Translations under genes and position numbers: made by a program
Shown: positions 1 to 64,000 of the stretch, piece after piece
Numbering within the stretch: position 1 is the stretch's first letter
Layout of the letters: the number at the start of each line of letters is the position of its first letter
Source: Caulobacter sp. FWC26
GTDB taxonomy: Bacteria; Pseudomonadota; Alphaproteobacteria; Caulobacterales; Caulobacteraceae
Direction of reading: 5' to 3'
Assembly: GCF_002742645.2 (NCBI RefSeq)
Contig: NZ_CP033873.1
Location: 124,001 to 188,000 of the forward strand
Length of the DNA: 64,000 bases
The notes under the pieces: generated by a model
What the model was told of the DNA's origin: nothing
Databases searched by the model: none
Seen by the model: the letters and a program-made list of their open reading frames with translations, nothing else

Positions 1-1092
1 AACCAGGCGAACATGTCCGCCAAGGGCATCCCGCAGATCGCCTGTGTCATGGGCTCCTGCACCGCCGGCGGCGCCTATGTCCCAGCGATGAGCGACGAAA
101 CGGTCATCGTCCGTAACCAGGGCACCATCTTTCTCGCCGGGCCGCCGCTGGTGAAGGCGGCCACGGGCGAGGTCATCTCGGCCGAGGATTTGGGCGGGGC
201 CGACACCCACGGGCGCAAATCCGGCGTCGTCGATCATGTCGCCGACAATGACGAGCACGCCCTGACCATCGTTCGCGACATCGTCTCGACCCTGCCGCCG
301 CAGGCCACGCCGCCGATCAACCTTTCGGCCGTACAGCCGCCGAAATACGCGGCCGAGGAGCTTTATGGCGTGACGCCGCAGGATGTGCGCGCCCCCTACG
401 ATGTGCGCGAGGTGATCGCCCGGATCGTCGACGGCTCGGCGTTCCATGAGTTCAAGGCGCTGTACGGCGCGAGCCTGGTCTGCGGCTTCGCCCACATCTG
501 GGGCCTGCCCGTGGCGATCCTGGCCAACAACGGCGTCCTGTTCTCCGAAAGCGCCCAGAAGGGCGCGCACTTCATCGAGCTGGCCTGTCAGCGCAAAGTC
601 CCGCTGTTGTTCCTGCAGAACATCTCGGGCTTCATGGTCGGCGGCAAGTACGAAGCCGAGGGCATTGCCAAGCATGGCGCCAAGCTGGTCACGGCCGTGG
701 CCACGGCCAGCGTGCCGAAGATCACCGTCCTGATCGGGGGCTCGTTCGGCGCTGGCAATTACGGCATGTGCGGTCGGGCCTACAGTCCGCGTTTCCTGTT
801 CACCTGGCCCAATTCGCGGATTTCGGTGATGGGCGGCGAACAGGCCGCCAGCGTGCTGGCCACCGTCCACCGCGACGCGGCCAAGTGGACGCCCGAGGAG
901 GCCGAGGCCTTCAAGGCGCCGATCCGTCAAAAGTACGAAGACGAGGGCAACCCCTACTACGCGACCGCCCGGCTGTGGGACGACGGCATCATCGACCCGG
1001 CTCAAACGCGCGACGTGCTGGGGCTGGCCTTGGCCGCCACGCTGAACGCGCCCCTGCCCGAACGCCCCGCGTTCGGTGTGTTCCGGATGTGA
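1..1092 (+). CDS. Acyl-CoA carboxylase carboxyltransferase (beta) subunit, 5' truncated
   Basis: The reading frame is open from the first base, so the N-terminus lies outside the window; 363 residues are visible. The protein is the carboxyltransferase half of a biotin-dependent acyl-CoA carboxylase and most resembles methylcrotonyl-CoA carboxylase beta. Visible signatures are the glycine-rich [11 protein letters not shown] segment, [15 protein letters not shown], and the second crotonase half with I-S-G-F-M-V-G-G and [13 protein letters not shown]. It would transfer carboxyl from biotin to a 3-methylcrotonyl-like CoA ester. Five bases separate it from the biotin-carrying subunit downstream, as expected for a co-transcribed pair. 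The family call is firm; the exact substrate is inferred from the MaoC and CitE neighbours. Confidence 0.93.
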
Positions 1093-1097
1093 CGTCC

Positions 1098-2963
1098 ATG
1101 ATCGAGTCCCTGCTTATCGCCAATCGCGGCGAGATCGCCTGTCGCATCATCCGGACGGCCCGGGCGTTGGGCGTGCGCACCATCGCGGTCTATTCCGACG
1201 CTGACGGCGCGGCCCTGCATGTCCGGCTCGCCGACGAGGCCGTGCATATCGGCCCGTCGCCGGCTCGAGAATCCTATCTGCTTGGCGAGCGCATCATCGC
1301 CGCCGCCAAAGCGACCAGGGCCCAGGCCATTCACCCAGGCTATGGCTTCCTGTCTGAGAACGCCGACTTCGCCGATGCGGTGCAGGCCGCTGGCCTGATA
1401 TGGGTCGGCGCGCCCGCGTCTTCGATCCGGGCCATGGGTCTCAAGGATTCGGCCAAGGCGTTGATGCTCGCCGCTGGCGTGCCCGTGACCCCCGGCTACA
1501 TGGGCGACAACCAAGATCCCGACCACCTCAGAGCACAGGCCGACGCCATCGGCTATCCGGTCCTGATCAAGGCCGTCGCGGGCGGCGGCGGCAAGGGTAT
1601 GCGCAAGGTCGAGGCCTCCGCCGAGTTCCTCGATATGCTCGCCTCATGCAAGCGGGAGGCGACCGCGTCGTTCGGTGATGATCGGGTCCTGATCGAGAAG
1701 TTCATCCTGTCGCCGCGGCACATCGAGGTACAGGTCTTTGGCGACACTCACGGCGACGTCGTGCACCTGTTCGAACGCGACTGCTCCTTGCAGCGACGCC
1801 ATCAGAAGGTGATCGAGGAAGCGCCTGCGCCGGGCATGACGGCCGATGTACGCCAAGCCGTCTGCGCGGCGGCGGTAAAGGCGGCCAAGGCCGTCGACTA
1901 CGTTGGGGCCGGCACGATCGAGTTCATCGCCGACGCCTCGGACGGCCTGCGGTCCGACCGCATCTGGTTCATGGAAATGAACACACGGCTGCAAGTCGAG
2001 CATCCGGTGACCGAGGCGATCACGGGTCAGGACTTGGTCGAGTGGCAACTGCGGGTCGCCTCGGGCGAGCGCCTTCCCAAGCGCCAGCACGAACTGCAGA
2101 TCGCCGGCTGGTCCATGGAGGCGCGCCTCTACGCCGAGAACCCGACCGCCGGCTTCCTGCCTTCCACGGGGCCGCTGACAAGGCTGCGGCTGCCCGGCGA
2201 TATCCGCATCGACACGGGGGTTCACGAAGGCGGTGAAGTCACGCCGTTCTACGATCCGATGATCGCCAAGCTGATCGTCCATGCGCCGACGCGCCAGGCG
2301 GCGGCCGCCAAGCTCGCCGCCGCCGCCGGTCAGGTTCAAGTCTGGCCCGTCCGTACGAACGCCGCCTTCCTGGCGCGGGCGGCGGCCGATGACGACTTCG
2401 TGGCCGGCAGAGTCGATACGGGCTTCATCGAGCGCGGCCTGTCCGCCCTGGTTCCAGCCGCCGAACCCTCCGCAGCGATCCAGGCGGAAGCCGCCTCGGC
2501 GCTCCTTTCGGCGCCCATGGGCCGCCCTTGGATTGACCTGACCGGCTTTCGAGCCAATGGGCCAGCTCAGCGCCGCGTCGCGGTCGACGTGGCGGGCTCT
2601 ATTCAGCTTGCCGAGCCTGCGCCGGAGGCCAGAGGCCAGGTTACGTCGATCGATGGGCGCGACGTCCTGTTCCTCGACGGCGAAGCCTGGTCCATCGGTC
2701 CAGGCCGCGTGGACGGCGTCGGCGACGGCCGCGCGTCAGACGGCGCGATCCTCAGCCCCATGCCTGGGAGGGTGATCGCGGTTGATGTCGAAGCGGGGCA
2801 GACGGTGTTGCGTGGCCAGAAGCTTCTGACGCTGGAGGCCATGAAAATGGAACACGGCATGATCGCGCCTTTCGATGGCGTCGTTCGCACGCTGGTGGTC
2901 AAGGCCGGCGACCAGGTCGGGGAGGGGGCGCTGCTGGCGCGCATCGAGACGGGGGCGGACTGA
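1098..2963 (+). CDS. Acyl-CoA carboxylase biotin carboxylase/BCCP (alpha) subunit
   Basis: This 621-residue protein carries biotin carboxylase and biotin carrier domains. I start it at ATG 1098 (M-I-E-S-L-L-I-A-N-R-G-E-I-A), which is the canonical N-terminus; the same frame stays open further upstream inside the beta gene but that is not coding. The ATP-grasp glycine loop G-G-G-G-K-G-M is near residue 161, the E-M-N-T-R-L-Q-V-E-H active-site strand is present, and the C-terminal biotinyl site A-M-K-M-E has its lysine at about residue 583. It carboxylates biotin with ATP and bicarbonate for the beta subunit. The stop overlaps the start of the MaoC gene by one base. Confidence 0.95.
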   Translation: MIESLLIANRGEIACRIIRTARALGVRTIAVYSDADGAALHVRLADEAVHIGPSPARESYLLGERIIAAAKATRAQAIHPGYGFLSENADFADAVQAAGLIWVGAPASSIRAMGLKDSAKALMLAAGVPVTPGYMGDNQDPDHLRAQADAIGYPVLIKAVAGGGGKGMRKVEASAEFLDMLASCKREATASFGDDRVLIEKFILSPRHIEVQVFGDTHGDVVHLFERDCSLQRRHQKVIEEAPAPGMTADVRQAVCAAAVKAAKAVDYVGAGTIEFIADASDGLRSDRIWFMEMNTRLQVEHPVTEAITGQDLVEWQLRVASGERLPKRQHELQIAGWSMEARLYAENPTAGFLPSTGPLTRLRLPGDIRIDTGVHEGGEVTPFYDPMIAKLIVHAPTRQAAAAKLAAAAGQVQVWPVRTNAAFLARAAADDDFVAGRVDTGFIERGLSALVPAAEPSAAIQAEAASALLSAPMGRPWIDLTGFRANGPAQRRVAVDVAGSIQLAEPAPEARGQVTSIDGRDVLFLDGEAWSIGPGRVDGVGDGRASDGAILSPMPGRVIAVDVEAGQTVLRGQKLLTLEAMKMEHGMIAPFDGVVRTLVVKAGDQVGEGALLARIETGAD

Positions 2964-3412
2964 TGGCTGGGCGCCACTTCGAGGACTGGACCATCGGCGA
3001 CCGCATGGCGCATGACATCCGCCGCACCGTGACCGAGACGGACAACCTCCTGTTTTCGGTCATGACCCACAATCCGCAACCGTTGCATCTGGACGCCGAG
3101 GCGGCCAGGGCGAGCGAATTTGGCCGTATCCTCGTCAACGGCACCTTCACCTTCGCCCTGATGGTCGGCCTTTCTGTGGGCGACACGACGCTGGGGACGC
3201 TTGTCGCCAACCTCGGATACGACACGCTGGTCATGCCCGCGCCGGTGTTCATCGGCGACACCCTGCGCGCCGAGACGGAGGTCGTGGGGCTCAAGGACAG
3301 TCGATCGCGACCCCTCGCCGGTCTGGTGACCTTCGCGCACAAGCTGCTGAACCAGCGTGACGAGGTCGTTTGTTCGTGCCAGCGCACGGCTCTCGTGGCT
3401 CGACGCCCATGA
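2963..3412 (+). CDS. MaoC-family enoyl-CoA hydratase
   Basis: This is a 149-residue single hot-dog protein of the MaoC dehydratase family. The segment T-H-N-P-Q-P-L-H-L-D takes the place of the usual G-D-x-N-P-x-H hydratase motif, and N-G-T-F-T-F follows. That variant is familiar to me from the itaconyl-CoA/mesaconyl-CoA hydratase-like group. Between the carboxylase and a CitE-like lyase it most likely hydrates the carboxylated enoyl-CoA (3-methylglutaconyl-CoA or itaconyl-CoA type) on the R face. Translation is coupled: the ATG overlaps the previous stop, and its own stop overlaps the next ATG as ATGA. The substrate is inferred from context. Confidence 0.88.
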   Translation: MAGRHFEDWTIGDRMAHDIRRTVTETDNLLFSVMTHNPQPLHLDAEAARASEFGRILVNGTFTFALMVGLSVGDTTLGTLVANLGYDTLVMPAPVFIGDTLRAETEVVGLKDSRSRPLAGLVTFAHKLLNQRDEVVCSCQRTALVARRP

Positions 3413-4239
3413 AATTGCGATCACTCCTATTCGTCCCCGGCGACCGGCCGGAGCGCTTCGACAAAGCCGCCGCCTCCGGCGCCGATGCGATCATCCTTGA
3501 TCTTGAGGACGCCGTGGCGCCGGCGCGAAAGGCCTTCGCCCGGCAGGCGGTCGCCGACTATTTGGCCGCGGCCGTCGGTGGTGTCGTTCACTTAGTCCGC
3601 ATCAATCCGGTGGACAGCCCATGGCTCCGAGCCGACCTGCAAACCGCGGCGGCAAGCCAGGGACTGGTCCTGCCCAAGGCCGAAGGCGTTGAGACCTTTG
3701 ACCGCCTGGATGCGGCCGCAAAGGATCTGTCGCTGCCGCCGATCCTGCCGATCGCGACGGAAACCCCTTTGGCCGTGTTCCGAATGGCCGAGTACGTCCG
3801 CTTCGCCGATCGTCTGCTCGGGCTGACCTGGGGGGCCGAGGACCTGCCCGCCGCCATAGGGGCTGCCGGAAGCCGCGACGCCGCGGGGCTGCTCACCGCG
3901 CCCTACCAATTGGTCCGCACGCTCAGCTTGTTCGCCGCCCACGCCGCCAAAACCCTGGCGATCGAAACGGTCTATCCAAACATCCGCGATCTGGACGGCC
4001 TGGCCGCCTACGCCGCAAGGGGCGCCTTCGATGGCTTCTCGGGCATGATGGCGATCCATCCGTCTCAGGTCGAAGCCATAAACCTGGCGTTCACGCCGAC
4101 CGCCGAGGCGCTTGATCAAGCCCGATCGGTTGTCGCGGCTTTTGCCGAGACGCCTGGCGCCGGCGCGGTGCAATGGAACGGACGCATGTTGGATGCGCCT
4201 CATCTCAAGCAGGCCCTACGTCTTCTTGGCGAGGCGTGA
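3409..4239 (+). CDS. CitE/HpcH-family CoA-ester lyase
   Basis: This 276-residue TIM-barrel lyase resembles citrate lyase beta, malyl-CoA and citramalyl-CoA lyases. I start it at ATG 3409 (M-K-L-R-S-L-L-F-V-P-G-D-R-P-E-R), the standard N-terminus, overlapping the MaoC stop by four bases. L-D-L-E-D-A-V carries the metal/CoA-site acid, and T-W-G-A-E-D-L and A-I-H-P-S-Q-V follow in family order. It would cleave a 3-hydroxyacyl-CoA to acetyl-CoA plus an oxo acid. The order carboxylase beta, alpha, MaoC, CitE is that of the M. tuberculosis leucine/itaconate locus, where the CitE-like protein Rv2498c acts on (R)-HMG-CoA and citramalyl-CoA; that activity is inferred here. Confidence 0.9.
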   Translation: MKLRSLLFVPGDRPERFDKAAASGADAIILDLEDAVAPARKAFARQAVADYLAAAVGGVVHLVRINPVDSPWLRADLQTAAASQGLVLPKAEGVETFDRLDAAAKDLSLPPILPIATETPLAVFRMAEYVRFADRLLGLTWGAEDLPAAIGAAGSRDAAGLLTAPYQLVRTLSLFAAHAAKTLAIETVYPNIRDLDGLAAYAARGAFDGFSGMMAIHPSQVEAINLAFTPTAEALDQARSVVAAFAETPGAGAVQWNGRMLDAPHLKQALRLLGEA

Positions 4240-4360
4240 GGATGGGTCCAGATAGGCGTCTCGGAACATCAGCAGGCGCCGTGCCGGTCGGGACGCCGAA
4301 GACGCCGCGGGCGCTTGCGTCCGCCGGCGCGATGGCGGCGCAAACTATGAAAGGCGAGTC

Positions 4361-5569
4361 ATGAGCACGGTTATCATCGGGGCGGGTCATGCGGGAGGCG
4401 CCGCCGCCGCCGTTCTTCGACAGCTCGGCCATGACCAGCCCATCATTCTGATCGGTGAGGAGCCTCACCCGCCCTATCAGCGCCCGCCGCTTTCGAAAGG
4501 GTGGCTTAAGGGCGAGGTTGGCGAGGATGGTCTGCTGCTTCGGCCCCGCGCGTGGTACGCCGAAAATCAAGTCGAGCTGCGAACCTCGACCCGCGTGGTG
4601 AACATCGATCGCCAGGCGCGACAGCTGACGATGTCGACCGACGACACCCTCTCCTACGACACTTTGATCCTGGCGACGGGCTCGCGGGCGCGAAAGCTGG
4701 TGTTGCCCGGCAGCGATCTGAAGGGCTTCCTAGAACTGCGCACGATCGAGGACGCCGAAGCCATCAAGGCCTGGTTCCGTCCGGGCTTTCAGCTTGCGAT
4801 CATCGGCGGCGGCTATGTCGGCCTGGAGGTCGCGGCCTCAGCGCGCCAGCTGGGCGCCGAGGTCGACGTGCTCGAGCGCGAAGACCGCCTTTTGGCCCGG
4901 GTCGCGGGGCCGGTGATGTCGTCGTTCTTTCGCGACGTTCACGAGCAGAATGGCGTCCGTTTTCACTTTGGCGTTGCGGTCGAAGGATACGAGGGGCTGG
5001 ATGGGCACGTGTCGGGGGTGAGGCTTTCAGGTCGGCCGCCGCTCCATTGCGATGCGGTGTTGGTTGGCGTCGGCGCCGTTCCAAACGATGACTTGGCGGC
5101 GGCTGCGGGCTTGGCGTGTGATGATGGCGTGATCGTGGATGGCCGAGCGCGGACCTCGGATTCGCGCGTCTTCGCCATCGGTGACGTGACGCGTCGGCCC
5201 ATGACGTTCTACGACAGGACCTTGCGTCTGGAGAGCGTGCCCAATGCGCTGGAACAGGCGCGCCAAGCCGCCGCCGCCATCGTCGGCGCGCCCGAGCCAA
5301 AGCCCGAGACGCCGTGGTTCTGGTCCGATCAATACGACATCAAGCTGCAGATCGGCGGCATGCCGTTCGACGTCGACGCGGTAGTTTTGCGCGGCGATCC
5401 GGCGGCGCGCAAGTTCTCGCTGTTTCACCTCTCCAAGGGTCGTGTCCAGGCGGTGGAGGCGATCAACAGCCCGCCGGAATTCATGGTCGGTCGCCAATGG
5501 CTGGCGTCGCGGCGCGAGGTGGATCCCGCTCGCCTGGCTGACGTCTCGATCCCAATCAAAGAAGTCTAG
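4361..5569 (+). CDS. FAD-dependent ferredoxin reductase (putidaredoxin/rhodocoxin reductase type)
   Basis: This 402-residue flavoprotein has an N-terminal FAD Rossmann motif G-A-G-H-A-G-G at residues 6-12, the Y-Q-R-P-P-L-S-K-G segment of oxygenase-coupled reductases, an A-T-G-S-R-A-R-K loop, an NAD-binding G-G-G-Y-V-G-L-E-V-A motif and a second FAD contact F-A-I-G-D-V. It would pass electrons from NAD(P)H to a small ferredoxin serving a P450 or Rieske oxygenase. The candidate partners in this window are far away (ferredoxin 48206, P450 42560, oxygenase 46070-48056). It follows the lyase operon after 121 bp that hold no other gene I can support. The family call is strong; the partner is inferred. 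Confidence 0.92.
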   Translation: MSTVIIGAGHAGGAAAAVLRQLGHDQPIILIGEEPHPPYQRPPLSKGWLKGEVGEDGLLLRPRAWYAENQVELRTSTRVVNIDRQARQLTMSTDDTLSYDTLILATGSRARKLVLPGSDLKGFLELRTIEDAEAIKAWFRPGFQLAIIGGGYVGLEVAASARQLGAEVDVLEREDRLLARVAGPVMSSFFRDVHEQNGVRFHFGVAVEGYEGLDGHVSGVRLSGRPPLHCDAVLVGVGAVPNDDLAAAAGLACDDGVIVDGRARTSDSRVFAIGDVTRRPMTFYDRTLRLESVPNALEQARQAAAAIVGAPEPKPETPWFWSDQYDIKLQIGGMPFDVDAVVLRGDPAARKFSLFHLSKGRVQAVEAINSPPEFMVGRQWLASRREVDPARLADVSIPIKEV

Positions 5570-5611
5570 CGCCACCCGCGCCGGGCGCTTGAAAGCTCGG
5601 CTTCCGCCGGA

Positions 5612-5640
5612 ATAGAATTCTTATATTAGAATCGAATTCT
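5612..5640. promoter_or_regulatory. AT-rich inverted-repeat element before the NmrA-like gene
   Basis: In the spacer after the reductase gene, ATTCT-N6-AGAAT (5617-5632) is followed directly by AGAAT-N3-ATTCT (5628-5640) and then by C-G-C-A-T-C. The second repeat aligns base for base in spacing with the element at 35530-35551, although the CAGA part is not conserved here. I read it as an operator or promoter element for the gene at 5677. The sequence is observed; the function is inferred. Confidence 0.45.
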
Positions 5641-5676
5641 CGCATCGACGTCGCGATGCGTGGGGAGAGCCATCAA

Positions 5677-6516
5677 ATGAAGATCGGGATCAGCGGCGCG
5701 GGCGGCAAGCTCGGGGCCGGCGTCGTGGATGAGCTTCTGCGCCGCGGCGGCCATGACGTCGTGGGCATATCGCGCACGCCGTCGAACCTCTCCGCGCCCG
5801 AAACGCGGTTCGGCGACTATGATCAGCCGGAAAGCCTTACAGCCGCCTATGCCGGCCTTGACCGTCTGCTGATCATTCCAACGACAGCGCTCGCGCCTGG
5901 CCAACGCGCCAGGCAGAATATCGCGGCGATCGACGCGGCGAACCGAGCCGGTGTCGCGCACATCGCCTTCATGTCCTCGTCCGGCGCGAGGGCCAGGCCC
6001 GAGCCGGACGTCTGGGCTTCGTACTTCGCCACCGAGCAGCATCTGATGCGCACCGCGGCGCGCTGGAGCGTTCTGCGAATGAACTACTATATCGAATCCT
6101 TCGCGGACGAGGCGCGGCGGGCGCTCGATCAGGGCGCCCTCGTCGGGCTTGGTGAAAGCAGGGTCGCCTTCGTCTCGCGCGCGGACCTTGCCGCCGCCGC
6201 GGCCGGACTCCTGGCAGGGGCCGGACACGAGGGCGCCATCTACACCGGGACCGGCCCGCGGACATGGTCGGTCGCCGAGCGTCTGGACTTGATCGTCAGG
6301 CTCAGCGGAAAGCCGTTGGCCTCAACAGTGCTGACCCCCGAGGCGTTGCGCGCCGGCCTGAGCCAGAGCGGTCTTCCGCCGCATGTTGTCGAGGTCGCGC
6401 TGTCCATTCGGCAAGGCTTCGTCGATGGCGGTTTCGACATTGTCACCGGCGATATCGAAAGACTTGCTGGGCGTCCGCCGCAAGCCATGGAAGACGCCCT
6501 CCGCGACGCCTTCTAG
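5677..6516 (+). CDS. NmrA-like NAD(P)-binding atypical SDR (quinone oxidoreductase 2-like)
   Basis: This 279-residue protein belongs to the atypical SDR / NmrA group. I start it at ATG 5677 because G-G-G-G-A-G-A-G lies at the right distance upstream and the protein then begins M-K-I-G-I-S-G-A-G-G-K-L-G, the Rossmann loop. It has no classical Y-x3-K active site of typical SDRs, as expected for QorB-like NAD(P)H:quinone reductases or NADPH sensors. It appears monocistronic, with an AT-rich inverted-repeat element upstream, and is convergent with the thioesterase gene. Reduction of a quinone arising from aromatic catabolism is possible but not shown. Confidence 0.82.
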   Translation: MKIGISGAGGKLGAGVVDELLRRGGHDVVGISRTPSNLSAPETRFGDYDQPESLTAAYAGLDRLLIIPTTALAPGQRARQNIAAIDAANRAGVAHIAFMSSSGARARPEPDVWASYFATEQHLMRTAARWSVLRMNYYIESFADEARRALDQGALVGLGESRVAFVSRADLAAAAAGLLAGAGHEGAIYTGTGPRTWSVAERLDLIVRLSGKPLASTVLTPEALRAGLSQSGLPPHVVEVALSIRQGFVDGGFDIVTGDIERLAGRPPQAMEDALRDAF

Positions 6517-6546
6517 GGCGCCGATCGCCTTCGATCGACAAACCGT

Positions 6547-7008
6547 TCAGGGCGTGTCGGGACGATCCGCGGACATCTGAGCGCGATGCCGCTCGAAATG
6601 ATCCGGTCGCCTCTCGACCCAGACCCCTTCGGCCGTGGCCCGATCCTGGTGCTCGTCCTCGAGGCGCAACGCGCCCGCCATGGTGATACGCCGTCCCTCA
6701 CGCGACAGGACCCGCGTCCTTAGGACGAGCGGCCGCGCAACCGGGACGGGCATGAGGAAGCTGACCGAGAGCGTGGCGGTCACACTCTTGACGCCGCGAT
6801 GGGTCAGAAAACGGCCCAGGACATCGTCGAAAACGCCGGCGATCCAGCCGCCGTGCGCAACTTCCGGACCGCCGTCGAAATCGGCGGGACATTGTACGAA
6901 TGCCACGCCCTCTTCGGGAGACGTGGCGTTAAATAGGTCGGCCCCGAACCGGCAGCTTCTGTCCCCGACCCGGCAGCCCCTGCAGAGCGCGATGCGTTCA
7001 TCAACCAA
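6547..7008 (-). CDS. PaaI-family hot-dog thioesterase
   Basis: This 153-residue hot-dog protein has the acyl-CoA thioesterase pattern: G-P-E-V-A-H-G-G-W-I-A-G-V-F-D at residues 47-61 supplies the helix H-G-G and the catalytic acid seen in PaaI-like enzymes. The N-terminus has three cysteines spaced C-x2-C-x6-C, seen in a subset of this family. It probably hydrolyses a CoA thioester that would otherwise stall the pathway. It is transcribed divergently from the IclR regulator and shares its 161-bp control region, so that regulator is a reasonable candidate to control it. Confidence 0.82.
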   Translation of the reverse strand: MVDERIALCRGCRVGDRSCRFGADLFNATSPEEGVAFVQCPADFDGGPEVAHGGWIAGVFDDVLGRFLTHRGVKSVTATLSVSFLMPVPVARPLVLRTRVLSREGRRITMAGALRLEDEHQDRATAEGVWVERRPDHFERHRAQMSADRPDTP

Positions 7009-7054
7009 GGCTTACCCTTCCAAAGGTTTTCGGATCGCGCTATGCGAAACGTCA

Positions 7055-7124
7055 TTTGAATATCAGAATGTATGGAAGCGTCCCGCCGCAGCGCTGATGT
7101 TTCGCTTTCAGTATGATTCTGATA
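7055..7124. promoter_or_regulatory. Divergent control region with inverted TATCAGAAT boxes
   Basis: Between the thioesterase (leftward) and IclR gene (rightward), TATCAGAAT occurs at 7061-7069 and its exact reverse complement ATTCTGATA at 7116-7124, 46 bp apart and facing inward. The first fits the window-wide core with one mismatch (TTT-N6-CAGA from 7055). The arrangement suits an autoregulated divergent promoter. Sequence identity is observed; binding by the adjacent IclR protein is a guess. Confidence 0.5.
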
Positions 7125-7169
7125 GTGAATTGCTTGAATTTGGCGGTGTTCGTCGAAGATGGAGTGCGC

Positions 7170-7994
7170 ATGGCGCGATCAGCAGTGGGCACGGTCTCCC
7201 GCGACGATGGGGAGAGCCTTGACGGAGGGGGGGGCGACCTTTCCGAAAAGACGGTGATCGTCAAACCCGCGGCCAATGCGATCCGTATCCTGAAATTCCT
7301 GGTCGAATCGGGCGGGCCGACACGGTCGGTGACCATCTCGCGGAGCCTTGGGCTCAACGCCAGCACCTGCTTCAACATCCTTCGCACTCTGGTGCTGGAG
7401 GATGTCGTCGAGTTCGATCCGCTCACCAAGACCTATACCGTGGGCGTTGGTTTGACGACGCTGATGGGCAATCTGTTGACCGAGGGTCAACGTGTGGCGA
7501 CCGCCACGCCGCAGATGCGCGACCTGGCCGATCGCTTCAACATCACCGTGACCCTGTGGAAGCGACTGGGGCCCGACAAGATCATTCTGGTCAAGAGCGT
7601 GCCGAGCCCGGCGAACGTTCGCATTGAAATGGCCGAAGGCCAGCGACTGCCTGTGCTCATGGCCTCGACGGGCCGGATCATGGCGCCGCACCTGGGCTGG
7701 ACGCGAAAGGACCTGAAGACCGCGTTCAAGGCTCTGCGTTGGCAGACACCCCTGACCTTCGAGGACTACTGGGAACAGGTGGAGGCCGCCGAGAGGCGCG
7801 GCTGGGCCAGCGACCCGGGCTACTTCACCAAAGGCGTGCAGACCATCGCCGCGCCGGTGTTTGACCGAACCGGCGATGTGGCCTTCAGCATCGTTGGGGT
7901 GATGCTGCTCGGCCAGTATGAAGACGCCGCGCTCGAAGAGATTGGCACTGCCCTGCGCGACGCTGGCCGGCGCCTGACCAGCGCCCTGACCTGA
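7170..7994 (+). CDS. IclR-family transcriptional regulator
   Basis: This protein has an N-terminal winged helix (A-N-A-I-R-I-L-K-F-L followed by S-V-T-I-S-R-S-L-G-L-N-A-S-T-C) and a C-terminal IclR effector domain (V-L-M-A-S-T-G-R-I-M-A-P-H, then T-I-A-A-P-V-F-D). From ATG 7170 it is 274 residues; the frame is open upstream to 7113, but that part runs through AT-rich control DNA, so I prefer 7170, with a weak G-A-T-G-G-A-G site. IclR proteins often control aromatic and terpenoid catabolism and sense a pathway acid or CoA ester. It is the only IclR gene here and lies beside boxes repeated across the window, which makes it a candidate master regulator. Confidence 0.9.
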   Translation: MARSAVGTVSRDDGESLDGGGGDLSEKTVIVKPAANAIRILKFLVESGGPTRSVTISRSLGLNASTCFNILRTLVLEDVVEFDPLTKTYTVGVGLTTLMGNLLTEGQRVATATPQMRDLADRFNITVTLWKRLGPDKIILVKSVPSPANVRIEMAEGQRLPVLMASTGRIMAPHLGWTRKDLKTAFKALRWQTPLTFEDYWEQVEAAERRGWASDPGYFTKGVQTIAAPVFDRTGDVAFSIVGVMLLGQYEDAALEEIGTALRDAGRRLTSALT

Positions 7995-8005
7995 TCGCCG
8001 CGTCA

Positions 8006-8419
8006 TCAACGATCGCCTAGGCCGGCTCTGGTCTTCCAGTCCGGCGGCGGGGCTTCATCGGCGGCGAAATCGAGCTCGACTTCGACGCCGTTCGGATCGA
8101 ACAAAAACAGCTGCCAGAAGCTGAACGGGCGGGGCGTGCGGATCACCCGATAGGTTAGGCCCGCCGCGGCGATGCGCGCGGCGGCCGCCTGAAAGCCCTG
8201 CGCGAAGAAGGCCATGTGGTCCAATGCCCCTCGCCGCGGCTCGGGCATGCGCGTCGTCTCGACGATGTGCAAAAGCGGATGATCGCCGACATAGAGCCAC
8301 GCTCCGCCGACGCCAAAATCGGGCCTTGGCCCCATCGTCAGCCCGAGCATGGCGTAGAAATCGAGAGTCTCGGTCAATCGGTCCGTCATGACGGTGAAGT
8401 GGTCCATGCGGACGATCAT
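8006..8419 (-). CDS. VOC-superfamily (glyoxalase-fold) protein
   Basis: This 137-residue single-domain vicinal-oxygen-chelate protein begins M-I-V-R-M-D-H-F-T-V, with a metal-type histidine at residue 7, a second in A-L-D-H-M-A-F-F, and the C-terminal glutamate strand G-V-E-V-E-L-D-F. It could be a small lyase, isomerase or dioxygenase-like protein. It is convergent with the IclR gene (11 bp apart) and divergent from the amidohydrolase at 8590. The exact reaction is unknown. Confidence 0.8.
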   Translation of the reverse strand: MIVRMDHFTVMTDRLTETLDFYAMLGLTMGPRPDFGVGGAWLYVGDHPLLHIVETTRMPEPRRGALDHMAFFAQGFQAAAARIAAAGLTYRVIRTPRPFSFWQLFLFDPNGVEVELDFAADEAPPPDWKTRAGLGDR

Positions 8420-8465
8420 CGACTACCCCGCTTTTTTGCCGCCATGCCGAGATGACGATGGCAGG

Positions 8466-8514
8466 TATTTTCTAGACACTTTTGCGATTTTTGTTATAGA
8501 AAGAAATTCTGAAT
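8466..8514. promoter_or_regulatory. AT-rich divergent promoter region (VOC / amidohydrolase)
   Basis: This AT-rich stretch lies in the 170-bp divergent spacer. It contains G-T-A-T-T-T-T-C-T-A-G and then AGAAA-N3-ATTCT-GAAT (8498-8514), a near match to the AGAAT-N3-ATTCT repeats at 5628, 35530 and 43898. A promoter or operator role is inferred from position, composition and similarity only. Confidence 0.35.
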
Positions 8515-8589
8515 GGCGGTGGCGGTCCAAAAGCCCTGCCCGGTTGAGAGGCGGCGACAAGCCGCCCTTTTGGAAGCGAGGAAAGCCAG

Positions 8590-9924
8590 ATGACAGTCGA
8601 TGACATGATCCTTGTGAGCGTGGACGACCACGTCATCGAGCCGCCGAATGCCTTTACGCCACACTGGCCGCAGCACCTGAAAGGCCGCGAGCCGCACATC
8701 GAAGAGCGCGACGGTCGCGACGTCTGGATGTTCGAGGAAAAGGCCTCCGGCTACATGGGCCTCAATTCCGTCGTCGGCCGCCCGAAGGAAGAGTACGGCA
8801 TGGAGCCGCTCAACTACGCGCAGATGCGCCGCGGCACGTGGGACATCAAGGCGCGCGTTGAGGATATGGACGCCAACGGCATCCTGGGTTCGATCTGCTT
8901 CCCGACGTTCCCGGGGTTCGCCGGCGCTCGGTTCCAAACCGCCTCGAAGCAGGATCCCGAGGTCGCCCTGGCGGCGATCCGGGCCTACAATGACTGGCAC
9001 TTCTATGACTGGGCCGGCGCCGCGCCCGGCCGTTTCATCCCGCTTATGCTGACGCCGTTCTGGGACATGCAGGCGGCCGTCGCCGAAGTGGAGCGAATGG
9101 CGAAGCTGGGCGTCCACGCCCTGTCGTTCTCGGACAACCCGGCGCTTGCGGGCTGGCCCTCGCTGCATGACGCCTATTGGGATCCGCTCTGGAAGGCCTG
9201 CGCCGACAATCAGGTGGTTATCTGCTGCCACATCGGCACGGGCTCGGCGGCCGCGCACGCGTCGGACCTGTCGCCCATCGACGCCTGGATCACCTCGATG
9301 CCGATCTCGATCGCCAACTCGGCGGCCGACTGGATCTGGGCGCCGATGTGGAAGAAGTACCCCACGCTGAAGATGGCCCTTTCCGAAGGCGGCATCGGTT
9401 GGATTCCCTACCTGCTGGAACGCGCCGATTTCACCCACGGCCACCACAATGCCTGGACCAATTCGAATTTCGGCCCCGGCGTGATGCCCAGCGACATCTA
9501 CAAGAAGCACATCATCAGCTGCTTCATCGAAGACAAGTTCGGTCTGGCCAACCTCGACTACATCGGCGAGGACATGGTCATGTACGAATGCGACTATCCG
9601 CACTCGGACTCGGTCTGGCCGCACTCGGCCGAGAAGCTGTGGAACGACGTTCAGCACCTGTCGCGTGAGACGATCGACAAGATCACCCACATCAATGCGA
9701 TGCGCGAATTCTCCTATGACCCGTTCTCGGTGCTGAAGAAGGAAGATTGCACCGTCGGCGCCCTGAAGGCGGCGGCCGCGGCCGTCCCGGTTCATACTGA
9801 TCCGCTGCTCGGCCTCGGGGGCGCTGCGCCCAAGCGGGAAGCCGGCAAGCCGGTGACCTCGGGCGACATCAACCGGATGTTCGCGAACGCTTCTGCGGAA
9901 TCGACGGTCTCGGGCCGCCGCTAG
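8590..9924 (+). CDS. Amidohydrolase-2 family metal-dependent hydrolase/decarboxylase
   Basis: This 444-residue TIM-barrel protein of the ACMSD-like amidohydrolase group has an N-terminal metal motif S-V-D-D-H-V-I-E-P, an Asp-x-His-like variant of the usual H-x-H, followed by C-C-H-I-G-T-G and the C-terminal acid in Y-E-C-D-Y-P-H-S-D. Such enzymes decarboxylate or hydrolyse aromatic and cyclic acids. The start is supported by G-A-G-G-A-A-A-G just upstream. It is monocistronic, with a strong hairpin 23 bp after the stop. I recognise the family but not the substrate. It is a distant relative of the proteins at 57060 and 61788. Confidence 0.87.
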   Translation: MTVDDMILVSVDDHVIEPPNAFTPHWPQHLKGREPHIEERDGRDVWMFEEKASGYMGLNSVVGRPKEEYGMEPLNYAQMRRGTWDIKARVEDMDANGILGSICFPTFPGFAGARFQTASKQDPEVALAAIRAYNDWHFYDWAGAAPGRFIPLMLTPFWDMQAAVAEVERMAKLGVHALSFSDNPALAGWPSLHDAYWDPLWKACADNQVVICCHIGTGSAAAHASDLSPIDAWITSMPISIANSAADWIWAPMWKKYPTLKMALSEGGIGWIPYLLERADFTHGHHNAWTNSNFGPGVMPSDIYKKHIISCFIEDKFGLANLDYIGEDMVMYECDYPHSDSVWPHSAEKLWNDVQHLSRETIDKITHINAMREFSYDPFSVLKKEDCTVGALKAAAAAVPVHTDPLLGLGGAAPKREAGKPVTSGDINRMFANASAESTVSGRR

Positions 9925-9946
9925 ACGGCCCGGCCGGAGATCAAGG

Positions 9947-9974
9947 CGCCCGCCGGAACAGCCACCGGCGGGCG
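9947..9974. terminator. Hairpin terminator between convergent genes
   Basis: A perfect 10-bp stem, CGCCCGCCGG pairing with CCGGCGGGCG around an 8-base loop, is followed by T-T-C-T-T-A on the + strand. It sits between the amidohydrolase stop and the end of the phosphotransferase gene and could stop transcription from both sides. Confidence 0.7.
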
Positions 9975-9977
9975 TTC

Positions 9978-11042
9978 TTATGTCCGCTTTCCCTCGATCC
10001 AGCGCCCCGCGCGCCCGAGCAAGCGCACGGCGTTGCCATGCAGGCGTTGGCCGATATCCATCGGGGCCTTGCCGGCGCAGGCCCGCGCGTAGCTGCCTTC
10101 CAGGATCAAGGCCAGCTTGTAGCAAGCAAACACCCGGTACCAATTCAGGTTCGACAGATCCGAACCCGTCAGCCGGCCATAGACCTCAACCAGTTCCTCG
10201 GACTCCGGAAAGCCCTCCCACGGCTCGACGACGATCGTCGTCTGGCTCATGTCTCCGCCCGGACCCGGCCAGGTCGCCAGGAGCCAGCCGAGATCGACCA
10301 GGGGATCGCCGATCGTCGACAGCTCCCAGTCAATGATGGCTTCGATGACCGGCGCGTCCTGACGAAACAGCACGTTCTTGAGATGAAAGTCGCCATGCAT
10401 CAGGCCGGGACGAAAGGTCCTGGGCCGATGGGCTTCCAACCAGTCGCCGATGGGGCCGACATCGGGCAGGCCGACGGCGCCGGGCCAGCCTGGGAACTCA
10501 CCGTAGCTTTCAAGCTGCGTCAGCCAGCGACGCGCCTGGCGTTCCAGAAAGCCATCCGGTTTGCCGAAGTCGGCAAGGCCGACCGCCGCATAGTCGATCA
10601 GCGCGACGCGGGACAGGCCGTCAACAACCGACAGGCCCATAGCGCGCCGCGCCGCGGGCGACCCGGCGTGCAGGGGCGGCATGCCCACCGCGGCGTTGAA
10701 TCCCTCAAGCGGTGCCATCAGGTAGAACGCCGCCCCGAGCACCGAGGCGTCGTCGCACGCGGCGATCAGGCCGGCGTGAGGCACGTCCGAGCCCTTGAGC
10801 GCCTTGAGCACGCGCGCCTCGCGCCTCATCGTATCGCTGCCGTCATGGCGCGGATTGGCGGGCGGACGGCGCAGGACGTACCCGCGACCGCTTCGGTTGA
10901 AGCGTAGCAGGACATTCTGCGAGCCGCCGGTTAATTGAGCGACGTCGACGATGGGGCCCGAACCCAAACCTTCGCCATCCATCCACGCGGACAGGGAGTC
11001 GAGGTCGACCAACTCGAGACCGTGGGGACGATCGATGGTCAT
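9978..11042 (-). CDS. APH-family phosphotransferase, ACAD10/11 or LvaA type
   Basis: This 354-residue aminoglycoside-phosphotransferase-fold kinase has the catalytic loop L-M-H-G-D-F-H-L-K-N-V-L-F and the metal-binding I-I-D-W-E-L-S-T-I-G-D-P-L, typical of the kinase half of ACAD10/ACAD11 and of bacterial LvaA. I start it at 11042 (M-T-I-D-R-P), where ATGA overlaps the stop of the acyl-CoA dehydrogenase; the frame is open further upstream but only inside that gene. In the known systems the kinase phosphorylates a 4-hydroxyacyl-CoA, and the dehydrogenase-like partner removes phosphate to move the oxygen for beta-oxidation. That role here is inferred from the tight pairing. Confidence 0.9.
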   Translation of the reverse strand: MTIDRPHGLELVDLDSLSAWMDGEGLGSGPIVDVAQLTGGSQNVLLRFNRSGRGYVLRRPPANPRHDGSDTMRREARVLKALKGSDVPHAGLIAACDDASVLGAAFYLMAPLEGFNAAVGMPPLHAGSPAARRAMGLSVVDGLSRVALIDYAAVGLADFGKPDGFLERQARRWLTQLESYGEFPGWPGAVGLPDVGPIGDWLEAHRPRTFRPGLMHGDFHLKNVLFRQDAPVIEAIIDWELSTIGDPLVDLGWLLATWPGPGGDMSQTTIVVEPWEGFPESEELVEVYGRLTGSDLSNLNWYRVFACYKLALILEGSYARACAGKAPMDIGQRLHGNAVRLLGRAGRWIEGKRT

Positions 11043-12337
11043 GCGACCACCGCCCTCAGACCCGCCTCGCCGCCGGTCAGGCCAAGCTTGCTCAGCGCCG
11101 CCTGACGACGCGCGGGCAGATGGTAATCCGGAAAGAGACCCTGCGAACGCTTTCGGCCTCGCAGGAGCTGCTTGGCCAGGGTCACCTTGTGAATGTCGGT
11201 CGGTCCGTCCGCCAAACCGACCTGGAACGAGTCCAGCACCATCGCCGCCAACGGCGTCTCGTTCGACAGTCCCAGACAGCCGTGGACATAGACCGCGCGC
11301 GCGGCGATGTCGTGGAGCACCTTGGGCATGGCCGCCTTGACCGCCGAAATGTCGCCACGCACCTTGTTGTAGTCCTGCTCGCGATCGATCTTCCAGGCCG
11401 TGCGCAGGACCAGCAGGCGAAATTGCTCGAGTTCGATCCAGCTGTCGGCGATCTTCTCCTGAACCAGTTGCTTGTCGGCCAGCAGCTCGTTGCGCGTGAT
11501 GCGCGACAGGGCGCGATCGCACAGCATGTCGAACGCTTGGCGGGCTTTTCCGATCGTTCTCATGGCGTGGTGAATACGACCGCCGCCCAATCGAACCTGG
11601 GCCACGACAAAGCCGGCGCCGCGGCCGCCCAGCATATGATCGAGCGGAACGGCGACATCGGTGAAGCGCAAATAGGCATGGGCCGGATCGCGATCGCCGT
11701 AGCCGACATTGCGAACGATCTCGAGCCCGGGCGCGCCCTTGGGAATGATGAAGACCGAAAGGCGTCGATGGGGAGGAGCGTCGGGCTCGGTAACGGCCAT
11801 GACCAGAAAGAAACTCGCGTAGCGGGCGTTGGTGGCGAACCATTTCTCGCCGTTGAGCACCCATTGATCGCCCTTCAGGACCGCGCGGGTCGAAAAGGTC
11901 GTCGGGTCGGCGCCGCCCTGCGGTTCTGTCATCGAAAAGCAGGAGACGATGTCATTGGCGAGCAGGGGCTGGAGATAGCGCGCCTTCTGTTCGGCGGTGC
12001 CGTAGACCGCGAGAATTTCGGCGTTGCCGGAATCGGGCGCCTGGCAGCCAAAGACGGTCGGCGCGAAGATCGAGCGCCCCAGAATCTCGTTCATCAAGGC
12101 CAGCTTGACCTGGCCATAGCCAGGCCCTCCCAGCTCAGGGCCAAGGTGACAGGCCCAGAGACCCCGCGCCTTGACCTGTTGCTGCAGCGGACGAACGAAA
12201 CGTTGGTTCAGGGGGTTGTCGACGTCGAATGGGCTTTGCAAGACGAGGTCGAGCGGCTCGACCTCATCGCGGACAAAGGCGTCGATCCAGGCCAACTGCT
12301 CGGCAAAATCGGGGTCGGTTTCGAAGTCCCAGGCCAT
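11039..12337 (-). CDS. Acyl-CoA dehydrogenase, ACAD10/11 or LvaC type
   Basis: This 432-residue acyl-CoA dehydrogenase-fold flavoprotein has the middle-domain motif C-F-S-M-T-E-P-Q-G-G-A-D-P, the segment G-G-G-R-I-H-H-A-M-R-T-I-G characteristic of the ACAD10/11 branch, and a C-terminal A-D-G-P-T-D-I-H-K in the place of the usual Y-E-G-T-x-x-I. It overlaps the kinase gene downstream by four bases, and an SDR lies 26 bp upstream, so the three look like one operon (SDR, dehydrogenase, kinase). A dehydrogenase-fold phosphate-eliminating enzyme for 4-hydroxyacyl-CoA is the best guess; ordinary alpha,beta-desaturation is the alternative. Confidence 0.92.
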   Translation of the reverse strand: MAWDFETDPDFAEQLAWIDAFVRDEVEPLDLVLQSPFDVDNPLNQRFVRPLQQQVKARGLWACHLGPELGGPGYGQVKLALMNEILGRSIFAPTVFGCQAPDSGNAEILAVYGTAEQKARYLQPLLANDIVSCFSMTEPQGGADPTTFSTRAVLKGDQWVLNGEKWFATNARYASFFLVMAVTEPDAPPHRRLSVFIIPKGAPGLEIVRNVGYGDRDPAHAYLRFTDVAVPLDHMLGGRGAGFVVAQVRLGGGRIHHAMRTIGKARQAFDMLCDRALSRITRNELLADKQLVQEKIADSWIELEQFRLLVLRTAWKIDREQDYNKVRGDISAVKAAMPKVLHDIAARAVYVHGCLGLSNETPLAAMVLDSFQVGLADGPTDIHKVTLAKQLLRGRKRSQGLFPDYHLPARRQAALSKLGLTGGEAGLRAVVA

Positions 12338-12363
12338 TGGCCGTCTCCGTTCTTATTGGATTG

Positions 12364-13095
12364 TCAGGACAGGGTGCGGCCGCCATCGACGACGATCGTC
12401 TCGCCCACGATGTAGGAGGCCAGCGGAGACGCCAGGAAAAGCGCCACGCCCGCGACCTCCTTGGGAAGGCCCAGGCGCTTGAGGGGAATGCCCCTTAGGC
12501 GTTCCTGGAGGCGGTCGGGGTCGGAGGTGGTGACCGCGGTCATCTTGGTGGCGATCAGGCCCGGCGCGATGCCGTTGACGCGAATGGCGCGTCCGGCCCA
12601 GGCGTCGCCCAGCGTCCGCGTCAAATGGATCGCGCCGGCCTTGGACGCCGAATAGGCCGGATTGCCGCGCGTGGCGCGCAGGCCGCCCACCGAACTGATG
12701 ATGATCAGGCTTCCGGCCCGCGCCTCGAGCGCCGGCGCCAGCTTCTGGGCGCAGGCAATAAGGCTGGTCAGGTTCACTTCCACCACGTGGCGGAAGGTGT
12801 CGGCCTCGAACTCCTTGCGCCGGTACTCCACCGCCCCTTGGGACAGGATCACGACGTCAACAGCCTCAAAAGGCGCGGTCCATTGGTCGATCGCGCCGGG
12901 CGTGGCCAGATTCAGGCTGGAAAATTCAAACGGCTCCAGGGCCGAAGCGCCATCGCCATAGGCGGCCTTGTTCGCACGAGTGCCCGTTATGGCGACTGTC
13001 GCGCCGCGCCTGGCGAACTCTTGCGCGCAGGCCAGCCCGATCCCGCTCGATCCGCCAATGACGAGCACGCGCTTTTCGGTGAAGTCGAGATCCAC
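12364..13095 (-). CDS. Classical SDR oxidoreductase
   Basis: This short-chain dehydrogenase has V-I-G-G-S-S-G-I-G-L for NAD(P), an S-S-V-G-G active-site serine region, Y-S-A-S-K and the C-terminal V-D-G-G-R. I place the start at GTG 13095 (V-D-L-D-F-T-E-K-R, 243 residues), which gives the usual short lead-in and a T-A-G-G upstream. An ATG at 13140 would add 15 residues encoded in AT-rich promoter-like DNA that overlaps the TetR side and a palindrome, so I consider it less likely. It probably oxidises the hydroxyl made or moved by the dehydrogenase/kinase pair downstream. Confidence 0.88.
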   Translation of the reverse strand: MDLDFTEKRVLVIGGSSGIGLACAQEFARRGATVAITGTRANKAAYGDGASALEPFEFSSLNLATPGAIDQWTAPFEAVDVVILSQGAVEYRRKEFEADTFRHVVEVNLTSLIACAQKLAPALEARAGSLIIISSVGGLRATRGNPAYSASKAGAIHLTRTLGDAWAGRAIRVNGIAPGLIATKMTAVTTSDPDRLQERLRGIPLKRLGLPKEVAGVALFLASPLASYIVGETIVVDGGRTLS

Positions 13096-13120
13096 GAGAG
13101 GCCTAAAACGATTGAATGAA

Positions 13121-13156
13121 ACGGTTGCTTTATTTCCCATGCCTGGGATAAACCGT
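13121..13156. promoter_or_regulatory. Imperfect palindrome, candidate operator of the adjacent TetR protein
   Basis: ACGGTT, TTTAT and CCCA on the left are mirrored by TGGGATAAACCGT on the right around T-G-C-C, with a few extra bases in the left arm. It fills the 67-bp spacer between the SDR (GTG start) and TetR (ATG 13163). A TTGCTT / GATAAA promoter pair with a 16-base gap lies inside it. A divergent, autoregulated TetR promoter is the natural reading. Confidence 0.55.
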
Positions 13157-13162
13157 CAATCC

Positions 13163-13783
13163 ATGAAAGCCGACATCGCCAGGGACGCGATCAAGCGGGC
13201 CGCTCAGAGCCTATTCGCCGCGCGGGGCGTGGACGCTGTCTCCGTGCGCGAAATCCTGACGGCGGCCGGCCATCGCAACGGCGCGTCGCTGCATTACTAT
13301 TTCGGGTCCAAAGACGACTTGGTTGAGCAGCTGGTCATCGACGGCGCGCGTCTGATCGATGAGCGCCGCAACGCCCGGCTCGATGCGCTGGAAGCCGATG
13401 GCGGGCCTCATGCGCTGCGAGACGTGATGGAGGTGCTGATCCTGCCGTCCACCGACCTCGGCGAGGGCGGAGGGGAGGGGGACTACCTGCGGTTCATCAG
13501 CACTTTCAGCCTGCAAAACCGAGTGGCTTTCGACGCCATCGTCGCTGATGGCTGGAACCGGGGCTATCAGCGGTGCCTGGATCATATCCGGCGGCTTTCC
13601 GCCTTGCCGCAGGAGATGCTCGAGCGCCGGCTGGTGTTCCTGAGCTTGGGGCTGCGCGCGATCATGACGGCGCGAGAAGCGGCGCTGGCCGCGCATCCCA
13701 ATCATGCGTTCTGGGGCGCTGCTACGCTGGAGGATCTGGTCGAGACGCTCGTGGGCATGGTTACGCCCGAGCCCGGCGTCTAG
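13163..13783 (+). CDS. TetR-family transcriptional regulator
   Basis: This 206-residue regulator has an N-terminal helix-turn-helix (A-A-Q-S-L-F-A-A-R-G, V-S-V-R-E-I-L-T-A-A-G, L-H-Y-Y-F-G-S-K-D-D-L) followed by a helical ligand domain. I start it at ATG 13163 (M-K-A-D-I-A-R-D); ATG 13139 is also in frame but would overlap the palindrome and the opposite gene. It is divergent from the SDR/dehydrogenase/kinase operon and probably represses it. The ligand is unknown; a CoA ester of the pathway is plausible. Confidence 0.9.
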   Translation: MKADIARDAIKRAAQSLFAARGVDAVSVREILTAAGHRNGASLHYYFGSKDDLVEQLVIDGARLIDERRNARLDALEADGGPHALRDVMEVLILPSTDLGEGGGEGDYLRFISTFSLQNRVAFDAIVADGWNRGYQRCLDHIRRLSALPQEMLERRLVFLSLGLRAIMTAREAALAAHPNHAFWGAATLEDLVETLVGMVTPEPGV

Positions 13784-13830
13784 GTGCGCGCGGTGCGCCG
13801 CATGGACTCGAAATGAGTCTTCCCGTTTAG

Positions 13831-13860
13831 AACTCAGAATGAAATTCGTGTATCAGATTT
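13831..13860 (+). promoter_or_regulatory. Window-wide TTC-N6-CAGA element before the first TonB receptor
   Basis: CAGAAT-N3-ATTC (13835-13847) is followed by the core TTC-N6-CAGA at 13845-13857, 123 bp before the receptor start. AAATTC-N4-ATCAGA is identical in spacing to the elements at 35538-35551 and 44365-44380 (minus strand). The trailing T-rich stretch and T-C-T-T-G-C-G-A also recur before the receptor at 39928. I infer a shared regulatory site. Confidence 0.5.
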
Positions 13861-13979
13861 TTTCTTGCGATGTCTCCCGCCTCTGACTAGCATCGCGGCA
13901 GATCGCCCGATCGGGCAGATCCAATGGCTCCAACGGATTTCGCCACAGATGCGAAGACGAGAGCGGGGGAGAGATCTGA

Positions 13980-16439
13980 ATGACCAATGCGAGAGCGAGC
14001 GTATCGCGCGGAGTCCTGGCCTGGGCCTTGGCGTCCCTGTTGTCGGCCCCAGCCCTTGCCCAGGTTCAGGCGCAGGCTCCGGCGACCGAGGAGTCCGCCA
14101 CCGGTCTCGACAGTATTGTCGTCACCGCCCGCCGTCGCGACGAGGCGCCGATCTCGGTGCCGGTGTCGGTGACAGTCCTGGGCGCGGCGCAGCTCAAAGC
14201 TCTCGCTGTTGACAGTCTGCAGGACCTGCGCGCTGTGACGCCCGGCATCACCGTCGGGGAGGTGTCGGGCGGCGTCGGCGGAACGGTGGCGTTGCGCGGT
14301 GTCGGCACGACGGCGGGATCAAACCCCACCTTCGAACAGACGGTGGCGGTCAATGTCGACGGCATCCAGCTCTCGCGCGGCGGGGCGGTGCGCATTGGCC
14401 AGATCGACATGGAGAAGATCGAGGTTCTTCGGGGACCGCAGGCGCTGTTCTTCGGCAAGAACAGCCCGGCCGGCGTCATCTCGATCACCACGGCCGACCC
14501 GACCTCGACGTTGGACGCCGAGGTGCGCGGCGGCTATGAGTTCAACGCTCGGGAGCGTCAGCTTGAGGCGATGATCTCTGGACCGTTGACCAGCACGCTC
14601 GGCGCGCGCCTTGTCGTCTACGGCGCGGATATGGACGGCTGGCGCACCAATATCGCCGACAGCGCCGCCACCGCTGCGAACGCGATCCGGTCGGGCTCGG
14701 TGACCGGCTCGACGAACCGGGGGCCGCAGCAAAAATTCTTCTTCACGCGCGCCACCCTGAAGTGGCGGCCAACCGAGGCCTTCGACGCGCGGCTCAAGCT
14801 CAGCTACGCCGACAACAAGGGGATCGGCTACAATCAAGCGGGCGGGTTCCAGCGGATCTACTGCCCCAATGGCGCGCCCCAACTGGCGCCGCAGGCCACG
14901 GCCCTGAATGGCGGCGCGGCCAACCCGGCCTTGGCCGCAGCGTTGTCGGTAGACAACTGCCGCGCCGACGCGACCTACGCCAATGGCAACATCAACCCGG
15001 CCTTTCTGGTCGGCTCGCCCGAAGGGTTCACGGATCCGGACGGCGCTGGCGACTACAGCCAGCAACTCTATTCGTTGGAAATGAACTATCGGCCGAGCGA
15101 TCGGGTAACCCTGACATCCGTCACCGGCTGGGCCAAGAACAAGGATTTCCGCGCCGACACCTACGCTGTCGCGCCTTCCGACGCGGTGGCGGCCAACGAC
15201 TTCACCGGCAATACCGGCTACACTCAGTTCACCCAGGAGGCGCGTCTGGCCACGGACCTGTCCGGGCCGGTCAACTTCCTGGTCGGAGCCTTCTACGAGG
15301 ACTCCGATCTGCAGACCTACACCCGCAACGTGCTGGCGGGCGCGCCGCTCTTCCTGCACGACATCGACGGCAAGACCCGATCGGTGTTCGGCCAGGCGAT
15401 CTGGGACATCACGGGCAAGCTTGAGCTGGCCGGCGGTCTGCGCTGGAGCAAGGAGACCAAGGATTTCGCGGTGACCCGGGACGGGGCGCCGCAGCCGGTG
15501 TCGCCCGCCTCGGCGGATTTCAAGAACACCTCGCCCGAAGTGACCTTGACCTGGCGGCCGACCACACGGCTCACCCTCTACGGGGCCTACAAGCAGGGCT
15601 TCAAGTCGGGCGGCTTCGCTGCGGCCACCAATACCGGCGCCGCCTTCACGACGCCGCTGAACGCGCTCTATCTGCCGGAATCGGCCGAAGGGGTCGAAGG
15701 CGGCGTTAAGGCGCTTCTGTTTGACGGGGCGTTGCGCGTCAACACCGCCGCATACGACTACGACTATACCAACCTGCAGGTGAACTCCCTCGACAACTCT
15801 AGCGGCGTGCCGGTGATCCGCGTAAACAACGCCGGTGCGGCGACCGTAAAGGGTGTGGAGAGCGACTTCACCTGGAGGCCGGCAGGCGCGCCGGGTCTGA
15901 CGATCCGCGGCGCGGCCAACTACAACGACGCCAACTACACTGACTTCCTGGCGACCTGCTACATCGGCCAGACCATCGCCGAAGGGTGCAACCTGCTGAT
16001 CAACCCGACCACTGGGCGCTACACAGGCCAACAATTGGCGGGCCAGCGCATGGTGAACGCGCCCAAGTGGACCGGGTCGTTGGGCGCGGCCTACACCGGC
16101 CAGAGCGGTTTCAAGGGAATCGAATGGGGCATGAACGTCGACGGCCTCTACAAGTCCCAATACAATCCTCATCCTGAACTTCATCCTGGCGCCCTGCAGG
16201 ATGGGGTGGTCTTCCTGAACGCTGGCGTTCGCGTGTTCCGCAGCGACCATCGGTGGGAGCTGGCGCTGGTGGGGCGCAACTTGACGGAAAAATATCGGGT
16301 CGACGTCGCTTCCAACGTGCCCCAGACCGGGATCTCTACCCGAACGGGGTCGGCCCTGACCGGGGGGCTCGCCGACCTGAGCGGCAACGTCAATCGCGGT
16401 CGCGAGATCATGCTGCAACTGACCGTCCGACCGTTCTGA
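13980..16439 (+). CDS. TonB-dependent outer-membrane receptor
   Basis: This 819-residue protein has a signal peptide (residues 1-27, ending A-L-A), a TonB box region D-S-I-V-V-T-A-R-R-R near residue 43, a plug domain (V-L-R-G-P-Q-A-L-F-F-G-K-N as E-V-L-R-G-P-Q) and a long beta-barrel ending in an aromatic residue (R-P-F). It should import a bulky ligand across the outer membrane using the TonB energy system. A purine-rich site lies before ATG 13980. It is followed by an FAH hydrolase and convergent SDR, an arrangement repeated at 35670-39710. The ligand is unknown but is probably the compound degraded by this island. Confidence 0.95.
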   Translation: MTNARASVSRGVLAWALASLLSAPALAQVQAQAPATEESATGLDSIVVTARRRDEAPISVPVSVTVLGAAQLKALAVDSLQDLRAVTPGITVGEVSGGVGGTVALRGVGTTAGSNPTFEQTVAVNVDGIQLSRGGAVRIGQIDMEKIEVLRGPQALFFGKNSPAGVISITTADPTSTLDAEVRGGYEFNARERQLEAMISGPLTSTLGARLVVYGADMDGWRTNIADSAATAANAIRSGSVTGSTNRGPQQKFFFTRATLKWRPTEAFDARLKLSYADNKGIGYNQAGGFQRIYCPNGAPQLAPQATALNGGAANPALAAALSVDNCRADATYANGNINPAFLVGSPEGFTDPDGAGDYSQQLYSLEMNYRPSDRVTLTSVTGWAKNKDFRADTYAVAPSDAVAANDFTGNTGYTQFTQEARLATDLSGPVNFLVGAFYEDSDLQTYTRNVLAGAPLFLHDIDGKTRSVFGQAIWDITGKLELAGGLRWSKETKDFAVTRDGAPQPVSPASADFKNTSPEVTLTWRPTTRLTLYGAYKQGFKSGGFAAATNTGAAFTTPLNALYLPESAEGVEGGVKALLFDGALRVNTAAYDYDYTNLQVNSLDNSSGVPVIRVNNAGAATVKGVESDFTWRPAGAPGLTIRGAANYNDANYTDFLATCYIGQTIAEGCNLLINPTTGRYTGQQLAGQRMVNAPKWTGSLGAAYTGQSGFKGIEWGMNVDGLYKSQYNPHPELHPGALQDGVVFLNAGVRVFRSDHRWELALVGRNLTEKYRVDVASNVPQTGISTRTGSALTGGLADLSGNVNRGREIMLQLTVRPF

Positions 16440-16458
16440 AAGGACTGGCCGCGCCGTC

Positions 16459-16482
16459 CCGCGGCAGGAGAACACGCCGCGG
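16459..16482 (+). terminator. Possible weak hairpin after the first TonB receptor
   Basis: CCGCGGC pairs with GCCGCGG around a 10-base loop, 20 bp after the receptor stop, followed by T-T-C-G-G-C-T-T. The stem is short and there is no clean T-run, so this may be an attenuating hairpin or chance in GC-rich DNA. Confidence 0.3.
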
Positions 16483-16551
16483 TTCGGCTTGCAGGCCGGA
16501 CCGCGCAGGCGTCTAGAACCGGCCGAATGAGGCCAACGGAGGGTGAAGCCG

Positions 16552-17535
16552 ATGCGTTTGGTCACATTTGAATCCCAGGGCCGTCGCCGGGCGGGGGCCT
16601 TCATCGAAGGCGATAGCCGGATCGTCGACTTGGCCGCCGCGCATCAGCAGCGGCATGGAGACCATGCGGCTGAACTGGCTGATATCCTGGCGTTGATCGA
16701 AGGGGGAGACGACGCGCTCGACAAGGCGATGGAAGCGGTCAAGTCCGCGCCGGAGACGGCGATCCTGGCCCGTGCGGACGTCAAGCTGAGGGCGCCCATC
16801 CAGCCACCGCCCCAAATGCGCGACTGCAGTTGCTTTGAGCTGCACCTGCGCCAATGCTATTCGGCCGCGCGCGAGATGCGGGCCAAGGCCAAGGGCGTCG
16901 AGGTGATCGCAGACACCGGGCCCTCGCCAGCCGAACAACGGATTCTCGACCTCTTCGCCAAACAGCCGATCTATTACAAGGCCAACCGCTTCTCGGTAGT
17001 CGGCTCCGAGGAGGCGGTGATCTGGCCCTCCTATTCGCGCAGTATGGATTTCGAGCTCGAGTATGGCTGCTACATCAAGAAGCTGGCCAAGGACGTTCCG
17101 GCGGAGAAGGCCGGCGACTACATCTTCGGTTACACGATCTACAACGATTTTAGCGCCCGCGACGCGCAATCCGTTGAAATGATCGGTCAGCTGGGGCCGG
17201 CCAAGGGCAAGGATTTCGACACCGGCAACGCGATGGGGCCCTGCCTGGTCACAGCCGACGAAATGCCCAACCCCTACGACCTGACCATGATCGCGCGGGT
17301 CAATGGCGAGGAATGGGGTCGGGGTAACACCAGTACGATGCATTGGAAGTTCGAGGATCTGATCGCCTATATCTCGCGGTCGGAGACGCTGTATCCGGGC
17401 GAGTTCCTGGGATCGGGCACGATCGGCAACGGCTGCGGCCTGGAGGCCCAGCGGTTCCTGAAGCCGGGCGACGAGGTCGAATTGGACGTCGAAGGGATCG
17501 GCGTGCTGCGCAATCGGATTGTCAGGCCCGCCTAG
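16552..17535 (+). CDS. Fumarylacetoacetate hydrolase (FAH) family protein
   Basis: This 327-residue FAH-fold enzyme has metal ligands in D-F-E-L-E-Y-G and Y-N-D-F-S-A-R-D and the C-terminal loop G-S-G-T-I-G-N-G-C-G. I choose ATG 16552, since G-G-A-G-G ends nine bases upstream; an in-frame GTG at 16543 is too close to that site. The family covers hydrolysis of acylpyruvates and beta-diketones, hydratases and decarboxylases of ring-cleavage products. It follows the TonB receptor and probably shares its control. Its stop overlaps that of the convergent SDR within one CTAG. It is only distantly related to the FAH proteins at 38032 and 55665. Confidence 0.9.
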   Translation: MRLVTFESQGRRRAGAFIEGDSRIVDLAAAHQQRHGDHAAELADILALIEGGDDALDKAMEAVKSAPETAILARADVKLRAPIQPPPQMRDCSCFELHLRQCYSAAREMRAKAKGVEVIADTGPSPAEQRILDLFAKQPIYYKANRFSVVGSEEAVIWPSYSRSMDFELEYGCYIKKLAKDVPAEKAGDYIFGYTIYNDFSARDAQSVEMIGQLGPAKGKDFDTGNAMGPCLVTADEMPNPYDLTMIARVNGEEWGRGNTSTMHWKFEDLIAYISRSETLYPGEFLGSGTIGNGCGLEAQRFLKPGDEVELDVEGIGVLRNRIVRPA

Positions 17536-18311
17536 ACCAGGCCGCCATAGGCCCCGCCGTCCAGTTGCAGGTTCTGGCCGGTGATATAGCCCGCGCGATC
17601 CGAGCACAGGAAGGCGCAGGCGTCACCCACCTCCGAGGGGCGCCCGAACCGGCCAGCGGGGATCGCGCCGATCATTTCGGCGCGGGCCGCGGCCTCGTCG
17701 ACCTGGCGCGCGCGGGCCAGGGATCGGGTCATTTGCGCCAGTCGATCGGTCTCGATCTTTTCGGGTAGGATGCAGTTGACGGTGACGCCGTCGCTGGCGG
17801 CCTCGCCGGCGAGGGCCTTGCAGAACGCGGTCAGTCCCGCGCGGGGTCCGGTGGACAGGGCCATCGGGAATTTCGGGGTCTTGACCATGGCCGAGGTGAT
17901 GGCGACCACGCGGCCAAACCCCCTCTGGCGCATGCCGCCGATCACCGCCTGGATCAACAGGATCGGCGAGATCATCTTGGCCGCGACGACATCGCTCCAG
18001 GCCGCCTCGGTCCAGTCCGCCAGTCGGCCAGGCTTGGGGCCGCCGCTGTTGCAGACCAGGATGTCGGGCTCGGGGCAGGCGATCAGCGCCGTCGTCCGTC
18101 CTTGCGCTGTGTCGATGTCGGCGAGGATCGTATGCGGCCGCCGCCCGGTCAGGGTCTCGATCTCGAGGGCCGCCGCCTCCAGGCGATCGGCGTCCCGGCC
18201 GTTGATCCACACCTCGACGCCTTCAACGCTCAACGAGATGGCGCAGGCCTTTCCAAGGCCCGACGACGAGGCGCAGACGAGCGCGCGCTTTCCGGCGATG
18301 CCAAGGTCCAT
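17532..18311 (-). CDS. SDR-fold protein lacking the catalytic Tyr and Lys
   Basis: This 259-residue short-chain dehydrogenase-fold protein has a cofactor loop reading C-A-S-S-S-G-L-G-K and C-N-S-G-G in the place of N-N-A-G. The Y-x3-K active site is replaced by S-T-G-P-R, so both the catalytic tyrosine and lysine are missing. I recall an SDR subgroup of beta-ketoacyl-reductase-like proteins with this loss and with unproven activity. The C-terminal L-D-G-G is conserved. It is first read after the acyl-CoA dehydrogenase at 18332 (20 bp gap) and probably belongs to the long leftward operon starting at 22436. Function is uncertain. Confidence 0.85.
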   Translation of the reverse strand: MDLGIAGKRALVCASSSGLGKACAISLSVEGVEVWINGRDADRLEAAALEIETLTGRRPHTILADIDTAQGRTTALIACPEPDILVCNSGGPKPGRLADWTEAAWSDVVAAKMISPILLIQAVIGGMRQRGFGRVVAITSAMVKTPKFPMALSTGPRAGLTAFCKALAGEAASDGVTVNCILPEKIETDRLAQMTRSLARARQVDEAAARAEMIGAIPAGRFGRPSEVGDACAFLCSDRAGYITGQNLQLDGGAYGGLV

Positions 18312-18331
18312 GGGCGTGCTCCAGATCGCCC

Positions 18332-19468
18332 TCAGAGCGTGCGGGCGATGATTTCCTTCATGATCTCGGACGTGCCGGCGTAGATGCGGGCAACGCGCGC
18401 ATCCACCCAGGCGCGTCCCACGTCGTATTCGCTCATATAGCCGTAACCGCCGTGAAGCTGGAGGAGTTCGTCCAGCAACTGGCCGTGCAGTTCGGCGCTG
18501 GTCAGTTTGGCCATGGCGGCGGTCTCGGCAGTCAGCTGGCCGTCGAACAGCTTCTGCAGGCAGTCGTCGATGAAGACGCGCAGCATCTGGCTCCGCGCTC
18601 TCACTTCGGCCAGCTTGAACCGCGTGTTCTGGAACTCGAACAGCGGCTTACCGAAGACGATGCGGTCCTTGGTGTAGGCGATGGTCTTGTCGAGCATCGA
18701 CTCCACCGAGGCGGCGGCGCGGATGCCGATGATCAGCCGCTCCTTGGCCAGCTCGGTCATCAGACAGCCGAAGCCCTTGCTTTCCTCGCCCAAGCGGTTT
18801 TCGACCGGCACCCGCACGTCCGAGAAGAACAGCTCCGAGGTGTCCTGGCCGCGAAGACCGACCTTCTCCAGCTTCTTGCCCTTGTCGAAGCCGGGCGTTC
18901 CCGCCTCGACGCAGAACAGGGTGATGTCCTTTGGGTTGGCTTGGCCCTCGACCTTCGCTGCGACGATCGCCAAGCCCGAATTGATACCGTTGGTGATGAA
19001 GGTCTTCTGGCCCGACAGGATGTAGTGGTCGCCGTCCCGGACGGCCTTGGTCTTCATGCCGCGCAAGTCGCTGCCGATCTGCGGTTCGGACATGGCGATG
19101 ACCGCGATCAGGTCGCCGCTGATCAGGCGCGGCAGCCAGCGCGCCTTCTGCGCGTCGGTGCCGTAGTTGACCAGATAGGGCACGGCGATGTCGGAGTGGG
19201 TGGTAAAGCCGACGGCCGTGGCGTTGACCCGCGCCAGCTCTTCGATCAGGACCGCACTGTGGCCAAAGTCACCGCCGGGGCCGCCGTATTCCTCGGGCGC
19301 GGTGACGCACAGCAGACCCTGCTCGCCGGCTCGAAGCCACAACGATTGGGGCACGATGCCATCGCGTTCCCACTGAGCGTGATGTGGAACGATCTCGGTC
19401 TCGACGAACCGCCGGACCTGATCGCGGAACATTTCGTGGTCGTCGCGGAACACCTTGCGCATGGTCAT
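18332..19468 (-). CDS. Acyl-CoA dehydrogenase, long-chain/isovaleryl-like type
   Basis: This 378-residue flavoenzyme has the motifs I-A-M-S-E-P-Q-I-G-S-D-L, F-I-T-N-G-I and the C-terminal I-Y-A-G-T-S-E-I-M-K. The glutamate of Y-E-G-T is replaced by alanine, which fits enzymes whose catalytic base lies in helix G; T-E-L-A-K-E-R-L supplies that candidate glutamate. It would introduce the alpha,beta double bond of an acyl-CoA, passing electrons to ETF. It is flanked by an enoyl-CoA hydratase and an SDR on the same strand, with 6- and 20-bp gaps. Confidence 0.93.
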   Translation of the reverse strand: MTMRKVFRDDHEMFRDQVRRFVETEIVPHHAQWERDGIVPQSLWLRAGEQGLLCVTAPEEYGGPGGDFGHSAVLIEELARVNATAVGFTTHSDIAVPYLVNYGTDAQKARWLPRLISGDLIAVIAMSEPQIGSDLRGMKTKAVRDGDHYILSGQKTFITNGINSGLAIVAAKVEGQANPKDITLFCVEAGTPGFDKGKKLEKVGLRGQDTSELFFSDVRVPVENRLGEESKGFGCLMTELAKERLIIGIRAAASVESMLDKTIAYTKDRIVFGKPLFEFQNTRFKLAEVRARSQMLRVFIDDCLQKLFDGQLTAETAAMAKLTSAELHGQLLDELLQLHGGYGYMSEYDVGRAWVDARVARIYAGTSEIMKEIIARTL

Positions 19469-19474
19469 GACTCG

Positions 19475-20275
19475 TCAGTTGTCCGTATAGGCGGCGGGAC
19501 GCTTTTCGATCATCGCCGCGACCGCCTCGGCATGGTCCGACGTATGATGGGCCAGCGCCTGATAGGCCGATGACAATTCTAGCAGCGAACCCAAGCGCAT
19601 ATGTTGACCTTCACGCAGAAGGCGTTTGGTGAGGCGAAGCGCGTGGCCAGGGCTGCTGGCGACTCGATGGGCCAGCGCCAGCGCCGTGGAGAGGAGCGCC
19701 TCCGGCTCGGTCAGCTGGGTCACCAGCGTCCAATCCAGAGCGGTCTGAGCGCTCAGCGCGTCACCGGTCAAGGCCATATGGCTGGCGCGCGGCATGCCCA
19801 CGATCCGGGGCAAGAGCCAGGCGCCGCCGTCTCCCGGGACAATGCCCAGTTTGACGAAGCTCTCGGCGAAGGTCGCCGTCTGCGAGGCGATGCGGATATC
19901 GCACATGCAGGCCAGATCGAGCCCCGCGCCGATCGCGTGTCCGTTGACGGCCGCGATGACCGGCGTCTCGAGTTCGTACAGCGCCATCGGGATGCGCTGG
20001 ATGCCGTCGCGATAGCGATTGCGCAGGCGGTAAGGCGAGCCTTCGAAGATGCCGGTGCGGTCGCGCATCGCCTTGATGTCGCCGCCAGCGCAGAAGGACG
20101 CGCCCGCGCCGGTCAGCACGACGACGCGAACCGAAGGATCGCCGCGAACCTCCTCGCAGGCGTCCTCGATCTCGAACATGTCCTCGGGCTTGCTGAAGGC
20201 GTTACGCGCCTCGGGCCGATTGAGGGTCCAGATAGCCACGGGGCCCTCGCGGGACTTCAGCAGGAAATCGGTCAT
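19475..20275 (-). CDS. Enoyl-CoA hydratase/isomerase family protein
   Basis: This 266-residue crotonase has the oxyanion-hole motifs C-A-G-G-D-I-K-A-M and G-H-A-I-G-A-G-L-D-L-A and one of the two hydratase acids in F-A-E-S-F-V-K-L-G; the second position appears to be histidine (S-H-M-A-L-T-G), so isomerase or other crotonase chemistry is possible. I start it at 20275 (M-T-D-F-L-L-K-S), where the ATG overlaps the upstream dehydrogenase stop by one base. It belongs to the leftward beta-oxidation operon 22436-17532. Confidence 0.9.
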   Translation of the reverse strand: MTDFLLKSREGPVAIWTLNRPEARNAFSKPEDMFEIEDACEEVRGDPSVRVVVLTGAGASFCAGGDIKAMRDRTGIFEGSPYRLRNRYRDGIQRIPMALYELETPVIAAVNGHAIGAGLDLACMCDIRIASQTATFAESFVKLGIVPGDGGAWLLPRIVGMPRASHMALTGDALSAQTALDWTLVTQLTEPEALLSTALALAHRVASSPGHALRLTKRLLREGQHMRLGSLLELSSAYQALAHHTSDHAEAVAAMIEKRPAAYTDN

Positions 20276-21285
20276 CAGTGGTCTCCGCAAAAGGCCGCGG
20301 TCACGAGCGGCCAAAGGCCCTCGTCGCCTCGCGCCGCGAGGATGCGTCCCAGTTGGTCGGTCCAGAAGGCGTCGGACCCATATTCGGCGCGCCAAGCCCA
20401 CAGGCGACGCGTCAGGAAGTGCAGGCTGTGTTCATGGGTGAAGCCAATGGCGCCGAAAACAGCGTGGGCGATCGCTGCGCCCTCGCCCGCGGCCTCGCCG
20501 GCCACGGCCTTGGCCGAGGCGGTGGTCACGCGCTGGGCGCTGGGCGCGGCCATCAGGAAGGCGGCCTCCGATGCGGCGACGGCCGCGGCCGCTTGGGTCG
20601 CCAAAACCGCCAGCTGCTGCTGGACGGCCTGGAATTTGCCGATGGGGCGGCCGAATTGGACGCGCTCGTTGGCGTAGTCGGCGCTGAGTTCGGTCAGGCG
20701 ACCCAGGGCGCCGGCCATCTGCGCCGATCGCAACAAGGCGCCGCCGAGCATCACCGTATCCGTCTCGGCCGAGGCGGCCGCCTCGGCGACCTTGGACCTG
20801 GCGGCCAAGGTGACCGTGTCGCGCGGTTCGCCCGCGACATTGTTGCCGGGCGCGACAACGGCCTCGGTCAGGGCGTGCAGCGAAATGCGCCCTGCGCGCG
20901 GGTCATGGAGCACCAGCCATTGCGCGTGGCGTCCCCAGGGGACATCGGCCAAAGGCCCGTCGGCCACGCCGCTGGCGAAGACGACGGGCCCGCTCTCGGG
21001 AGGGGGCAGCCCCGCCGCGGCCAGCAGGGCGTTGGCCAAGATAGTCTCGGGCAGGGGGACGGGCGCGGCGGCGGCGCCGCAAGCGCGAATGACGACGAAA
21101 ATATCGGTCCAACTTGCGCCCGCGCCGCCCTGGTCCTCGGGCACGGCGGCGAGCGGAAGGCCTAGTTCCTCGATTTTGGCCCACAGATCGGCCGGCCAGG
21201 CGCCGGCTTCCGCCGCGCGCAGGGCGTCCGGTGTTACGGCGTCGGCCAAGAGCCGTTCAATACTGTTCTGAAGCAAGGATCGCAT
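20275..21285 (-). CDS. Acyl-CoA dehydrogenase-like subunit (short partner of a heteromeric pair)
   Basis: This 336-residue acyl-CoA dehydrogenase-fold protein is shorter and more degenerate than usual. It keeps Y-A-N-E-R-V-Q-F-G-R-P-I-G-K-F-Q-A-V-Q and a C-terminal G-F-T-H-E-H-S-L-H-F-L-T-R-R-L, but the middle FAD-binding motif and the Y-E-G-T end are not recognisable. I start it at 21285, overlapping the stop of the longer dehydrogenase by one base. Neighbouring unequal acyl-CoA dehydrogenases that form alpha2-beta2 enzymes are known for steroid and other cyclic side chains (FadE28-FadE29 type). I infer the same arrangement here. Confidence 0.9.
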   Translation of the reverse strand: MRSLLQNSIERLLADAVTPDALRAAEAGAWPADLWAKIEELGLPLAAVPEDQGGAGASWTDIFVVIRACGAAAAPVPLPETILANALLAAAGLPPPESGPVVFASGVADGPLADVPWGRHAQWLVLHDPRAGRISLHALTEAVVAPGNNVAGEPRDTVTLAARSKVAEAAASAETDTVMLGGALLRSAQMAGALGRLTELSADYANERVQFGRPIGKFQAVQQQLAVLATQAAAAVAASEAAFLMAAPSAQRVTTASAKAVAGEAAGEGAAIAHAVFGAIGFTHEHSLHFLTRRLWAWRAEYGSDAFWTDQLGRILAARGDEGLWPLVTAAFCGDH

Positions 21286-22436
21286 CACCGAACCCCCAGG
21301 CCGCGCGCGAGAATGCCGCGAAGGATTTCCCGCGTGCCGCCCCGCAACGAGAACGAGGGCGCCATGCTTTGGACAATGGCCAGGACCCGGCGCGTGGTGG
21401 CGGTCTTGGCGCCGGGCGGCAGAGAATCGATCAACCGCATCGCCACCTCGACCGTGTCCTGCTCGTAGCCGGTGCCGATATCCTTCACGCACGAGGCGGC
21501 CCAGACAGGATCGTGGCCGGCCGCCAACTGCGCGGTGACCGAGATCGACATCGACCTTAGAGCCACCAGCCAGGCCGCCAGGCGCCCGATCTCGAAAGCC
21601 TGGCGAGCGTCCGGTTCGGGACCCACCGCCGCGACAAGGCAGCGGAACAGCGTCATGGCGCTTAGAAAGCGCTCCGGACCGCTCCGCTCGAACGCCAACT
21701 CCGAGGTGGCCTGCGCCCAACCCTCGCCCTCGACCCCGATCAGGGCGTCGGCGTCCAGCCGCACGTCCTCGAAAGTGACCTCGTTGAAATGTTCGTGGCC
21801 GGACAGATCCTTGATCGGTCGTATCATCACGCCGGGAAGCGCGAGATCGACGAGAAACTGAGATAAGCCGTCATGGCGTTCGCTGGCGGCGTCGGTGCGC
21901 ACCAAAGCGATCATGGCTTGGCATCGGTCGGCATTGGTGGTCCAGACCTTGCGGCCATTCAGCAGCCAGGCGCCGTCGCCCTGACGCTCAGCCTTCGTGC
22001 GCACCGAAGCAAGGTCCGAGCCCGACGCAGGCTCGCTCATCCCAATACAGAAGTACATTTCGCCGGCGCATATGGCCGGGAGAAAACGTTGCTTCTGAGC
22101 CGGCGTGCCATGGCGCAGCAGGAGAGGCGCGCTTTGCCGATCGGCGATCCAATGGGCGGTGACAGGCGCGCCCGCCGCCAGGAGCTCCTCGTTGACCACG
22201 AACCTTTCAAAAGGCGAGGCGTCGTGGCCCCCGTATTCCTTCGGGATGCTCAGGCCGAGCCAGCCTTTCGCGCCCAAGGCGCGGCTGAAATCGGGATCAA
22301 AACCCATCCACGACAGGGCGCGTTTTTCCGCCGGATAGGTCGCGCCCCATTTTGCCAGAAAGTCGCGAACCTCCGCGCGCAACGGCTCCAGGCCTGGCGG
22401 CAAAACAGGCGGGCCGAACTGATCAAGCAGGTTCAC
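21285..22436 (-). CDS. Acyl-CoA dehydrogenase (long partner of a heteromeric pair)
   Basis: This 383-residue protein has the FAD/substrate motif I-G-M-S-E-P-A-S-G-S-D-L-A, W-T-T-N-A and a helix-G acid in T-S-E-L-A-F-E-R-S-G. The C-terminal end reads L-R-G-G-T-R-E-I-L-R, again without the classical glutamate of Y-E-G-T, so the base is probably the helix-G glutamate. It is the first gene of the leftward operon and has its promoter in the 253-bp divergent spacer holding a TTC-N6-CAGA site 70 bp upstream. It should work with the 336-residue partner downstream on a bulky acyl-CoA. Confidence 0.93.
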   Translation of the reverse strand: MNLLDQFGPPVLPPGLEPLRAEVRDFLAKWGATYPAEKRALSWMGFDPDFSRALGAKGWLGLSIPKEYGGHDASPFERFVVNEELLAAGAPVTAHWIADRQSAPLLLRHGTPAQKQRFLPAICAGEMYFCIGMSEPASGSDLASVRTKAERQGDGAWLLNGRKVWTTNADRCQAMIALVRTDAASERHDGLSQFLVDLALPGVMIRPIKDLSGHEHFNEVTFEDVRLDADALIGVEGEGWAQATSELAFERSGPERFLSAMTLFRCLVAAVGPEPDARQAFEIGRLAAWLVALRSMSISVTAQLAAGHDPVWAASCVKDIGTGYEQDTVEVAMRLIDSLPPGAKTATTRRVLAIVQSMAPSFSLRGGTREILRGILARGLGVR

Positions 22437-22495
22437 GAGGGCTCCCCAGGGACGTTGGATCGGCTCTCTTTGGAGCGACTGGACTTATACACGCT

Positions 22496-22521
22496 AGAAT
22501 ATCGTTCTGAACAGAGAATTT
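22496..22521. promoter_or_regulatory. Divergent regulatory element (acyl-CoA dehydrogenase / 3-hydroxyacyl-CoA dehydrogenase)
   Basis: On the + strand AGAAT-N3-GTTCT occupies 22496-22508. On the minus strand AAATTC-N4-TTCAGA (core TTC-N6-CAGA) occupies 22506-22521, pointing to the dehydrogenase operon 70 bp away. The remaining spacer to 22689 shows no gene I can support and is leader DNA for the rightward operon. Confidence 0.5.
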
Positions 22522-22689
22522 TGTTTGCGGCCGGGTCGAGTTTCCCCTTACTGTTCAGCGGGCGATGCGGCGGTGAATCCGTCGCGCACGGGAGGAGCAG
22601 CGTCTGACGCGACCGGCGGCGCCGGCGGTCATCGGCGCATCGGCGCTCGCGACAACGCGAGCGGTCCGGTTCAACAAGGGGAAGACATT

Positions 22690-23580
22690 TTGGCCAAGGT
22701 AGCAGTGGTAGGCGCTGGCCTGATGGGCGTGGGGATCGCGCACGCGTTCGCGTCCTCGGGGCACCAGGTGCGCCTGATCGATGTTTCATCCGAGCAGTTG
22801 GCCAAGGCCGAAAAGACGATCGCGGGCATTCTCGCCGACGGGGTTCGGCTTGGTAAGGTCGACGAAGGCGTCGCGGCCGCCGCCCTGGCGGCGCTGACGA
22901 CCTCCGAGAGCGTGTCCGACGGGGCGGTCGGCGTCGATCTTCTGGTCGAGACCGTTTCGGAAAATCTGGCGATCAAGATCGATGTGGTGCGTAAGGCCGA
23001 AGCCGTCATGGCCCCGACGGGCCTGATCGCCACCAACACCTCCGCGCTCAGCGTGACCGAGATCGCGGCCGCCTGCCAGGACCCGACGCGGGTCATCGGC
23101 ATGCACTTCTTCAACCCCGTCCAGAAAATGAAGCTGGTGGAGCTGGTTCGCGGGCTGGCCACCACGGACGAAGCCGTGGCGCTATGCCGTGACTATGTCG
23201 CCCAGCTGGGCAAGACCGCGATCGTCGTCAACGAAACGCCCGGGCTGACCACGAGCAGGATGTCGGCCATGGCCGGCAACGAAGCGATGTGGATGCTGCA
23301 AGAAGGCGCCGCGAGCGCCGAAGACATCGACACCGCCTTGAGGATGGGCTTCAACCACCCCATGGGACCACTCGAACTGGGCGACCTTACCGGCTGGGAT
23401 ACGCGCCTGTCGGTGCTGCACTATCTGCACGCCACCCTCGGCGACAAGTTCCGGCCCTGTCCGCTGATCATCAAGATGGTCAAGGCTGGCCGCTACGGCC
23501 GCAAGGTCGGCTGGGGCGTCTACAAGTACGAGAATGGCGTGAAGGTGCCAGGCTCGGGAATGCGCGGGAGCCAGCTGTGA
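22690..23580 (+). CDS. 3-hydroxyacyl-CoA dehydrogenase (TTG start)
   Basis: This 296-residue NAD-dependent enzyme has G-A-G-L-M-G-V-G-I-A-H-A-F at the N-terminus, the catalytic segment V-I-G-M-H-F-F-N-P-V, and E-T-P-G-L in the dimer region. The likely start is TTG 22690 (then A-K-V-A-V-V-G), with G-G-G-G-A-A-G six bases upstream; the frame extends back to ATG 22525, but that adds 55 low-quality residues. It oxidises an (S)-3-hydroxyacyl-CoA to the 3-oxo form for the thiolase encoded immediately downstream (GTGA overlap). Confidence 0.92.
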   Translation: MAKVAVVGAGLMGVGIAHAFASSGHQVRLIDVSSEQLAKAEKTIAGILADGVRLGKVDEGVAAAALAALTTSESVSDGAVGVDLLVETVSENLAIKIDVVRKAEAVMAPTGLIATNTSALSVTEIAAACQDPTRVIGMHFFNPVQKMKLVELVRGLATTDEAVALCRDYVAQLGKTAIVVNETPGLTTSRMSAMAGNEAMWMLQEGAASAEDIDTALRMGFNHPMGPLELGDLTGWDTRLSVLHYLHATLGDKFRPCPLIIKMVKAGRYGRKVGWGVYKYENGVKVPGSGMRGSQL

Positions 23581-24773
23581 ACCCGGTCTATGTGGTCGCC
23601 GCGGTGCGCACGCCGATCGGCCGGTTCCGGGGTGCGTTGGCCGGGGTGCGCGCCGACCACCTGGGCGCCCACGCGCTGAATGCGCTGGTCGCCCGCGCCG
23701 GCGTGGGCGCAGAACACATCGACGACGTGATCTTCGGATGTGTCACCCAGATCGGCGAGCAGTCGGCAAACATCGCGCGGACCTCGCTGCTCGGCGCGGG
23801 CTGGCCCGAGACCATTCCAGCCATGACGGTGGACCGAAAGTGCGGATCGTCGGAAGCCGCGATCCATATCGGCGCGGCTCAGATCGCCGCTGGCGTGAGC
23901 GACCTGGTCGTCGCCGGCGGCGCCGAGGCAATGTCGCGCGTGCCGATGGGATCCAATCGAGCCATCCATGGCGAGGCGTTCGGCTGGATGGTTTCGGATC
24001 GCTACGAGACGACTTCGCAGGGCGAGGCGGCCGAGCGGATCGCTGATAAGTATGGCTTTGATCGTGACGTGTTGGACGATTTCGCCGCCGAGTCCCATCG
24101 CCGCGCCGCCGCCGCCACGGACGCCGGGCGCTTCGTCGCCGAAACCGTCGCCGTTCCGGTCGCCGAGCTCTGCGAAAAAGACTGGGAGGGGCCGCGTGAC
24201 CCTCTCGAGGCCGACCAGACCATCCGCCGCGACACCAGCCGCGAGAAACTTTCGACGCTGAAAACCAGCTTCCGTGAGCAGGGGCGCATCACCGCGGGCA
24301 ACGCTTCGCAAATCTCCGACGGGGCGGCGGTGGTGCTGCTCGCCTCTGAAGCCGCCGTCAAACGCTTCAACCTGACTCCGCTGGCGCGAATCCGCTCCGT
24401 CGCCGTCGTCGGGGCGGATCCGACCCTGATGCTGGAGGGCCCGATCGCCGCCAGCCGTAAGGCGGCGGCGCTGGCGGGTCTCGCGTTTGACGATATCGCG
24501 CTGTTCGAGGTCAATGAAGCCTTCGCCAGCGTGCCGATGATGTGGATGCAGGCGACCGGCGTGGACGCCGATCGACTGAACGTCAACGGCGGGGCCATCG
24601 CCTTGGGCCATCCGTTGGGCGCGACGGGCGCGCGGATCGCCACCAGCCTGATCCACGAGTTGCGCCGCACCGGCCAACGATACGGGCTGCAGGCCATCTG
24701 CTGCGCTGGCGGCCTGGCGACCGCCACCGTGTACGAAAATCTGGACGCGTCGGCCGCGCCCGCGGTCGTATGA
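23577..24773 (+). CDS. Acetyl-CoA acyltransferase (thiolase)
   Basis: This 398-residue thiolase starts at GTG 23577, overlapping the previous stop as GTGA. The nucleophilic cysteine is in D-R-K-C-G-S-S at about residue 89, followed by G-N-A-S-Q-I-S-D-G-A-A, N-V-N-G-G-A-I-A-L-G-H-P-L-G and the C-terminal C-C-A-G-G-L-A. All catalytic residues of a degradative thiolase are present. It would release acetyl- or propionyl-CoA from a 3-oxoacyl-CoA. It forms an operon with the 3-hydroxyacyl-CoA dehydrogenase, a GST and an SDR. Confidence 0.94.
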   Translation: MNPVYVVAAVRTPIGRFRGALAGVRADHLGAHALNALVARAGVGAEHIDDVIFGCVTQIGEQSANIARTSLLGAGWPETIPAMTVDRKCGSSEAAIHIGAAQIAAGVSDLVVAGGAEAMSRVPMGSNRAIHGEAFGWMVSDRYETTSQGEAAERIADKYGFDRDVLDDFAAESHRRAAAATDAGRFVAETVAVPVAELCEKDWEGPRDPLEADQTIRRDTSREKLSTLKTSFREQGRITAGNASQISDGAAVVLLASEAAVKRFNLTPLARIRSVAVVGADPTLMLEGPIAASRKAAALAGLAFDDIALFEVNEAFASVPMMWMQATGVDADRLNVNGGAIALGHPLGATGARIATSLIHELRRTGQRYGLQAICCAGGLATATVYENLDASAAPAVV

Positions 24774-25411
24774 CTATGCCCAAACTCACCTACTACTATA
24801 CGCCCACGACCTGCTCTCTGGCGTCCCATGTCGCGCTCGAGGAGTCGGGGCTGCCGTTCGAAGCCAGCCGGGTGCGGCTTCACGATCCCGAGGCGGTCGA
24901 GATCTGGCGACGGACAAACCCCGCGGGCGGGGTGCCCGCGCTGATGTGCGACGAGCGTCTGCTGACTGAGAACGTCGCCATCCTCCACCATGTCGCGCAT
25001 CTGGCGCCGCACGCCCAGCTTCTGCCTGACGATGGGTTCGATCAGGCCAGCGCGCTGTCTCTGACCGCCTGGTTCGCGAGCACCGTCCACATCACTGGCC
25101 GGATGGCGAGAGCCCCGTTCCGCTTCACGCCTGACCAGACGACCCATGAGGCGCTGAGCGCCGAGGGGCGACGTCGGTTCGAAGCCAATCTGCGGAAGGT
25201 CGACGGGTTGCTGACCGGTCGAGACTGGCTGGTGGGCGATCGCCTCTCGGTCGCCGACGCCTATGCGCTGGTGTTCTACGCCTGGGGCGTCGCGGGCGAC
25301 TATCCGATGGCCGAGTTGAAGCATTTTTCAGCGCTAGCGCGTCGCATGGCCGAACGGCCTGGCGTTCAGCGCGCCATGGCGCGCGAGAAGACGCCGCCAT
25401 TTCCGTCTTGA
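24770..25411 (+). CDS. Glutathione S-transferase-like protein
   Basis: This 213-residue protein has a thioredoxin-like N-terminal domain (Y-T-P-T-T-C-S-L-A-S-H, cysteine as in beta-class GSTs; G-V-P-A-L as the cis-proline loop; L-T-E-N in the glutathione-binding position) and a helical C-terminal domain with D-R-L-S-V-A-D-A-Y-A. The ATG overlaps the thiolase stop by four bases; a second ATG lies two codons in. In catabolic operons such proteins act as glutathione-dependent isomerases, lyases or detoxifiers. Its substrate is unknown. Confidence 0.87.
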   Translation: MTMPKLTYYYTPTTCSLASHVALEESGLPFEASRVRLHDPEAVEIWRRTNPAGGVPALMCDERLLTENVAILHHVAHLAPHAQLLPDDGFDQASALSLTAWFASTVHITGRMARAPFRFTPDQTTHEALSAEGRRRFEANLRKVDGLLTGRDWLVGDRLSVADAYALVFYAWGVAGDYPMAELKHFSALARRMAERPGVQRAMAREKTPPFPS

Positions 25412-25429
25412 GCAACGAAGAGGCCTGCC

Positions 25430-26098
25430 ATGACCAATGTCGTCATCGTCACCGGAGCGTCCGGCGCCTTGGGTCGGGCCGTGGTCATGCGTTTGAAGGC
25501 CGACGGCTTCGCCGTCGCGGCCGTGGACGCCGCGCCCGTCATGGAGATCGATGCGGATCTGGTGCTGCCGAAGGTGGATCTCGCCGACGCCGCGGCGGTG
25601 GGGGCGGCGTTCGAGGCCGTGGCGTCGACCTTGGGGTCGGTGAACGGGTTGGCCAACATCGCCGGCGGCTTCGTTTGGGAGCCAATCGTCGGTGGCGAAG
25701 CCGGCACCTGGGATCGCATGTTCCGCACTAACCTTCTGACGGCCGCCCTGGCCAGCCGCGCGGCGCTTCCCAGTCTGCTGAAGCAGGGGGGCGCGATCGT
25801 CAATGTCGGCGCGGCCGGCGCCATCGATCCGGCGACCGGCATGGCGCCCTATGCCGCCTCCAAGGCCGGGGTGATGGCCATGACCCGGAGCCTGGCGGCC
25901 GAACTTCGCGGCACGGGCGTTCGCGTCAACGCCATCCTGCCGACGATCCTCGACACGCCGACCAATCGCCAGGATATGCCCGACGCCAACCCCGCCGAAT
26001 GGATCAAGCCGGCCGACGCGGCGGAGGTCATCGCCTTTCTGCTGTCTGACGCCGCCGTGGCGATCAACGGATCCGGCATTACCCTGGCCGTTTCCTAG
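25430..26098 (+). CDS. Short SDR-family oxidoreductase
   Basis: This 222-residue classical short-chain dehydrogenase has T-G-A-S-G-A-L-G-R, N-I-A-G-G (N-N-A-G variant) and an intact Y-A-A-S-K active site. It is at the short end of the family. It is the last gene of the rightward operon from 22690, 18 bp after the GST gene, and convergent with the DMT transporter. Substrate unknown. Confidence 0.87.
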   Translation: MTNVVIVTGASGALGRAVVMRLKADGFAVAAVDAAPVMEIDADLVLPKVDLADAAAVGAAFEAVASTLGSVNGLANIAGGFVWEPIVGGEAGTWDRMFRTNLLTAALASRAALPSLLKQGGAIVNVGAAGAIDPATGMAPYAASKAGVMAMTRSLAAELRGTGVRVNAILPTILDTPTNRQDMPDANPAEWIKPADAAEVIAFLLSDAAVAINGSGITLAVS

Positions 26099-26110
26099 GG
26101 GCGGAGATTT

Positions 26111-27082
26111 TCAGCCGGCCCGGTTGTCGTCAGCGGCGCCGAGCCCCAGCGGGTTCGAGGCGTCCGGCTGGCCAGCGTCGATGGCCAGCGTCTTGGCCCG
26201 CTTGCTCTGGATTTCCCGGATCGTGATGTAGAGCGTCGAGACCACGATCACCCCGGCTCCGACATAGGTGAAGGCGTCGGGCCATTCGCCGAATACGACC
26301 AGACCCGCGATGATCGACAACACCAGCCGAGCATAGTCGATCGGGGCCAGGACGGCGGCCTCGCCGACCGCCATCCCTTTGATGAACAGCACTTGGTTGG
26401 CGGCGCTGAGCAGGCCGATCAGAAACAGCGGGATAAGATCGGCGGGGCTGGGCCAGCGCCAGTCGGCCAGGGCCAACGGCAAGCATAGCAACTCGCCCAT
26501 GATACTGGACCAGACCAGGATCGAGCTCGCCGACAGATCCCGGGTCAGGGATTTCACGCCCGTGATCGTGCCGGCCAAGCACAGGGCCGAGACGAGCGCG
26601 GCCAGGTGAGGCCAGCCCAAGGCGGTGTCCGCGCCCCAAGGGCGCATGATGATGACGACGCCGATGAAGCCGACCACCACTGCGGCGATCCGGCTTGGGC
26701 CGATCGTTTCGCGAAGGAACAGCGCCGCCAGCAGCACGACCCATAGCGGCCGGGTGAACGACAGGGCGTTGGCCTCGGCCATTGGCATGGCTTCGTAGGT
26801 GTAGAGCAGCAGGACCATGCCCACCGTGGCGAGCAGTGAGCGCACGAACAGGGCGGGCATCGTCGCGCGGGGCACCAGCAGCACCTGCCGCGGGCTGCGG
26901 AGCATGAAGGGGATGGCGACGATTAGCGACCCGGTCTGCCTATAGAAGTTCTGCAGGTGCGAGGGGTAGTCGCCGCTGAGGTGCTTCACCAGGATGGTCA
27001 TGCCGACGAAGGTAACGGCCGAGAGCAGCAGCCACACGGCGCCCTGAACGTTGGGCGCCAGGCGCGAGAAGGGGCCCTTCAA
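26111..27082 (-). CDS. DMT-superfamily (EamA) membrane transporter
   Basis: This 323-residue protein is strongly hydrophobic and organised as two EamA repeats with about ten membrane helices, for instance L-L-L-S-A-V-T-F-V-G-M near the start and V-V-V-G-F-I-G-V-V-I-I in the middle. F-T-R-P-L-W-V-V-L and the polar C-terminal tail are typical of RhaT/YdcZ-like exporters. It may export a metabolite. It is translationally coupled to the AhpD-like gene upstream (four-base overlap). Confidence 0.87.
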   Translation of the reverse strand: MKGPFSRLAPNVQGAVWLLLSAVTFVGMTILVKHLSGDYPSHLQNFYRQTGSLIVAIPFMLRSPRQVLLVPRATMPALFVRSLLATVGMVLLLYTYEAMPMAEANALSFTRPLWVVLLAALFLRETIGPSRIAAVVVGFIGVVIIMRPWGADTALGWPHLAALVSALCLAGTITGVKSLTRDLSASSILVWSSIMGELLCLPLALADWRWPSPADLIPLFLIGLLSAANQVLFIKGMAVGEAAVLAPIDYARLVLSIIAGLVVFGEWPDAFTYVGAGVIVVSTLYITIREIQSKRAKTLAIDAGQPDASNPLGLGAADDNRAG

Positions 27083-27600
27083 GCGGATGTGTCCTCATAA
27101 CCCTTCAGCACATAGGTCATGCGGCCGCCAGCCAACATCAGGCCGCTGAACAGGTGGAGCTCGACGATCTGCTCTTCGCTGAAATGTAGGCGCAAATGGT
27201 CGTAGACCTCGTCGCCAAGCGAAAAATAATCGCCGGCGAAAAGTTCGGCGAAACGCAGGGCGGCCTGTTCGGACGGACTGAAGCGCGGATCGGACCAGTC
27301 GCTGCAGGCGACGACGTCAGCCTCGCTGACGTCGTCGGACTTGCGGGCGATTTGGCAGACCGGACAGGTGGTGATCGAGGCGATCTTCAGGCGGACCAAT
27401 TCCCGAAGGCGGTCCGGTAAGACACCGCGCTCGTGAATCTCCGCCATCGTCGCGAGCCAGGCGTTGGCCGCGGCCGGCCGGTGAGCCCAGATCTGCACCG
27501 GTAAGGTGTTGGAAAGCATCCGCGTCGCGGTTCCCCGTTCGATCGAAGCGCTGAGCGGTTCTGGCAGGGCCTCCAGGGGCAGGGGCGCGACGCGGGCCAC
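27079..27600 (-). CDS. Carboxymuconolactone decarboxylase/AhpD-like protein
   Basis: This 173-residue AhpD-fold protein has a redox pair C-P-V-C at residues 79-82 inside the typical helix L-V-R-L-K-I-A-S-I-T-T. Proteins with this pair act as peroxidase partners or as uncharacterised CMD-family proteins; decarboxylase activity is not implied. It lies 2 bp after the VOC gene and overlaps the transporter gene, so all three are one leftward unit. Confidence 0.85.
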   Translation of the reverse strand: MARVAPLPLEALPEPLSASIERGTATRMLSNTLPVQIWAHRPAAANAWLATMAEIHERGVLPDRLRELVRLKIASITTCPVCQIARKSDDVSEADVVACSDWSDPRFSPSEQAALRFAELFAGDYFSLGDEVYDHLRLHFSEEQIVELHLFSGLMLAGGRMTYVLKGYEDTSA

Positions 27601-27602
27601 GA

Positions 27603-28571
27603 TCAGCCCTCGTCTTCGCAGAATTCGAAGATCGCCCCGCCCAGTTCGGCCGGATCGACGCGCAGCAGAGCGCCGCCGACGGCCTGGCAGTCCTCGATGT
27701 GTTCGAATTTCACGCCCAGGGCGGCCAAGCGTTCAGCCTTGGCCTCAAGGCCGTTGACCGAAATGCGGATGTAGTGCGGCCCTGGCCCCCAATTGTGCAG
27801 GTAGCGGCCCGTCGGGCTGTCCCACTTCGTGGGTTGGATGACATCGAGCGTCGCGCTGGTTCCCAGATTGAAGCCGATGCGGGCGCGTTTGTAGCCCTCG
27901 CGGTCCAATTGCTCGACCGAACCGGCCGGTTGTAGATCCAGGTTCAGGTCTAGACGGCGCAGGACATCGTCGAGGTCGCGCACCAGGAAGCCACGGCCGA
28001 CGACCCGCACCATGTCGCCAGGCTTGGGGTCGCGAGGGCGGGGCGGGGGGACGTTGAACGCCTCGGCCGGCATTTGAATGGCCGCCAGGGGGATAACCTC
28101 GATGCACAGCCCGCCATCGACGGACGGCTCATAGACGGGCTTTTCCGGCGTGCAGCCGACCCACAGTCGATCGAACGGCATTTCCGGCGTCAGCTGGGCC
28201 AGACGGAAGGGCTGGCCCTTGCTCTGCAGGTGCTCGATCACGCCGCCGATGTTGTCGGAGACCAGGACCGTGGCGTGGGTCTTGATGGGCCGGAACGGGC
28301 CCTGAAAATCCTCGAGACTCTTGAGAAAGCCTGGGAACATCGGATCGCCCTGATTGGGGAAGTCCAGGTGGCCCTGGGGTTCGACGCGCGTGGGCGACAC
28401 AGCCAGCGATTTGTGCACCCTCAGGAAGTGGGCGATATAGGGATGACCCGGAAAGGCCTGGCGCCAGTTCGCATGGCCGTGGATTTCCAGTTTGCTGACG
28501 ATCTGTTCGGCCGTCTTGTCGGCGTCGTGGACCATCAGATCGCCGCTGAGCAGCAGGTCATAGAGGCTCAT
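27603..28571 (-). CDS. Two-domain VOC-superfamily protein
   Basis: This 322-residue protein has two vicinal-oxygen-chelate halves: K-T-H-A-T-V-L-V-S-D with C-I-E-V-I-P in the first and H-Y-I-R-I-S-V-N with A-I-F-E-F-C-E in the second, giving histidine/glutamate positions in each. I start it at 28571 (M-S-L-Y-D-L-L-L) behind A-A-G-G-G-A-G. It could be a ring-cleaving dioxygenase relative or an isomerase; I do not recognise a characterised homologue. It is the first gene of the unit with AhpD and the transporter, and follows the SCPx/DUF35 genes by 50 bp. Confidence 0.82.
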   Translation of the reverse strand: MSLYDLLLSGDLMVHDADKTAEQIVSKLEIHGHANWRQAFPGHPYIAHFLRVHKSLAVSPTRVEPQGHLDFPNQGDPMFPGFLKSLEDFQGPFRPIKTHATVLVSDNIGGVIEHLQSKGQPFRLAQLTPEMPFDRLWVGCTPEKPVYEPSVDGGLCIEVIPLAAIQMPAEAFNVPPPRPRDPKPGDMVRVVGRGFLVRDLDDVLRRLDLNLDLQPAGSVEQLDREGYKRARIGFNLGTSATLDVIQPTKWDSPTGRYLHNWGPGPHYIRISVNGLEAKAERLAALGVKFEHIEDCQAVGGALLRVDPAELGGAIFEFCEDEG

Positions 28572-28621
28572 CTTGTTCTCCCTTAGCGTCGGCCGCGCGG
28601 CGCGCTGGCCGTTCGTTGTCT

Positions 28622-29812
28622 TCAGTCCCTGACCAGCAACAGGCTGCCCGCGAGCGGCCCGCCGCCGGCGGCGCAGACCGCTACGCGCGGATCGCGGATC
28701 TGGCGTTCGCCCGCGCGCCCCCAAAGCTGGGTGCACGCCTCGTGCACGTAGCCCAGCCCGTGTGTTCGTCCGCCCGACAACTGACCCCCGTTGGTGTTCA
28801 AGGGCAGTTCGCCATCCAGCGCGATGCGGTGGCCGCCCTCCACGAAGGCGCCGCTCTGCCCCACGGGACAAAGGCCCAACCCCTCAAGCCACATCAGCGT
28901 CAGAATGCTAAAGCCGTCATAGAGCTGGGCGGTGTCCACGTCGGCGGGCTTGAAATCGGTGCGAGCCCACATGGCCGCGGCGGCGTCGGGCGCTGCGTTG
29001 GCGGTGAGATCGACCTGATCCCAGAGATAGGGCTGGTTCATCGCCGCTCCGATCGCCTCGATACGCACCGGTCGATTGCGCAGATCCTTGGCGATGTCCT
29101 TGCGCGACAAGACGATGGCGGTCGAAGCATCGCAGTGGACATCGCAGTCGAACATCCGCAGCGGCGTGGAGATCATCTTCGAGGCGAAGTAGTCGTCCAT
29201 CGTCATCGGCTTGCGCATGACGGCCTTGGGGTTGAGCAGGGCGTTGCGACGGGCGTTGAGGGCGATCTGGGCCAATTGCTCGGGCGTGGTGCCGTACTTG
29301 CGCATGTGGCTGTGGGCGTACATGGCGGTGATGTTGACCACCGACAGCACGTTGAACGGCGTGCACCACTGCCACATGAAATTGCCGTCGCGCGCGCCGG
29401 ACTTCGCCGCGAGACTCTGGTCCTTGCTGCCGCTCAGGCGGTTGCTCGACTCGGTGATGGTGCGAAAGACCAGAACGTTCTTGGCCAGGCCCGTGGCGAT
29501 CGCCATGGCGCCGTTCATCACGCCGGCGAGCGGCCCGGCCGCCTCATAGCCGCCGCTGAACCAGTTGCATTGCAGGCCCAGCATGCTCAACACCGCCAAG
29601 GGACCGACGGGCGAGAAACTGCTGCCGTTGGCGTTGTCGCCAGGCCAGGAACAGACGCCGTCGATGTCCTTGGGAGTGAGGCCGGCGTCGGCGATAGCCT
29701 CCAGCGCGGCATCCACCGTCAGCTCCATGGCCGAACGCGACGATGGGCGGCCCACTTCGGACTGCCCTACGCCGACGATGGCGACGTCCTTTTCGAGGAT
29801 CCGAGCGCCCAT
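28622..29812 (-). CDS. SCPx/lipid-transfer-type thiolase-like protein (possible retro-aldolase)
   Basis: This 396-residue thiolase-fold protein is of the sterol-carrier-X/Ltp branch. I start it at 29812 (M-G-A-R-I-L-E-K), where the ATG overlaps the DUF35 stop by one base. The C-terminal C-A-A-G-G-G-P end is conserved, but where ordinary thiolases carry their nucleophile before S-G the sequence reads W-F-S-G-G-Y (about residues 84-89), so a thiolytic cysteine is not obvious there. Such proteins paired with DUF35 partners act as side-chain aldolases (Ltp2/ChsH2 type) or as the IpfD/IpfE pair of ibuprofen degradation. A CoA-ester C-C cleavage role is inferred. Confidence 0.9.
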   Translation of the reverse strand: MGARILEKDVAIVGVGQSEVGRPSSRSAMELTVDAALEAIADAGLTPKDIDGVCSWPGDNANGSSFSPVGPLAVLSMLGLQCNWFSGGYEAAGPLAGVMNGAMAIATGLAKNVLVFRTITESSNRLSGSKDQSLAAKSGARDGNFMWQWCTPFNVLSVVNITAMYAHSHMRKYGTTPEQLAQIALNARRNALLNPKAVMRKPMTMDDYFASKMISTPLRMFDCDVHCDASTAIVLSRKDIAKDLRNRPVRIEAIGAAMNQPYLWDQVDLTANAAPDAAAAMWARTDFKPADVDTAQLYDGFSILTLMWLEGLGLCPVGQSGAFVEGGHRIALDGELPLNTNGGQLSGGRTHGLGYVHEACTQLWGRAGERQIRDPRVAVCAAGGGPLAGSLLLVRD

Positions 29813-30210
29813 TAGGCTTGCGCCCTTTCGAACAGAGGCACCCAGACGTCCTCGATGTTCTCGAACACGACCGTCACGGGCATGCCGATCTCGACTGCCT
29901 GAGGCGGACAATTCACGATGTTGGACAGAAAGCGCAGGCCCGCCTGCTCCTCCAGCTCGACGATGGCGACGACATAGGGCTCGCTGAGGTCGGGAGTCCA
30001 AGCCTGGTGATTGATGGTGAACGTCAACACCCGACCGCGTCCCGACACCGCCGTGGGCGCGACGTTGAGGCTGGAGCAATGGCGACAGATCGGCGCTGGA
30101 GGGTGAAAGAATTGCGCGCAGTCCCCGCAGCGGTGCATCCGCAGTTCACCGACCTCGCCGCCGGTCCAGAACGGCTGCGTCTCGGCGTTGAGCAGGGGAA
30201 GTTTTCTCAT
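29812..30210 (-). CDS. Zn-ribbon OB-fold (DUF35) protein
   Basis: This 132-residue protein has an N-terminal rubredoxin-like zinc ribbon, C28-x2-C31 and C42-x2-C45, followed by an OB-fold. DUF35 proteins bind SCPx-type thiolases and supply part of the acyl-CoA site. The gene overlaps the thiolase-like gene by one base, which fits an obligate complex. The enoyl-CoA hydratase upstream ends 35 bp away on the same strand. Confidence 0.92.
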   Translation of the reverse strand: MRKLPLLNAETQPFWTGGEVGELRMHRCGDCAQFFHPPAPICRHCSSLNVAPTAVSGRGRVLTFTINHQAWTPDLSEPYVVAIVELEEQAGLRFLSNIVNCPPQAVEIGMPVTVVFENIEDVWVPLFERAQA

Positions 30211-30245
30211 CGCCGCGCCTCCCGAATGTGTTGAATGGCGGCCAT

Positions 30246-31040
30246 CTAGCGGCCCGTGAAGACGGGTTGGCGTTTTTCCTTGAAGGCGGCGGCGGCTTCG
30301 CGGCGGTCGTCGGTCGACATCAGGAGGACGAATAGATCCTTCTCGAGTTTCAGTCCGGCGCGAAGATCCATTTCAAGACCATCGCGTGCGGCCTCCTTGA
30401 CGTAGGCCAGAGCCGAGGCGGGCTTGGCGGCGATGCGCTCGGCCAAGACCTGGACTTCGTCGATCAGGTGATCACTCGCCGTCGCCAAGCGTGAAACCAG
30501 GCCGATGCGATGGGCTTCCGCCGCGTCGATCCGCTCGCCGGTCAGTAAGAGATCGAGCGCCCGGCCAAGGCCGACGATCCGCGGCAGGCGTTGCGTGCCG
30601 CCGCCGCCCGGGATCAAGCCGAGGCTGGTTTCGGGCAGGCCGAACACCGCGCTTGGCGCGGCGATCCTCATATCGCACGCCATGGCGATCTCGAGGCCGC
30701 CACCCAGGCAAAAGCCGTGAATGGCGCCGATCACCGGTTTGCGGACCCGATCCAAGGCCTCGATCCAGCCGGGAGTCATCCCAGCCCTGAGCGTCGGCAG
30801 GGAGGTCGCGTCGCTTTGCGCCTTGATGTCGGCGCCGGCGCAAAAGCCGCGCTCGCCAGCGCCCCGGATGACGATCACGCCCATTTCGGGATCGCTGTCC
30901 AGCTGCTCCAGCGCCTGGGTGACTTCGAGACGCAGGGCGGGATTGATGGCGTTGATCTGCCCAGGGCGGTTCAGAACGATCCAGCCCACGCGATTGACGC
31001 GCTCGATCTGGACGGTTTGTTCGATGGCTCCATCCGCCAT
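30246..31040 (-). CDS. Enoyl-CoA hydratase/isomerase family protein
   Basis: This 264-residue crotonase has oxyanion loops C-A-G-A-D-I-K-A-Q and G-F-C-L-G-G-G-L-E-I-A and the hydratase acid in F-G-L-P-E-T-S-L-G-L-I-P-G; the second acid position is aspartate (R-A-L-D-L-L-L-T-G). The start is best at ATG 31040, ten bases after a G-G-A-G; two ATGs just upstream are too close to it. It should hydrate an enoyl-CoA for the SCPx/DUF35 pair, with which it probably forms an operon together with the MFS gene 76 bp further upstream. Confidence 0.9.
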   Translation of the reverse strand: MADGAIEQTVQIERVNRVGWIVLNRPGQINAINPALRLEVTQALEQLDSDPEMGVIVIRGAGERGFCAGADIKAQSDATSLPTLRAGMTPGWIEALDRVRKPVIGAIHGFCLGGGLEIAMACDMRIAAPSAVFGLPETSLGLIPGGGGTQRLPRIVGLGRALDLLLTGERIDAAEAHRIGLVSRLATASDHLIDEVQVLAERIAAKPASALAYVKEAARDGLEMDLRAGLKLEKDLFVLLMSTDDRREAAAAFKEKRQPVFTGR

Positions 31041-31116
31041 GGTCATCATGCTCCGACGCGACCGGCCAGCCGTGCGCGGCCGCATTCGCTGTCCTGGGAA
31101 TTGCGAGGTGGGAAAC

Positions 31117-32397
31117 TCATGCCGCGGCCTCGACGGCAAAGCGCTGGGAGCGGCGAGCGGCCAGCCAGGCGGCCAAGAAATGCACGCCCGACCACAGGCT
31201 AAAGCCCATCACCGCGGCGATGCCGATCTTCAGGGAATGGGGACCGCCAACGCGATCGCTGACCACGCCGACGACCAACGGACCAACGCCGTAGCCGACA
31301 AGATTGGTCACGGCCTGCACGGCGGAGACGACAACGCCCCGCATGCGCGGCTCCACGCCGGTGACCAAGATCGCATAGGCGGGGGCCGTAAACCCGCGCG
31401 AGACGATCTCGAAGACGATGAAGGCTACAGCCACGACGGTTAGGGAAGAACCCAAGGCGAAGACGAGACCCGAAGCGCAAGCCAGAGCGCACGCGACCAT
31501 TGGAGCGGCCGGCAAGGCCTGGACGCCCCAGCGACGGACAACCGCGTCCCCAACGGGACCGCCGACCAGAGAGCCCAAGGCGCCAAAGAGGCCCACGCCC
31601 AGGCCCGCCATCAGGCCGGCCTGAGGGAGGGTGAAGCCTTGGGTGCGCACCAGGAAGGAGGCGGCCCACACCGGCACGCCCGACATGGCCAAGGAGGCCA
31701 GGCCAATGCCGACGAAGGCGTGGAAGACCGCTGGGTTGGCGGAGACAAACCGCAGGGTCTGGAGAAAGGACGGCGCGGGGCCCGCGCCGCCTTGGGCCAA
31801 ATCCCGTTCCCGCCGCGGCTCGCGAACAGTCAGGATGATCAGGATCGCCAAGATCAGCCCCGGTGCGCCGGCGACGAAGAAGGCGGCTCGCCAGCCATAG
31901 TGGGCGGCGATCACGCCGCCAAGCACGAGGCTGATGGCCGTTCCGAAGGCGGTGCTGGTCCAGAACACGCCCATGGCGGTGGAGCGGCGGCTCTTGGGAA
32001 AGAGGTCGGCGATCATCGACATCGCCGTGGGCGCGGCCGCTGATTCAGAGGCACCGACAGCAAGCCGGGCCAAGACCAAGGCGGTGTAGTTTTGCGCAAG
32101 CCCGCACATGGCGGTGCAAAGGCTCCAGACCGCGACGACGACCGCCAGCAGCTTGGTCCGGTTGACCCGGTCGATCAGCCATCCCATCGGCAGGCCGGTC
32201 AGCGCATAGGTTAGTCCGAAGGCTAGCCCCGTCAGCAGGCCCAGCTGACCATCCGAGAGCTTGAATTCGGCCTTCACCGGCTCGATCAGGATCGACATGG
32301 CTGTCCGATCGATCGAGTTCGAGACGTAGACGAGTGTCAGGATCACAAGGGTGTACCAGGCGCCCTTGACCAGCGCGGGAGGAGGGGACGCGTTCAC
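31117..32397 (-). CDS. MFS transporter, spinster-like group
   Basis: This hydrophobic protein has 12 predicted membrane helices and MFS loops G-W-L-I-D-R-V-N-R-T and R-L-A-V-G-A-S-E-S-A. The start is uncertain: GTG 32397 (V-N-A-S-P-P-P, 426 residues) gives a normal lead into helix 1, while the frame is open to GTG 32541, whose extra 48 residues look non-coding. It resembles the MFS protein at 58422 (G-L-P-M-G-W-L-I-D-R versus G-L-P-F-G-W-L-I-D-R). It probably moves the pathway substrate or an acid intermediate across the inner membrane. It is divergent from the quinone reductase-like gene. Confidence 0.88.
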   Translation of the reverse strand: MNASPPPALVKGAWYTLVILTLVYVSNSIDRTAMSILIEPVKAEFKLSDGQLGLLTGLAFGLTYALTGLPMGWLIDRVNRTKLLAVVVAVWSLCTAMCGLAQNYTALVLARLAVGASESAAAPTAMSMIADLFPKSRRSTAMGVFWTSTAFGTAISLVLGGVIAAHYGWRAAFFVAGAPGLILAILIILTVREPRRERDLAQGGAGPAPSFLQTLRFVSANPAVFHAFVGIGLASLAMSGVPVWAASFLVRTQGFTLPQAGLMAGLGVGLFGALGSLVGGPVGDAVVRRWGVQALPAAPMVACALACASGLVFALGSSLTVVAVAFIVFEIVSRGFTAPAYAILVTGVEPRMRGVVVSAVQAVTNLVGYGVGPLVVGVVSDRVGGPHSLKIGIAAVMGFSLWSGVHFLAAWLAARRSQRFAVEAAA

Positions 32398-32541
32398 GAC
32401 CGCGAGCCCGCCATGCGTTGGCAACGAGGTTGGGGGGGCGTGCGTAGGCTGACGATCACGGGTATCCTCCGGACGCGGTCTGGGCAGCGTCTCTTTCGGT
32501 GACGCTAGAACGGCCGACGCAATTCGGCAAGCGAAACGCAC

Positions 32542-32556
32542 TTCTGGTATCAGAAT
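32542..32556. promoter_or_regulatory. Perfect TTCTG-N4-CAGAA inverted repeat
   Basis: TTCTG-GTAT-CAGAA followed by T is a perfect 5-bp inverted repeat in the MFS/MDR divergent spacer, 85 bp before the rightward start. It includes the TATCAGAAT box seen at 7061 and 33663 and is one of the two best copies of the window-wide element. A transcription factor site is inferred. Confidence 0.55.
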
Positions 32557-32639
32557 AATGCGATTGTTTCCCGTCGGTCCTCTGACTAGATAGAGTCCTG
32601 CGGACCATCAGGCGTTCGCGCCATTCACGCGAGGTTCCC

Positions 32640-33662
32640 GTGCGCGCGCTGACGAGCTTTGAGCCTGGCGGCCCTGAAACCCTGAAGATCCGCGATGTGG
32701 ACGAGCCTTCGCCTGGGCCAGGTCAAGTCGCTGTCGCCGTCCAGGCCTGCGGGGTCAATTTCCCGGATCTGCTGGTCATTGAGGATAAGTATCAGCTGCG
32801 GCCGGCGCGGCCGTTTTCGCCGGGCAGCGAATTGGCCGGCGTGGTGCGCGCGATCGGCGAGGGTGTCACCGCGCCGGGCGTGGGTGATCGGGTTTCGGCG
32901 TCGCTGCCGTTCGGCGCGATGGCCGAGGTGGCCATCGTGGCGGCGGACCGGTGCACTGTTCTGCCTGACGCCATGCCCATCGAGGAAGCTGCGGCGTTGC
33001 AGGTGACCTATGGAACCGTCCTTCACGCCCTGGTGGGCTGCGCAGGCATGCGGCCGGGGGAAACGCTCCTGGTTCTGGGCGCCGGCGGCGGTGTCGGCCT
33101 CGCGGCCGTGGAATTGGGGAAGGCCCTAGGCGCTCGCGTGGTCGCCGCGGCGTCTTCGCACGACAAGCTCGAAGCCGCCCGCGCGGCCGGCGCCGATGCG
33201 CTCGTGCACTATCCGGGCGCGTTCGAGGGTGTCGCTCAGGCGAGGGCCTTTACCGAGGCCGTGCGGGCCGCCAGCGGCGGGGAAGGGGTCAATGTCGTCA
33301 TCGACCCGGTCGGGGGAGCCTATGCAGAGCCGGCATTCCGCGCCATCGCCGCGCAGGGGCGGTATCTGGTCGTGGGCTTTGCGGCCGGAATCCCGGCGAT
33401 CCCGCTCAATCTCGTCCTGCTCAAGGCCGCCCAGATCATCGGCGTTTTCTGGGGGGCCTACATGGCGCGCGACCCTCAATCCGGCGCGCGGGACATGAAG
33501 GCGTTGCTGGACCTCTATCAGGCGGGCAAGATCCGGCCGCGCATCTCCGAGCGCTATGCGTTGGAGGAAGGTGGAAGGGCGATCGCGCGGCTGGGCGCTC
33601 GGGGTGTGACCGGCAAGATTGTCGTAAACGTATCGAGTTCTGAAAGCAGAACGAAAGACTAA
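32640..33662 (+). CDS. MDR-family NADPH:quinone oxidoreductase-like protein
   Basis: This 340-residue medium-chain dehydrogenase/reductase without structural zinc cysteines begins at GTG 32640 after G-A-G-G. The NADP Rossmann loop is G-A-G-G-G-V-G-L-A-A-V, and N-F-P-D-L-L near residue 40 replaces the zinc-ligand region, as in quinone oxidoreductases and enoyl reductases. It could reduce an enone or quinone intermediate. A perfect TTCTG-N4-CAGAA repeat overlaps its 3' end and precedes the CoA ligase gene. Confidence 0.9.
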   Translation: MRALTSFEPGGPETLKIRDVDEPSPGPGQVAVAVQACGVNFPDLLVIEDKYQLRPARPFSPGSELAGVVRAIGEGVTAPGVGDRVSASLPFGAMAEVAIVAADRCTVLPDAMPIEEAAALQVTYGTVLHALVGCAGMRPGETLLVLGAGGGVGLAAVELGKALGARVVAAASSHDKLEAARAAGADALVHYPGAFEGVAQARAFTEAVRAASGGEGVNVVIDPVGGAYAEPAFRAIAAQGRYLVVGFAAGIPAIPLNLVLLKAAQIIGVFWGAYMARDPQSGARDMKALLDLYQAGKIRPRISERYALEEGGRAIARLGARGVTGKIVVNVSSSESRTKD

Positions 33663-33671
33663 TATCAGAAT
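33638..33671 (+). promoter_or_regulatory. Tandem regulatory boxes before the CoA ligase
   Basis: A second perfect inverted repeat, TTCTG-AAAG-CAGAA (33638-33651), overlaps the end of the upstream gene, and TATCAGAAT follows at 33663-33671. The 208-bp spacer to the ligase start contains no gene I can support. The position, about 200-220 bp before the start, implies a leader or a promoter further in. Confidence 0.5.
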
Positions 33672-33870
33672 TGTGCTGGACCAAAGAGGCCCACCCAACT
33701 ATGGGTGACCCAGTGGCCTCGCATGGCGAAGCGCGCGGGTTTGGCCCGCCTTCAGGGCAACTGAATGGCGTTGGTGCAAGTCCAGGGACGGAACGTGATG
33801 TCTGTCTCCTTCGCCGCCTGGGCTGTGGCGACGGGCGGCGGATGATCGCCAGGTGGACGGAAAGATCAAG

Positions 33871-35493
33871 ATGACCAAGACGATCGAGGCAGGATGGCGG
33901 ACTGGCCCTCGCGACACGCCGGTCGCCGCTTTGCGCCGCGCCGTCGCCGCGCATCCCGACAAGGTCTTTCTGGACTTCAGTGGCGAAAAGCACACCTACG
34001 CCGCGTTCGATCTGGCGAGCAACCGTTTCGCTCACGAGTTGAAGGCCCTGGGCTTGGCCGCCGGAACGCCGATCGTCTCGATGCTCGACAACAATGTCGA
34101 CGCGGTCACGACCTGGATCGCGGCCAACAAGATCTCCGCGATCAGCGTGCCGCTGAACACCGCGCTGGTTGGGCAGTTTTTGCGCCACCAGATTGAGGAC
34201 GCTGGCGCGCTCCTGCTGGTCTGCGAGGCGCGCTACCTGCAGCGCGTCCTCGATATCGAGGATCAACTGACAGCGCTAAAGACGGTGTTGGTCCGCGGCG
34301 CCTTCGAGCCCGCGCCAGGTTCGGCCCTGACGATCGTCTCGCTCGACGACCACCGGGGTGGCGACGACAGCGCGTTCGAGGATCTGCCCGATCCCGGAGC
34401 GCTCAATGCGCTGATCTACACCTCGGGGACCACGGGCCCCTCCAAGGGGTGCATGATCACCGGCAATCAGATGTGTCACTTCGCGCGCATGCTGACGCGG
34501 TCAGCGCCGTTCGGACCGGACGACATTTACTGGACGCCCCTGCCGCTGTTCCACATGAACGCTATCGCCACCGGGGTGGTGTCGGTGATGCTGGTCGGGG
34601 CGACGATTTCGTTCGCGCCCAAGTTCTCGGTCTCCGGCTTCTGGCCGGCGATCGAAGCGTCCGGCGCGACCGTTGTCTCTATCCTGGGCTCGTTGGGGAC
34701 CTTGCTCGCGCGCGCCGAGGAGCATGAAGCCATGGCGCGCTGCTTTGGCCAGGTCCACACGGTGAAAGGCAATCCTTTTCCCGAAGACATCAAGCAGATC
34801 TGGCGCGAGCGCTTTGGCGCCAAGAAGATCGGATCCAACGTCTATGGTCTGACCGAGGGATTGCTGACCTCGATGCCGGCCGACGGCGCCTACGCGGAAG
34901 GCTCGTCGGGCAAGGCCGCGCCAGAGCTGGACGTGCGCATTTTCGACGACAACGACAACGAAGTGCCGGTCGGCGTGTCCGGCGAGGTTGTGTGCCGTCC
35001 GCTAATGCCGGACATCATTTTCAAGGGTTATTGGCGTCGACCTGAGGACACCCTCAAGGTCATGGGCAACATGTGGTTCCATACCGGCGATATCGGCCGG
35101 TTCGACGAGGATGGCTTCTTCTATTTCGTCGATCGCAAGAAGGACTACCTGCGCCGGCGCGGCGAGAACATCTCCAGCTTCGAGATGGAGACCTCGATCC
35201 TGGCCCACCCAGCGATCGAGCAGGTGGCCGTGCACGCCGTGCCATCGAAGCTCCAGGAGGACGATCTCAAGGTGACCGCCAAGTTGAAGCCGGGCGCCGT
35301 CTTGTCGGAGGAGGCGCTCTGCCGCTGGCTAATCGAACGCGTCCCCTACTACGCGGTGCCGCGCTACATCGAGTTTCGCGCGGAGCTGCCGGTCAATCCG
35401 CAGGGGCGGGTGCTGAAATTCCAGCTTCGCGACGAGGGCGCGACGCCAAACACCTGGGACATCGAGACCACGGACATCAAGCCAAGCCGATAA
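33871..35493 (+). CDS. AMP-forming acyl-CoA ligase
   Basis: This 540-residue member of the ANL superfamily has the P-loop-like I-Y-T-S-G-T-T-G-P-S-K-G, Y-G-L-T-E-G, the adenylation aspartate in W-F-H-T-G-D-I-G and the hinge/lysine segment D-R-K-K-D-Y-L-R-R-R-G-E-N-I. I start it at ATG 33871 (M-T-K-T-I-E-A-G-W), behind G-G-A-A-A-G; a GTG six codons upstream is possible. It activates a carboxylic acid as its CoA thioester using ATP, the likely entry step for the acyl-CoA dehydrogenases and SCPx-type cleavage. The closest characterised groups are CaiC/ibuprofen- or diterpenoid-acid ligases; substrate unknown. Confidence 0.93.
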   Translation: MTKTIEAGWRTGPRDTPVAALRRAVAAHPDKVFLDFSGEKHTYAAFDLASNRFAHELKALGLAAGTPIVSMLDNNVDAVTTWIAANKISAISVPLNTALVGQFLRHQIEDAGALLLVCEARYLQRVLDIEDQLTALKTVLVRGAFEPAPGSALTIVSLDDHRGGDDSAFEDLPDPGALNALIYTSGTTGPSKGCMITGNQMCHFARMLTRSAPFGPDDIYWTPLPLFHMNAIATGVVSVMLVGATISFAPKFSVSGFWPAIEASGATVVSILGSLGTLLARAEEHEAMARCFGQVHTVKGNPFPEDIKQIWRERFGAKKIGSNVYGLTEGLLTSMPADGAYAEGSSGKAAPELDVRIFDDNDNEVPVGVSGEVVCRPLMPDIIFKGYWRRPEDTLKVMGNMWFHTGDIGRFDEDGFFYFVDRKKDYLRRRGENISSFEMETSILAHPAIEQVAVHAVPSKLQEDDLKVTAKLKPGAVLSEEALCRWLIERVPYYAVPRYIEFRAELPVNPQGRVLKFQLRDEGATPNTWDIETTDIKPSR

Positions 35494-35519
35494 CTCGAGG
35501 CCAGCCGCGAGGTATTTTA

Positions 35520-35551
35520 TCCTGATAGCAGAATTAAATTCTCCCATCAGA
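35520..35551 (+). promoter_or_regulatory. Regulatory elements before the second TonB receptor
   Basis: TCCTG-N4-CAGAA (35520-35533, one mismatch) is followed by AGAAT-N3-ATTCT (35530-35542) and the core TTC-N6-CAGA at 35539-35551. AAATTC-N4-ATCAGA aligns exactly with the copies at 13844 and 44365 (minus). A TTGACT lies 9 bases further on. It is 119 bp before the receptor start. Confidence 0.5.
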
Positions 35552-35669
35552 CTAAAGCGATTGACTTAAATGCGGAGCTGAGTTCCCTTCCGCTCATAAG
35601 GCGATCGTGCGAGTTCGTTGAAATCGTCCAGATCGCGGCCGCGCATAGCGCGCAAGGGAGGGACGATCC

Positions 35670-37940
35670 ATGACCAATTCCAGCTGGAAATCGGCGCTTT
35701 GCGCGGGCGTTTCGCTTGTTTTCCTGCCCTCGATCGCGAGCGCGCAGGCCGCTCCTCAGGCCGCTCCTCAGGCCGCGCCCACCGGCCTCGAGGAGGTGAT
35801 CGTCACGGCCCAGCGCCGGGAGGAGCGCTTGGCGGACGTGCCCGTCGCGGTGACGGCCTTCGGCGCGCGCGAGCTGGAACGGCGCCAGATCGCGGACGTC
35901 CGCGCCCTGACCGAGAACGCGCCGTCGATCACCTTCACGGCCACGCCCTATGGGAACAACGACCTGATCCTGGCGATCCGTGGCGTCGCGCCCGGCGGCG
36001 TCCTGCCCAACGTGGATCAGGCGGTAGGCACCTATGTCGACGGCATCTACTACGCCCGTCCTGAGGGCAGCAATCTGGCCATGGTGGACATCGCCTCGGC
36101 CGAGGTCCTGCGCGGTCCGCAAGGCACGCTGTTTGGCCGCAACACCATCGGTGGGGCGCTGAACATCACGACCAACAAGCCGACTTACGACTTTGGCGGG
36201 TCGCTGAAGCTGGGATACGGCAACTACAACGCCATCTCCGGAACCGGCGTGGTCAATCTGCCGATCATCGCCGACAAGCTGGCGGCCCGACTGGTCTACA
36301 GCCACGTCGAGCACGACGGATACGGCTACAATCCCACGCTCGCGAGCGATGTCGCCGATCAGAACGACGACTATATCCGCGCCAGCCTCCGCGCGGACCT
36401 GACCTCCCGGATGCGGCTTGACGTCAGCTTCGATCACTATGCCGGCGCCAACCATCAGCCGCTGTGGGTGCTCAACGCCTATCAGCCTGGCCTGACGGCC
36501 GCGCAATATGCGCCCTATGTGGCCGCGCCGAAGTCGCGCACCAGCTACGCGGGCTACAATCCCCTCAACCAGTCCAAGGTCTACGACTGGACCGGCACGC
36601 TCACCGCCGACCTCGGCTTCGCCACCCTCAAGGCGATCTCAGGGTATCGCAACATCGATTTCGAGGGCGCGGCGGACCTGGACGGCACGCCCTTCCCGAC
36701 CGCTGACGTCCGCACCTTCGAATTGGACGGCCACCAGGTTTCGCAGGAGCTTCAACTCTATGGGACCACCCTCGCCGACCGGCTGACCTGGACCGCCGGG
36801 GCGTACTATTTCCGCGAGAAGATCCGCAATTCGCCCATCACCCGCGTGCCCACCGCCATTCAGGACAACACGATCCGACCGACCAATGAATCGGTCAGCC
36901 TGTTTGGCCAGATCGGCCTGGAAGTCCTGCCGCGCCTGCGTCTCACCGCCGGGCTGCGGGCGGTCAAGGACACGCGCAGCATGGTCTATACGCCCGCGCG
37001 CTTTGCCGTCTCGGCGGCCAATTCGACCAATCCCGAACCGCCCGCCTCGGCGGTGACGCCGGCGGCCTGCCCCTTTACGGCCATCGGCCTCAACGCCGCG
37101 CCCGGCGGCTGCCTCTACACGCCGCGCGACATCCACTTCAACACCGTTCCGTTCACGCTCGGCGTCGACTACCGGCTCCCTGGAGATGGTCTGCTGTATG
37201 GCAAATTCTCCAAGGGCTACCGGTCGGGCGGCTTTCAGCAGGCCAGCGGCACGACCGCCGCCTTCTTCACGCCATTCGGCGAAGAGAGCGTGGGAAGCTA
37301 TGAGGCCGGCGCCAAGCTCACCTTCTTCGACAAGCGCCTCAGGATCGGCGCGAGCGGCTATTTCTCGACCTTCTCGGGAATTCAGCAGAACGCCATTCTT
37401 TCGGCCAGCCCGGTGATCATCGCCGTGCTGAATTCGGGTAAGGCCGAGATCTATGGCGGCGAGTTCGAGGCGACCGCGCTTGTGGGCCGCCTGCGCCTCA
37501 ACGCGGCGCTGGGCTTGATCCATCCGGAATTCACCGACGGGCCCTACAAGGGATCGGCGGTGCCAACCGTGGCCAAGACGACCGTGGCGCTCAGCGCCGA
37601 CTACCCGGTCGACCTGTCGGCCGGGCGGTTGGACCTGCATGTCGACTACAATCACCGCTCCGAAGTCTACTTCCTCAACACCGTCACCATCACTGGCGCG
37701 GGCCCGGTTCCCCTGACCGACTTTCAGCGAAATTCCGTTCGTCAGGGCGGCTACGGGCTGTTGAACGCCCAGGCGTCCTTCACGCTGGCGCGGGCGCCGG
37801 TCACCGTGGCCTTCTACGGCAAGAACCTCACCAACGAATATTTCGGCGCGCGCTCGGGATCCTTCGCCGCCAGCAACTTCAACACGGTGGTGATCGGCGC
37901 GCCGCGCACCTACGGGGCCAGTGTCTCCTACGCCTTCTGA
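35670..37940 (+). CDS. TonB-dependent outer-membrane receptor
   Basis: This 756-residue receptor has a signal peptide (to A-S-A at about residue 26), a Q-A-A-P-rich linker, TonB box E-E-V-I-V-T-A-Q-R-R, a plug with E-V-L-R-G-P-Q-G-T-L-F-G-R-N-T-I-G-G, and a beta-barrel ending S-V-S-Y-A-F. A-G-G-G-A-G-G precedes the ATG. It is followed 91 bp later by an FAH hydrolase and a convergent SDR, the same layout as 13980-18311. Ligand unknown. Confidence 0.95.
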   Translation: MTNSSWKSALCAGVSLVFLPSIASAQAAPQAAPQAAPTGLEEVIVTAQRREERLADVPVAVTAFGARELERRQIADVRALTENAPSITFTATPYGNNDLILAIRGVAPGGVLPNVDQAVGTYVDGIYYARPEGSNLAMVDIASAEVLRGPQGTLFGRNTIGGALNITTNKPTYDFGGSLKLGYGNYNAISGTGVVNLPIIADKLAARLVYSHVEHDGYGYNPTLASDVADQNDDYIRASLRADLTSRMRLDVSFDHYAGANHQPLWVLNAYQPGLTAAQYAPYVAAPKSRTSYAGYNPLNQSKVYDWTGTLTADLGFATLKAISGYRNIDFEGAADLDGTPFPTADVRTFELDGHQVSQELQLYGTTLADRLTWTAGAYYFREKIRNSPITRVPTAIQDNTIRPTNESVSLFGQIGLEVLPRLRLTAGLRAVKDTRSMVYTPARFAVSAANSTNPEPPASAVTPAACPFTAIGLNAAPGGCLYTPRDIHFNTVPFTLGVDYRLPGDGLLYGKFSKGYRSGGFQQASGTTAAFFTPFGEESVGSYEAGAKLTFFDKRLRIGASGYFSTFSGIQQNAILSASPVIIAVLNSGKAEIYGGEFEATALVGRLRLNAALGLIHPEFTDGPYKGSAVPTVAKTTVALSADYPVDLSAGRLDLHVDYNHRSEVYFLNTVTITGAGPVPLTDFQRNSVRQGGYGLLNAQASFTLARAPVTVAFYGKNLTNEYFGARSGSFAASNFNTVVIGAPRTYGASVSYAF
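35745..35780 (+). repeat. Three tandem 12-bp repeats in the receptor linker
   Basis: CAGGCCGCTCCT occurs twice exactly and once as CAGGCCGCGCCC, encoding Q-A-A-P three times just after the signal peptide. It gives a flexible proline/alanine linker before the TonB box; copy number could vary between strains. Confidence 0.8.
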
Positions 37941-38031
37941 CAAAGGCGCCCGGCTCGCGCCAAACTCTGCGGCGCGGTGATCCGGGCGGACCGCGCTTCC
38001 CGGCTCGCCTGCCGATCGCAAGGAAATCACG

Positions 38032-38922
38032 ATGCGATTGTTGTCCTTTGATCTGAACGGCGCGCCGACCGCTGGCGTGCGTCTCGGCGATGAGGTGATC
38101 GATCTGGGTGTCGCCGCGCCGGATTTGCCGCGAGACCTCCGCGGGTTGCTGGCGGCTGGTCCCCAGGCCCTGGCGGCGGCCGAACGCGCCGCCGCCGCCG
38201 CGCCCGGCCACGCCCGTCACCCGCTCGAGAGCGTGCGCCACCTGGTGCCCATCCCTCGACCGGACAAGATTATCGGCCTGGGCAAGACCTACATGAAGCA
38301 CGTCGCCGAAATGAACGCCGAGGCGTCGACGTTTCCGGGCATGTTCCTGCGCGCGCCCGATTCCATGGTCGCCCACAACCGGCCTATCTGGCGGCCGGAA
38401 GTCTCCGACACCCTCGACTACGAGGGCGAACTGATGGTTGTCATTGGCCGGGGCGGGTGGATGATCCCGCGCGAAAGCGCGCTCGAGCACGTCGCCGGCT
38501 ATGCCTGCCACAACGACGGCAGCGTCCGCGCCTACAACTACATCCCTTCGGCGGTCACCGCCGGTAAGAACTTCCTCAACACCGGCGGGCTCGGTCCCGA
38601 GATCGTCACCGCTGACGAGTTGCCGCCAGGCTGCAAGGGCTTGCGGCTCACCACCCACGTCAACGGCGAGCTGCGGCAGAGCGCCGACATCGCCGAAATG
38701 CATTGGGACGTCGCGCACCTGGTTCACCTGATGTCGACGATCTTCACGCTCTATCCCGGCGACTTGATCGCCACCGGAACGCCTTCCGGCTGCGCGGCGG
38801 CGGCGGCCAGCCCCCAGTGGTTGACGCCGGGCGACGTGGTGCGCGTGGAGATCGAGGGCGTCGGGACGCTGGTCAATCCGATCGTGGACGCGCCCCGGGC
38901 AGGGGCGGGCGACCAAAGCTAG
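38032..38922 (+). CDS. Fumarylacetoacetate hydrolase (FAH) family protein
   Basis: This 296-residue FAH-fold enzyme has metal-site motifs L-D-Y-E-G-E-L and C-H-N-D-G-S-V-R (the latter replacing the common G-N-D-V-S-A-R-D), then T-G-T-P-S-G-C near the C-terminus. The altered second motif suggests a branch different from acylpyruvate hydrolases. It lies downstream of the TonB receptor and probably acts on a ring-cleavage or beta-keto product. Its stop shares a CTAG with the stop of the convergent SDR. Confidence 0.9.
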   Translation: MRLLSFDLNGAPTAGVRLGDEVIDLGVAAPDLPRDLRGLLAAGPQALAAAERAAAAAPGHARHPLESVRHLVPIPRPDKIIGLGKTYMKHVAEMNAEASTFPGMFLRAPDSMVAHNRPIWRPEVSDTLDYEGELMVVIGRGGWMIPRESALEHVAGYACHNDGSVRAYNYIPSAVTAGKNFLNTGGLGPEIVTADELPPGCKGLRLTTHVNGELRQSADIAEMHWDVAHLVHLMSTIFTLYPGDLIATGTPSGCAAAAASPQWLTPGDVVRVEIEGVGTLVNPIVDAPRAGAGDQS

Positions 38923-39710
38923 CGCACCATCATCAGACCGCCATCCACCGCCAGGGTCTGGCCGGTGATGAAGCGCGAGGCGTCGCTGGCCAGGAAGACC
39001 AGCACCGGCGCCATGTCCGCGTCCGGGTCGCCGAGCCGACCGCCCAGCGGGATCATCATGGCCATGCCCCGGTCGTGGGCCTCGAGCTGCTCGGGCGACA
39101 TGCCCGCGCGGGTCGTGTCGTACATCGGCGTCCACATGCCGGGCGCGACCGCGTTGACCGAGACGCCGTAGCGTCCCCACTCCTGGGCGATCGTGCGCGT
39201 CCAGGCCAGGACCGCGCCCTTCGACGCGGCGTAGTGTGCGCAGCCGCGCAGGCCCATGGCGCCGGCCGCGGACGCGAAATTGACGATACGGCCGCCGCGC
39301 GCCTTGAGGTGGGGGAAGGCGGCTTGGTTGGCGATCATCGTGCCCTTGGCGTTGACACCAACCACCAGGTCCCACTCCTCGTCGGTGATCGCCTCCGCGG
39401 GCGTGTAGCGCTGGACCCCCGCGACGTGGATCAGGACATCAAGGCCGCCCATCTCTTCGACGGCCCGATTGATGGCCGCCGTCGCCGAGGCGCGCGAGGA
39501 CACGTCACACAGATCGAAGGTCAGCCGCCCAGCGTCCCTGACCTCAGGCGCGCCGGCCGCGGCGACCGAAACATCCAGACCGCAGACTCTCGCGCCGGCC
39601 GCGGTCAACGCCCTGGCGGCGCTGGCCCCGATGCCGCGCGCCGCGCCCGTGACGATGATCTTCTTTCCCGAAAGGGTGGCTGTGTCTGTCATGCCGGTCT
39701 CGTCTGTCAT
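38919..39710 (-). CDS. Classical SDR oxidoreductase
   Basis: This 263-residue short-chain dehydrogenase has T-G-A-A-R-G-I-G-A, H-V-A-G (N-N-A-G variant), active-site Y-A-A-S-K and C-terminal V-D-G-G. A second ATG, six codons in, could also serve as the start. It is the only gene on the minus strand between two receptors, and its promoter shares the 217-bp divergent spacer with the receptor at 39928. The substrate is likely a secondary alcohol of the pathway. Confidence 0.92.
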   Translation of the reverse strand: MTDETGMTDTATLSGKKIIVTGAARGIGASAARALTAAGARVCGLDVSVAAAGAPEVRDAGRLTFDLCDVSSRASATAAINRAVEEMGGLDVLIHVAGVQRYTPAEAITDEEWDLVVGVNAKGTMIANQAAFPHLKARGGRIVNFASAAGAMGLRGCAHYAASKGAVLAWTRTIAQEWGRYGVSVNAVAPGMWTPMYDTTRAGMSPEQLEAHDRGMAMMIPLGGRLGDPDADMAPVLVFLASDASRFITGQTLAVDGGLMMVR

Positions 39711-39803
39711 CCGTATGCGGGGAGGTGGGGGCTTTGATGGGCGCTTGATGAGGCTTGGCCGCCCATGTGGCGAGCGCGCGACTGATCGTCGCGTTTTGGA
39801 ATG

Positions 39804-39852
39804 ATCTTCTTATCTCAGATTTTTATTCTTGCGACAGATTTCCAATTCTGTT
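39804..39852. promoter_or_regulatory. Paired TTC-N6-CAGA elements in a divergent spacer
   Basis: Two cores lie 19 bp apart, 39807-39819 and 39826-39838, followed by ATTCTG at 39845-39850. The segment T-C-A-G-A-T-T-T-T-T then T-T-C-T-T-G-C-G-A is nearly shared with 13853-13870, also upstream of a TonB receptor. The spacer is AT-rich and serves the SDR (left) and receptor (right). Confidence 0.5.
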
Positions 39853-39927
39853 TAGTTTGACTGTAAATATGGCGCTCGCTGGCGGCCATAAAAATGCGGG
39901 GCGCTAGACCCCCGAGGGGAGGTTTCG

Positions 39928-42387
39928 ATGCCGTTCAGGACCAATCAACCTGCGTGCAAATTGCTGTGGCGCGGAAGCGCGCTGGGCCTGCTGGCCTGCA
40001 CGGCGCTGACCGCGCCTGCGTTCGCCCAGAGCGCCGCGCCTCAGGCCGCGCCCCAGTCGGACCAGCTGGAGGAAGTCGTTGTCACCGCCCGCCGGCAGGA
40101 GGAAAATCTCCAGAGCACGCCGGTCGCGGTCACCGCGATCGGCGCCGCCGCGCTCGAGCGCGCCCAGGTGGCCGACGTCACCGATCTGCAACGCACGACG
40201 CCCAGCCTCTCGATCGCCACCGGCGCGCCTTCCGCGTCGGGTTTCGCCTTCGTGGCCATGCGTGGTCAAGGCAACCTCCAGGCGCTGGTCTCCAACGACC
40301 CGGCCGTCGCCATCTATGTCGACGGCGTCTACATTCCGCGGCCCTCTCAAGGGCTCACCGACCTGCTCGACCTGCAGCGCGTCGAAGTCCTGCGCGGGCC
40401 GCAGGGGACGCTGTTTGGCCGCAACACCATCGGCGGCGCGGTCAACATCCTGTCCGCTGACCCGACCAGTCAATACAGCGGCCTGGTGAAGATCGAAGCG
40501 GGCAACTACGGTCAGTACGGTGCCAGCCTCGTGCTTAATGGCGGCCTGACCGACAAGATCTCCGGCCGACTGGTCGCCAACACCAAGAGCCGCGACGGGT
40601 ACGGCCAGGACATTCCGCTGGGCCGCGACATCTGGGCCCAGGACAGCGATTTCGTTCGCGCCAAGCTCAAATACGAAGACGGTCCGGTTCGCCTGATCCT
40701 GTCGGGCGACTACAACAAGATCAAGGACAACGGCCAGTTCACCGCGCTGCATGCCTATGCGCCGGAGCTGTTTGGACCCACCGGCTCGTTCGGGCCGTTC
40801 GGTCTGGCTTCGACCTTGAACGCCTCCCTGCACAATCGCGGCTTCTACGACAGTTACGCGACGGGCTTCTTCGTCCCGACGAGCAATCCCAACTTCGCCA
40901 GCCTGCCGGCCAATGTCCGGGCCATGTACTCGATGCCGCTGGGCAATCGCCTGGAGGCCTATGGCTTTGGCCTCAACGGTTCGGTGGACCTGGGCGGCGT
41001 GACCCTGAAGTCGATCACTGGCTATCGCTTCAGCGATACCGGCGGCGTCGTCGACACTGACGGCACGCCCGCCCCGATCCTGACGACCTGGGCCGGCTAC
41101 AGCTCCAAGCAATGGTCGCAGGAACTCCAGATCAACGGGGGCGTCGGCGAGAAGTTCACCTACATCGCGGGCGGCTATTTCTCCGATGAGAAGGGCCAGG
41201 AATTCAGCCGGTCGCAGAACTTCGGCTTCCTGCCGTATTCGGCCACCACCCGTCCCTATGCCGGCCTGGCCGGGCAAAACCTCGCCGACGTGCACAATCG
41301 CTCGGTCGGCGTCTTCGGTCAGGGCTACTATCAGCTGACCGAGGCCGTCCGGCTCGCGGGCGGGCTTCGCTGGACCTGGGACGATCGCGACACCAAGCTG
41401 TATAATTATTCCACTTGGGGCGTCGCCACGACGTGCAACCTGCCCAACCCGGATGTCGCGGGCGTATGCGCCCAGACCCAGAAGACCAGCTTCGACTATC
41501 CCGCTTGGACATTCGGCATCGACTGGCAGGTCAATGACGATGTGTTCGCCTATGTGCAGACGCGGCGGGCGTCCAAGTCTGGCGGCTGGAACACGCGCGC
41601 CGGCGGCCTTCCGGCCTTCCGGCCCGAGACCACGCGGGACGTCGAAGCGGGCCTAAAGGCCACATGGTTGGAAAACCGTCTGCGCACGAACATCGCCGTC
41701 TTCCACTCCTGGCAGTCGGACGTTCAGCGCAACGCCGCGGCGCTGACGCCGGCTGGGGCCAGCACCCAATTCATCGTCAACGCCGGCGACGCCCGGGTCT
41801 ATGGCGTGGAGCTGGAAGGCGCCTACCGTCCGTGGACGGGCATGGAGCTGACCAGCAGCCTCAGCCTGATGAACGGCAAGTATAAGAGCGGATCGTTCAT
41901 CGAGCAGCAGTCCGTGCCGGGCGCGTCCTTGACGGGCTGCAAGGCCGCGGGCGCCTCGTCGATCTGCCCGGTGGACCGGAGCGGCGAGGAATTGCCGCAG
42001 CTTCCCAAGGTTCAATTCAACCTGGGCGCCACCCAGACCCTGCCCACCTCGTTCGGCCGCGTGTCGCTGCACGCCGACTACGCCTATCTGGGCAAGCAGT
42101 TCTATAATCCGGTCACGCCGGCCGCCCAGCAATCGGCCACGACCCAGGGCATCTACGCGACGGCGAACGTCCTGACTCGCACGCCAGGCTATGGGCTGCT
42201 GAACGCCCGCTTCACCGTCGAATTCGACGCTCACAACATCGAACTGGCCATCTACGGCAAGAACCTGACCAAGAAGGAATACAACGTCCGCCAGTTCGCC
42301 GACGTCTATGCCGCGGGTCTTGGCTTTGCGACGGACTTCATCGGCGAGCCGCGAACCTACGGAGCCTCCCTCACCAAGCGTTTCTAA
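39928..42387 (+). CDS. TonB-dependent outer-membrane receptor
   Basis: This 819-residue receptor has a signal peptide ending A-F-A at about residue 33, TonB box E-E-V-V-V-T-A-R-R, a plug with E-V-L-R-G-P-Q-G-T-L-F-G-R-N, and a C-terminal barrel ending L-T-K-R-F. A very good G-G-G-G-A-G-G site precedes the ATG. It is monocistronic, closed by an intrinsic terminator. Despite equal length it is clearly diverged from the receptor at 13980; the plug matches the one at 35670 better. Confidence 0.95.
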   Translation: MPFRTNQPACKLLWRGSALGLLACTALTAPAFAQSAAPQAAPQSDQLEEVVVTARRQEENLQSTPVAVTAIGAAALERAQVADVTDLQRTTPSLSIATGAPSASGFAFVAMRGQGNLQALVSNDPAVAIYVDGVYIPRPSQGLTDLLDLQRVEVLRGPQGTLFGRNTIGGAVNILSADPTSQYSGLVKIEAGNYGQYGASLVLNGGLTDKISGRLVANTKSRDGYGQDIPLGRDIWAQDSDFVRAKLKYEDGPVRLILSGDYNKIKDNGQFTALHAYAPELFGPTGSFGPFGLASTLNASLHNRGFYDSYATGFFVPTSNPNFASLPANVRAMYSMPLGNRLEAYGFGLNGSVDLGGVTLKSITGYRFSDTGGVVDTDGTPAPILTTWAGYSSKQWSQELQINGGVGEKFTYIAGGYFSDEKGQEFSRSQNFGFLPYSATTRPYAGLAGQNLADVHNRSVGVFGQGYYQLTEAVRLAGGLRWTWDDRDTKLYNYSTWGVATTCNLPNPDVAGVCAQTQKTSFDYPAWTFGIDWQVNDDVFAYVQTRRASKSGGWNTRAGGLPAFRPETTRDVEAGLKATWLENRLRTNIAVFHSWQSDVQRNAAALTPAGASTQFIVNAGDARVYGVELEGAYRPWTGMELTSSLSLMNGKYKSGSFIEQQSVPGASLTGCKAAGASSICPVDRSGEELPQLPKVQFNLGATQTLPTSFGRVSLHADYAYLGKQFYNPVTPAAQQSATTQGIYATANVLTRTPGYGLLNARFTVEFDAHNIELAIYGKNLTKKEYNVRQFADVYAAGLGFATDFIGEPRTYGASLTKRF

Positions 42388-42414
42388 TCCCGCAGTTCCG
42401 CTCGGGGCTGACTG

Positions 42415-42447
42415 GCCGTCGACCGCTTAACGGTCGGCGGCTTTTTT
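42415..42447 (+). terminator. Intrinsic terminator of the third TonB receptor
   Basis: GCCGTCGACCG pairs with CGGTCGGCGGC (one mismatch) around C-T-T-A-A and is followed by six Ts. It is 28 bp after the receptor stop and is the clearest factor-independent terminator on the + strand. Confidence 0.85.
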
Positions 42448-42490
42448 CATACGCAACGTCCGGCCGAAAAGAGTTTCGCCGACGCCAAAA

Positions 42491-42516
42491 GGGCCCCCAT
42501 CGCGCGATGGGGGCCC
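42491..42516 (-). terminator. 26-bp perfect palindrome, terminator of the P450 gene
   Basis: GGGCCCCCATCGC and its exact complement meet without a spacer. Read on the minus strand it comes 44 bp after the P450 stop and is followed by T-T-T-T-G-G, as expected of an intrinsic terminator. It faces the receptor terminator at 42415-42447. Confidence 0.75.
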
Positions 42517-42559
42517 TGCGCTTCGCGCCGCGGCGCAGCGGGAAATGGGGTGCGAGCGC

Positions 42560-43840
42560 CTAGGGGGCGTCCCACACCACATGGACCGCGTCCGGGCCGC
42601 GCAGGGAGACGCCTCGCACCTCCGGACGGGGGTGAGCCGGGTCCAGACGCAGATTGGGCAGCATGTCCAGAAGGAGACCGACCGCCTCCTCGATCTCCAC
42701 CTTGGCCAGCCACATCCCGACGCACATGTGGGCGCCAAAACCAAACCCGAAGGCCGCCATCTGCTTGCGGTCGATGTCGAACGCGTCGGGATTGTCAAAC
42801 ACGGCCTCGTCGCGGTTGGCCGAGGCGACGCAGGCCGAAATGATCGCGCCCTTGGGGATGGTCACGTCCTGCAGCGTGACCTCGGTCTGGCACTCGCGGA
42901 CCTTGAACGTGGCGACCGCGTCGTGGCGGACGCTCTCGTCCAAGACCTTCCGCATCAAGGTCCGATCCGCCCGCAGGCGCTCGAGCACCTCGGGGTGGTC
43001 GAAGAGGTGGGTCATCATGATCGCGAAGGTCCTGGAGGTGGTCTCCGACGCGGCGGGCAGCATCATCCGCACGAAATTGGTGATCTGATGATCGTTCAGG
43101 GTTCGACCCTCGAACTCGGCCCGGATCAGGCGGCTGATCAGGTCCGCGCCCTCGGCGCCGGAAGCCCGGCGGGCCTGGACGGCGGCCAGGGTCGGGTCAT
43201 AGAGCTCCTGGAAGGCCTGGAAGGCCGCGCGTTTGGCCTCCGGGTCGTTGGCCATGCCGCCCAGCACCTTCAGCGCCTTGGTGGCGAAGGCTTCGAGCGT
43301 AGCGGGATCGTCGTCCTGGAAGCCCAGGACAGCGTAGACCACGTGAATGGGGAACATCACGCCGACGCTGCCGATCAGCTCGGCCTTACCCAGCGGCACG
43401 AGCGGCTCAACGAACGAGCGCTTGATTAGGGGGCGGATATAGGTCTCGCGCCATTCTTCCATGACCGCGGGCGTGAACGAGGGTTGCAAGATGCCGCGCA
43501 GCTGCCGGTGCTCATCGCCGTCCAGCCCCGTGATCATCAGCCCGTCGAGGAACGGACCCAGGCCCGTCTCCATCAGGATCCCGCTCGTGAAGGTCTTGGT
43601 GTCGCGCAACACCTTCATCACGTCGGCGTGCTTGAAGATCGTATAGATCGGCCGGCCCGTCTGGCCCGCGAAGGAGGCCGCGCCCAGCTCGGCGCAGATG
43701 TCGCCCTCCATCACGGGCAGGTTGTTTCGATGGTGGCGATAGATCGCCTCGAGGTTCTTGTCGTTGCCCGCAAACAGGGCGCCGACCTGGGCGAAGCCGT
43801 CGGCAAGATCCTTGTTGGGAGCCATCTGGGCGGTGCTCAT
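42560..43840 (-). CDS. Cytochrome P450 monooxygenase
   Basis: This 426-residue soluble bacterial P450 has an E-S-V-R motif in the K-helix and the heme segment F-G-F-G-A-H-M-C-V-G with the axial cysteine at residue 373. The I-helix reads A-A-S-E-T-T, with glutamate in the usual aspartate position of A-G-x-D-T. It hydroxylates or epoxidises a hydrophobic substrate and needs a ferredoxin and reductase; the only candidates here are encoded at 48206 and 4361. Upstream on the same strand, 105 bp away, is a limonene-epoxide-hydrolase-like gene, so an epoxide product is possible. Substrate unknown. Confidence 0.95.
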   Translation of the reverse strand: MSTAQMAPNKDLADGFAQVGALFAGNDKNLEAIYRHHRNNLPVMEGDICAELGAASFAGQTGRPIYTIFKHADVMKVLRDTKTFTSGILMETGLGPFLDGLMITGLDGDEHRQLRGILQPSFTPAVMEEWRETYIRPLIKRSFVEPLVPLGKAELIGSVGVMFPIHVVYAVLGFQDDDPATLEAFATKALKVLGGMANDPEAKRAAFQAFQELYDPTLAAVQARRASGAEGADLISRLIRAEFEGRTLNDHQITNFVRMMLPAASETTSRTFAIMMTHLFDHPEVLERLRADRTLMRKVLDESVRHDAVATFKVRECQTEVTLQDVTIPKGAIISACVASANRDEAVFDNPDAFDIDRKQMAAFGFGFGAHMCVGMWLAKVEIEEAVGLLLDMLPNLRLDPAHPRPEVRGVSLRGPDAVHVVWDAP

Positions 43841-43879
43841 CGGTGTTCCTTCCCGGAAGTTCGGCCCGCTGTGCGGGCT

Positions 43880-43910
43880 CAGATTATTTCAAATGCAGAA
43901 TAGTATTCTA
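43880..43910. promoter_or_regulatory. Regulatory boxes upstream of the P450 gene
   Basis: CTCAGATT (43878-43885), TTT-N6-CAGA (43887-43899, one mismatch to the core) and AGAAT-N3-ATTCT (43897-43909) cluster in the 105-bp spacer before the P450. The same AGAAT-N3-ATTCT form is found at 5628 and 35530. Confidence 0.45.
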
Positions 43911-43945
43911 GAAGAGAAGTCCATAGGAATTAGGCTTAGGGTCCT

Positions 43946-44344
43946 TCAGTGTCCGTGGATCGCGCTGACGGCGCCCGGGTCGGTGTAGTCTCGCCATCGA
44001 ACGAGCCGGCCGTCGTCGTCCAACTCGAAAACGCCCGCGATCGAGAAGGCGCCGATCTCGCGCCCGTCGGCGGCCAGGAGGCGATCAACGCGCTCGGTCA
44101 GGACGACATTGCCCGTCGCGGCGATATGCAGTGTTTCCACGATGATTGTCGCATAGCCCATGCTGGCCTCGAACTGCGCGCCCAGCGCCAGCGCCTCGTC
44201 GGCGCCGACCGTGCGCGACAGGCCCATATTGGTCCATTCCGTGTCGGCCCGAAAAAGATCGCGGATCGCCTGCTCGAGCCGCTCGGGCCCCTCGGACCAG
44301 GCGTCCAGAAAGGTCCGGATAATATCGATCGGCGCACGGCTCAT
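43946..44344 (-). CDS. Limonene-1,2-epoxide hydrolase-like (SnoaL-fold) protein
   Basis: This 132-residue NTF2/SnoaL-fold protein has R85-x-D87 in T-E-R-V-D-R and W-R-D-Y-T-D at residues 117-122, matching the Arg-Asp-Asp catalytic set of limonene-1,2-epoxide hydrolases; most other SnoaL-like proteins lack it. It would add water to an epoxide, possibly one formed by the P450 encoded next to it. A TTC-N6-CAGA site lies 21 bp before its start. Epoxide hydrolase activity is a reasoned inference. Confidence 0.82.
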   Translation of the reverse strand: MSRAPIDIIRTFLDAWSEGPERLEQAIRDLFRADTEWTNMGLSRTVGADEALALGAQFEASMGYATIIVETLHIAATGNVVLTERVDRLLAADGREIGAFSIAGVFELDDDGRLVRWRDYTDPGAVSAIHGH

Positions 44345-44362
44345 CGGGCGCGTTCCTTAAGA

Positions 44363-44386
44363 ATTCTGATGGCGGAATTTAATTTC
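44363..44386 (-). promoter_or_regulatory. TTC-N6-CAGA element before the epoxide-hydrolase-like gene
   Basis: Read on the minus strand, GAAAT-N3-ATTCC (44386-44374) leads into the core TTC-N6-CAGA (44377-44365) and then ATT. Spacing equals that of the copies before the TonB receptors at 13980 and 35670. It lies between this gene and the divergent glutathione peroxidase gene, so it may act on either. Confidence 0.5.
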
Positions 44387-44463
44387 GACGCGCGATGCCG
44401 ATGGCGCTTTGCTAAGCTGCGCGCTGACGGCGGCAAGCGCCGCAGGCAATCAATGGAGTCCCC

Positions 44464-45012
44464 ATGACCGACGCGATCACCGCCATCCCTTTGACCCGCA
44501 TCGGCGGCGAACCGGACACGCTGGCCAACCACGCCGGTAAGGTTCTGCTGATCGTCAATGTCGCTTCCAAATGCGGATTGACGCCGCAATACGAGGGGCT
44601 CGAGGCGCTTTATCGCGCCAAGCAGGCCGAGGGCCTGGAGGTGCTGGCGTTCCCGGCCAACAACTTCAACGGCCAGGAACCGGGCGCCGACGACGAAATC
44701 GCCAGCTTCTGCAAGACCAGCTACGACGTCACCTTTCCGCTCTACGCCAAGATCAGCGTCAAGGGCGACGACATCCATCCGCTGTACGCGGGGCTGACGG
44801 CCTTGAAGCCGGAGGCGACCGGCGATGGGCCGATGCGCGAGCGGCTGAAAGGCTATGGTATCGCCACGGGCGGTCCGGGCGAGGTGGTCTGGAATTTCGA
44901 AAAATTCCTGGTCGGTCGTGATGGCCAGGTCATCGACCGGTTCGCGCCGGATATCGACGCGGCCGACCCGCGTCTGGTCACCGCGGTGGACAAGGCGCTG
45001 TCGGCGGACTGA
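44464..45012 (+). CDS. Glutathione peroxidase-family thiol peroxidase
   Basis: This 182-residue GPx/BtuE-type peroxidase has the peroxidatic cysteine C37 in N-V-A-S-K-C-G-L-T, Q71 in G-Q-E-P-G and W143-N144 in V-W-N-F-E-K-F; C83 may serve as the resolving cysteine. It reduces organic peroxides or H2O2, plausible protection from uncoupled P450 or Rieske oxygenase turnover. Purines before ATG 44464 are modest. It is closed by a strong hairpin. Confidence 0.93.
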   Translation: MTDAITAIPLTRIGGEPDTLANHAGKVLLIVNVASKCGLTPQYEGLEALYRAKQAEGLEVLAFPANNFNGQEPGADDEIASFCKTSYDVTFPLYAKISVKGDDIHPLYAGLTALKPEATGDGPMRERLKGYGIATGGPGEVVWNFEKFLVGRDGQVIDRFAPDIDAADPRLVTAVDKALSAD

Positions 45013-45022
45013 GGTCCGCCGC

Positions 45023-45056
45023 CCATGGCGAAGGGGGGGAGGGCCCTTCGCCATGG
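45023..45056. terminator. Bidirectional hairpin between convergent genes
   Basis: A 13-bp perfect stem, CCATGGCGAAGGG with CCCTTCGCCATGG, and an 8-base G-rich loop lie between the peroxidase stop and the MDR gene end. There is no T-run on either side, so it may slow rather than release polymerase. Confidence 0.65.
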
Positions 45057-45059
45057 CGC

Positions 45060-45986
45060 CTAGCGCACCTTCGCGGTGATCTTAGCGTGGGGGCCTGACA
45101 CCTGGGCGGCCCAGGCCGCCGCGGCGTCGGCGAAGTCATAGTCGACGTAGTCGATGATCAGCTTCTGAGCCTTCTGCATCGCCAGCAGCCGCCGCCAGAT
45201 CGTTTCGCGATCGGCGGGCGGGCGTTGTCCGGTGCCGATGCAGGTGAGGGTGCGAAACAGCAGGTCGCCGATGTTGAGTTCGACCACCCGGCCCGCGCCC
45301 GTGCCGATGGTGATCAGCCGCGCGCCCCACTTGGTGGCCTTGACCGCCGACAAGAACGGCTTGCCGAACACAAGATCGAGCACGATGTCGAAGCCGTCCC
45401 CGCCGCTGGCGGCCTTGAGCGCTTCGGTGTCGTTCTCACCGCCCAGGGCGACGCCGGCGTCGGCCAGGCCGCGTTCGACGAGCCGATCCAGGGCGGCTGG
45501 GTTGCGGGCTGCGGCCACGATGCGACCCGCCCCGAGGCTTCGGGCCAACTGCAGGCCGATCTGTCCCAGGACGCCCGTGGCGCCGAGGATCAGGACGCTC
45601 TCCCCGGGCTGGATATTAGCCGCTTCCAACGGCACCAAAATCCCGGTGCCGGCGATGCCCATGGTGATGGCGGTGCGATCGTCGATGTCGTCGGGAACAT
45701 CCCAGACCTCCGCCGCCGGAACCAGGGTCTTTTCCGCCCAGGCCCCCCACGGTGCGATCGAGCGTTCGCCGAAATAGACCCGCCGTCCATCCTCGGCGCG
45801 GCCAACGCCCTCGCCGCGGATAACGCAAGGATATTCAACGCCGAGACGATAGGCGCCCAGGACGTCCCAGCCTCCGAGCCCGGCGGTGTCGACATCGATA
45901 AGGACCGATCCCACCCGCGCCGTCGGTTCGGGAAAATCCTGAAGGACCGGAGCGACTCCGTTGCCGGAGATGACGGCGGCGCGCAT
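45060..45986 (-). CDS. MDR-family zinc-independent oxidoreductase
   Basis: This 308-residue medium-chain reductase has N-terminal GroES-like and C-terminal Rossmann domains; the cofactor loop is G-A-T-G-V-L-G-Q-I-G. No zinc-binding cysteine cluster is visible, so quinone reductase or enoyl/enone reductase activity is more likely than alcohol dehydrogenase. A-G-G-A lies before ATG 45986. It follows the ring-hydroxylating oxygenase genes on the same strand but is separated from them by a strong hairpin. Confidence 0.88.
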   Translation of the reverse strand: MRAAVISGNGVAPVLQDFPEPTARVGSVLIDVDTAGLGGWDVLGAYRLGVEYPCVIRGEGVGRAEDGRRVYFGERSIAPWGAWAEKTLVPAAEVWDVPDDIDDRTAITMGIAGTGILVPLEAANIQPGESVLILGATGVLGQIGLQLARSLGAGRIVAAARNPAALDRLVERGLADAGVALGGENDTEALKAASGGDGFDIVLDLVFGKPFLSAVKATKWGARLITIGTGAGRVVELNIGDLLFRTLTCIGTGQRPPADRETIWRRLLAMQKAQKLIIDYVDYDFADAAAAWAAQVSGPHAKITAKVR

Positions 45987-46005
45987 GTGGCAAATCCTGG
46001 ATTGG

Positions 46006-46019
46006 TCTTGGAACCAAGA
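46006..46019. promoter_or_regulatory. Small perfect palindrome upstream of the MDR gene
   Basis: TCTTGG-AA-CCAAGA, a 6-bp inverted repeat, lies 20 bp before the leftward MDR start and touches the adjoining terminator hairpin. It could be an operator or simply part of the terminator region. Confidence 0.3.
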
Positions 46020-46055
46020 TCGGCGACGGTCTGGTGAGCCAGACCGCCGCCGATC
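46018..46055 (-). terminator. Hairpin after the oxygenase beta subunit gene
   Basis: A 17-bp stem with one A/C mismatch (GATCGGCG-A-CGGTCTGG against CCAGACCG-C-CGCCGATC, loop T-G-A-G) begins 15 bp after the beta-subunit stop on the minus strand and is followed by C-T-T-G-G-T-T. It should separate the oxygenase operon from the MDR gene. Confidence 0.65.
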
Positions 46056-46069
46056 AGAGCTGTGTCAGC

Positions 46070-46648
46070 TCAGAGAAAGATGGCGAGGTTCGGGAAGCCC
46101 AGCACCGTCTGGTCGACGATGATTTCCCGCCGCGCCAACTTGAAGCTGGCGCCATGGCGTCGCAGCAGATCGTGGCGGACGCAACTGAGGAACAGCAGAT
46201 TGGTTTCCTCGAAGCGGCTGCGGCTGCAGAGCAGATAGCTCCTCACCTCGAACTCGTCGGGATTGTCCGTCGATTCGACCAGAATGTTGGTGATCAGACG
46301 TCGCGTGCGAGACGGCGGATCCTCGGCCCAGGCGCTGCGGGTGTCGGTGATGCGTCCGACCCGGCCTCGGATCGAGGCGTAGGTTTCGTCGAAGTGCATC
46401 ACGGTCCGGACGATGGAGGCCGCGTTCTGGCTCAGGGGCCGGGTTTGGCGCACCGGGCAGGTGTAACGCAGATCGGTGTCGAGGCGCTCGACCCATTCGG
46501 CGAGCCGGATCTCGTCGAGCAGCCAGGCCTCCTCATAGAGAAACTCGGCGATTTGATTATAGGCGGGCGAGCCCACGGGCACGCGATTGGCTCGGAAAGC
46601 GTCCGGCGCGACGGCGGTGTCGGCGGTAGCGGTGACGTCGATGGTCAT
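46070..46648 (-). CDS. Aromatic-ring-hydroxylating dioxygenase beta subunit
   Basis: This 192-residue NTF2-fold protein of the ring-hydroxylating dioxygenase small-subunit family has E-F-L-Y-E-E-A-W-L-L-D near residue 36, L-R-Y-T-C-P-V and the C-terminal R-R-E-I-I-V-D-Q-T strand. It packs with the alpha subunit into the oxygenase and is structural. It lies 31 bp downstream of the alpha gene. An A-G-G-A precedes the ATG. Confidence 0.93.
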   Translation of the reverse strand: MTIDVTATADTAVAPDAFRANRVPVGSPAYNQIAEFLYEEAWLLDEIRLAEWVERLDTDLRYTCPVRQTRPLSQNAASIVRTVMHFDETYASIRGRVGRITDTRSAWAEDPPSRTRRLITNILVESTDNPDEFEVRSYLLCSRSRFEETNLLFLSCVRHDLLRRHGASFKLARREIIVDQTVLGFPNLAIFL

Positions 46649-46679
46649 GGCGGTCAGGTCCTGATGATGGCGGCGATGA

Positions 46680-48056
46680 TCAGAGCGAGCTGTTCATCAG
46701 GTCGCGGTAGGCCAGCCACCAGTTCCACTGGGTGTCGTCCTTGGTGAAGCCTTCGTAGACCAGGGCCGGGCCGGGCCAGTCGGCCCGCGGAGGCGTGGTG
46801 CAGACGGCCTGATACTTCATCGTGATGTTGCGCGCGGCCGCGCCTTTGGCCGTTTGGGTGATGTGGGGCCAGGTGTCGGAGTCGTCCTGCTCGACCATGC
46901 CCGAGGTGCCCAGCATCCGGACCGCGAACTGCAGGGCCTTTTGCTTGTGCTCTTCGGGGGCGTCCTTCTCGGCCAGGATGAAGTTGCAGAACTCCAGCTC
47001 GTCCGGCCCCTTAGGAATATAGGTGTGCAGGGAGGTCAGGCCGATGATCTCGCCATCGGGCTGAGGCACATAGATGAAGGCGATCAGGACGTTGGGGAAC
47101 ATCCCGCCGACCTGCGGCGGACTGTCGACCAGCAGGCCCAGCTGTTCAGGCGTCAGGTTGCGGATCAGCTGGGGCAGCATTTCCTTGGTGATGCCGGGCG
47201 GCGGCACGATCGCCAGCTTCTCCTCGAGCGTCAGGTTCCCGTCGCGGAAGCCGGCGGCCTGCTTGAACTTGTTGGCGGCGGGCATGCACCGCAGCGCATG
47301 GCCCTGGAGCGAACTGACTTCGGTGCCGTACATCGAGGTGGTCAGGTCGCCATCGCCGAACTTGGCGAACTCGCCAAGCCAACGGTGCAGCGTCAGGGTG
47401 TGGAAGCCGTCGGCGGCCGACTGTTCGCAGGCGGTCTTCCAGTTGGCTTTAATCGTGAAGCGTTGCGGAGGGCCGAGAACTTCCAGGCCCCGATCCGTGC
47501 GCTGGAACAGCATGTCGTAGTACCACTTCATCTCGCCGAGGAACTCGTCGAACGAGGGGCCGTCGAGATTCCAGGTCGCGAAGATCAGGCCCCCGTAGAG
47601 GTGGGTGCGCGCCTGGGTCAGGCCGAGCTTTTCCTTGGGCAAAATCGTGCCGTGCATCTGCTCGGCGGCGACGGGCGCGCCAATGAAGTCGCCGTCGTTC
47701 TTGAACGCCCAGCCGTGATAGATGCAGGTGTGAACCTTGGCGTTGCCCGCGTCGCTGGTGCACACGCGCATGCCCCGGTGCGGGCACACGTTGAGCATAA
47801 CCCGGATCGAGCCGTCCTTCTGACGCGTGATCAGCACCGGGTCCGAGCCCATCAGTCGCGTGATGAAGTCGCCCGAGTTCGGGATCTCGCTCTCGTGGCC
47901 CAGCAGCAGCCAGGTCTTCCCAAACACCTTGCGCATCTCGATGTCGTAGAGTTCCGGGTCCGAGATCGCCCGAAGTTGGACTTCGCGCGTCTGCACGTTG
48001 ATCAAGTCGTCGATCGTCGTCCCGTCGGAAAGCGTCGTCCGTGTCCGGTCCAGCAT
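46680..48056 (-). CDS. Aromatic-ring-hydroxylating (Rieske) dioxygenase alpha subunit
   Basis: This 458-residue protein starts at ATG 48056 with G-G-A-G-G upstream; the frame extends beyond it through promoter DNA and is not used. The Rieske [2Fe-2S] ligands are C91-x-H93 and C111-x2-H114, and the mononuclear iron ligands are H219 and H224 after the bridging D216, with a C-terminal acid in Q-D-D-S-D-T-W. It adds dioxygen to an aromatic ring or hydroxylates an aliphatic position. It is divergent from a 3Fe-4S-type ferredoxin, an unusual partner shared with the diterpenoid dioxygenase DitA. Substrate unknown. Confidence 0.96.
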   Translation of the reverse strand: MLDRTRTTLSDGTTIDDLINVQTREVQLRAISDPELYDIEMRKVFGKTWLLLGHESEIPNSGDFITRLMGSDPVLITRQKDGSIRVMLNVCPHRGMRVCTSDAGNAKVHTCIYHGWAFKNDGDFIGAPVAAEQMHGTILPKEKLGLTQARTHLYGGLIFATWNLDGPSFDEFLGEMKWYYDMLFQRTDRGLEVLGPPQRFTIKANWKTACEQSAADGFHTLTLHRWLGEFAKFGDGDLTTSMYGTEVSSLQGHALRCMPAANKFKQAAGFRDGNLTLEEKLAIVPPPGITKEMLPQLIRNLTPEQLGLLVDSPPQVGGMFPNVLIAFIYVPQPDGEIIGLTSLHTYIPKGPDELEFCNFILAEKDAPEEHKQKALQFAVRMLGTSGMVEQDDSDTWPHITQTAKGAAARNITMKYQAVCTTPPRADWPGPALVYEGFTKDDTQWNWWLAYRDLMNSSL

Positions 48057-48103
48057 GGGTGTCCTCCGCAGCGCTAGGCGCCATATAATTTTGAACAGAG
48101 GTG

Positions 48104-48124
48104 GCATTTCTGTATAGAAAATGC
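48104..48124. promoter_or_regulatory. Palindrome between oxygenase alpha and ferredoxin genes
   Basis: GCATTTCT-GTAT-AGAAAATGC is a near-perfect palindrome (one extra A in the right arm) in the 149-bp divergent spacer. The central G-T-A-T is also found in the copy at 32542. It is well placed to coordinate the oxygenase operon (left) and the long ferredoxin-MFS-SDR-VOC operon (right). Confidence 0.5.
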
Positions 48125-48205
48125 AACTGTTCGATTCAGTGAGGAACGACGGGCCGCTGGCCCTCCGGAGAAGCCCCAAAGGGGCGCCCGGCACGGAGGA
48201 AGGTT

Positions 48206-48424
48206 ATGAGTTCAGAAGCGACCCCGCATCGCGTCAGGGCGGACCGAAGCGCCTGCTGCGGCTATGGCACCTGCGTGGAGATCTGCCCCGAGATCTATCA
48301 GCTCGAGGGGGGGCTTGTGGTTGTGACCACCGACATCGTGCCCGCCGAGCTGTTGGAGCGGGCGATCGAAGGCGCAGAGTCCTGCCCCCAAGGCGCCATC
48401 GTCGTGGAAGCCGTTGAGGGATGA
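48206..48424 (+). CDS. 3Fe-4S-type ferredoxin
   Basis: This 72-residue ferredoxin has C17-x2-Y20-x2-C23-x3-C27-P and C60-P. Only three of the four usual [4Fe-4S] cysteines are in place; the missing one is a tyrosine, a pattern of [3Fe-4S] ferredoxins that serve P450s. An extra cysteine (C18) neighbours the first. It could serve the adjacent Rieske oxygenase and/or the P450 at 42560, receiving electrons from the reductase at 4361. G-G-A-G-G-A precedes the ATG; the stop overlaps the MFS start by four bases. It is the first gene of an operon running to 53881. Confidence 0.93.
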   Translation: MSSEATPHRVRADRSACCGYGTCVEICPEIYQLEGGLVVVTTDIVPAELLERAIEGAESCPQGAIVVEAVEG

Positions 48425-49818
48425 CGGCCGTCCCAGACGCCGCGAGCAGCGCGGTCGCCGCCCCAGCCCGCGCGTCCGGCCGGCCCAGGCTGCCCGGGCT
48501 ATTGTCGCTGGCCTTGTTGGGCGTGCCGCTAACGGCGCTGTCGCTGCCGCTCGTCGTCATGATTCCGGAACACTATGCGACGGTTCTGGGCCTGCCGCTG
48601 GCGTTGATCGGCCTGATCTTCACCAGCGTGCGCGTGTTCGACATCGTCGTTGACCCGCTGCTCGGCGCGGCGATGGATCGAACCCACACCCGCTGGGGCC
48701 GCTATCGCCCATGGCTGGTCCTGGGCGCGCCGGCGCTCATGTTGGCCGTCTATCTGTTGTTTATGGCCAAGCCAGGCGTGGGACCCGTCTATCTGCTGGT
48801 GACCCTGACGGCCAGTTTCCTGGGGTGGTCTGTCCTGTCGCTGGCGCAACTGGCGCTCGCCTCCGGCCTGGCGGCTGGCTACGACGAGCGCTCGCGGGTC
48901 TATGCCTGGCTTCAGTTCGCCTCTCTACTGGGCATTCTGACCGTGATGGGTTTTCCCATCATCTCCGCCAAGCTTGGCGGGACCGGCTTGCCGCCCACCC
49001 AGCTCATGGGGTGGATCATCATCGTCCTGACCGCGCCGGCGGTGGCTTTGGCCGCCTGGCGCGTCCCGGAGACCCTGCTCGTCACCCAAAGACATATCGT
49101 CGGGATCAGAGCCTATCTGGCCGTGGTCGGCCGCAAAGCCGTCTTCAGGATCGCCGCCATTGACCTTCTGCTTGGCCTTGGGTTTGGCACCGCCTCGGCG
49201 ATGCTGGTGTTCTTCGTGACCGCCGCTAAGGGGCTGGAGCGCAGCGCCGTCGGCGTCGTTCTGATCGCCCAGGTGGTCACGGCCATGATCACCGTACCCG
49301 CCGTAGCCTGGCTGGCGCGGCGGCTCGACAAGCATTTCGTGCTTGGAATATCGGGCGTTCTGGCCGCCATCGTCAGCGTGGCGTTCATCTTCCTGCCTGA
49401 CCACAATCTGCCGGCGATGGCGGTGGGCATGATGGGCTGGGGGCTGTCGTTCGGCGCCTTCAACCTGCTGCCACGCGCGATGATGGCCGATGCGGGCGAC
49501 GAACTGCGGCTCGAATCCGGCTCGGATCAAACCGCCGTGCTCTATGCGCTGTTGATCAGCAGCTGGAAGTTGGGCGGCGCCCTGGCGGTCGGCCTGGCCT
49601 TCGCCGCCCTGGCTCTGGTCGGCTACAAGCCCGCGCTTTTGGGCGCGAACACCCCGCAAGCCATCTCCGGCTTGGAAATGGTGTTCGCGGGTCCTTCGGC
49701 GGCGCTGTTTCTCCTGGGAGCCTGGCTGGCCTTCACCTATCCGCTGACGCGCGAAAAGCATGCGGCCATCCGCCTCGAGCTGGACGCGCGTGATGCGGCG
49801 AGCGGAGGACCGGCATGA
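48421..49818 (+). CDS. MFS transporter, GPH (glycoside-pentoside-hexuronide/cation) type
   Basis: This 465-residue, 12-helix protein has the GPH signature D-P-L-L-G-A-A-M-D-R-T-H-T-R-W-G-R and R-P-W-L in the first cytoplasmic loop. In catabolic clusters such symporters carry diverse substrates, not only sugars. It is coupled by overlapping starts and stops to the ferredoxin before and the SDR after, so substrate uptake is probably co-regulated with oxidation. Confidence 0.9.
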   Translation: MTAVPDAASSAVAAPARASGRPRLPGLLSLALLGVPLTALSLPLVVMIPEHYATVLGLPLALIGLIFTSVRVFDIVVDPLLGAAMDRTHTRWGRYRPWLVLGAPALMLAVYLLFMAKPGVGPVYLLVTLTASFLGWSVLSLAQLALASGLAAGYDERSRVYAWLQFASLLGILTVMGFPIISAKLGGTGLPPTQLMGWIIIVLTAPAVALAAWRVPETLLVTQRHIVGIRAYLAVVGRKAVFRIAAIDLLLGLGFGTASAMLVFFVTAAKGLERSAVGVVLIAQVVTAMITVPAVAWLARRLDKHFVLGISGVLAAIVSVAFIFLPDHNLPAMAVGMMGWGLSFGAFNLLPRAMMADAGDELRLESGSDQTAVLYALLISSWKLGGALAVGLAFAALALVGYKPALLGANTPQAISGLEMVFAGPSAALFLLGAWLAFTYPLTREKHAAIRLELDARDAASGGPA

Positions 49819-50573
49819 TGCGTCGACTGGAAGGGCGCGTCGCGCTCATCTCAGGCACGGGGGGCGGCCAGGGCCGGGCCGCGGCGCTTCGGTTCGTCGC
49901 GGAGGGCGCGGTGGTCGCCGGATGCGACGTCAACGCCGAGGCCGACGCCGAGACCGCGCGGCTGGTCGCCCAGACGGGAGGGCGCATGACCACCATGGCC
50001 TGCGATCTTGGCGACCCTGACGGCGCGCGGGCCTGGATCGACCAGGCCGTCGCCGACTACGGCAAGATCGACATTCTCTACAACAACGCCTCGGCCGCGA
50101 AGTTCGGCTCGATCACCGAGCTTTCGATCGAGGACTGGCGCTACACCCTGCGAAACGAGCTCGACCTCGTCTTCCTGACGACAAAGTTCGCCTGGCCCCA
50201 TCTGGCCAAGCACGGCGGGGTGATCATCAATGTGGCGTCCACGGCGGGATGGCAGGGCTCGCGCGGCAACGGAACCATCGCCCACAACGCCACCAAGGGC
50301 GGTGTGGTGGCGATGACCCGGCAGATGGCGCTGGAGGGCGCCGCGGTCGGCATCCGCGCCAACAGCATCAGCCCCGGCTTCGTCGTCACGCCGGGAACGC
50401 GCGCCTTTGTCGAAAACCCCACCGTCCGCGCCCAGCTGACCGCCAATATTCCGCTCGGCCGTCCAGGCGAGCCGGAGGATATCGTCGGCATGGCCGCCTT
50501 CCTGGCCACCGACGAGGCGGCCTTCATCACCGGTGCGGACATCATCATCGATGGCGGCACGACCGCCTGTTAG
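49815..50573 (+). CDS. SDR oxidoreductase with His in place of the catalytic Tyr
   Basis: This 252-residue classical SDR has S-G-T-G-G-G-Q-G-R as cofactor loop, Y-N-N-A-S and V-A-S-T-A-G-W. The active-site motif reads H-N-A-T-K, with histidine where tyrosine is expected while lysine is kept. C-terminal I-D-G-G is intact. Start ATG 49815 overlaps the MFS stop. First of four SDRs in this operon. Whether histidine supports catalysis is unknown. Confidence 0.9.
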   Translation: MMRRLEGRVALISGTGGGQGRAAALRFVAEGAVVAGCDVNAEADAETARLVAQTGGRMTTMACDLGDPDGARAWIDQAVADYGKIDILYNNASAAKFGSITELSIEDWRYTLRNELDLVFLTTKFAWPHLAKHGGVIINVASTAGWQGSRGNGTIAHNATKGGVVAMTRQMALEGAAVGIRANSISPGFVVTPGTRAFVENPTVRAQLTANIPLGRPGEPEDIVGMAAFLATDEAAFITGADIIIDGGTTAC

Positions 50574-50600
50574 CCAAGCGAAAAGACGAGGAACTGGACC

Positions 50601-51515
50601 ATGGATATCCGGGGTATCGGCTATCTGGGCTTTGAAAGCCCCAACATCGAGGCCTGGCGCAGCTACGGACCCGAAGTCCTGGGTCTGGCCATCGCGCCCT
50701 CGCCGGAGGACGAGCCGGACGCGCTCTATCTGAAGATGGACGATCGGCGCTATCGTTTCGCCTTCCAGCCTGGGCCGATCGACAAGCTGGCCTATATCGG
50801 CTGGGAATGCGTCAACCGGATCGCGTTCGAAAAGGCCGTCAAGAAGCTCCAGGACGCGGGCATCGTCGTGGAGCAGGGCGGCGATGACCTCAAGGTTCGC
50901 CGCGGGGTGCGCGATGTGGTCCGGTTCAAGGATCCCGTGGGCTATCAGTACGAGCTGTTCTACGGCCAGAAGGGCGAGCCTGGCTCGTTTGTGCCGGGCC
51001 GTCGCCATGGCGGCTTCAACACCTACGGCCGGGGCTTTGGCCATGTCGTGGTGATGACCCCGGAATATGGCCCGGAGCTGGACGACTTCCTGATCAATAT
51101 CATGGGCTTCCAATGGTATGGATCGGGCGCGGGCAAGGGCCGGACCGGGTTCTATCGCGCCGGGCTCAACAACCTGACCAGCCACGACATCGGCTATGGC
51201 CACGCCCCCGGTCGGATGGGCATCCAGCACATCGGCCTGTTGACCGGCGATCTTCGTGATGTCGGCGAAACCTGGGACATCGTCAACAAGCGCCAGATCC
51301 AAGTGCAGATGACCCTGGGGCAACACACCCAGGACCCGCATTTCTCCTTCTACCACTTCAGCCCTTCGGGCTTCGCCGTCGAAGTGATCGCCGAAACCCA
51401 TCCCTGGCCCGGCGATCCCTTCGAACTGAACGCCGAGCGCCTGAGCTACTGGGGGCACCAGCTGGTCGGGCCCATCCTCGGCACGACCATCCGCACGCCC
51501 GAGGAGCTGCGCTGA
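50601..51515 (+). CDS. Type I extradiol-dioxygenase-like VOC protein
   Basis: This 304-residue, two-domain protein has the 2,3-dihydroxybiphenyl dioxygenase layout. The iron-ligand positions in the C-terminal domain are present: H in G-F-G-H-V-V-V, H in G-I-Q-H-I-G-L and E in F-A-V-E-V-I-A-E; F-Y-H-F-S-P-S-G adds a second-sphere histidine. It probably cleaves a catechol-like ring made by the Rieske oxygenase and an SDR. It sits between SDR genes, with TGATG coupling to the next one. Diterpenoid DitC-type activity is a candidate. Confidence 0.88.
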   Translation: MDIRGIGYLGFESPNIEAWRSYGPEVLGLAIAPSPEDEPDALYLKMDDRRYRFAFQPGPIDKLAYIGWECVNRIAFEKAVKKLQDAGIVVEQGGDDLKVRRGVRDVVRFKDPVGYQYELFYGQKGEPGSFVPGRRHGGFNTYGRGFGHVVVMTPEYGPELDDFLINIMGFQWYGSGAGKGRTGFYRAGLNNLTSHDIGYGHAPGRMGIQHIGLLTGDLRDVGETWDIVNKRQIQVQMTLGQHTQDPHFSFYHFSPSGFAVEVIAETHPWPGDPFELNAERLSYWGHQLVGPILGTTIRTPEELR

Positions 51516-52327
51516 TGGGGCTGCTCGACGGCAAGGTCGCCTTGGTCACGGGCGGCGGCGGCGGCATCGGCCGCGGCATCGCCCGCCGTTTCATCCGGGA
51601 AGGCGCGACCGTCCTGGTCGCCGAATTCAACGAGGACTATTGCGCGACCATCAAGGCGGAGCTGACCGAGGAGCTGGGCGGGCGGGCCGAAGTGATTAAG
51701 GCCGATGTGCGCGTCAAGGACCAGATCCAGGGCGCGGTGCAGAAGGCGGTCGATCTGTTCGGCGGCCTCGACATCCTCGTCAACAACGCCTTCACCCTCA
51801 GCCCCAAGGTCCTGCTCGAGCAGAAGACCGACGAGATGCTGGACAGCACCCTGCATTCGGGGCTCTGGGCGGGGTGGTGGGCCATGCAAGCCGCGCGGCC
51901 CCACATGGCCGCCCGCGGCGGCGGCTCGATCATCAACTTCTATTCGATCGACGTGGAGACAGCCGCCTGGCTGAACGCCGACTACAACATCACCAAATCG
52001 GCGCTCCGCGGCCTCACGCGCAGCGCCGCCCACGAGTGGGGGCGGTTCAACATCCGGGTCAACCTGCTGTCGCCGGCGGCGATGGGCACGGTCTTTCACC
52101 GCATGGCCGAGGCCATGCCGGGCTTCGCCGAGATGGCGGCCTCGCGCAAGCCTCTGCTGCGCAACGGCGACCCTGAAGAGGATATCGCGCCCGTCGCGGT
52201 GTTCCTGGCCTCGGAGATGTCGCGCTTCGTGACCGGCGAACTAATCAACGTCGATGGCGGTCTGCACATGCCAGGCTACCAGTCGCGACCGCCGAACGTC
52301 GCGGAGATGGAACAACAAGGCGGCTAG
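51515..52327 (+). CDS. Classical SDR oxidoreductase
   Basis: This 270-residue SDR has T-G-G-G-G-G-I-G-R, N-N-A-F and active site Y-N-I-T-K, with C-terminal V-D-G-G. The N-terminal M-G-L-L-D-G-K-V-A-L-V-T-G is nearly the same as that of the next SDR (52350), pointing to a tandem duplication. ATG overlaps the previous stop by one base. Probably a diol or alcohol dehydrogenase of the ring-oxidation branch. Confidence 0.92.
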   Translation: MGLLDGKVALVTGGGGGIGRGIARRFIREGATVLVAEFNEDYCATIKAELTEELGGRAEVIKADVRVKDQIQGAVQKAVDLFGGLDILVNNAFTLSPKVLLEQKTDEMLDSTLHSGLWAGWWAMQAARPHMAARGGGSIINFYSIDVETAAWLNADYNITKSALRGLTRSAAHEWGRFNIRVNLLSPAAMGTVFHRMAEAMPGFAEMAASRKPLLRNGDPEEDIAPVAVFLASEMSRFVTGELINVDGGLHMPGYQSRPPNVAEMEQQGG

Positions 52328-52349
52328 AGCCGTCCAAGGGGAGACACAG

Positions 52350-53177
52350 ATGGGTTTACTGGACGGCAAGGTGGCGCTGGTCACCGGCGCGGCCGGCTCT
52401 ATCGGCTCGGAGACGGCGCTGGCGCTGGCCGAAAAGGGCGCTCGGGTCGTGCTGACCGACCTTCGGGCTCCGGAGCTTTCAGCGGTCACCGATCGCTTGC
52501 AGGCGCAAGGTCACGAGGTGGCCTGCAAGGTCGGGGACATCACCGACGAGGACGACATCCGGGCGGTGGTCGAGTTCGCCGTCGCGACCTTCGGCGGCGT
52601 CGACATTCTCGACAACAACGCCGGCGCGACGGGCTTTTCATCCCGCGACCTGGACATCCCTGAGATGCCCGTCGAGCTTTGGGATCAGGTCCAGTCGATC
52701 AACGCCCGCGCGCCGATGCTGTTTTGCAAGCACGCCATCCCGTCGATGCTGGCGCGGGGCGGTGGATCGATTGTCAACATCTCGTCGGGCCAGTCCCTTT
52801 CGGGCGACGTCAGCAATTTCGCCTATGCGGCGGGCAAGGCCGCGGTGAACGCCCTGACCCGTCACCTGGCGACCGCATATAGCCCCAAGGGCGTGCGGGT
52901 CAACGCCATCGCCGCGGGTCTGATCATCCAGCCGGGCATGGAGCAACGGCTGCCCGCGCACATCCAGAACATTTTCCTGAGCCATTGCCTGGTGCCGCGC
53001 CTGGGGACCCCGCGCGACATCGCCAACATGGTGGTGTTCCTGGCGTCCGACCTCAGCTCCTACGTCACCGGCCAGATCCTCTCCGTCGACGGCGGGTTCA
53101 CCGCGCACCTGCCCAGCGTGGCCGACATGCGGCCCACTATCGAAGGCATGAGAAAGGCGCCCGGCCAATGGAGTTGA
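52350..53177 (+). CDS. Classical SDR oxidoreductase
   Basis: This 275-residue SDR starts at ATG 52350 behind G-G-G-G-A-G-A (M-G-L-L-D-G-K-V). It has T-G-A-A-G-S-I-G-S, N-N-A-G, S-S-G-Q-S and Y-A-A-G-K, and a C-terminal V-D-G-G plus a short extension. All catalytic residues are present. It overlaps the next SDR gene by ten bases. Confidence 0.92.
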   Translation: MGLLDGKVALVTGAAGSIGSETALALAEKGARVVLTDLRAPELSAVTDRLQAQGHEVACKVGDITDEDDIRAVVEFAVATFGGVDILDNNAGATGFSSRDLDIPEMPVELWDQVQSINARAPMLFCKHAIPSMLARGGGSIVNISSGQSLSGDVSNFAYAAGKAAVNALTRHLATAYSPKGVRVNAIAAGLIIQPGMEQRLPAHIQNIFLSHCLVPRLGTPRDIANMVVFLASDLSSYVTGQILSVDGGFTAHLPSVADMRPTIEGMRKAPGQWS

Positions 53178-53881
53178 AGGGAAAAACCGTCGTCCTGACC
53201 GGGGCCTCCGCCGGCATTGGCGCGGCGACGGCGCTCGATCTGAGCAACGCCGGGTGCAATCTGGTGCTGACGAGCCGCCGGCTGGAGAGGCTCGAGGCGC
53301 TGGCCGCGACCTTGCCGGGCCCCAGCGCCTTGCTGGCGGCGGATATCGCCGAGCCCGATGTTCCAGAGCAACTTCTGGCGTTGGCCAAGGCGCGATTTGG
53401 GCGCGCCGACGTGGTGATCAACAATGCCGGGGTTATGGCCGTCGGAACGATGGACACCATCGATCTCGACGCCGTCAGCTACATGATCCGGGTTAACTTC
53501 GAGGCCGTGGTGCGCTCGTCCTACGTGTTCGCTCGAGAGTTTCGCGGTCAGTCGTCTGGCGCGATCATCAACGTGTCGAGCATCAGCGCCTACCTGATCT
53601 CCCGGGCGGGCGGCGTCTATGGGGGGCTCAAGCATGCGCTCGAGGCCTTCACCCAATCGCTGCGGATCGAACTGGCCGGCGCTGGCGTCAAGGTCGGATC
53701 GATCGCGCCGGGTTCGACCTCAAGCGAGATGTTCGACAGGATGATGGCGGCGGCGAAGATTGAAGATCCGGTCGCGCTCGATCCCAAAGATATCGCTCGG
53801 GCCATCCGGTTCATGCTTGAGCAGCCCGACCACGCGACCATCGCGCGCCTGGCGATCTATCCGCAAAGCGAAGCCCACTAA
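53168..53881 (+). CDS. Classical SDR oxidoreductase
   Basis: This 237-residue SDR starts at ATG 53168 (M-E-L-K-G-K-T-V-V-L-T-G), inside the end of the previous gene. It has T-G-A-S-A-G-I-G-A, N-N-A-G, S-S-I-S-A and Y-G-G-L-K. The C-terminus lacks the D-G-G motif and ends shortly after, as in YdfG/serine-dehydrogenase-like SDRs. Last gene of the operon; a strong hairpin follows. Confidence 0.92.
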   Translation: MELKGKTVVLTGASAGIGAATALDLSNAGCNLVLTSRRLERLEALAATLPGPSALLAADIAEPDVPEQLLALAKARFGRADVVINNAGVMAVGTMDTIDLDAVSYMIRVNFEAVVRSSYVFAREFRGQSSGAIINVSSISAYLISRAGGVYGGLKHALEAFTQSLRIELAGAGVKVGSIAPGSTSSEMFDRMMAAAKIEDPVALDPKDIARAIRFMLEQPDHATIARLAIYPQSEAH

Positions 53882-53906
53882 GCCGGGCCTCTCCAAGGCC
53901 GCGATG

Positions 53907-53936
53907 CGTCATCCCCGCGGCGGTGCGGGGATGACG
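53907..53936. terminator. Perfect 12-bp hairpin between convergent SDR genes
   Basis: CGTCATCCCCGC pairs with GCGGGGATGACG around G-G-C-G-G-T. It lies between the stops of two convergent genes and can act on both strands. The arm sequence is, to my knowledge, a common dispersed intergenic repeat in Caulobacterales. Confidence 0.75.
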
Positions 53937-53954
53937 ACCCGGCGCGGTGGGGCC

Positions 53955-54818
53955 CTAGGCGGCGGAGGCCGCTTCGAGAGTGGCCTGACGCTCCAGCCCC
54001 ATTTCCTGCATTTCGCGCTTGAGGGTGGGATAGTAGGCGATCGCGCCCTGTAGGCCGCCCGAGACATCGATCGAGGCCGCGCTCAGGAAGGTCGCAAGGT
54101 CGCTGGCCAAGAACAGGCAGACATTGGCCACCTCCTCGGGACGGCCGAACCGACCGAGGGGCACGACCTTGACCACCATTTCGAGGAACTCCTCGCGCGA
54201 GATGGACGGGGGCATCTCCTTGTAGTGGCGATCCCACTGGCCCGTATCGATCCAACCCATGTTCAGGCTGTTGACCAGGATGTTGTCCTTGGCCAGCTGC
54301 TGGCCCAAGAGCTTGGCCAGGGCGATCCCCGCGGCGCGGTTGGTCACCGAGGGAATGCCGTCCGGCGTCGGCAGGGCCCCGGCCAGGGCGTTGATGTTGA
54401 TGATCCGCCCCCACTGTTGCGCGCGCATGTGAGGCACGACCGCCTGGACGAACCGGAAATGGGCGATCTGGATGTTGTTGGCGTGGTCGAGGATATCCTC
54501 GGGCTCCAAGGTTTCGAGGCTGCCGCCCTTGCCCTGGCCGGCGTTGTTGACCAGCACGTCGACGCCGCCCCAGGTTTCGGCGACCTGATTGACGAAGGCG
54601 CGAACGGCGGCGGTATTGCGCACATCGAGCGCGACCGCGATGACCTCCGCGGCGCCAAGCACGCGCATGTCTTCAGCGATGGCCGACAGCGTGTCGGGGT
54701 TGCGCGAGCAGATCGCCAGCCGCACGCCTTCGCGGGCGAAGGCCGCGGCCGTGGCCCGCCCGATTCCTCGGCTCGCGCCGGTCACAATCACCCGTTTGGC
54801 GCTCAGATCGATATGCAT
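53955..54818 (-). CDS. SDR-fold protein lacking the catalytic Tyr and Lys
   Basis: This 287-residue SDR-fold protein has a good cofactor end (T-G-A-S-R-G-I-G-R, N-N-A-G), but the Y-x3-K site reads S-V-T-N-R: serine for tyrosine, arginine for lysine. The protein at 17532 has the same Ser/Arg exchange (S-T-G-P-R). The C-terminus is extended by about 30 residues. It is divergent from a TetR gene. It may be a hydratase/isomerase-like or regulatory SDR; activity is uncertain. Confidence 0.88.
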   Translation of the reverse strand: MHIDLSAKRVIVTGASRGIGRATAAAFAREGVRLAICSRNPDTLSAIAEDMRVLGAAEVIAVALDVRNTAAVRAFVNQVAETWGGVDVLVNNAGQGKGGSLETLEPEDILDHANNIQIAHFRFVQAVVPHMRAQQWGRIININALAGALPTPDGIPSVTNRAAGIALAKLLGQQLAKDNILVNSLNMGWIDTGQWDRHYKEMPPSISREEFLEMVVKVVPLGRFGRPEEVANVCLFLASDLATFLSAASIDVSGGLQGAIAYYPTLKREMQEMGLERQATLEAASAA

Positions 54819-54857
54819 GTCCGATGTTTCCTCGAAGCTTCTGACGAGCTGTCCGAT

Positions 54858-54905
54858 GTCGATATTTTCTAGTCAAAACTCCGGTTTTTGTCTCGTTTAT
54901 TTTCC
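54858..54905. promoter_or_regulatory. AT-rich divergent promoter region (SDR / TetR)
   Basis: This AT-rich patch in the 164-bp divergent spacer contains A-T-T-T-T-C-T-A-G, also seen at 8467-8475, and T-T-T-A-T-T-T-T-C-C. No clear palindrome or TTC-N6-CAGA core was found. It probably holds the promoters of both genes. Confidence 0.35.
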
Positions 54906-54982
54906 GAAAGCGGGCCGTACGCGGTTTGCGCGCCGAGGCGACGCAAGTTAGGCTGAAGATTGTATATCGGAGCACCCCAAGC

Positions 54983-55657
54983 ATGACCTCCAGCGCCCGG
55001 ACGGCTCGTCCGGACATCCTGGCCAGGCGCTCGGCCAGACGCGCGGAAGCTTCCGCTTCCAACGTCGCCGTTCGTCCGCGCCGACCCGACCCGAGGGCGG
55101 CCAAGACCATCGAGAACATCATCAACGCCGCGCAGAACGTGATGATGAACCATGGCACCCCTCGGATCACCGCGCAGGAGGTTTGCGACGAAGCCAGCGT
55201 CTCGCGCGGGACGCTCTATCGGTATTTCCCGTCGATGGAAGCGGTCCTGGAAGCGGTGCTGCTGCGGCTCAGGACCGAGACCGATGACGAGTTGAGCCAC
55301 GCGATGGAGGGATGCGAAACGCCGGCCGAACGGTTCGGGGCCTTTCTGCGCTACAGCGTCTCCAACAATGAGACCCGCAGAGGGTCTCAGTTCCTGCACG
55401 TCGAGCCGGCGTTCGTGCTGCAGTACTTCGAGTCGAACTTCGACCATTTCATCGCGCGCGTATTGTCGGCGCTGGAAACGGTGTTCGACGCCTGGGAGAA
55501 AGATATCGGCGTCTCGGTCGATCGCAGCGCCATCGCCGAGATGATGGTGCGTCTGGCGTTGAGCGAGACCGTGGTCCCCCCCCGCGAGGGCGAGCCCTTG
55601 GCGCTACGGCTGCAGCAGACGGTCGGTAAGATCCTGGGCGCGCGCAAGTGGCGCTGA
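54983..55657 (+). CDS. TetR-family transcriptional regulator
   Basis: This 224-residue regulator has the helix-turn-helix after an unusually long basic N-terminus of about 40 residues (A-R-R-S-A-R-R-A-E; R-P-R-R-P-D-P-R), then I-T-A-Q-E-V-C-D-E-A-S-V-S-R-G-T-L-Y-R-Y-F-P-S. ATG 54983 has a G-G-A-G ten bases before it; an in-frame TTG at 54926 is possible. It is divergent from the degenerate SDR and convergent with the FAH gene. Ligand unknown. Confidence 0.9.
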   Translation: MTSSARTARPDILARRSARRAEASASNVAVRPRRPDPRAAKTIENIINAAQNVMMNHGTPRITAQEVCDEASVSRGTLYRYFPSMEAVLEAVLLRLRTETDDELSHAMEGCETPAERFGAFLRYSVSNNETRRGSQFLHVEPAFVLQYFESNFDHFIARVLSALETVFDAWEKDIGVSVDRSAIAEMMVRLALSETVVPPREGEPLALRLQQTVGKILGARKWR

Positions 55658-55664
55658 GCGCGCG

Positions 55665-56510
55665 TCAGCCGGCGCGGGACGCAATCTGATTTCGCAGGAC
55701 GCCCACGCCCTCTAGCGAGACCTCGACCAGGTCGCCGGGATTCAGATAGCGGCCGGACGCCTGGGCCACGCCCTCGGGGGTGCCGGTGAACAGCAGGTCG
55801 CCGACGCCGAAGCTGACACGCTGATGCACGAACCGGATCAGCTCGGGAACGTCCCACGTCATGTCGGCGGTGGTGCCGTCTTGCCGGACTTCGCCATTGA
55901 CCGTCGTCGACAGGCGCAAGGCCGGGTTGCCCGGCGCAAATTCATCACGGGTGACGATCCACGGGCCGACCGGCGTGGCCTTGTCCTGGCTCTTGGCGGC
56001 ATAGAGGTCCATGCCGATGCCCGGCGGGCCGCTGCGCTGCAGATCTCGCGCGCTGACATCATTGCCCGCCGTGTAGCCGAGCACGCAGGCGAGAGGATCG
56101 TCCAGGTCGATCGCCGCGTCGCCGATCACCACAACGAGCTCGCACTCATAGTCCAGTTGCTCGGTCAGCGGCGGATAGCGGATCGGATCGGCGGCGCCGA
56201 TCAAGGCGCCATACGCCTTGAGAAAGGCGATGGGCTGGGTTGGCGCAGCGACGCCGAATTCGACCAGGTGCTTGCTGTAGTTGGCGCCGGCGATGACGAC
56301 CTTGCTGGTGTTCTCGCACGGCGCCAGCAGGCGTAGCGACGAAAGGGCGCGTACCGGGCCCTTGAAGGTGAGGGCGTCCTGGCCGCCGCCCCGCGTCACA
56401 TCGGGTCCCCAGTCCGACACGCCGCCGGCGATCGGCTGAGCCGTGTCGGCGTCGGGATCGACGAGCGCCCAGAACGCGTCGCCGCCATCCGTGCATCGAG
56501 CAAGTTTCAT
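55665..56510 (-). CDS. Fumarylacetoacetate hydrolase (FAH) family protein
   Basis: This 281-residue FAH-fold enzyme has the classical metal-site motifs L-D-Y-E-C-E-L and G-N-D-V-S-A-R-D, and the C-terminal F-T-G-T-P-E-G-V. It is the most typical of the three FAH genes here, matching acylpyruvate hydrolases and 2-hydroxyhepta-2,4-diene-1,7-dioate isomerases. The start is 56510, with G-A-G-G-A-A-A-G upstream. It is in an operon with the HIT protein and possibly the amidohydrolase at 57060. Confidence 0.92.
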   Translation of the reverse strand: MKLARCTDGGDAFWALVDPDADTAQPIAGGVSDWGPDVTRGGGQDALTFKGPVRALSSLRLLAPCENTSKVVIAGANYSKHLVEFGVAAPTQPIAFLKAYGALIGAADPIRYPPLTEQLDYECELVVVIGDAAIDLDDPLACVLGYTAGNDVSARDLQRSGPPGIGMDLYAAKSQDKATPVGPWIVTRDEFAPGNPALRLSTTVNGEVRQDGTTADMTWDVPELIRFVHQRVSFGVGDLLFTGTPEGVAQASGRYLNPGDLVEVSLEGVGVLRNQIASRAG

Positions 56511-56529
56511 CGGCTTTCCTCGACGTTGG

Positions 56530-56973
56530 CTAGGCTGAGGCGGCGGGCGCGAGCGTCCCGCCAAGGGCGTCGCGCAAATCGGCGACGATGGCCCGCGCGC
56601 GATCGCGGTCCTTGGCGGCGAACCGAGCCAGCAGGGGCGCATTGTCGAACACGCGCTCATCCCCAGGCTTGCGACCCAGCAGCATGAAATGGGTATGGGC
56701 GTTGCTGTCGCCCAGATAGATGACGGAGGTCCTTTCGAACGCCCCGGTCGCGACCAGTCTGGCGGAAAGGGCGTTGATTAACGGGCCAAGCTCGGCCGCG
56801 GCTCCATCTGACAGGAAGCCCACGCCGCGATCATGATCGCGGGTGAAGGCCATCAGCATTCCGGGGACATCCTGCATGGCCACGACGGCCCAATGCGGGC
56901 CGGCAAGCACGACGTCTTCGGTCGCCGCGGCATGCAGCATTCCACAGATCTTGCAGTCGGTCGGATGGGTCAT
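56530..56973 (-). CDS. HIT-like family protein
   Basis: This 147-residue protein has a histidine-triad-like motif N-A-H-T-H-F-M-L-L (H-x-H present; the third histidine is replaced by leucine in L-L-G-R) and an N-terminal C-K-I-C zinc-type pair. The missing third histidine means nucleotide hydrolase activity is doubtful. HIT-like proteins of unknown role are found in catabolic operons with FAH and amidohydrolase genes. It lies 19 bp before the FAH gene. Confidence 0.8.
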   Translation of the reverse strand: MTHPTDCKICGMLHAAATEDVVLAGPHWAVVAMQDVPGMLMAFTRDHDRGVGFLSDGAAAELGPLINALSARLVATGAFERTSVIYLGDSNAHTHFMLLGRKPGDERVFDNAPLLARFAAKDRDRARAIVADLRDALGGTLAPAASA

Positions 56974-57019
56974 GGGGTCCTGGACCTCGCGCCAAGCCGG
57001 CGACGGCTCGGAACGGCAA

Positions 57020-57045
57020 GCGGCGGCTCTTCAAGGAGCCGCCGC
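57020..57045 (-). terminator. Hairpin between amidohydrolase and HIT-like genes
   Basis: A 10-bp perfect stem (GCGGCGGCTC with GAGCCGCCGC, loop T-T-C-A-A-G) starts 15 bp after the amidohydrolase stop on the minus strand. There is no T-run, so partial read-through into the HIT/FAH genes is likely. Confidence 0.5.
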
Positions 57046-57059
57046 GCCGGAGACTGGAA

Positions 57060-58136
57060 TTAGGCGGCGATCGATTTGGTCGCGCGACCCATCTTGTCCA
57101 GGTCGATATTCAGCAGGTCGACCGCATTCTTCCAGCGGATCTTTTCGAGATCTTCCGGAGAAATCTGCAGGCCGTCGGTAAGGTCGCCACGGATCGCGTC
57201 GCTGCCGCCGAAATTGGTGCCATAGACCAGCCGGTCCGCGCCGATGACCTCGACCAGGGCCTGACGCATCGGCAGTTCATGCAGTTCCGGATCGAACCAG
57301 AAGTTCGGCAGGTACTCCTCGAGGTCCTTCTTGTTGTGGACCACGTCCAGGTTCTTGATGGTCTGGGCCAGGCGGCCAAGCTGGTAGGGCACGAAGCCGC
57401 CCGCGTGGGTGATATAGACCTTCAGCTTAGGGAAGCGATCGAGGACGCCGCCGCAGATCAGGTACCAGAAGCACTTGGTCTCGTCATAGTTCATGCCGAC
57501 GATGGCCGTCGTCTCGTATTTGTCAGTGTTGGCCTTGGACCCCCAGGTCACAGACTGATTGTAGCCGTGTACGAACATCGGCAGATCGAGGTCGCAGAGG
57601 GTCTCCCAGATCGGGTCCATGCGCGGATCGTCGAATTCGAGGCCGCCGAAGTTCGAACCGCCGGCGCTGAGGCCCTTGGCCCCCAGTTCGGTGCAGGCGC
57701 GACGGATTTCCTTGGCCGCGTTGACCGGGTCTTGCAGGGCGGCCGTGGCCCACATCATCAACCGGCCGTCCGAGCGGCTGCAGTATTCGGCCAGGGTGTC
57801 ATTGACCGTGGTCGAGAACCGGTTGGCGAACTCCGGCTCGGCCCAGTACATGTAGCAGTGCGACGGCACCGAGAGGACTTGCGCGTCCTGACCCAGAGCG
57901 TCCATGCCGGCCAGGCGGTGCTTGGGATCGTTCCACTTCGACATGAACTCGGCCACTTCCATCGTCTCGCCCCGCTTGACCGCGGCGCGACGCTCGGGCG
58001 AGCCCAGAGTCAGCACCCATTCGCCGACCCGCAGGCGGATATGGCCGTCGTCATGCTTTTCGAAGAAGGGGCCCCAGTGCGGATCTTGGTTGTAGTAGCC
58101 CGGCAGCGGGGCGTGAGCGTGAAGATCGATCAGCAT
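57060..58136 (-). CDS. ACMSD-like amidohydrolase (decarboxylase/hydrolase)
   Basis: This 358-residue TIM-barrel enzyme begins M-L-I-D-L-H-A-H-A at ATG 58136 behind A-G-G-A-G-G-A-A-A; H-A-H is the H-x-H metal motif. It also has V-H-G-Y-N-Q-S, Y-I-T-H-A-G-G-F (metal histidine) and Y-G-T-N-F-G-G, where the usual D is replaced by N in the last motif. The family includes 5-carboxyvanillate, gamma-resorcylate and ACMS decarboxylases. It is paralogous to 61788. Substrate unknown; it probably removes CO2 from, or hydrolyses, a ring-derived acid. Confidence 0.9.
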   Translation of the reverse strand: MLIDLHAHAPLPGYYNQDPHWGPFFEKHDDGHIRLRVGEWVLTLGSPERRAAVKRGETMEVAEFMSKWNDPKHRLAGMDALGQDAQVLSVPSHCYMYWAEPEFANRFSTTVNDTLAEYCSRSDGRLMMWATAALQDPVNAAKEIRRACTELGAKGLSAGGSNFGGLEFDDPRMDPIWETLCDLDLPMFVHGYNQSVTWGSKANTDKYETTAIVGMNYDETKCFWYLICGGVLDRFPKLKVYITHAGGFVPYQLGRLAQTIKNLDVVHNKKDLEEYLPNFWFDPELHELPMRQALVEVIGADRLVYGTNFGGSDAIRGDLTDGLQISPEDLEKIRWKNAVDLLNIDLDKMGRATKSIAA

Positions 58137-58269
58137 CTGATTTCCTCCTGCGTCGAGGCCCCCTGGCGGAGCTCTTCGAGCCATGTGCGTTCCCTGGCGC
58201 GACTATCGCATTTTTTGAACGGTTTGGTCGATAGTGTTCAGTGCATTCTCTAACGCGAACGTAATTCGG

Positions 58270-58313
58270 CTGTCAAAACAAACCTTGACAGCGCCGAGGC
58301 CCGATCGCCTATC
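58270..58313 (+). promoter_or_regulatory. Sigma-70-like promoter with overlapping inverted repeat
   Basis: CTGTCAA-N8-TTGACAG (58270-58291) is a perfect 7-bp inverted repeat. Its right arm contains TTGACA (58285-58290), and CCTATC follows 17 bases later (58308-58313), a plausible -35/-10 pair for the MFS gene at 58422. A repressor on the repeat would block that promoter. It lies in the 285-bp spacer to the leftward amidohydrolase. Confidence 0.6.
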
Positions 58314-58421
58314 GTCCGACGCGTCGCGGCCTTGAGCGCGCGAGGCGAAAGAGGCGACGTCGACTCTACGACGGAGCGCCCGGGGGCCCAAAAGGGCGTT
58401 TATCGGCGGAGGATACGGACA

Positions 58422-59789
58422 ATGCACGGACAGGCGAGCGCGACGGCGACCGAGACGCCCTATCCCCCGATCCGCTATGCCTGGTACGTGATCTGCGTCC
58501 TGTTCGTGGCGACGTTGCTTTCGCAACTGGACCGGCAGCTGCCCGCGCTGCTGGTGCGCCCCATCCGCGCCGAGTTTGGCATTTCCGACACCGCCTTCAG
58601 CTTCCTTCAGGGATACGCCTTCGCCCTCTTCTACACCTTCGCCGGGCTGCCGTTCGGCTGGCTGATCGACCGCACGGTCCGGCGAAATCTGATCATCGTC
58701 GGCATGGTTCTGTGGAGCGTGATGACGGTTCTGTCGGGTTTTGCGCAGAGCTACGACGCGCTGGTGTTGACCCGGATGGGCGTGGGGATCGGCGAGGCCG
58801 TGCTAGCGCCGGCCGCCTATTCGATAATCGCCGACTACGTCTCGCCCGAACGGAGGGGGCGCGCGTTCAGCGTCTACTATCTGTCCTTGGCCATTGGTTC
58901 GGGCGCATCCTTGATCTTGGGCGCGCTGATCGCACGGATCATCCCCGATGCGGGTCTCAACCTGCCGGGCGTTGGGCTGATGTCGCCCTGGCGGTTGACC
59001 TTTCTGGTCGCTGGCGCGCCGGGTCTGGCGCTGGCCCTGCTCTTGCTGACCATCCGCGAGCCCGCGCGCCGGGACGCGGTGAGCGTGCTTCTGTCGAAGA
59101 CGAGCGCCGGCTGGGGAGAGTTCTTCAGCTATCTCAAACGCCATGCCGCCGCTTTTTCGCGCGTGCTGACCTATCCGGGCGTGGTCGCCGTGATCGGCTA
59201 TGGGACCTTGGCCTGGGCGCCGACCCTCTTTGATCGCCGCTTTGGTATTCCGACCAAGACCTCGGGCTTGATCATCGGGGTGCTGGTCGCGGCCGGCGGC
59301 CTTGTCGGGACCCTGATCAGCGGCTGGCTCAGCGATCGTTGGGCCGCCAAGCGCGTGCCCGCCGCGCGGCTTCGCGTGGCGATGCTGGCCTGGCTGCTGG
59401 TCTTGCCAACGGTGAGCCTATGGTCCCTCGTCGGCGCGCCGTGGCTCAGCTTCGCCTTGCTGACGGTGGTCGTCACCGGCTTCGCGATGGCCCAAGCCGC
59501 CGCGCCGACGGCCGTGCAGGCGATTACGCCGAACCGTATGCGAGGCAAGGCGGTGGCGATCTATCTGCTCATCGGCGGCTTGGTGGGCATCGGCTTTGGA
59601 CCGATGTCGGTCGCCCTGGTCACGGATCATGTCTTTAAGGACGATGCGGGGCTGCCCTATGCGCTCGCCGTCGTCGGCGGCCCCATCGCGCTTCTCGGCC
59701 TATGGCTGACCTGGTCGGGGCTGAAACCCTACCAGCGCACCGTGGAGGCCTTGGAGGCGGCGGCGGAAGCCGATACGGCGCGGTCCTGA
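58422..59789 (+). CDS. MFS transporter, spinster-like group
   Basis: This 455-residue, 12-helix carrier starts at ATG 58422 after G-G-A-G-G. The loop motifs G-L-P-F-G-W-L-I-D-R and R-M-G-V-G-I-G-E-A resemble those of the MFS protein at 31117, so the two are paralogues. It probably imports an acid substrate for the amidohydrolase and SDR genes around it. Its promoter has a strong inverted repeat. Confidence 0.92.
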   Translation: MHGQASATATETPYPPIRYAWYVICVLFVATLLSQLDRQLPALLVRPIRAEFGISDTAFSFLQGYAFALFYTFAGLPFGWLIDRTVRRNLIIVGMVLWSVMTVLSGFAQSYDALVLTRMGVGIGEAVLAPAAYSIIADYVSPERRGRAFSVYYLSLAIGSGASLILGALIARIIPDAGLNLPGVGLMSPWRLTFLVAGAPGLALALLLLTIREPARRDAVSVLLSKTSAGWGEFFSYLKRHAAAFSRVLTYPGVVAVIGYGTLAWAPTLFDRRFGIPTKTSGLIIGVLVAAGGLVGTLISGWLSDRWAAKRVPAARLRVAMLAWLLVLPTVSLWSLVGAPWLSFALLTVVVTGFAMAQAAAPTAVQAITPNRMRGKAVAIYLLIGGLVGIGFGPMSVALVTDHVFKDDAGLPYALAVVGGPIALLGLWLTWSGLKPYQRTVEALEAAAEADTARS

Positions 59790-59805
59790 CGGCCAGCGCC
59801 GCGGA

Positions 59806-60645
59806 TCAAGGGGCCACGCGATCGGCGGCTGGCTTGTGCTGGGGGATCAGATAGTCGAGCTGCAGTTGAGCGAAGGGCAGAGGCGCGGTCATCCCGCCAT
59901 CGCACTTGTACAGTCCGCCGTTCATGAAGGCGGCTTCATCCGAAGCCAGATAGGCGGCAAGGTTGGCGATGTCATCGGGGCGACCCAGACGCGGTGCGTT
60001 CTGCAGCTTCATGAATGCCGAATGCATCTCGGGACTGGCCCACGCCTTCATAGCCGGGGTCTCGATCACCCCGGGGATCACCGCGTTGCACCGCACGCCC
60101 TGCTTGCCGTAGTTGGTGGCGATGGTTTTGACGTACCAGTTCACCATCGCCTTTGACGCACCATAGGAAAACTGCGCGACATCCCCGCCCAGGGCGCTGG
60201 TCGAGGAGGTGAACAGGATGCAGCCGCCGCCGCGCTCGAGCATGTGCGGCAGGGCGTACTTGGAGGCCAAAACCCCGCCCAGCACGTTGACCTGAACGAT
60301 CTCCTGGAAGACCGCTGGATCGAACTCCAGGAAGTCCACGTCTCGCTTGCGCTTGCCCGCCGCCGTATTGACCGCGTTGTTGAACAGGATGTCGAGGTGG
60401 CCGAACTCGGCGATGGCGCGCTCGACCATACCCTTCAAGGCCTGGTCGTCGGCGACGTCGACCGCGAAGCCCACGGCCCGTCCGCCGGCGCTTCGAATTT
60501 CCTCGGCGACGGCCTGGGCGGTGTCACCCAGGATGTCCGTGACAGCCACGGCGGCGCCTTCGGCCGCGAACTTCAGCGCCGAGGCGCGACCGATCCCCGA
60601 GCCGGCCCCGGTGATGACAGCGGTCTTGCCGGTCAAACGTGTCAT
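59806..60645 (-). CDS. Classical SDR oxidoreductase
   Basis: This 279-residue SDR starts at ATG 60645 (M-T-R-L-T-G-K-T-A-V-I-T-G) with G-G-A-A-G upstream; the frame is open to 60849, but that extension runs into the operator palindrome. It has T-G-A-G-S-G-I-G-R, N-N-A-V, S-S-T-S-A and Y-G-A-S-K; the C-terminal glycine motif is C-D-G-G. Divergent from the TetR gene at 60931 and likely controlled by it. Confidence 0.92.
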   Translation of the reverse strand: MTRLTGKTAVITGAGSGIGRASALKFAAEGAAVAVTDILGDTAQAVAEEIRSAGGRAVGFAVDVADDQALKGMVERAIAEFGHLDILFNNAVNTAAGKRKRDVDFLEFDPAVFQEIVQVNVLGGVLASKYALPHMLERGGGCILFTSSTSALGGDVAQFSYGASKAMVNWYVKTIATNYGKQGVRCNAVIPGVIETPAMKAWASPEMHSAFMKLQNAPRLGRPDDIANLAAYLASDEAAFMNGGLYKCDGGMTAPLPFAQLQLDYLIPQHKPAADRVAP

Positions 60646-60841
60646 GGGTCTTCCGTTCTCGTAGGGTGGTTGCTTCCGCACGTGTCCACGCGCCGCCATC
60701 GCGCACATCCCGCCATCCCTGACCGGACGCTGGCGGAGCGCGATCCCTTCCAGCGCATGGGCGGTCTCGCTCGAGGCCTGTTTGTGGCGGCGCGCCGCAG
60801 CGAACGAAACGCCTCGCGGCATGGAAGATTTATCCCTACTA

Positions 60842-60857
60842 TAAGTCAAGTGACTTA
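60842..60857. promoter_or_regulatory. TAAGTCA-N2-TGACTTA operator candidate
   Basis: A perfect 7-bp inverted repeat with a 2-bp centre lies in the 285-bp divergent spacer between the SDR and TetR genes, 74 bp before the TetR start. Size and symmetry fit a TetR-dimer site. The half-site T-G-A-C-T-T-A-A also occurs at 35562 upstream of a TonB receptor, though there it may just be a -35 box. Confidence 0.65.
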
Positions 60858-60930
60858 ATGGGGCGGGTTTCGGCGTCTGATCGTCGAGCGCCGGCTTTTA
60901 TTTTCGCTGGCAGTCGGGCAAGGATCGAGC

Positions 60931-61668
60931 ATGCCGAGACGTTTTCAGGAGTACCCCAAGACCGCCCAAAAGCTGATGCTGGTCGCCGAGCGCCTGTATG
61001 GTCAGCACGGTCTTGACGGGGTCTCGCTACGGCAGCTGGCTACGGCCGCGGGGCAGGCCAACAACTACGTGGTTCAGCATTACTTCGGCTCCAAGCTGGG
61101 CCTGATCCAGGCCGTGTCCGAGATGCGATTGCCGGCCATGGAAGCCCATCGCCAGACCCTGCTCGAGGTCGCGCGGGCCGAGGGCGATTTCAGCGTGCCG
61201 CGGCTGCTCAGCTGTCTGTTCTCGCCGCTCGTGACGATGTTGGAAGTACAGGCCATGAGGGACTATGCGCGCTTCACGCTCGCCGTCATGCAGCTGGAAC
61301 CGGAGGAGCATCCGTTCGAACGCTCGGCCGACATTTCGCCGGCCTCCACCGAAATCCGCAGCAAATTGAGCGAAAGCCTGTCGCATTTGGGGGCGGACGT
61401 GTTTCGTCGCCGGCTCGCATTGAGCGCTAGCATATTCCTAAACGGCATTTCGGAGCTGGGCGGAAAACTGAAGTTGTCGCCTGGCGGCTATGTCAGCCAC
61501 CAACAGTACCACAGCGACATCTTCGAGGCCGCCCTCGCGGTCCTGACGTGTCCCTTCTCGGCCGAGCCGCGCGCCGATTTCCGCGGTCCCCCGGCCCAGC
61601 CAGCCTTGGCCGACGACATGGCCGGCGCAAGCCGCCGGCCCGGCCGTCCGGCGGCGCCGACGGGCTGA
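60931..61668 (+). CDS. TetR-family transcriptional regulator
   Basis: This 245-residue regulator has the helix-turn-helix V-S-L-R-Q-L-A-T-A-A-G and V-V-Q-H-Y-F-G-S-K, then a helical ligand domain and a proline/arginine-rich tail. It is divergent from the SDR at 59806 with a perfect palindrome between them, the usual autoregulated layout. The 119 bp after its stop hold no gene I can support. Confidence 0.9.
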   Translation: MPRRFQEYPKTAQKLMLVAERLYGQHGLDGVSLRQLATAAGQANNYVVQHYFGSKLGLIQAVSEMRLPAMEAHRQTLLEVARAEGDFSVPRLLSCLFSPLVTMLEVQAMRDYARFTLAVMQLEPEEHPFERSADISPASTEIRSKLSESLSHLGADVFRRRLALSASIFLNGISELGGKLKLSPGGYVSHQQYHSDIFEAALAVLTCPFSAEPRADFRGPPAQPALADDMAGASRRPGRPAAPTG

Positions 61669-61787
61669 TTTCGTGACATCGACGAAGGCTCGCGGGGCGC
61701 GCCGTCCGGTGGTCCCCCGGGGATCTGGCCAGCGATGTCGACGCCCTTGCGCCGTATCGCCGGACCGACACCACCGGCTTGACGGGA

Positions 61788-62816
61788 TCAGGCGGCCCGC
61801 ACCGCCTGGCCCATATCGAGCTTGAGCAACCGCATGGCGTTGCCACTGCGGATCTTCTCGCGATCGGCTTCGGAAAGGTCGATCCCGGCGGTGAGGTCGC
61901 CATGGTCGTAGGCCCCGCCGAAGTTGGTGCCATAGAGCAGCTGGTCTGGACCGATCACCTCCACCACGGCCCGCCGCAGGGCCGGGTGGTGGACATCGAG
62001 ATCGAAGTAGAAGTTCTTCATATAGTCCATGAGCGGACGCTGGTTACGCGCATCGGGGGCCATTGCCCCGTTCAATTCAGACAGCCGGCCCAGCTGGAAC
62101 ACCGCCATGCCGCCAGCGTGGGTGATGTAGGTCTTCAGAGTCGGGAAGGCGTCCAGGGCTCCACCACAGATCAGGTACCAGAAGAACAGGGTCTCATCGA
62201 CGCAGTCGCCCACGATGGACGTCGTTTCGAACCGATCCTCGTGATGGCGCTCGCCCAGATAGATCGACTGGTTGAACCCGTGCACCATGATGGGAACATC
62301 GAGTTCAGCCAGCTTGGCCCAGACGGGAAACAGGCGCTCGTCGTAGGTTTGAAGCCCGTCGAAATTAGTGCCGCCGACACAAAGGCCCTTGGCGCCCAGA
62401 ACGCGCACGGCGCGGTCGATCTCCTCGACCGCCGCATCCGGATCGGCCAAGTTGGCGTGGGCCCAGAAGTCGAACTTGTCGGGCATCACCTGGCAGAAGG
62501 CCGAGAGTTCGTCGTTGCAGATCCTGGCGTATTCGGTGCCGAACGCGCCGGCCCAGTACATGAAGGCGTGCGAAGGCGTGGACAGAACCAGCTTGTCGAC
62601 GCCGCGCTGCTCCATGACCGCCAGTCTCGCCGAATGGGTCATGCGGGCCAGCAGGTTCGCTTCGGCCTCTGCGTCGTCCTTGGCCTCGGCGGGCTGCTTG
62701 GTGCCCAGGGAGAAGTGCCCGACCGTCAGGCCCTGGGGCTTCATGAAGGGGCCCCAGAACGGGTGTCGCTTCATCATGCCTGGCGTGAAGAGGTGGGCGT
62801 GCACGTCGATCAGCAT
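61788..62816 (-). CDS. ACMSD-like amidohydrolase (decarboxylase/hydrolase)
   Basis: This 342-residue paralogue of the enzyme at 57060 begins M-L-I-D-V-H-A-H, and shares T-P-S-H-A-F-M-Y-W-A, V-H-G-F-N-Q-S-I, F-W-Y-L-I-C-G-G, Y-I-T-H-A-G-G-M and Y-G-T-N-F-G-G. The metal H-x-H and the barrel histidine are kept. The clear but incomplete similarity suggests successive steps or different substrates rather than redundancy. A site related to the window-wide element precedes it (62831-62852). Product unknown. Confidence 0.9.
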   Translation of the reverse strand: MLIDVHAHLFTPGMMKRHPFWGPFMKPQGLTVGHFSLGTKQPAEAKDDAEAEANLLARMTHSARLAVMEQRGVDKLVLSTPSHAFMYWAGAFGTEYARICNDELSAFCQVMPDKFDFWAHANLADPDAAVEEIDRAVRVLGAKGLCVGGTNFDGLQTYDERLFPVWAKLAELDVPIMVHGFNQSIYLGERHHEDRFETTSIVGDCVDETLFFWYLICGGALDAFPTLKTYITHAGGMAVFQLGRLSELNGAMAPDARNQRPLMDYMKNFYFDLDVHHPALRRAVVEVIGPDQLLYGTNFGGAYDHGDLTAGIDLSEADREKIRSGNAMRLLKLDMGQAVRAA

Positions 62817-62830
62817 GGTTTCCTCGTCGA

Positions 62831-62852
62831 TCTGTTATTAGATTGATATTCT
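62831..62852 (-). promoter_or_regulatory. AGAAT-N3-AATCT-N3-AACAGA element before the amidohydrolase
   Basis: On the minus strand the sequence fits the spacing of the window-wide element with one mismatch in the core (ATC-N6-CAGA). It lies 15 bp before the amidohydrolase start, in the 102-bp spacer shared with the MFS gene. Confidence 0.4.
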
Positions 62853-62918
62853 CACCGTCGAATGATCTGTGGCAACCCGTGCCGGCAGAATCTCGTATGG
62901 CGCGTGGGGAGGCGAGCG

Positions 62919-64000
62919 ATGCAGCAGATCAAGCCCAGCGGCCGTCTCATGCTGGCGACCGGCATTGTCGGCGCCGCATTTTGCCTGCGCCTGGTGTTCG
63001 CCAGCCTGTCGGTGCGCTTGCCCGAGGTCGTGCATGAGACCGGAATGACCGCCTGGCAGGTCGGGCTGCTGACCACCTTGCCGGTGCTGTGTCTTGGCCT
63101 GTGCGCGCCCTTGGCGCCGCGGTTGGCCCATCGGCTGGGGACCGAGCGCGCGCTTTTTGGCGCCTTGGCGCTGATCGGGCTTGGAACCGCCGGGCGCGCG
63201 CTCGGGGCGGTGTGGGCCCTGTTTGCCTTTTCCATCCTCGCCGGCGCGGCGATCGCCATAGCCAACGTCTTGCTGCCGACCCTGGTAAAGCGGGATTTCG
63301 AGGATCGGACCGCAATCGTGACCGGCGCCTATGTCACGGCGATCTCGGGCGGCGCGGCCTTGGCGGCCGCCGTCACCGTGCCTATCGAGACCGCGCTGGG
63401 CGGTGGCTGGCGCGTGGGCCTGTCGATCTGGGCGGCGCCGGTGGTGGGGGCCTTGCTGCTGTGGTCGCTACAGCTGGGGCGAAAGGTCGAGCGCGACGAT
63501 CTGGTCGTCGAACCGGTCGTGGGCCTGTGGCGCGATCGACTGGCATGGAGCGTGGCCCTGTTCATGGGCCTGCAGTCGGCGCTCGCGTTTTGCGTGCTGG
63601 GCTGGTTGGCGCCGATCCTGCGGGAACGGGGATTGGACGCGGTGACGGCGGGACTGGTGCTGTCCGTCCTGATCGTAGTCCAGTTGGCGACCTCGCTCAC
63701 CGTGCCCTCGCTCGCCACGCGCAAGCCGGCTCAGTCGATGATCGCGGTCGTGCTTTCGGTGGCCGCGGCGGCCGGACTATTGGGCCTGCTGCTGGCGCCG
63801 CTTTCCGGCGTCTGGGTCTGGGCGGTCATCCAGGGGCTGGCTCAGGGGGGATTGTTCGCCTTGGCCTTGACCATGGTCCTGCTGCGCTCGCCCAACAGCC
63901 ATGTCGCATCGCACCTGTCAGGCATGGCCCAAAGCGTGGGCTACGTCCCGGCCGCGTTTGCGCCGCTCAGCGTCGGGCTCGTCCGCCAGTGGACGGGCGG
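62919..64000 (+). CDS. MFS transporter, CynX/NimT-like, 3' truncated by the window
   Basis: The frame is open from ATG 62919 (G-G-G-G-A-G-G upstream) to the last base, giving 360 residues of a hydrophobic multi-helix carrier. The start, M-Q-Q-I-K-P-S-G-R-L-M-L, leads into helix 1 with C-L-R-L-V-F-A-S-L-S-V. The layout and the R-L-P-E-V region match cyanate-permease-like MFS proteins, whose known members move small anions, nitroimidazoles or organic acids. The C-terminal helices lie outside the window. Confidence 0.85.
   Translation, partial: MQQIKPSGRLMLATGIVGAAFCLRLVFASLSVRLPEVVHETGMTAWQVGLLTTLPVLCLGLCAPLAPRLAHRLGTERALFGALALIGLGTAGRALGAVWALFAFSILAGAAIAIANVLLPTLVKRDFEDRTAIVTGAYVTAISGGAALAAAVTVPIETALGGGWRVGLSIWAAPVVGALLLWSLQLGRKVERDDLVVEPVVGLWRDRLAWSVALFMGLQSALAFCVLGWLAPILRERGLDAVTAGLVLSVLIVVQLATSLTVPSLATRKPAQSMIAVVLSVAAAAGLLGLLLAPLSGVWVWAVIQGLAQGGLFALALTMVLLRSPNSHVASHLSGMAQSVGYVPAAFAPLSVGLVRQWTG

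Follow-up and report, generated by a model that had tools for sequence, protein, structure and literature searches.

Within the 64,000-nucleotide stretch of Caulobacter sp. FWC26 analyzed here (the window; positions 124,001 to 188,000 of contig NZ_CP033873.1), a short DNA element recurs in front of dispersed operons of a catabolic island, raising the question of whether these operons form one regulon and, if so, which protein reads the element. The first-pass annotation had proposed a single regulon marked by the core TTC-N6-CAGA in seven control regions. All exact copies listed there were confirmed—at 13845, 22506 (minus), 32542, 33638, 35539, 39807, 39826, and 44365 (minus)—with those at 32542 and 33638 being the two perfect inverted repeats TTCTG-N4-CAGAA; the copy at 33638, however, lies in the last codons of an ADH gene (32640–33662) and not in a spacer. 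The longer form AAATTC-N4-ATCAGA, noted at 13844, 35538, and minus 44380, occurs at exactly these three places on the entire 298-kb contig. One-mismatch forms at 7055, 35520, 43887, and 62831 (minus) are present as well, but alone say little, because 207 such matches were found in the window against 132 expected.

The window contains 16 matches to TTC-N6-CAGA, corresponding to 14 distinct places (the two palindromes being counted on both strands), whereas 100 dinucleotide shuffles gave a mean of 5.51 and at most 11. The distinct places are divided equally between spacers (7 in approximately 5 kb) and coding DNA (7 in approximately 59 kb). In the whole genome, the core was found 603 times against 641 for its backward control, and TTCTG-N4-CAGAA at 6 places (3 of them on the island's contig) against 7, neither being enriched. 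The bare core was rejected as a regulon marker: it lacks genome-wide enrichment, and by itself it is not specific enough to delimit a regulon.

A Larger Element with Fixed Box Spacing

The core corresponds to boxes 2 and 3 of a larger element, in which boxes AGAAT and ATTCT alternate, their starts being separated by 8 and 11 bases in turn (AGAAT-N3-ATTCT-N6-AGAAT). Distances between boxes in the window spacers peak at 8 (GAA-N5-TTC, 11 pairs), 11 (TTC-N8-GAA, 15 pairs), and 19, the last being the distance between boxes of the same direction (21 pairs, with the next best distances, 5 and 13, at 12). With up to 4 mismatches, the spacing pair 8/11 yielded 25 chains, compared with a mean of 3.1 and a maximum of 13 for 99 other spacing pairs. 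Runs of at least three boxes in alternating direction, as in IclR three-box or tandem operators, are present, and elements occupy 10 of the 24 non-convergent window spacers of at least 45 bases, or 12 when two two-box palindromes are included. De novo, a mixture search started from 1500 of the 6092 spacer words did find TTCTgatatcAGAA, although AT-rich models scored higher; a wider search collapsed to AT-rich noise, and the explicit box model was used instead.

Concentration in the Spacers of the Island

When a three-box site was defined by at most 3 mismatches in its 15 box bases and sites were merged, the window was found to hold 10 sites in spacers and 1 in coding DNA, and the remaining contig 1 and 2, respectively. 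The perfect or near-perfect pair AGAAT-N3-ATTCT (≤1 mismatch) has 25 genomic occurrences, of which 10 fall inside the window, which makes up 1.3% of the genome (binomial p for the excess, 4e-13), and 9 of those 10 in spacers; its backward control has 0. Perfect copies outside the island are found at 3 places on the chromosome. Furthermore, a matrix derived from 9 sites in other genomes gave, at score 12, 1.80 matches per kb in window spacers, compared with 0.03 in the spacers of the remaining contig and 0.08 in control spacers; against this, 4 of 299 permuted-column matrices reached the 12 matches of the real matrix at score 9. The bare core is unenriched across the genome; the larger box element is concentrated in island spacers rather than in coding or control DNA.

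These counts bear on the most skeptical explanation, namely that the repeats arise by chance or represent AT-rich promoter sequence resembling UP elements in a GC-rich genome. The boxes are indeed AT-rich and lie in AT-rich spacers, and the lack of genome-wide enrichment of the bare core would be expected on this account. It does not, however, explain the fixed box spacing, the complete lack of three-box sites in spacers and coding DNA of chromosomal control stretches of the same genome (17 of 20 kb, 340 kb in total), or the result for 19 boxes made by permuting the letters, which at the same threshold gave at most 2 window sites against 17 unmerged sites for the real element. This explanation is considered extremely improbable.

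Sites and Their Conservation in a Relative

Across ten promoters compared with those of a Caulobacter relative (G067), 126 of 135 box bases (93%) are kept, against 1071 of 1642 other spacer bases (65%), and none of 20000 draws of shifted placements showed conservation as high. Taken singly, some promoters gave weak results, which suits the AT-rich alternative: only 3 of 10 beat AT-matched shifts at the 5% level.

In the following, sites are given without strand unless one is named. A box array at 5598–5640, including a perfect three-box site at 5617, precedes an NAD(P)-binding gene (5677), and a site at 8487–8510 lies between divergent glyoxalase-like (8006–8419, minus) and amidohydrolase (8590, plus) genes; the latter is kept in G067, and Brevundimonas loci carry a site at this promoter too. 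The strong sites at 5609–5640 and 8487–8510 had been absent from the list in the first-pass annotation. Each of three TonB-dependent receptor genes is preceded by boxes on the plus strand: a three-box site at 13825–13859 before gene 13980 (15/15 box bases kept in G067), an array at 35511–35554 before gene 35670 (14/15), and the longest array, at 39798–39850, before gene 39928 (20/20). The three-box site at 22496–22519, between the acyl-CoA dehydrogenase operon (22436, minus) and the 3-hydroxyacyl-CoA dehydrogenase/thiolase genes (22723, plus), is likewise kept at 15/15, and the site at 43886–43909, which contains a perfect AGAAT-N3-ATTCT and precedes a P450 gene (42560–43840, minus), at 10/10.

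The remaining sites are less uniform. The two-box palindrome TTCTG-N4-CAGAA at 32541–32556, between MFS (32397, minus) and ADH (32640, plus) genes, keeps 9 of its 10 box bases in G067, with a three-box site there only at 4 mismatches; the one at 33637–33652, at the 3′ end of the ADH gene and upstream of a CoA-ligase gene (33853), has no three-box site at the corresponding place in G067. The site at 44363–44387, between LEH-type (43946–44344, minus) and glutathione-peroxidase-type (44464, plus) genes, is unconserved (9/15). A weaker site with 3 mismatches at 58245–58268, between amidohydrolase (58136, minus) and MFS (58422, plus) genes, has a counterpart at a like place in G067 (L070:14155), and the site at 62829–62863, directly before an amidohydrolase gene (61788–62816, minus), is kept at 14/15, yet no better than AT-matched shifts.

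The IclR-Family Regulator as the Candidate Binder

The proposed binder is encoded within the window at 7170–7994 (plus), with the start codon at 7170 as originally annotated, an ATG shared by orthologues from Caulobacter and Brevundimonas. The protein belongs to the IclR family, scoring 28.2 bits for Pfam HTH_IclR (gathering cut-off 22) and 61.7 bits for IclR_C (cut-off 24). Its best NCBIfam matches, BhcR (69.2 bits, cut-off 350) and PcaR/PcaU/PobR (47.5 bits, cut-off 284.75), are both far under the cut-off, placing it in neither group. The recognition-helix stretch NASTCFNILRTL is almost invariant among 11 homologues with identity down to 36%.

In loci of other genera retrieved via iclR homology, sites are confined to spacers in 14 of 14, with spacer/coding counts of 8/0 in Brevundimonas, 11/0 in sphingomonads plus RYN_526 (one permuted box reached 8 sites against 11 observed in the sphingomonad loci), 3/0 in Marinosulfonomonas plus Bosea, and 2/0 in Massilia; the Caulobacter loci gave 11/0 (G067) and 5/0 (G053). 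Clusters L061 and L062, without iclR in the stretch read, have zero three-box sites, a difference of little weight given that permuted boxes average only 0.3 there. A site is present upstream of iclR itself in six other loci (L031, L032, L037, L039, L060, and G067); within the window, no site at ≤3 mismatches precedes iclR, only half-sites. Within the genus, perfect palindromes average 3.0 in 5 iclR-bearing genomes and 0.41 in 68 others (p 2e-4), which supports a link to iclR. Beyond the genus, the palindrome by itself cannot serve as a marker, because 0–7 perfect copies are found in 47 genomes that belong to other families in the order and gave no iclR match.

Two other kinds of binder deserve consideration. 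TetR operators are often short palindromes, and the window encodes three TetR-family proteins (13163, 54983, and 60931), one of which could bind the element, with the iclR link reflecting mere neighborhood; a Massilia TetR is 33% identical to the 54983 protein. In loci L033–L039, however, sites lie beside iclR and no tblastn match to the three proteins was found at E ≤ 1e-10, although a diverged TetR could escape this search, and no site at ≤3 mismatches lies in the spacers upstream of the TetR genes themselves (13096, 54819, and 60646). The TetR explanation thus appears very unlikely, and among the binders originally suggested, IclR is favored over the TetR proteins owing to the lack of TetR matches in those site-bearing iclR loci. 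Similarly improbable is that the same boxes are read by a regulator encoded elsewhere than in the window, such as one of the GntR family. In a Novosphingobium resinovorum cluster, the stretch read being without iclR, a GntR gene has a perfect AGAAT-N3-ATTCT at its start, a GntR-domain gene is located at C1:194988-196358 near the 68990 site, and perfect copies occur on the chromosome far from the island; but none of the 60 window proteins scanned has a GntR domain, and iclR accompanies the sites across genera, in loci that were themselves retrieved by iclR.

The element is therefore best regarded as the putative operator for the IclR-family regulator that the island itself encodes, with a probability of roughly 85%. 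The proposal of a single regulon across dispersed operons is favored by the fixed geometry, the enrichment in island spacers, the conservation in the relative, and the sites beside iclR homologues; the best reading of these patterns is one predicted IclR regulon comprising three TonB receptors and the transport, CoA-ligase, P450, and beta-oxidation operons.

Comparison with Known IclR Systems

Three-box or tandem operators are described for PcaU, PobR, HmgR, and 32 predicted groups of IclR-family regulators, and the orthologous group of the present regulator may be among these; in that survey, the group 1 consensus is TYC, 7–8 bases, GRA, the group 2 consensus is GRA, 7–8 bases, TYC, and the centers of tandem sites are 18–22 bases apart (Suvorova and Gelfand, 2021, PMC8222616). 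Compared with those operators, the island element likewise has alternating boxes, its TTC-N8-GAA fits group 1, and its same-direction repeat of 19 bases falls inside the 18–22 range; its flanks, by contrast, are ATTCTG rather than GKTYCRY around the TTC/GAA core, and with the cores superposed its GAA-N5-TTC is 2–3 bases shorter than group 2, fitting only if the cores are superposed one base off. Should the short 8-base pair prove to be bound, it would extend the known IclR operators by a new arrangement.

In Sphingobium sp. SHPJ-2, the IclR-family repressor PheR controls a degradation operon through the core GCAACG, and loss of PheR also raises TonB and TonB-dependent receptor expression (PMC13273656). 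PheR resembles the proposed role of the present regulator in family, in control over degradation genes (there a sphingomonad operon), and in a link to TonB receptors, but it is a repressor with another core, with no direct multi-operon operator array in the accessible part of that report. PbaR of Sphingobium wenxiniae is also an IclR-family regulator of a sphingomonad aromatic dioxygenase cluster, but its site, as given in PMC8222616, is unlike the island element in sequence, the sites alone being compared. No account of this regulator or motif was found in the literature searched, supplementary tables not included. The type of switch, with one IclR over uptake and degradation, is already known, whereas this regulator and its signal look new in form.

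An IclR-type regulator belongs to the dit catabolic cluster. A resin-acid (dit, abietane diterpenoid) identity for the island pathway was considered but not established, and no IclR-type dit regulator was found in the parts of PMC10710418, PMC13063091, and PMC6891630 that were accessible. The proposed regulon turns nearly 60 loosely annotated island genes into one testable unit with a named candidate regulator and operators predicted at the base level, and the motif provides a tool for finding more pathway genes in other genomes and for identifying the substrate.

A broader reading, tentative and with the balance slightly against it, is that a distinct IclR lineage with a near-invariant recognition helix (NASTCFNIL-R/K-TL) reads a box code of its own, AGAAT-N3-ATTCT-N6-AGAAT, one of whose gaps is shorter than those of known IclR operators, and that this lineage and a large catabolic island moved together between alphaproteobacteria and betaproteobacteria. 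The regulator would be the island's master switch, governing functions that reach from uptake across the outer membrane (through TonB receptors in Caulobacter and a DUF1302 gene in Massilia) to beta-oxidation, and its operators would form chained arrays at receptor promoters.

Proposed Mechanism of the Switch

One box pair would be read by one IclR dimer, and neighboring pairs 19 bases apart would let two dimers bind to the same side of the helix. Binding of a pathway substrate or intermediate in the C-terminal domain may set the promoters together, such that the operons for outer-membrane uptake, inner-membrane transport, CoA activation, P450, and beta-oxidation would respond as one unit. Whether the regulator is an activator or a repressor is a matter of guesswork, slightly in favor of the former. 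As read by eye, plausible −35/−10 elements immediately follow the boxes at promoters 13980 and 32640, and activation therefore suits these two promoters.

Gene Content of the Island and Distribution of the Core

The genome comprises 4.87 Mb in three contigs; the window corresponds to C1:124001-188000 on contig C1 (298,222 bases) and carries a catabolic island, as indicated by Pfam scans of 60 window proteins. Degradation genes in the island encode a biotin-dependent carboxylase, acyl-CoA dehydrogenases, and thiolases with an OB-fold partner, and the oxygenases include a P450, Rieske dioxygenase alpha and beta subunits, and a BphC-like extradiol dioxygenase. Three TonB-dependent receptors, MFS transporters, many SDRs, one IclR regulator, and three TetR regulators are also present. 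In addition, the extended spacer at 48195-48420, ahead of 48421, seems to encode a small ferredoxin absent from the gene calls, and ferredoxin genes occupy a like place in the Novosphingobium resinovorum and Croceicoccus clusters.

All exact copies of the core TTC-N6-CAGA listed in the first-pass annotation were found. In the window, the core is about threefold above shuffles and occurs at 14 distinct places; roughly 5 kb of spacers contains seven of these, and roughly 59 kb of coding DNA the other seven. Over the whole genome, the bare core does not stand out (603 matches; backward control, 641).

Architecture and Distribution of the Three-Box Element

With window spacers read side by side, half-sites were observed to alternate in direction. 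Scanning these spacers with the box AGAAT gave distance peaks at 8 bases from AGAAT to ATTCT (11 pairs, versus 6 at the next most frequent distance), at 11 bases from ATTCT to AGAAT (15 versus 7 pairs), and at 19 bases between boxes of the same direction (21 versus 12 pairs). The core corresponds to the second and third boxes of this larger element, AGAAT-N3-ATTCT-N6-AGAAT. The palindromes TTCTG-N4-CAGAA annotated earlier are its 11-base pair, and the 8-base pair, AGAAT-N3-ATTCT, had gone unlisted. Each pair can occur alone, with only the 11-base pair at 32541 and 33637, and mainly the 8-base pair at 8498 and 43897.

Three-box sites, counted after merging at up to 3/15 mismatches, number 10 in spacers and one in coding DNA in the window, and one in spacers and two in coding DNA in the rest of C1; 17 control stretches, each 20 kb long, contained none. 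Among the 24 window spacers that are non-convergent and 45 bases or longer, 10 contain such sites, and two two-box palindromes add two more. At this threshold, no site lies in the spacer upstream of any of the three TetR genes. The ring-cleavage operons (Rieske, BphC) have no clear site of the three-box type. Allowing one mismatch, AGAAT-N3-ATTCT occurs at 25 places in the genome, 10 of them (nine in spacers) in the window, which is 1.3% of the genome; its backward control is absent from the genome. Three perfect copies lie on the chromosome. Furthermore, a matrix built from nine sites of other genomes gave, at score 12, 1.80 hits per kb in window spacers, whereas the remaining C1 spacers gave 0.03 and chromosomal spacers 0.08; at score 9, the observed count was reached by 4 of 299 column permutations.

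Two sites flank the window. A palindrome, TTCTGACATCAGAA, lies 6.7 kb to its left (C1:117337) and is kept in the Caulobacter genome G067; the operon behind it (2-oxoacid dehydrogenase/acyl-CoA dehydrogenase/carboxylase) extends into the window. Just to the right, a three-box site with two mismatches, at C1:192990 (window coordinate 68990), lies upstream of a tannase/feruloyl-esterase-type gene.

Sites Beside iclR Homologues in Other Genomes

Homologues of the IclR-family gene at 7170-7994 (plus strand) were found at 15 loci. At E <= 1e-40, a search of 120 related genomes gave a homologue in five, one of them the window's own. The motif AGAAH-N3-DTTCT occurs in spacers of 10 of the 15 loci, compared with at most two loci for each of 19 other letter orders. 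Six of the ten (L025, L027-L030, and L032) are not independent, because all represent one orthologous promoter, that before the 8590 gene; the others are from Sphingomonas (L035 and L036), Marinosulfonomonas (L038), and Bosea (L039). Three-box scoring covered 14 loci (L027-L039 and L060, the short loci L022, L024, and L026 being left out), all of which carry at least one site, with all 24 sites in spacers. In the sphingomonad-type loci, sites precede 3-hydroxyacyl-CoA dehydrogenase/thiolase genes (L033, L035, and L036) and the acyl-CoA dehydrogenase operon that follows iclR (L033, L034, and L035), these genes being homologues of those flanking window site 22496. The Massilia putida locus has sites upstream of both iclR and a DUF1302 gene. 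The Novosphingobium resinovorum and Croceicoccus clusters share the dioxygenase but, over the 45 kb read, contain neither iclR nor a three-box site. In the N. resinovorum plasmid cluster, a perfect AGAAT-N3-ATTCT palindrome lies where a GntR gene begins (L061:13516), in a read stretch without iclR.

Among Caulobacter genomes, G067 has 11 and G053 five three-box sites, all in spacers, and the near-twin G043 has 11 spacer sites (three met twice in its stretches) and one coding site. Three operator sites of G043 recur near both ends of a 265-kb contig (C2:1-20000 and C2:245001-265000), which may reflect duplication or an unresolved circular overlap; no simple end match of this contig was found.

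Across ten promoters compared with G067, 126 of 135 box bases are identical, versus 1071 of 1642 other spacer bases; when the box pattern was shifted at random within its own spacers, none of 20,000 draws reached 126 (chance mean, 89). Every box base is kept in six promoters (-6616, 8590, 13980, 22436, 39928, and 43840), and the boxes of promoter 44344 are not kept (9/15). With AT-matched shifts and promoters taken singly, only 13980, 35670, and 43840 of the ten pass 5%. The strength of the conservation evidence therefore varies from promoter to promoter.

Proposed Regulator and Mode of Binding

The stretch NASTCFNILRTL, which we take from family knowledge to be the recognition helix, varies very little among 11 homologues with identities as low as 36%, which fits a shared DNA code; the changes are A to P and I to T in the Massilia protein, and R to K in two distant proteins. 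PMC8222616 describes IclR operators composed of three boxes in alternating direction, as well as tandem sites with a spacing of 18-22 bases. Relative to the operators described there, and with cores superposed, the island 11-base pair (TTC-N8-GAA) fits group 1 and the 19-base repeat fits the tandem sites, whereas the 8-base pair (GAA-N5-TTC) falls short of group 2 by 2-3 bases. In the simplest reading, the element would comprise neighboring predicted dimer sites that are spaced by 19 bases and in many cases incomplete at one end. Overall, the element is real, and the earlier interpretation of a single regulon joining dispersed operons stands in sharper form, as one predicted IclR regulon whose predicted operator is a variant of the known IclR kind.

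By eye, the last box is followed by TTGCGA-N17-TAGCAT at promoter 13980 and by TTGTTT-N17-TAGATA at promoter 32640, an activator-like place that would slightly favor activation as the sign of control. In L033 and L035, the last box overlaps TTGACA.

Upstream of the Rieske alpha gene, a conserved block of approximately GAACAGAG-R-TGGCAT-W-TCTGTATAGAAA (48088-48125) differs from the boxes and may either serve a different regulator or be a version of the boxes with altered spacing. It is also present in G067 and in L033-L035, and in the sphingomonad-type loci it runs opposite to the gene.
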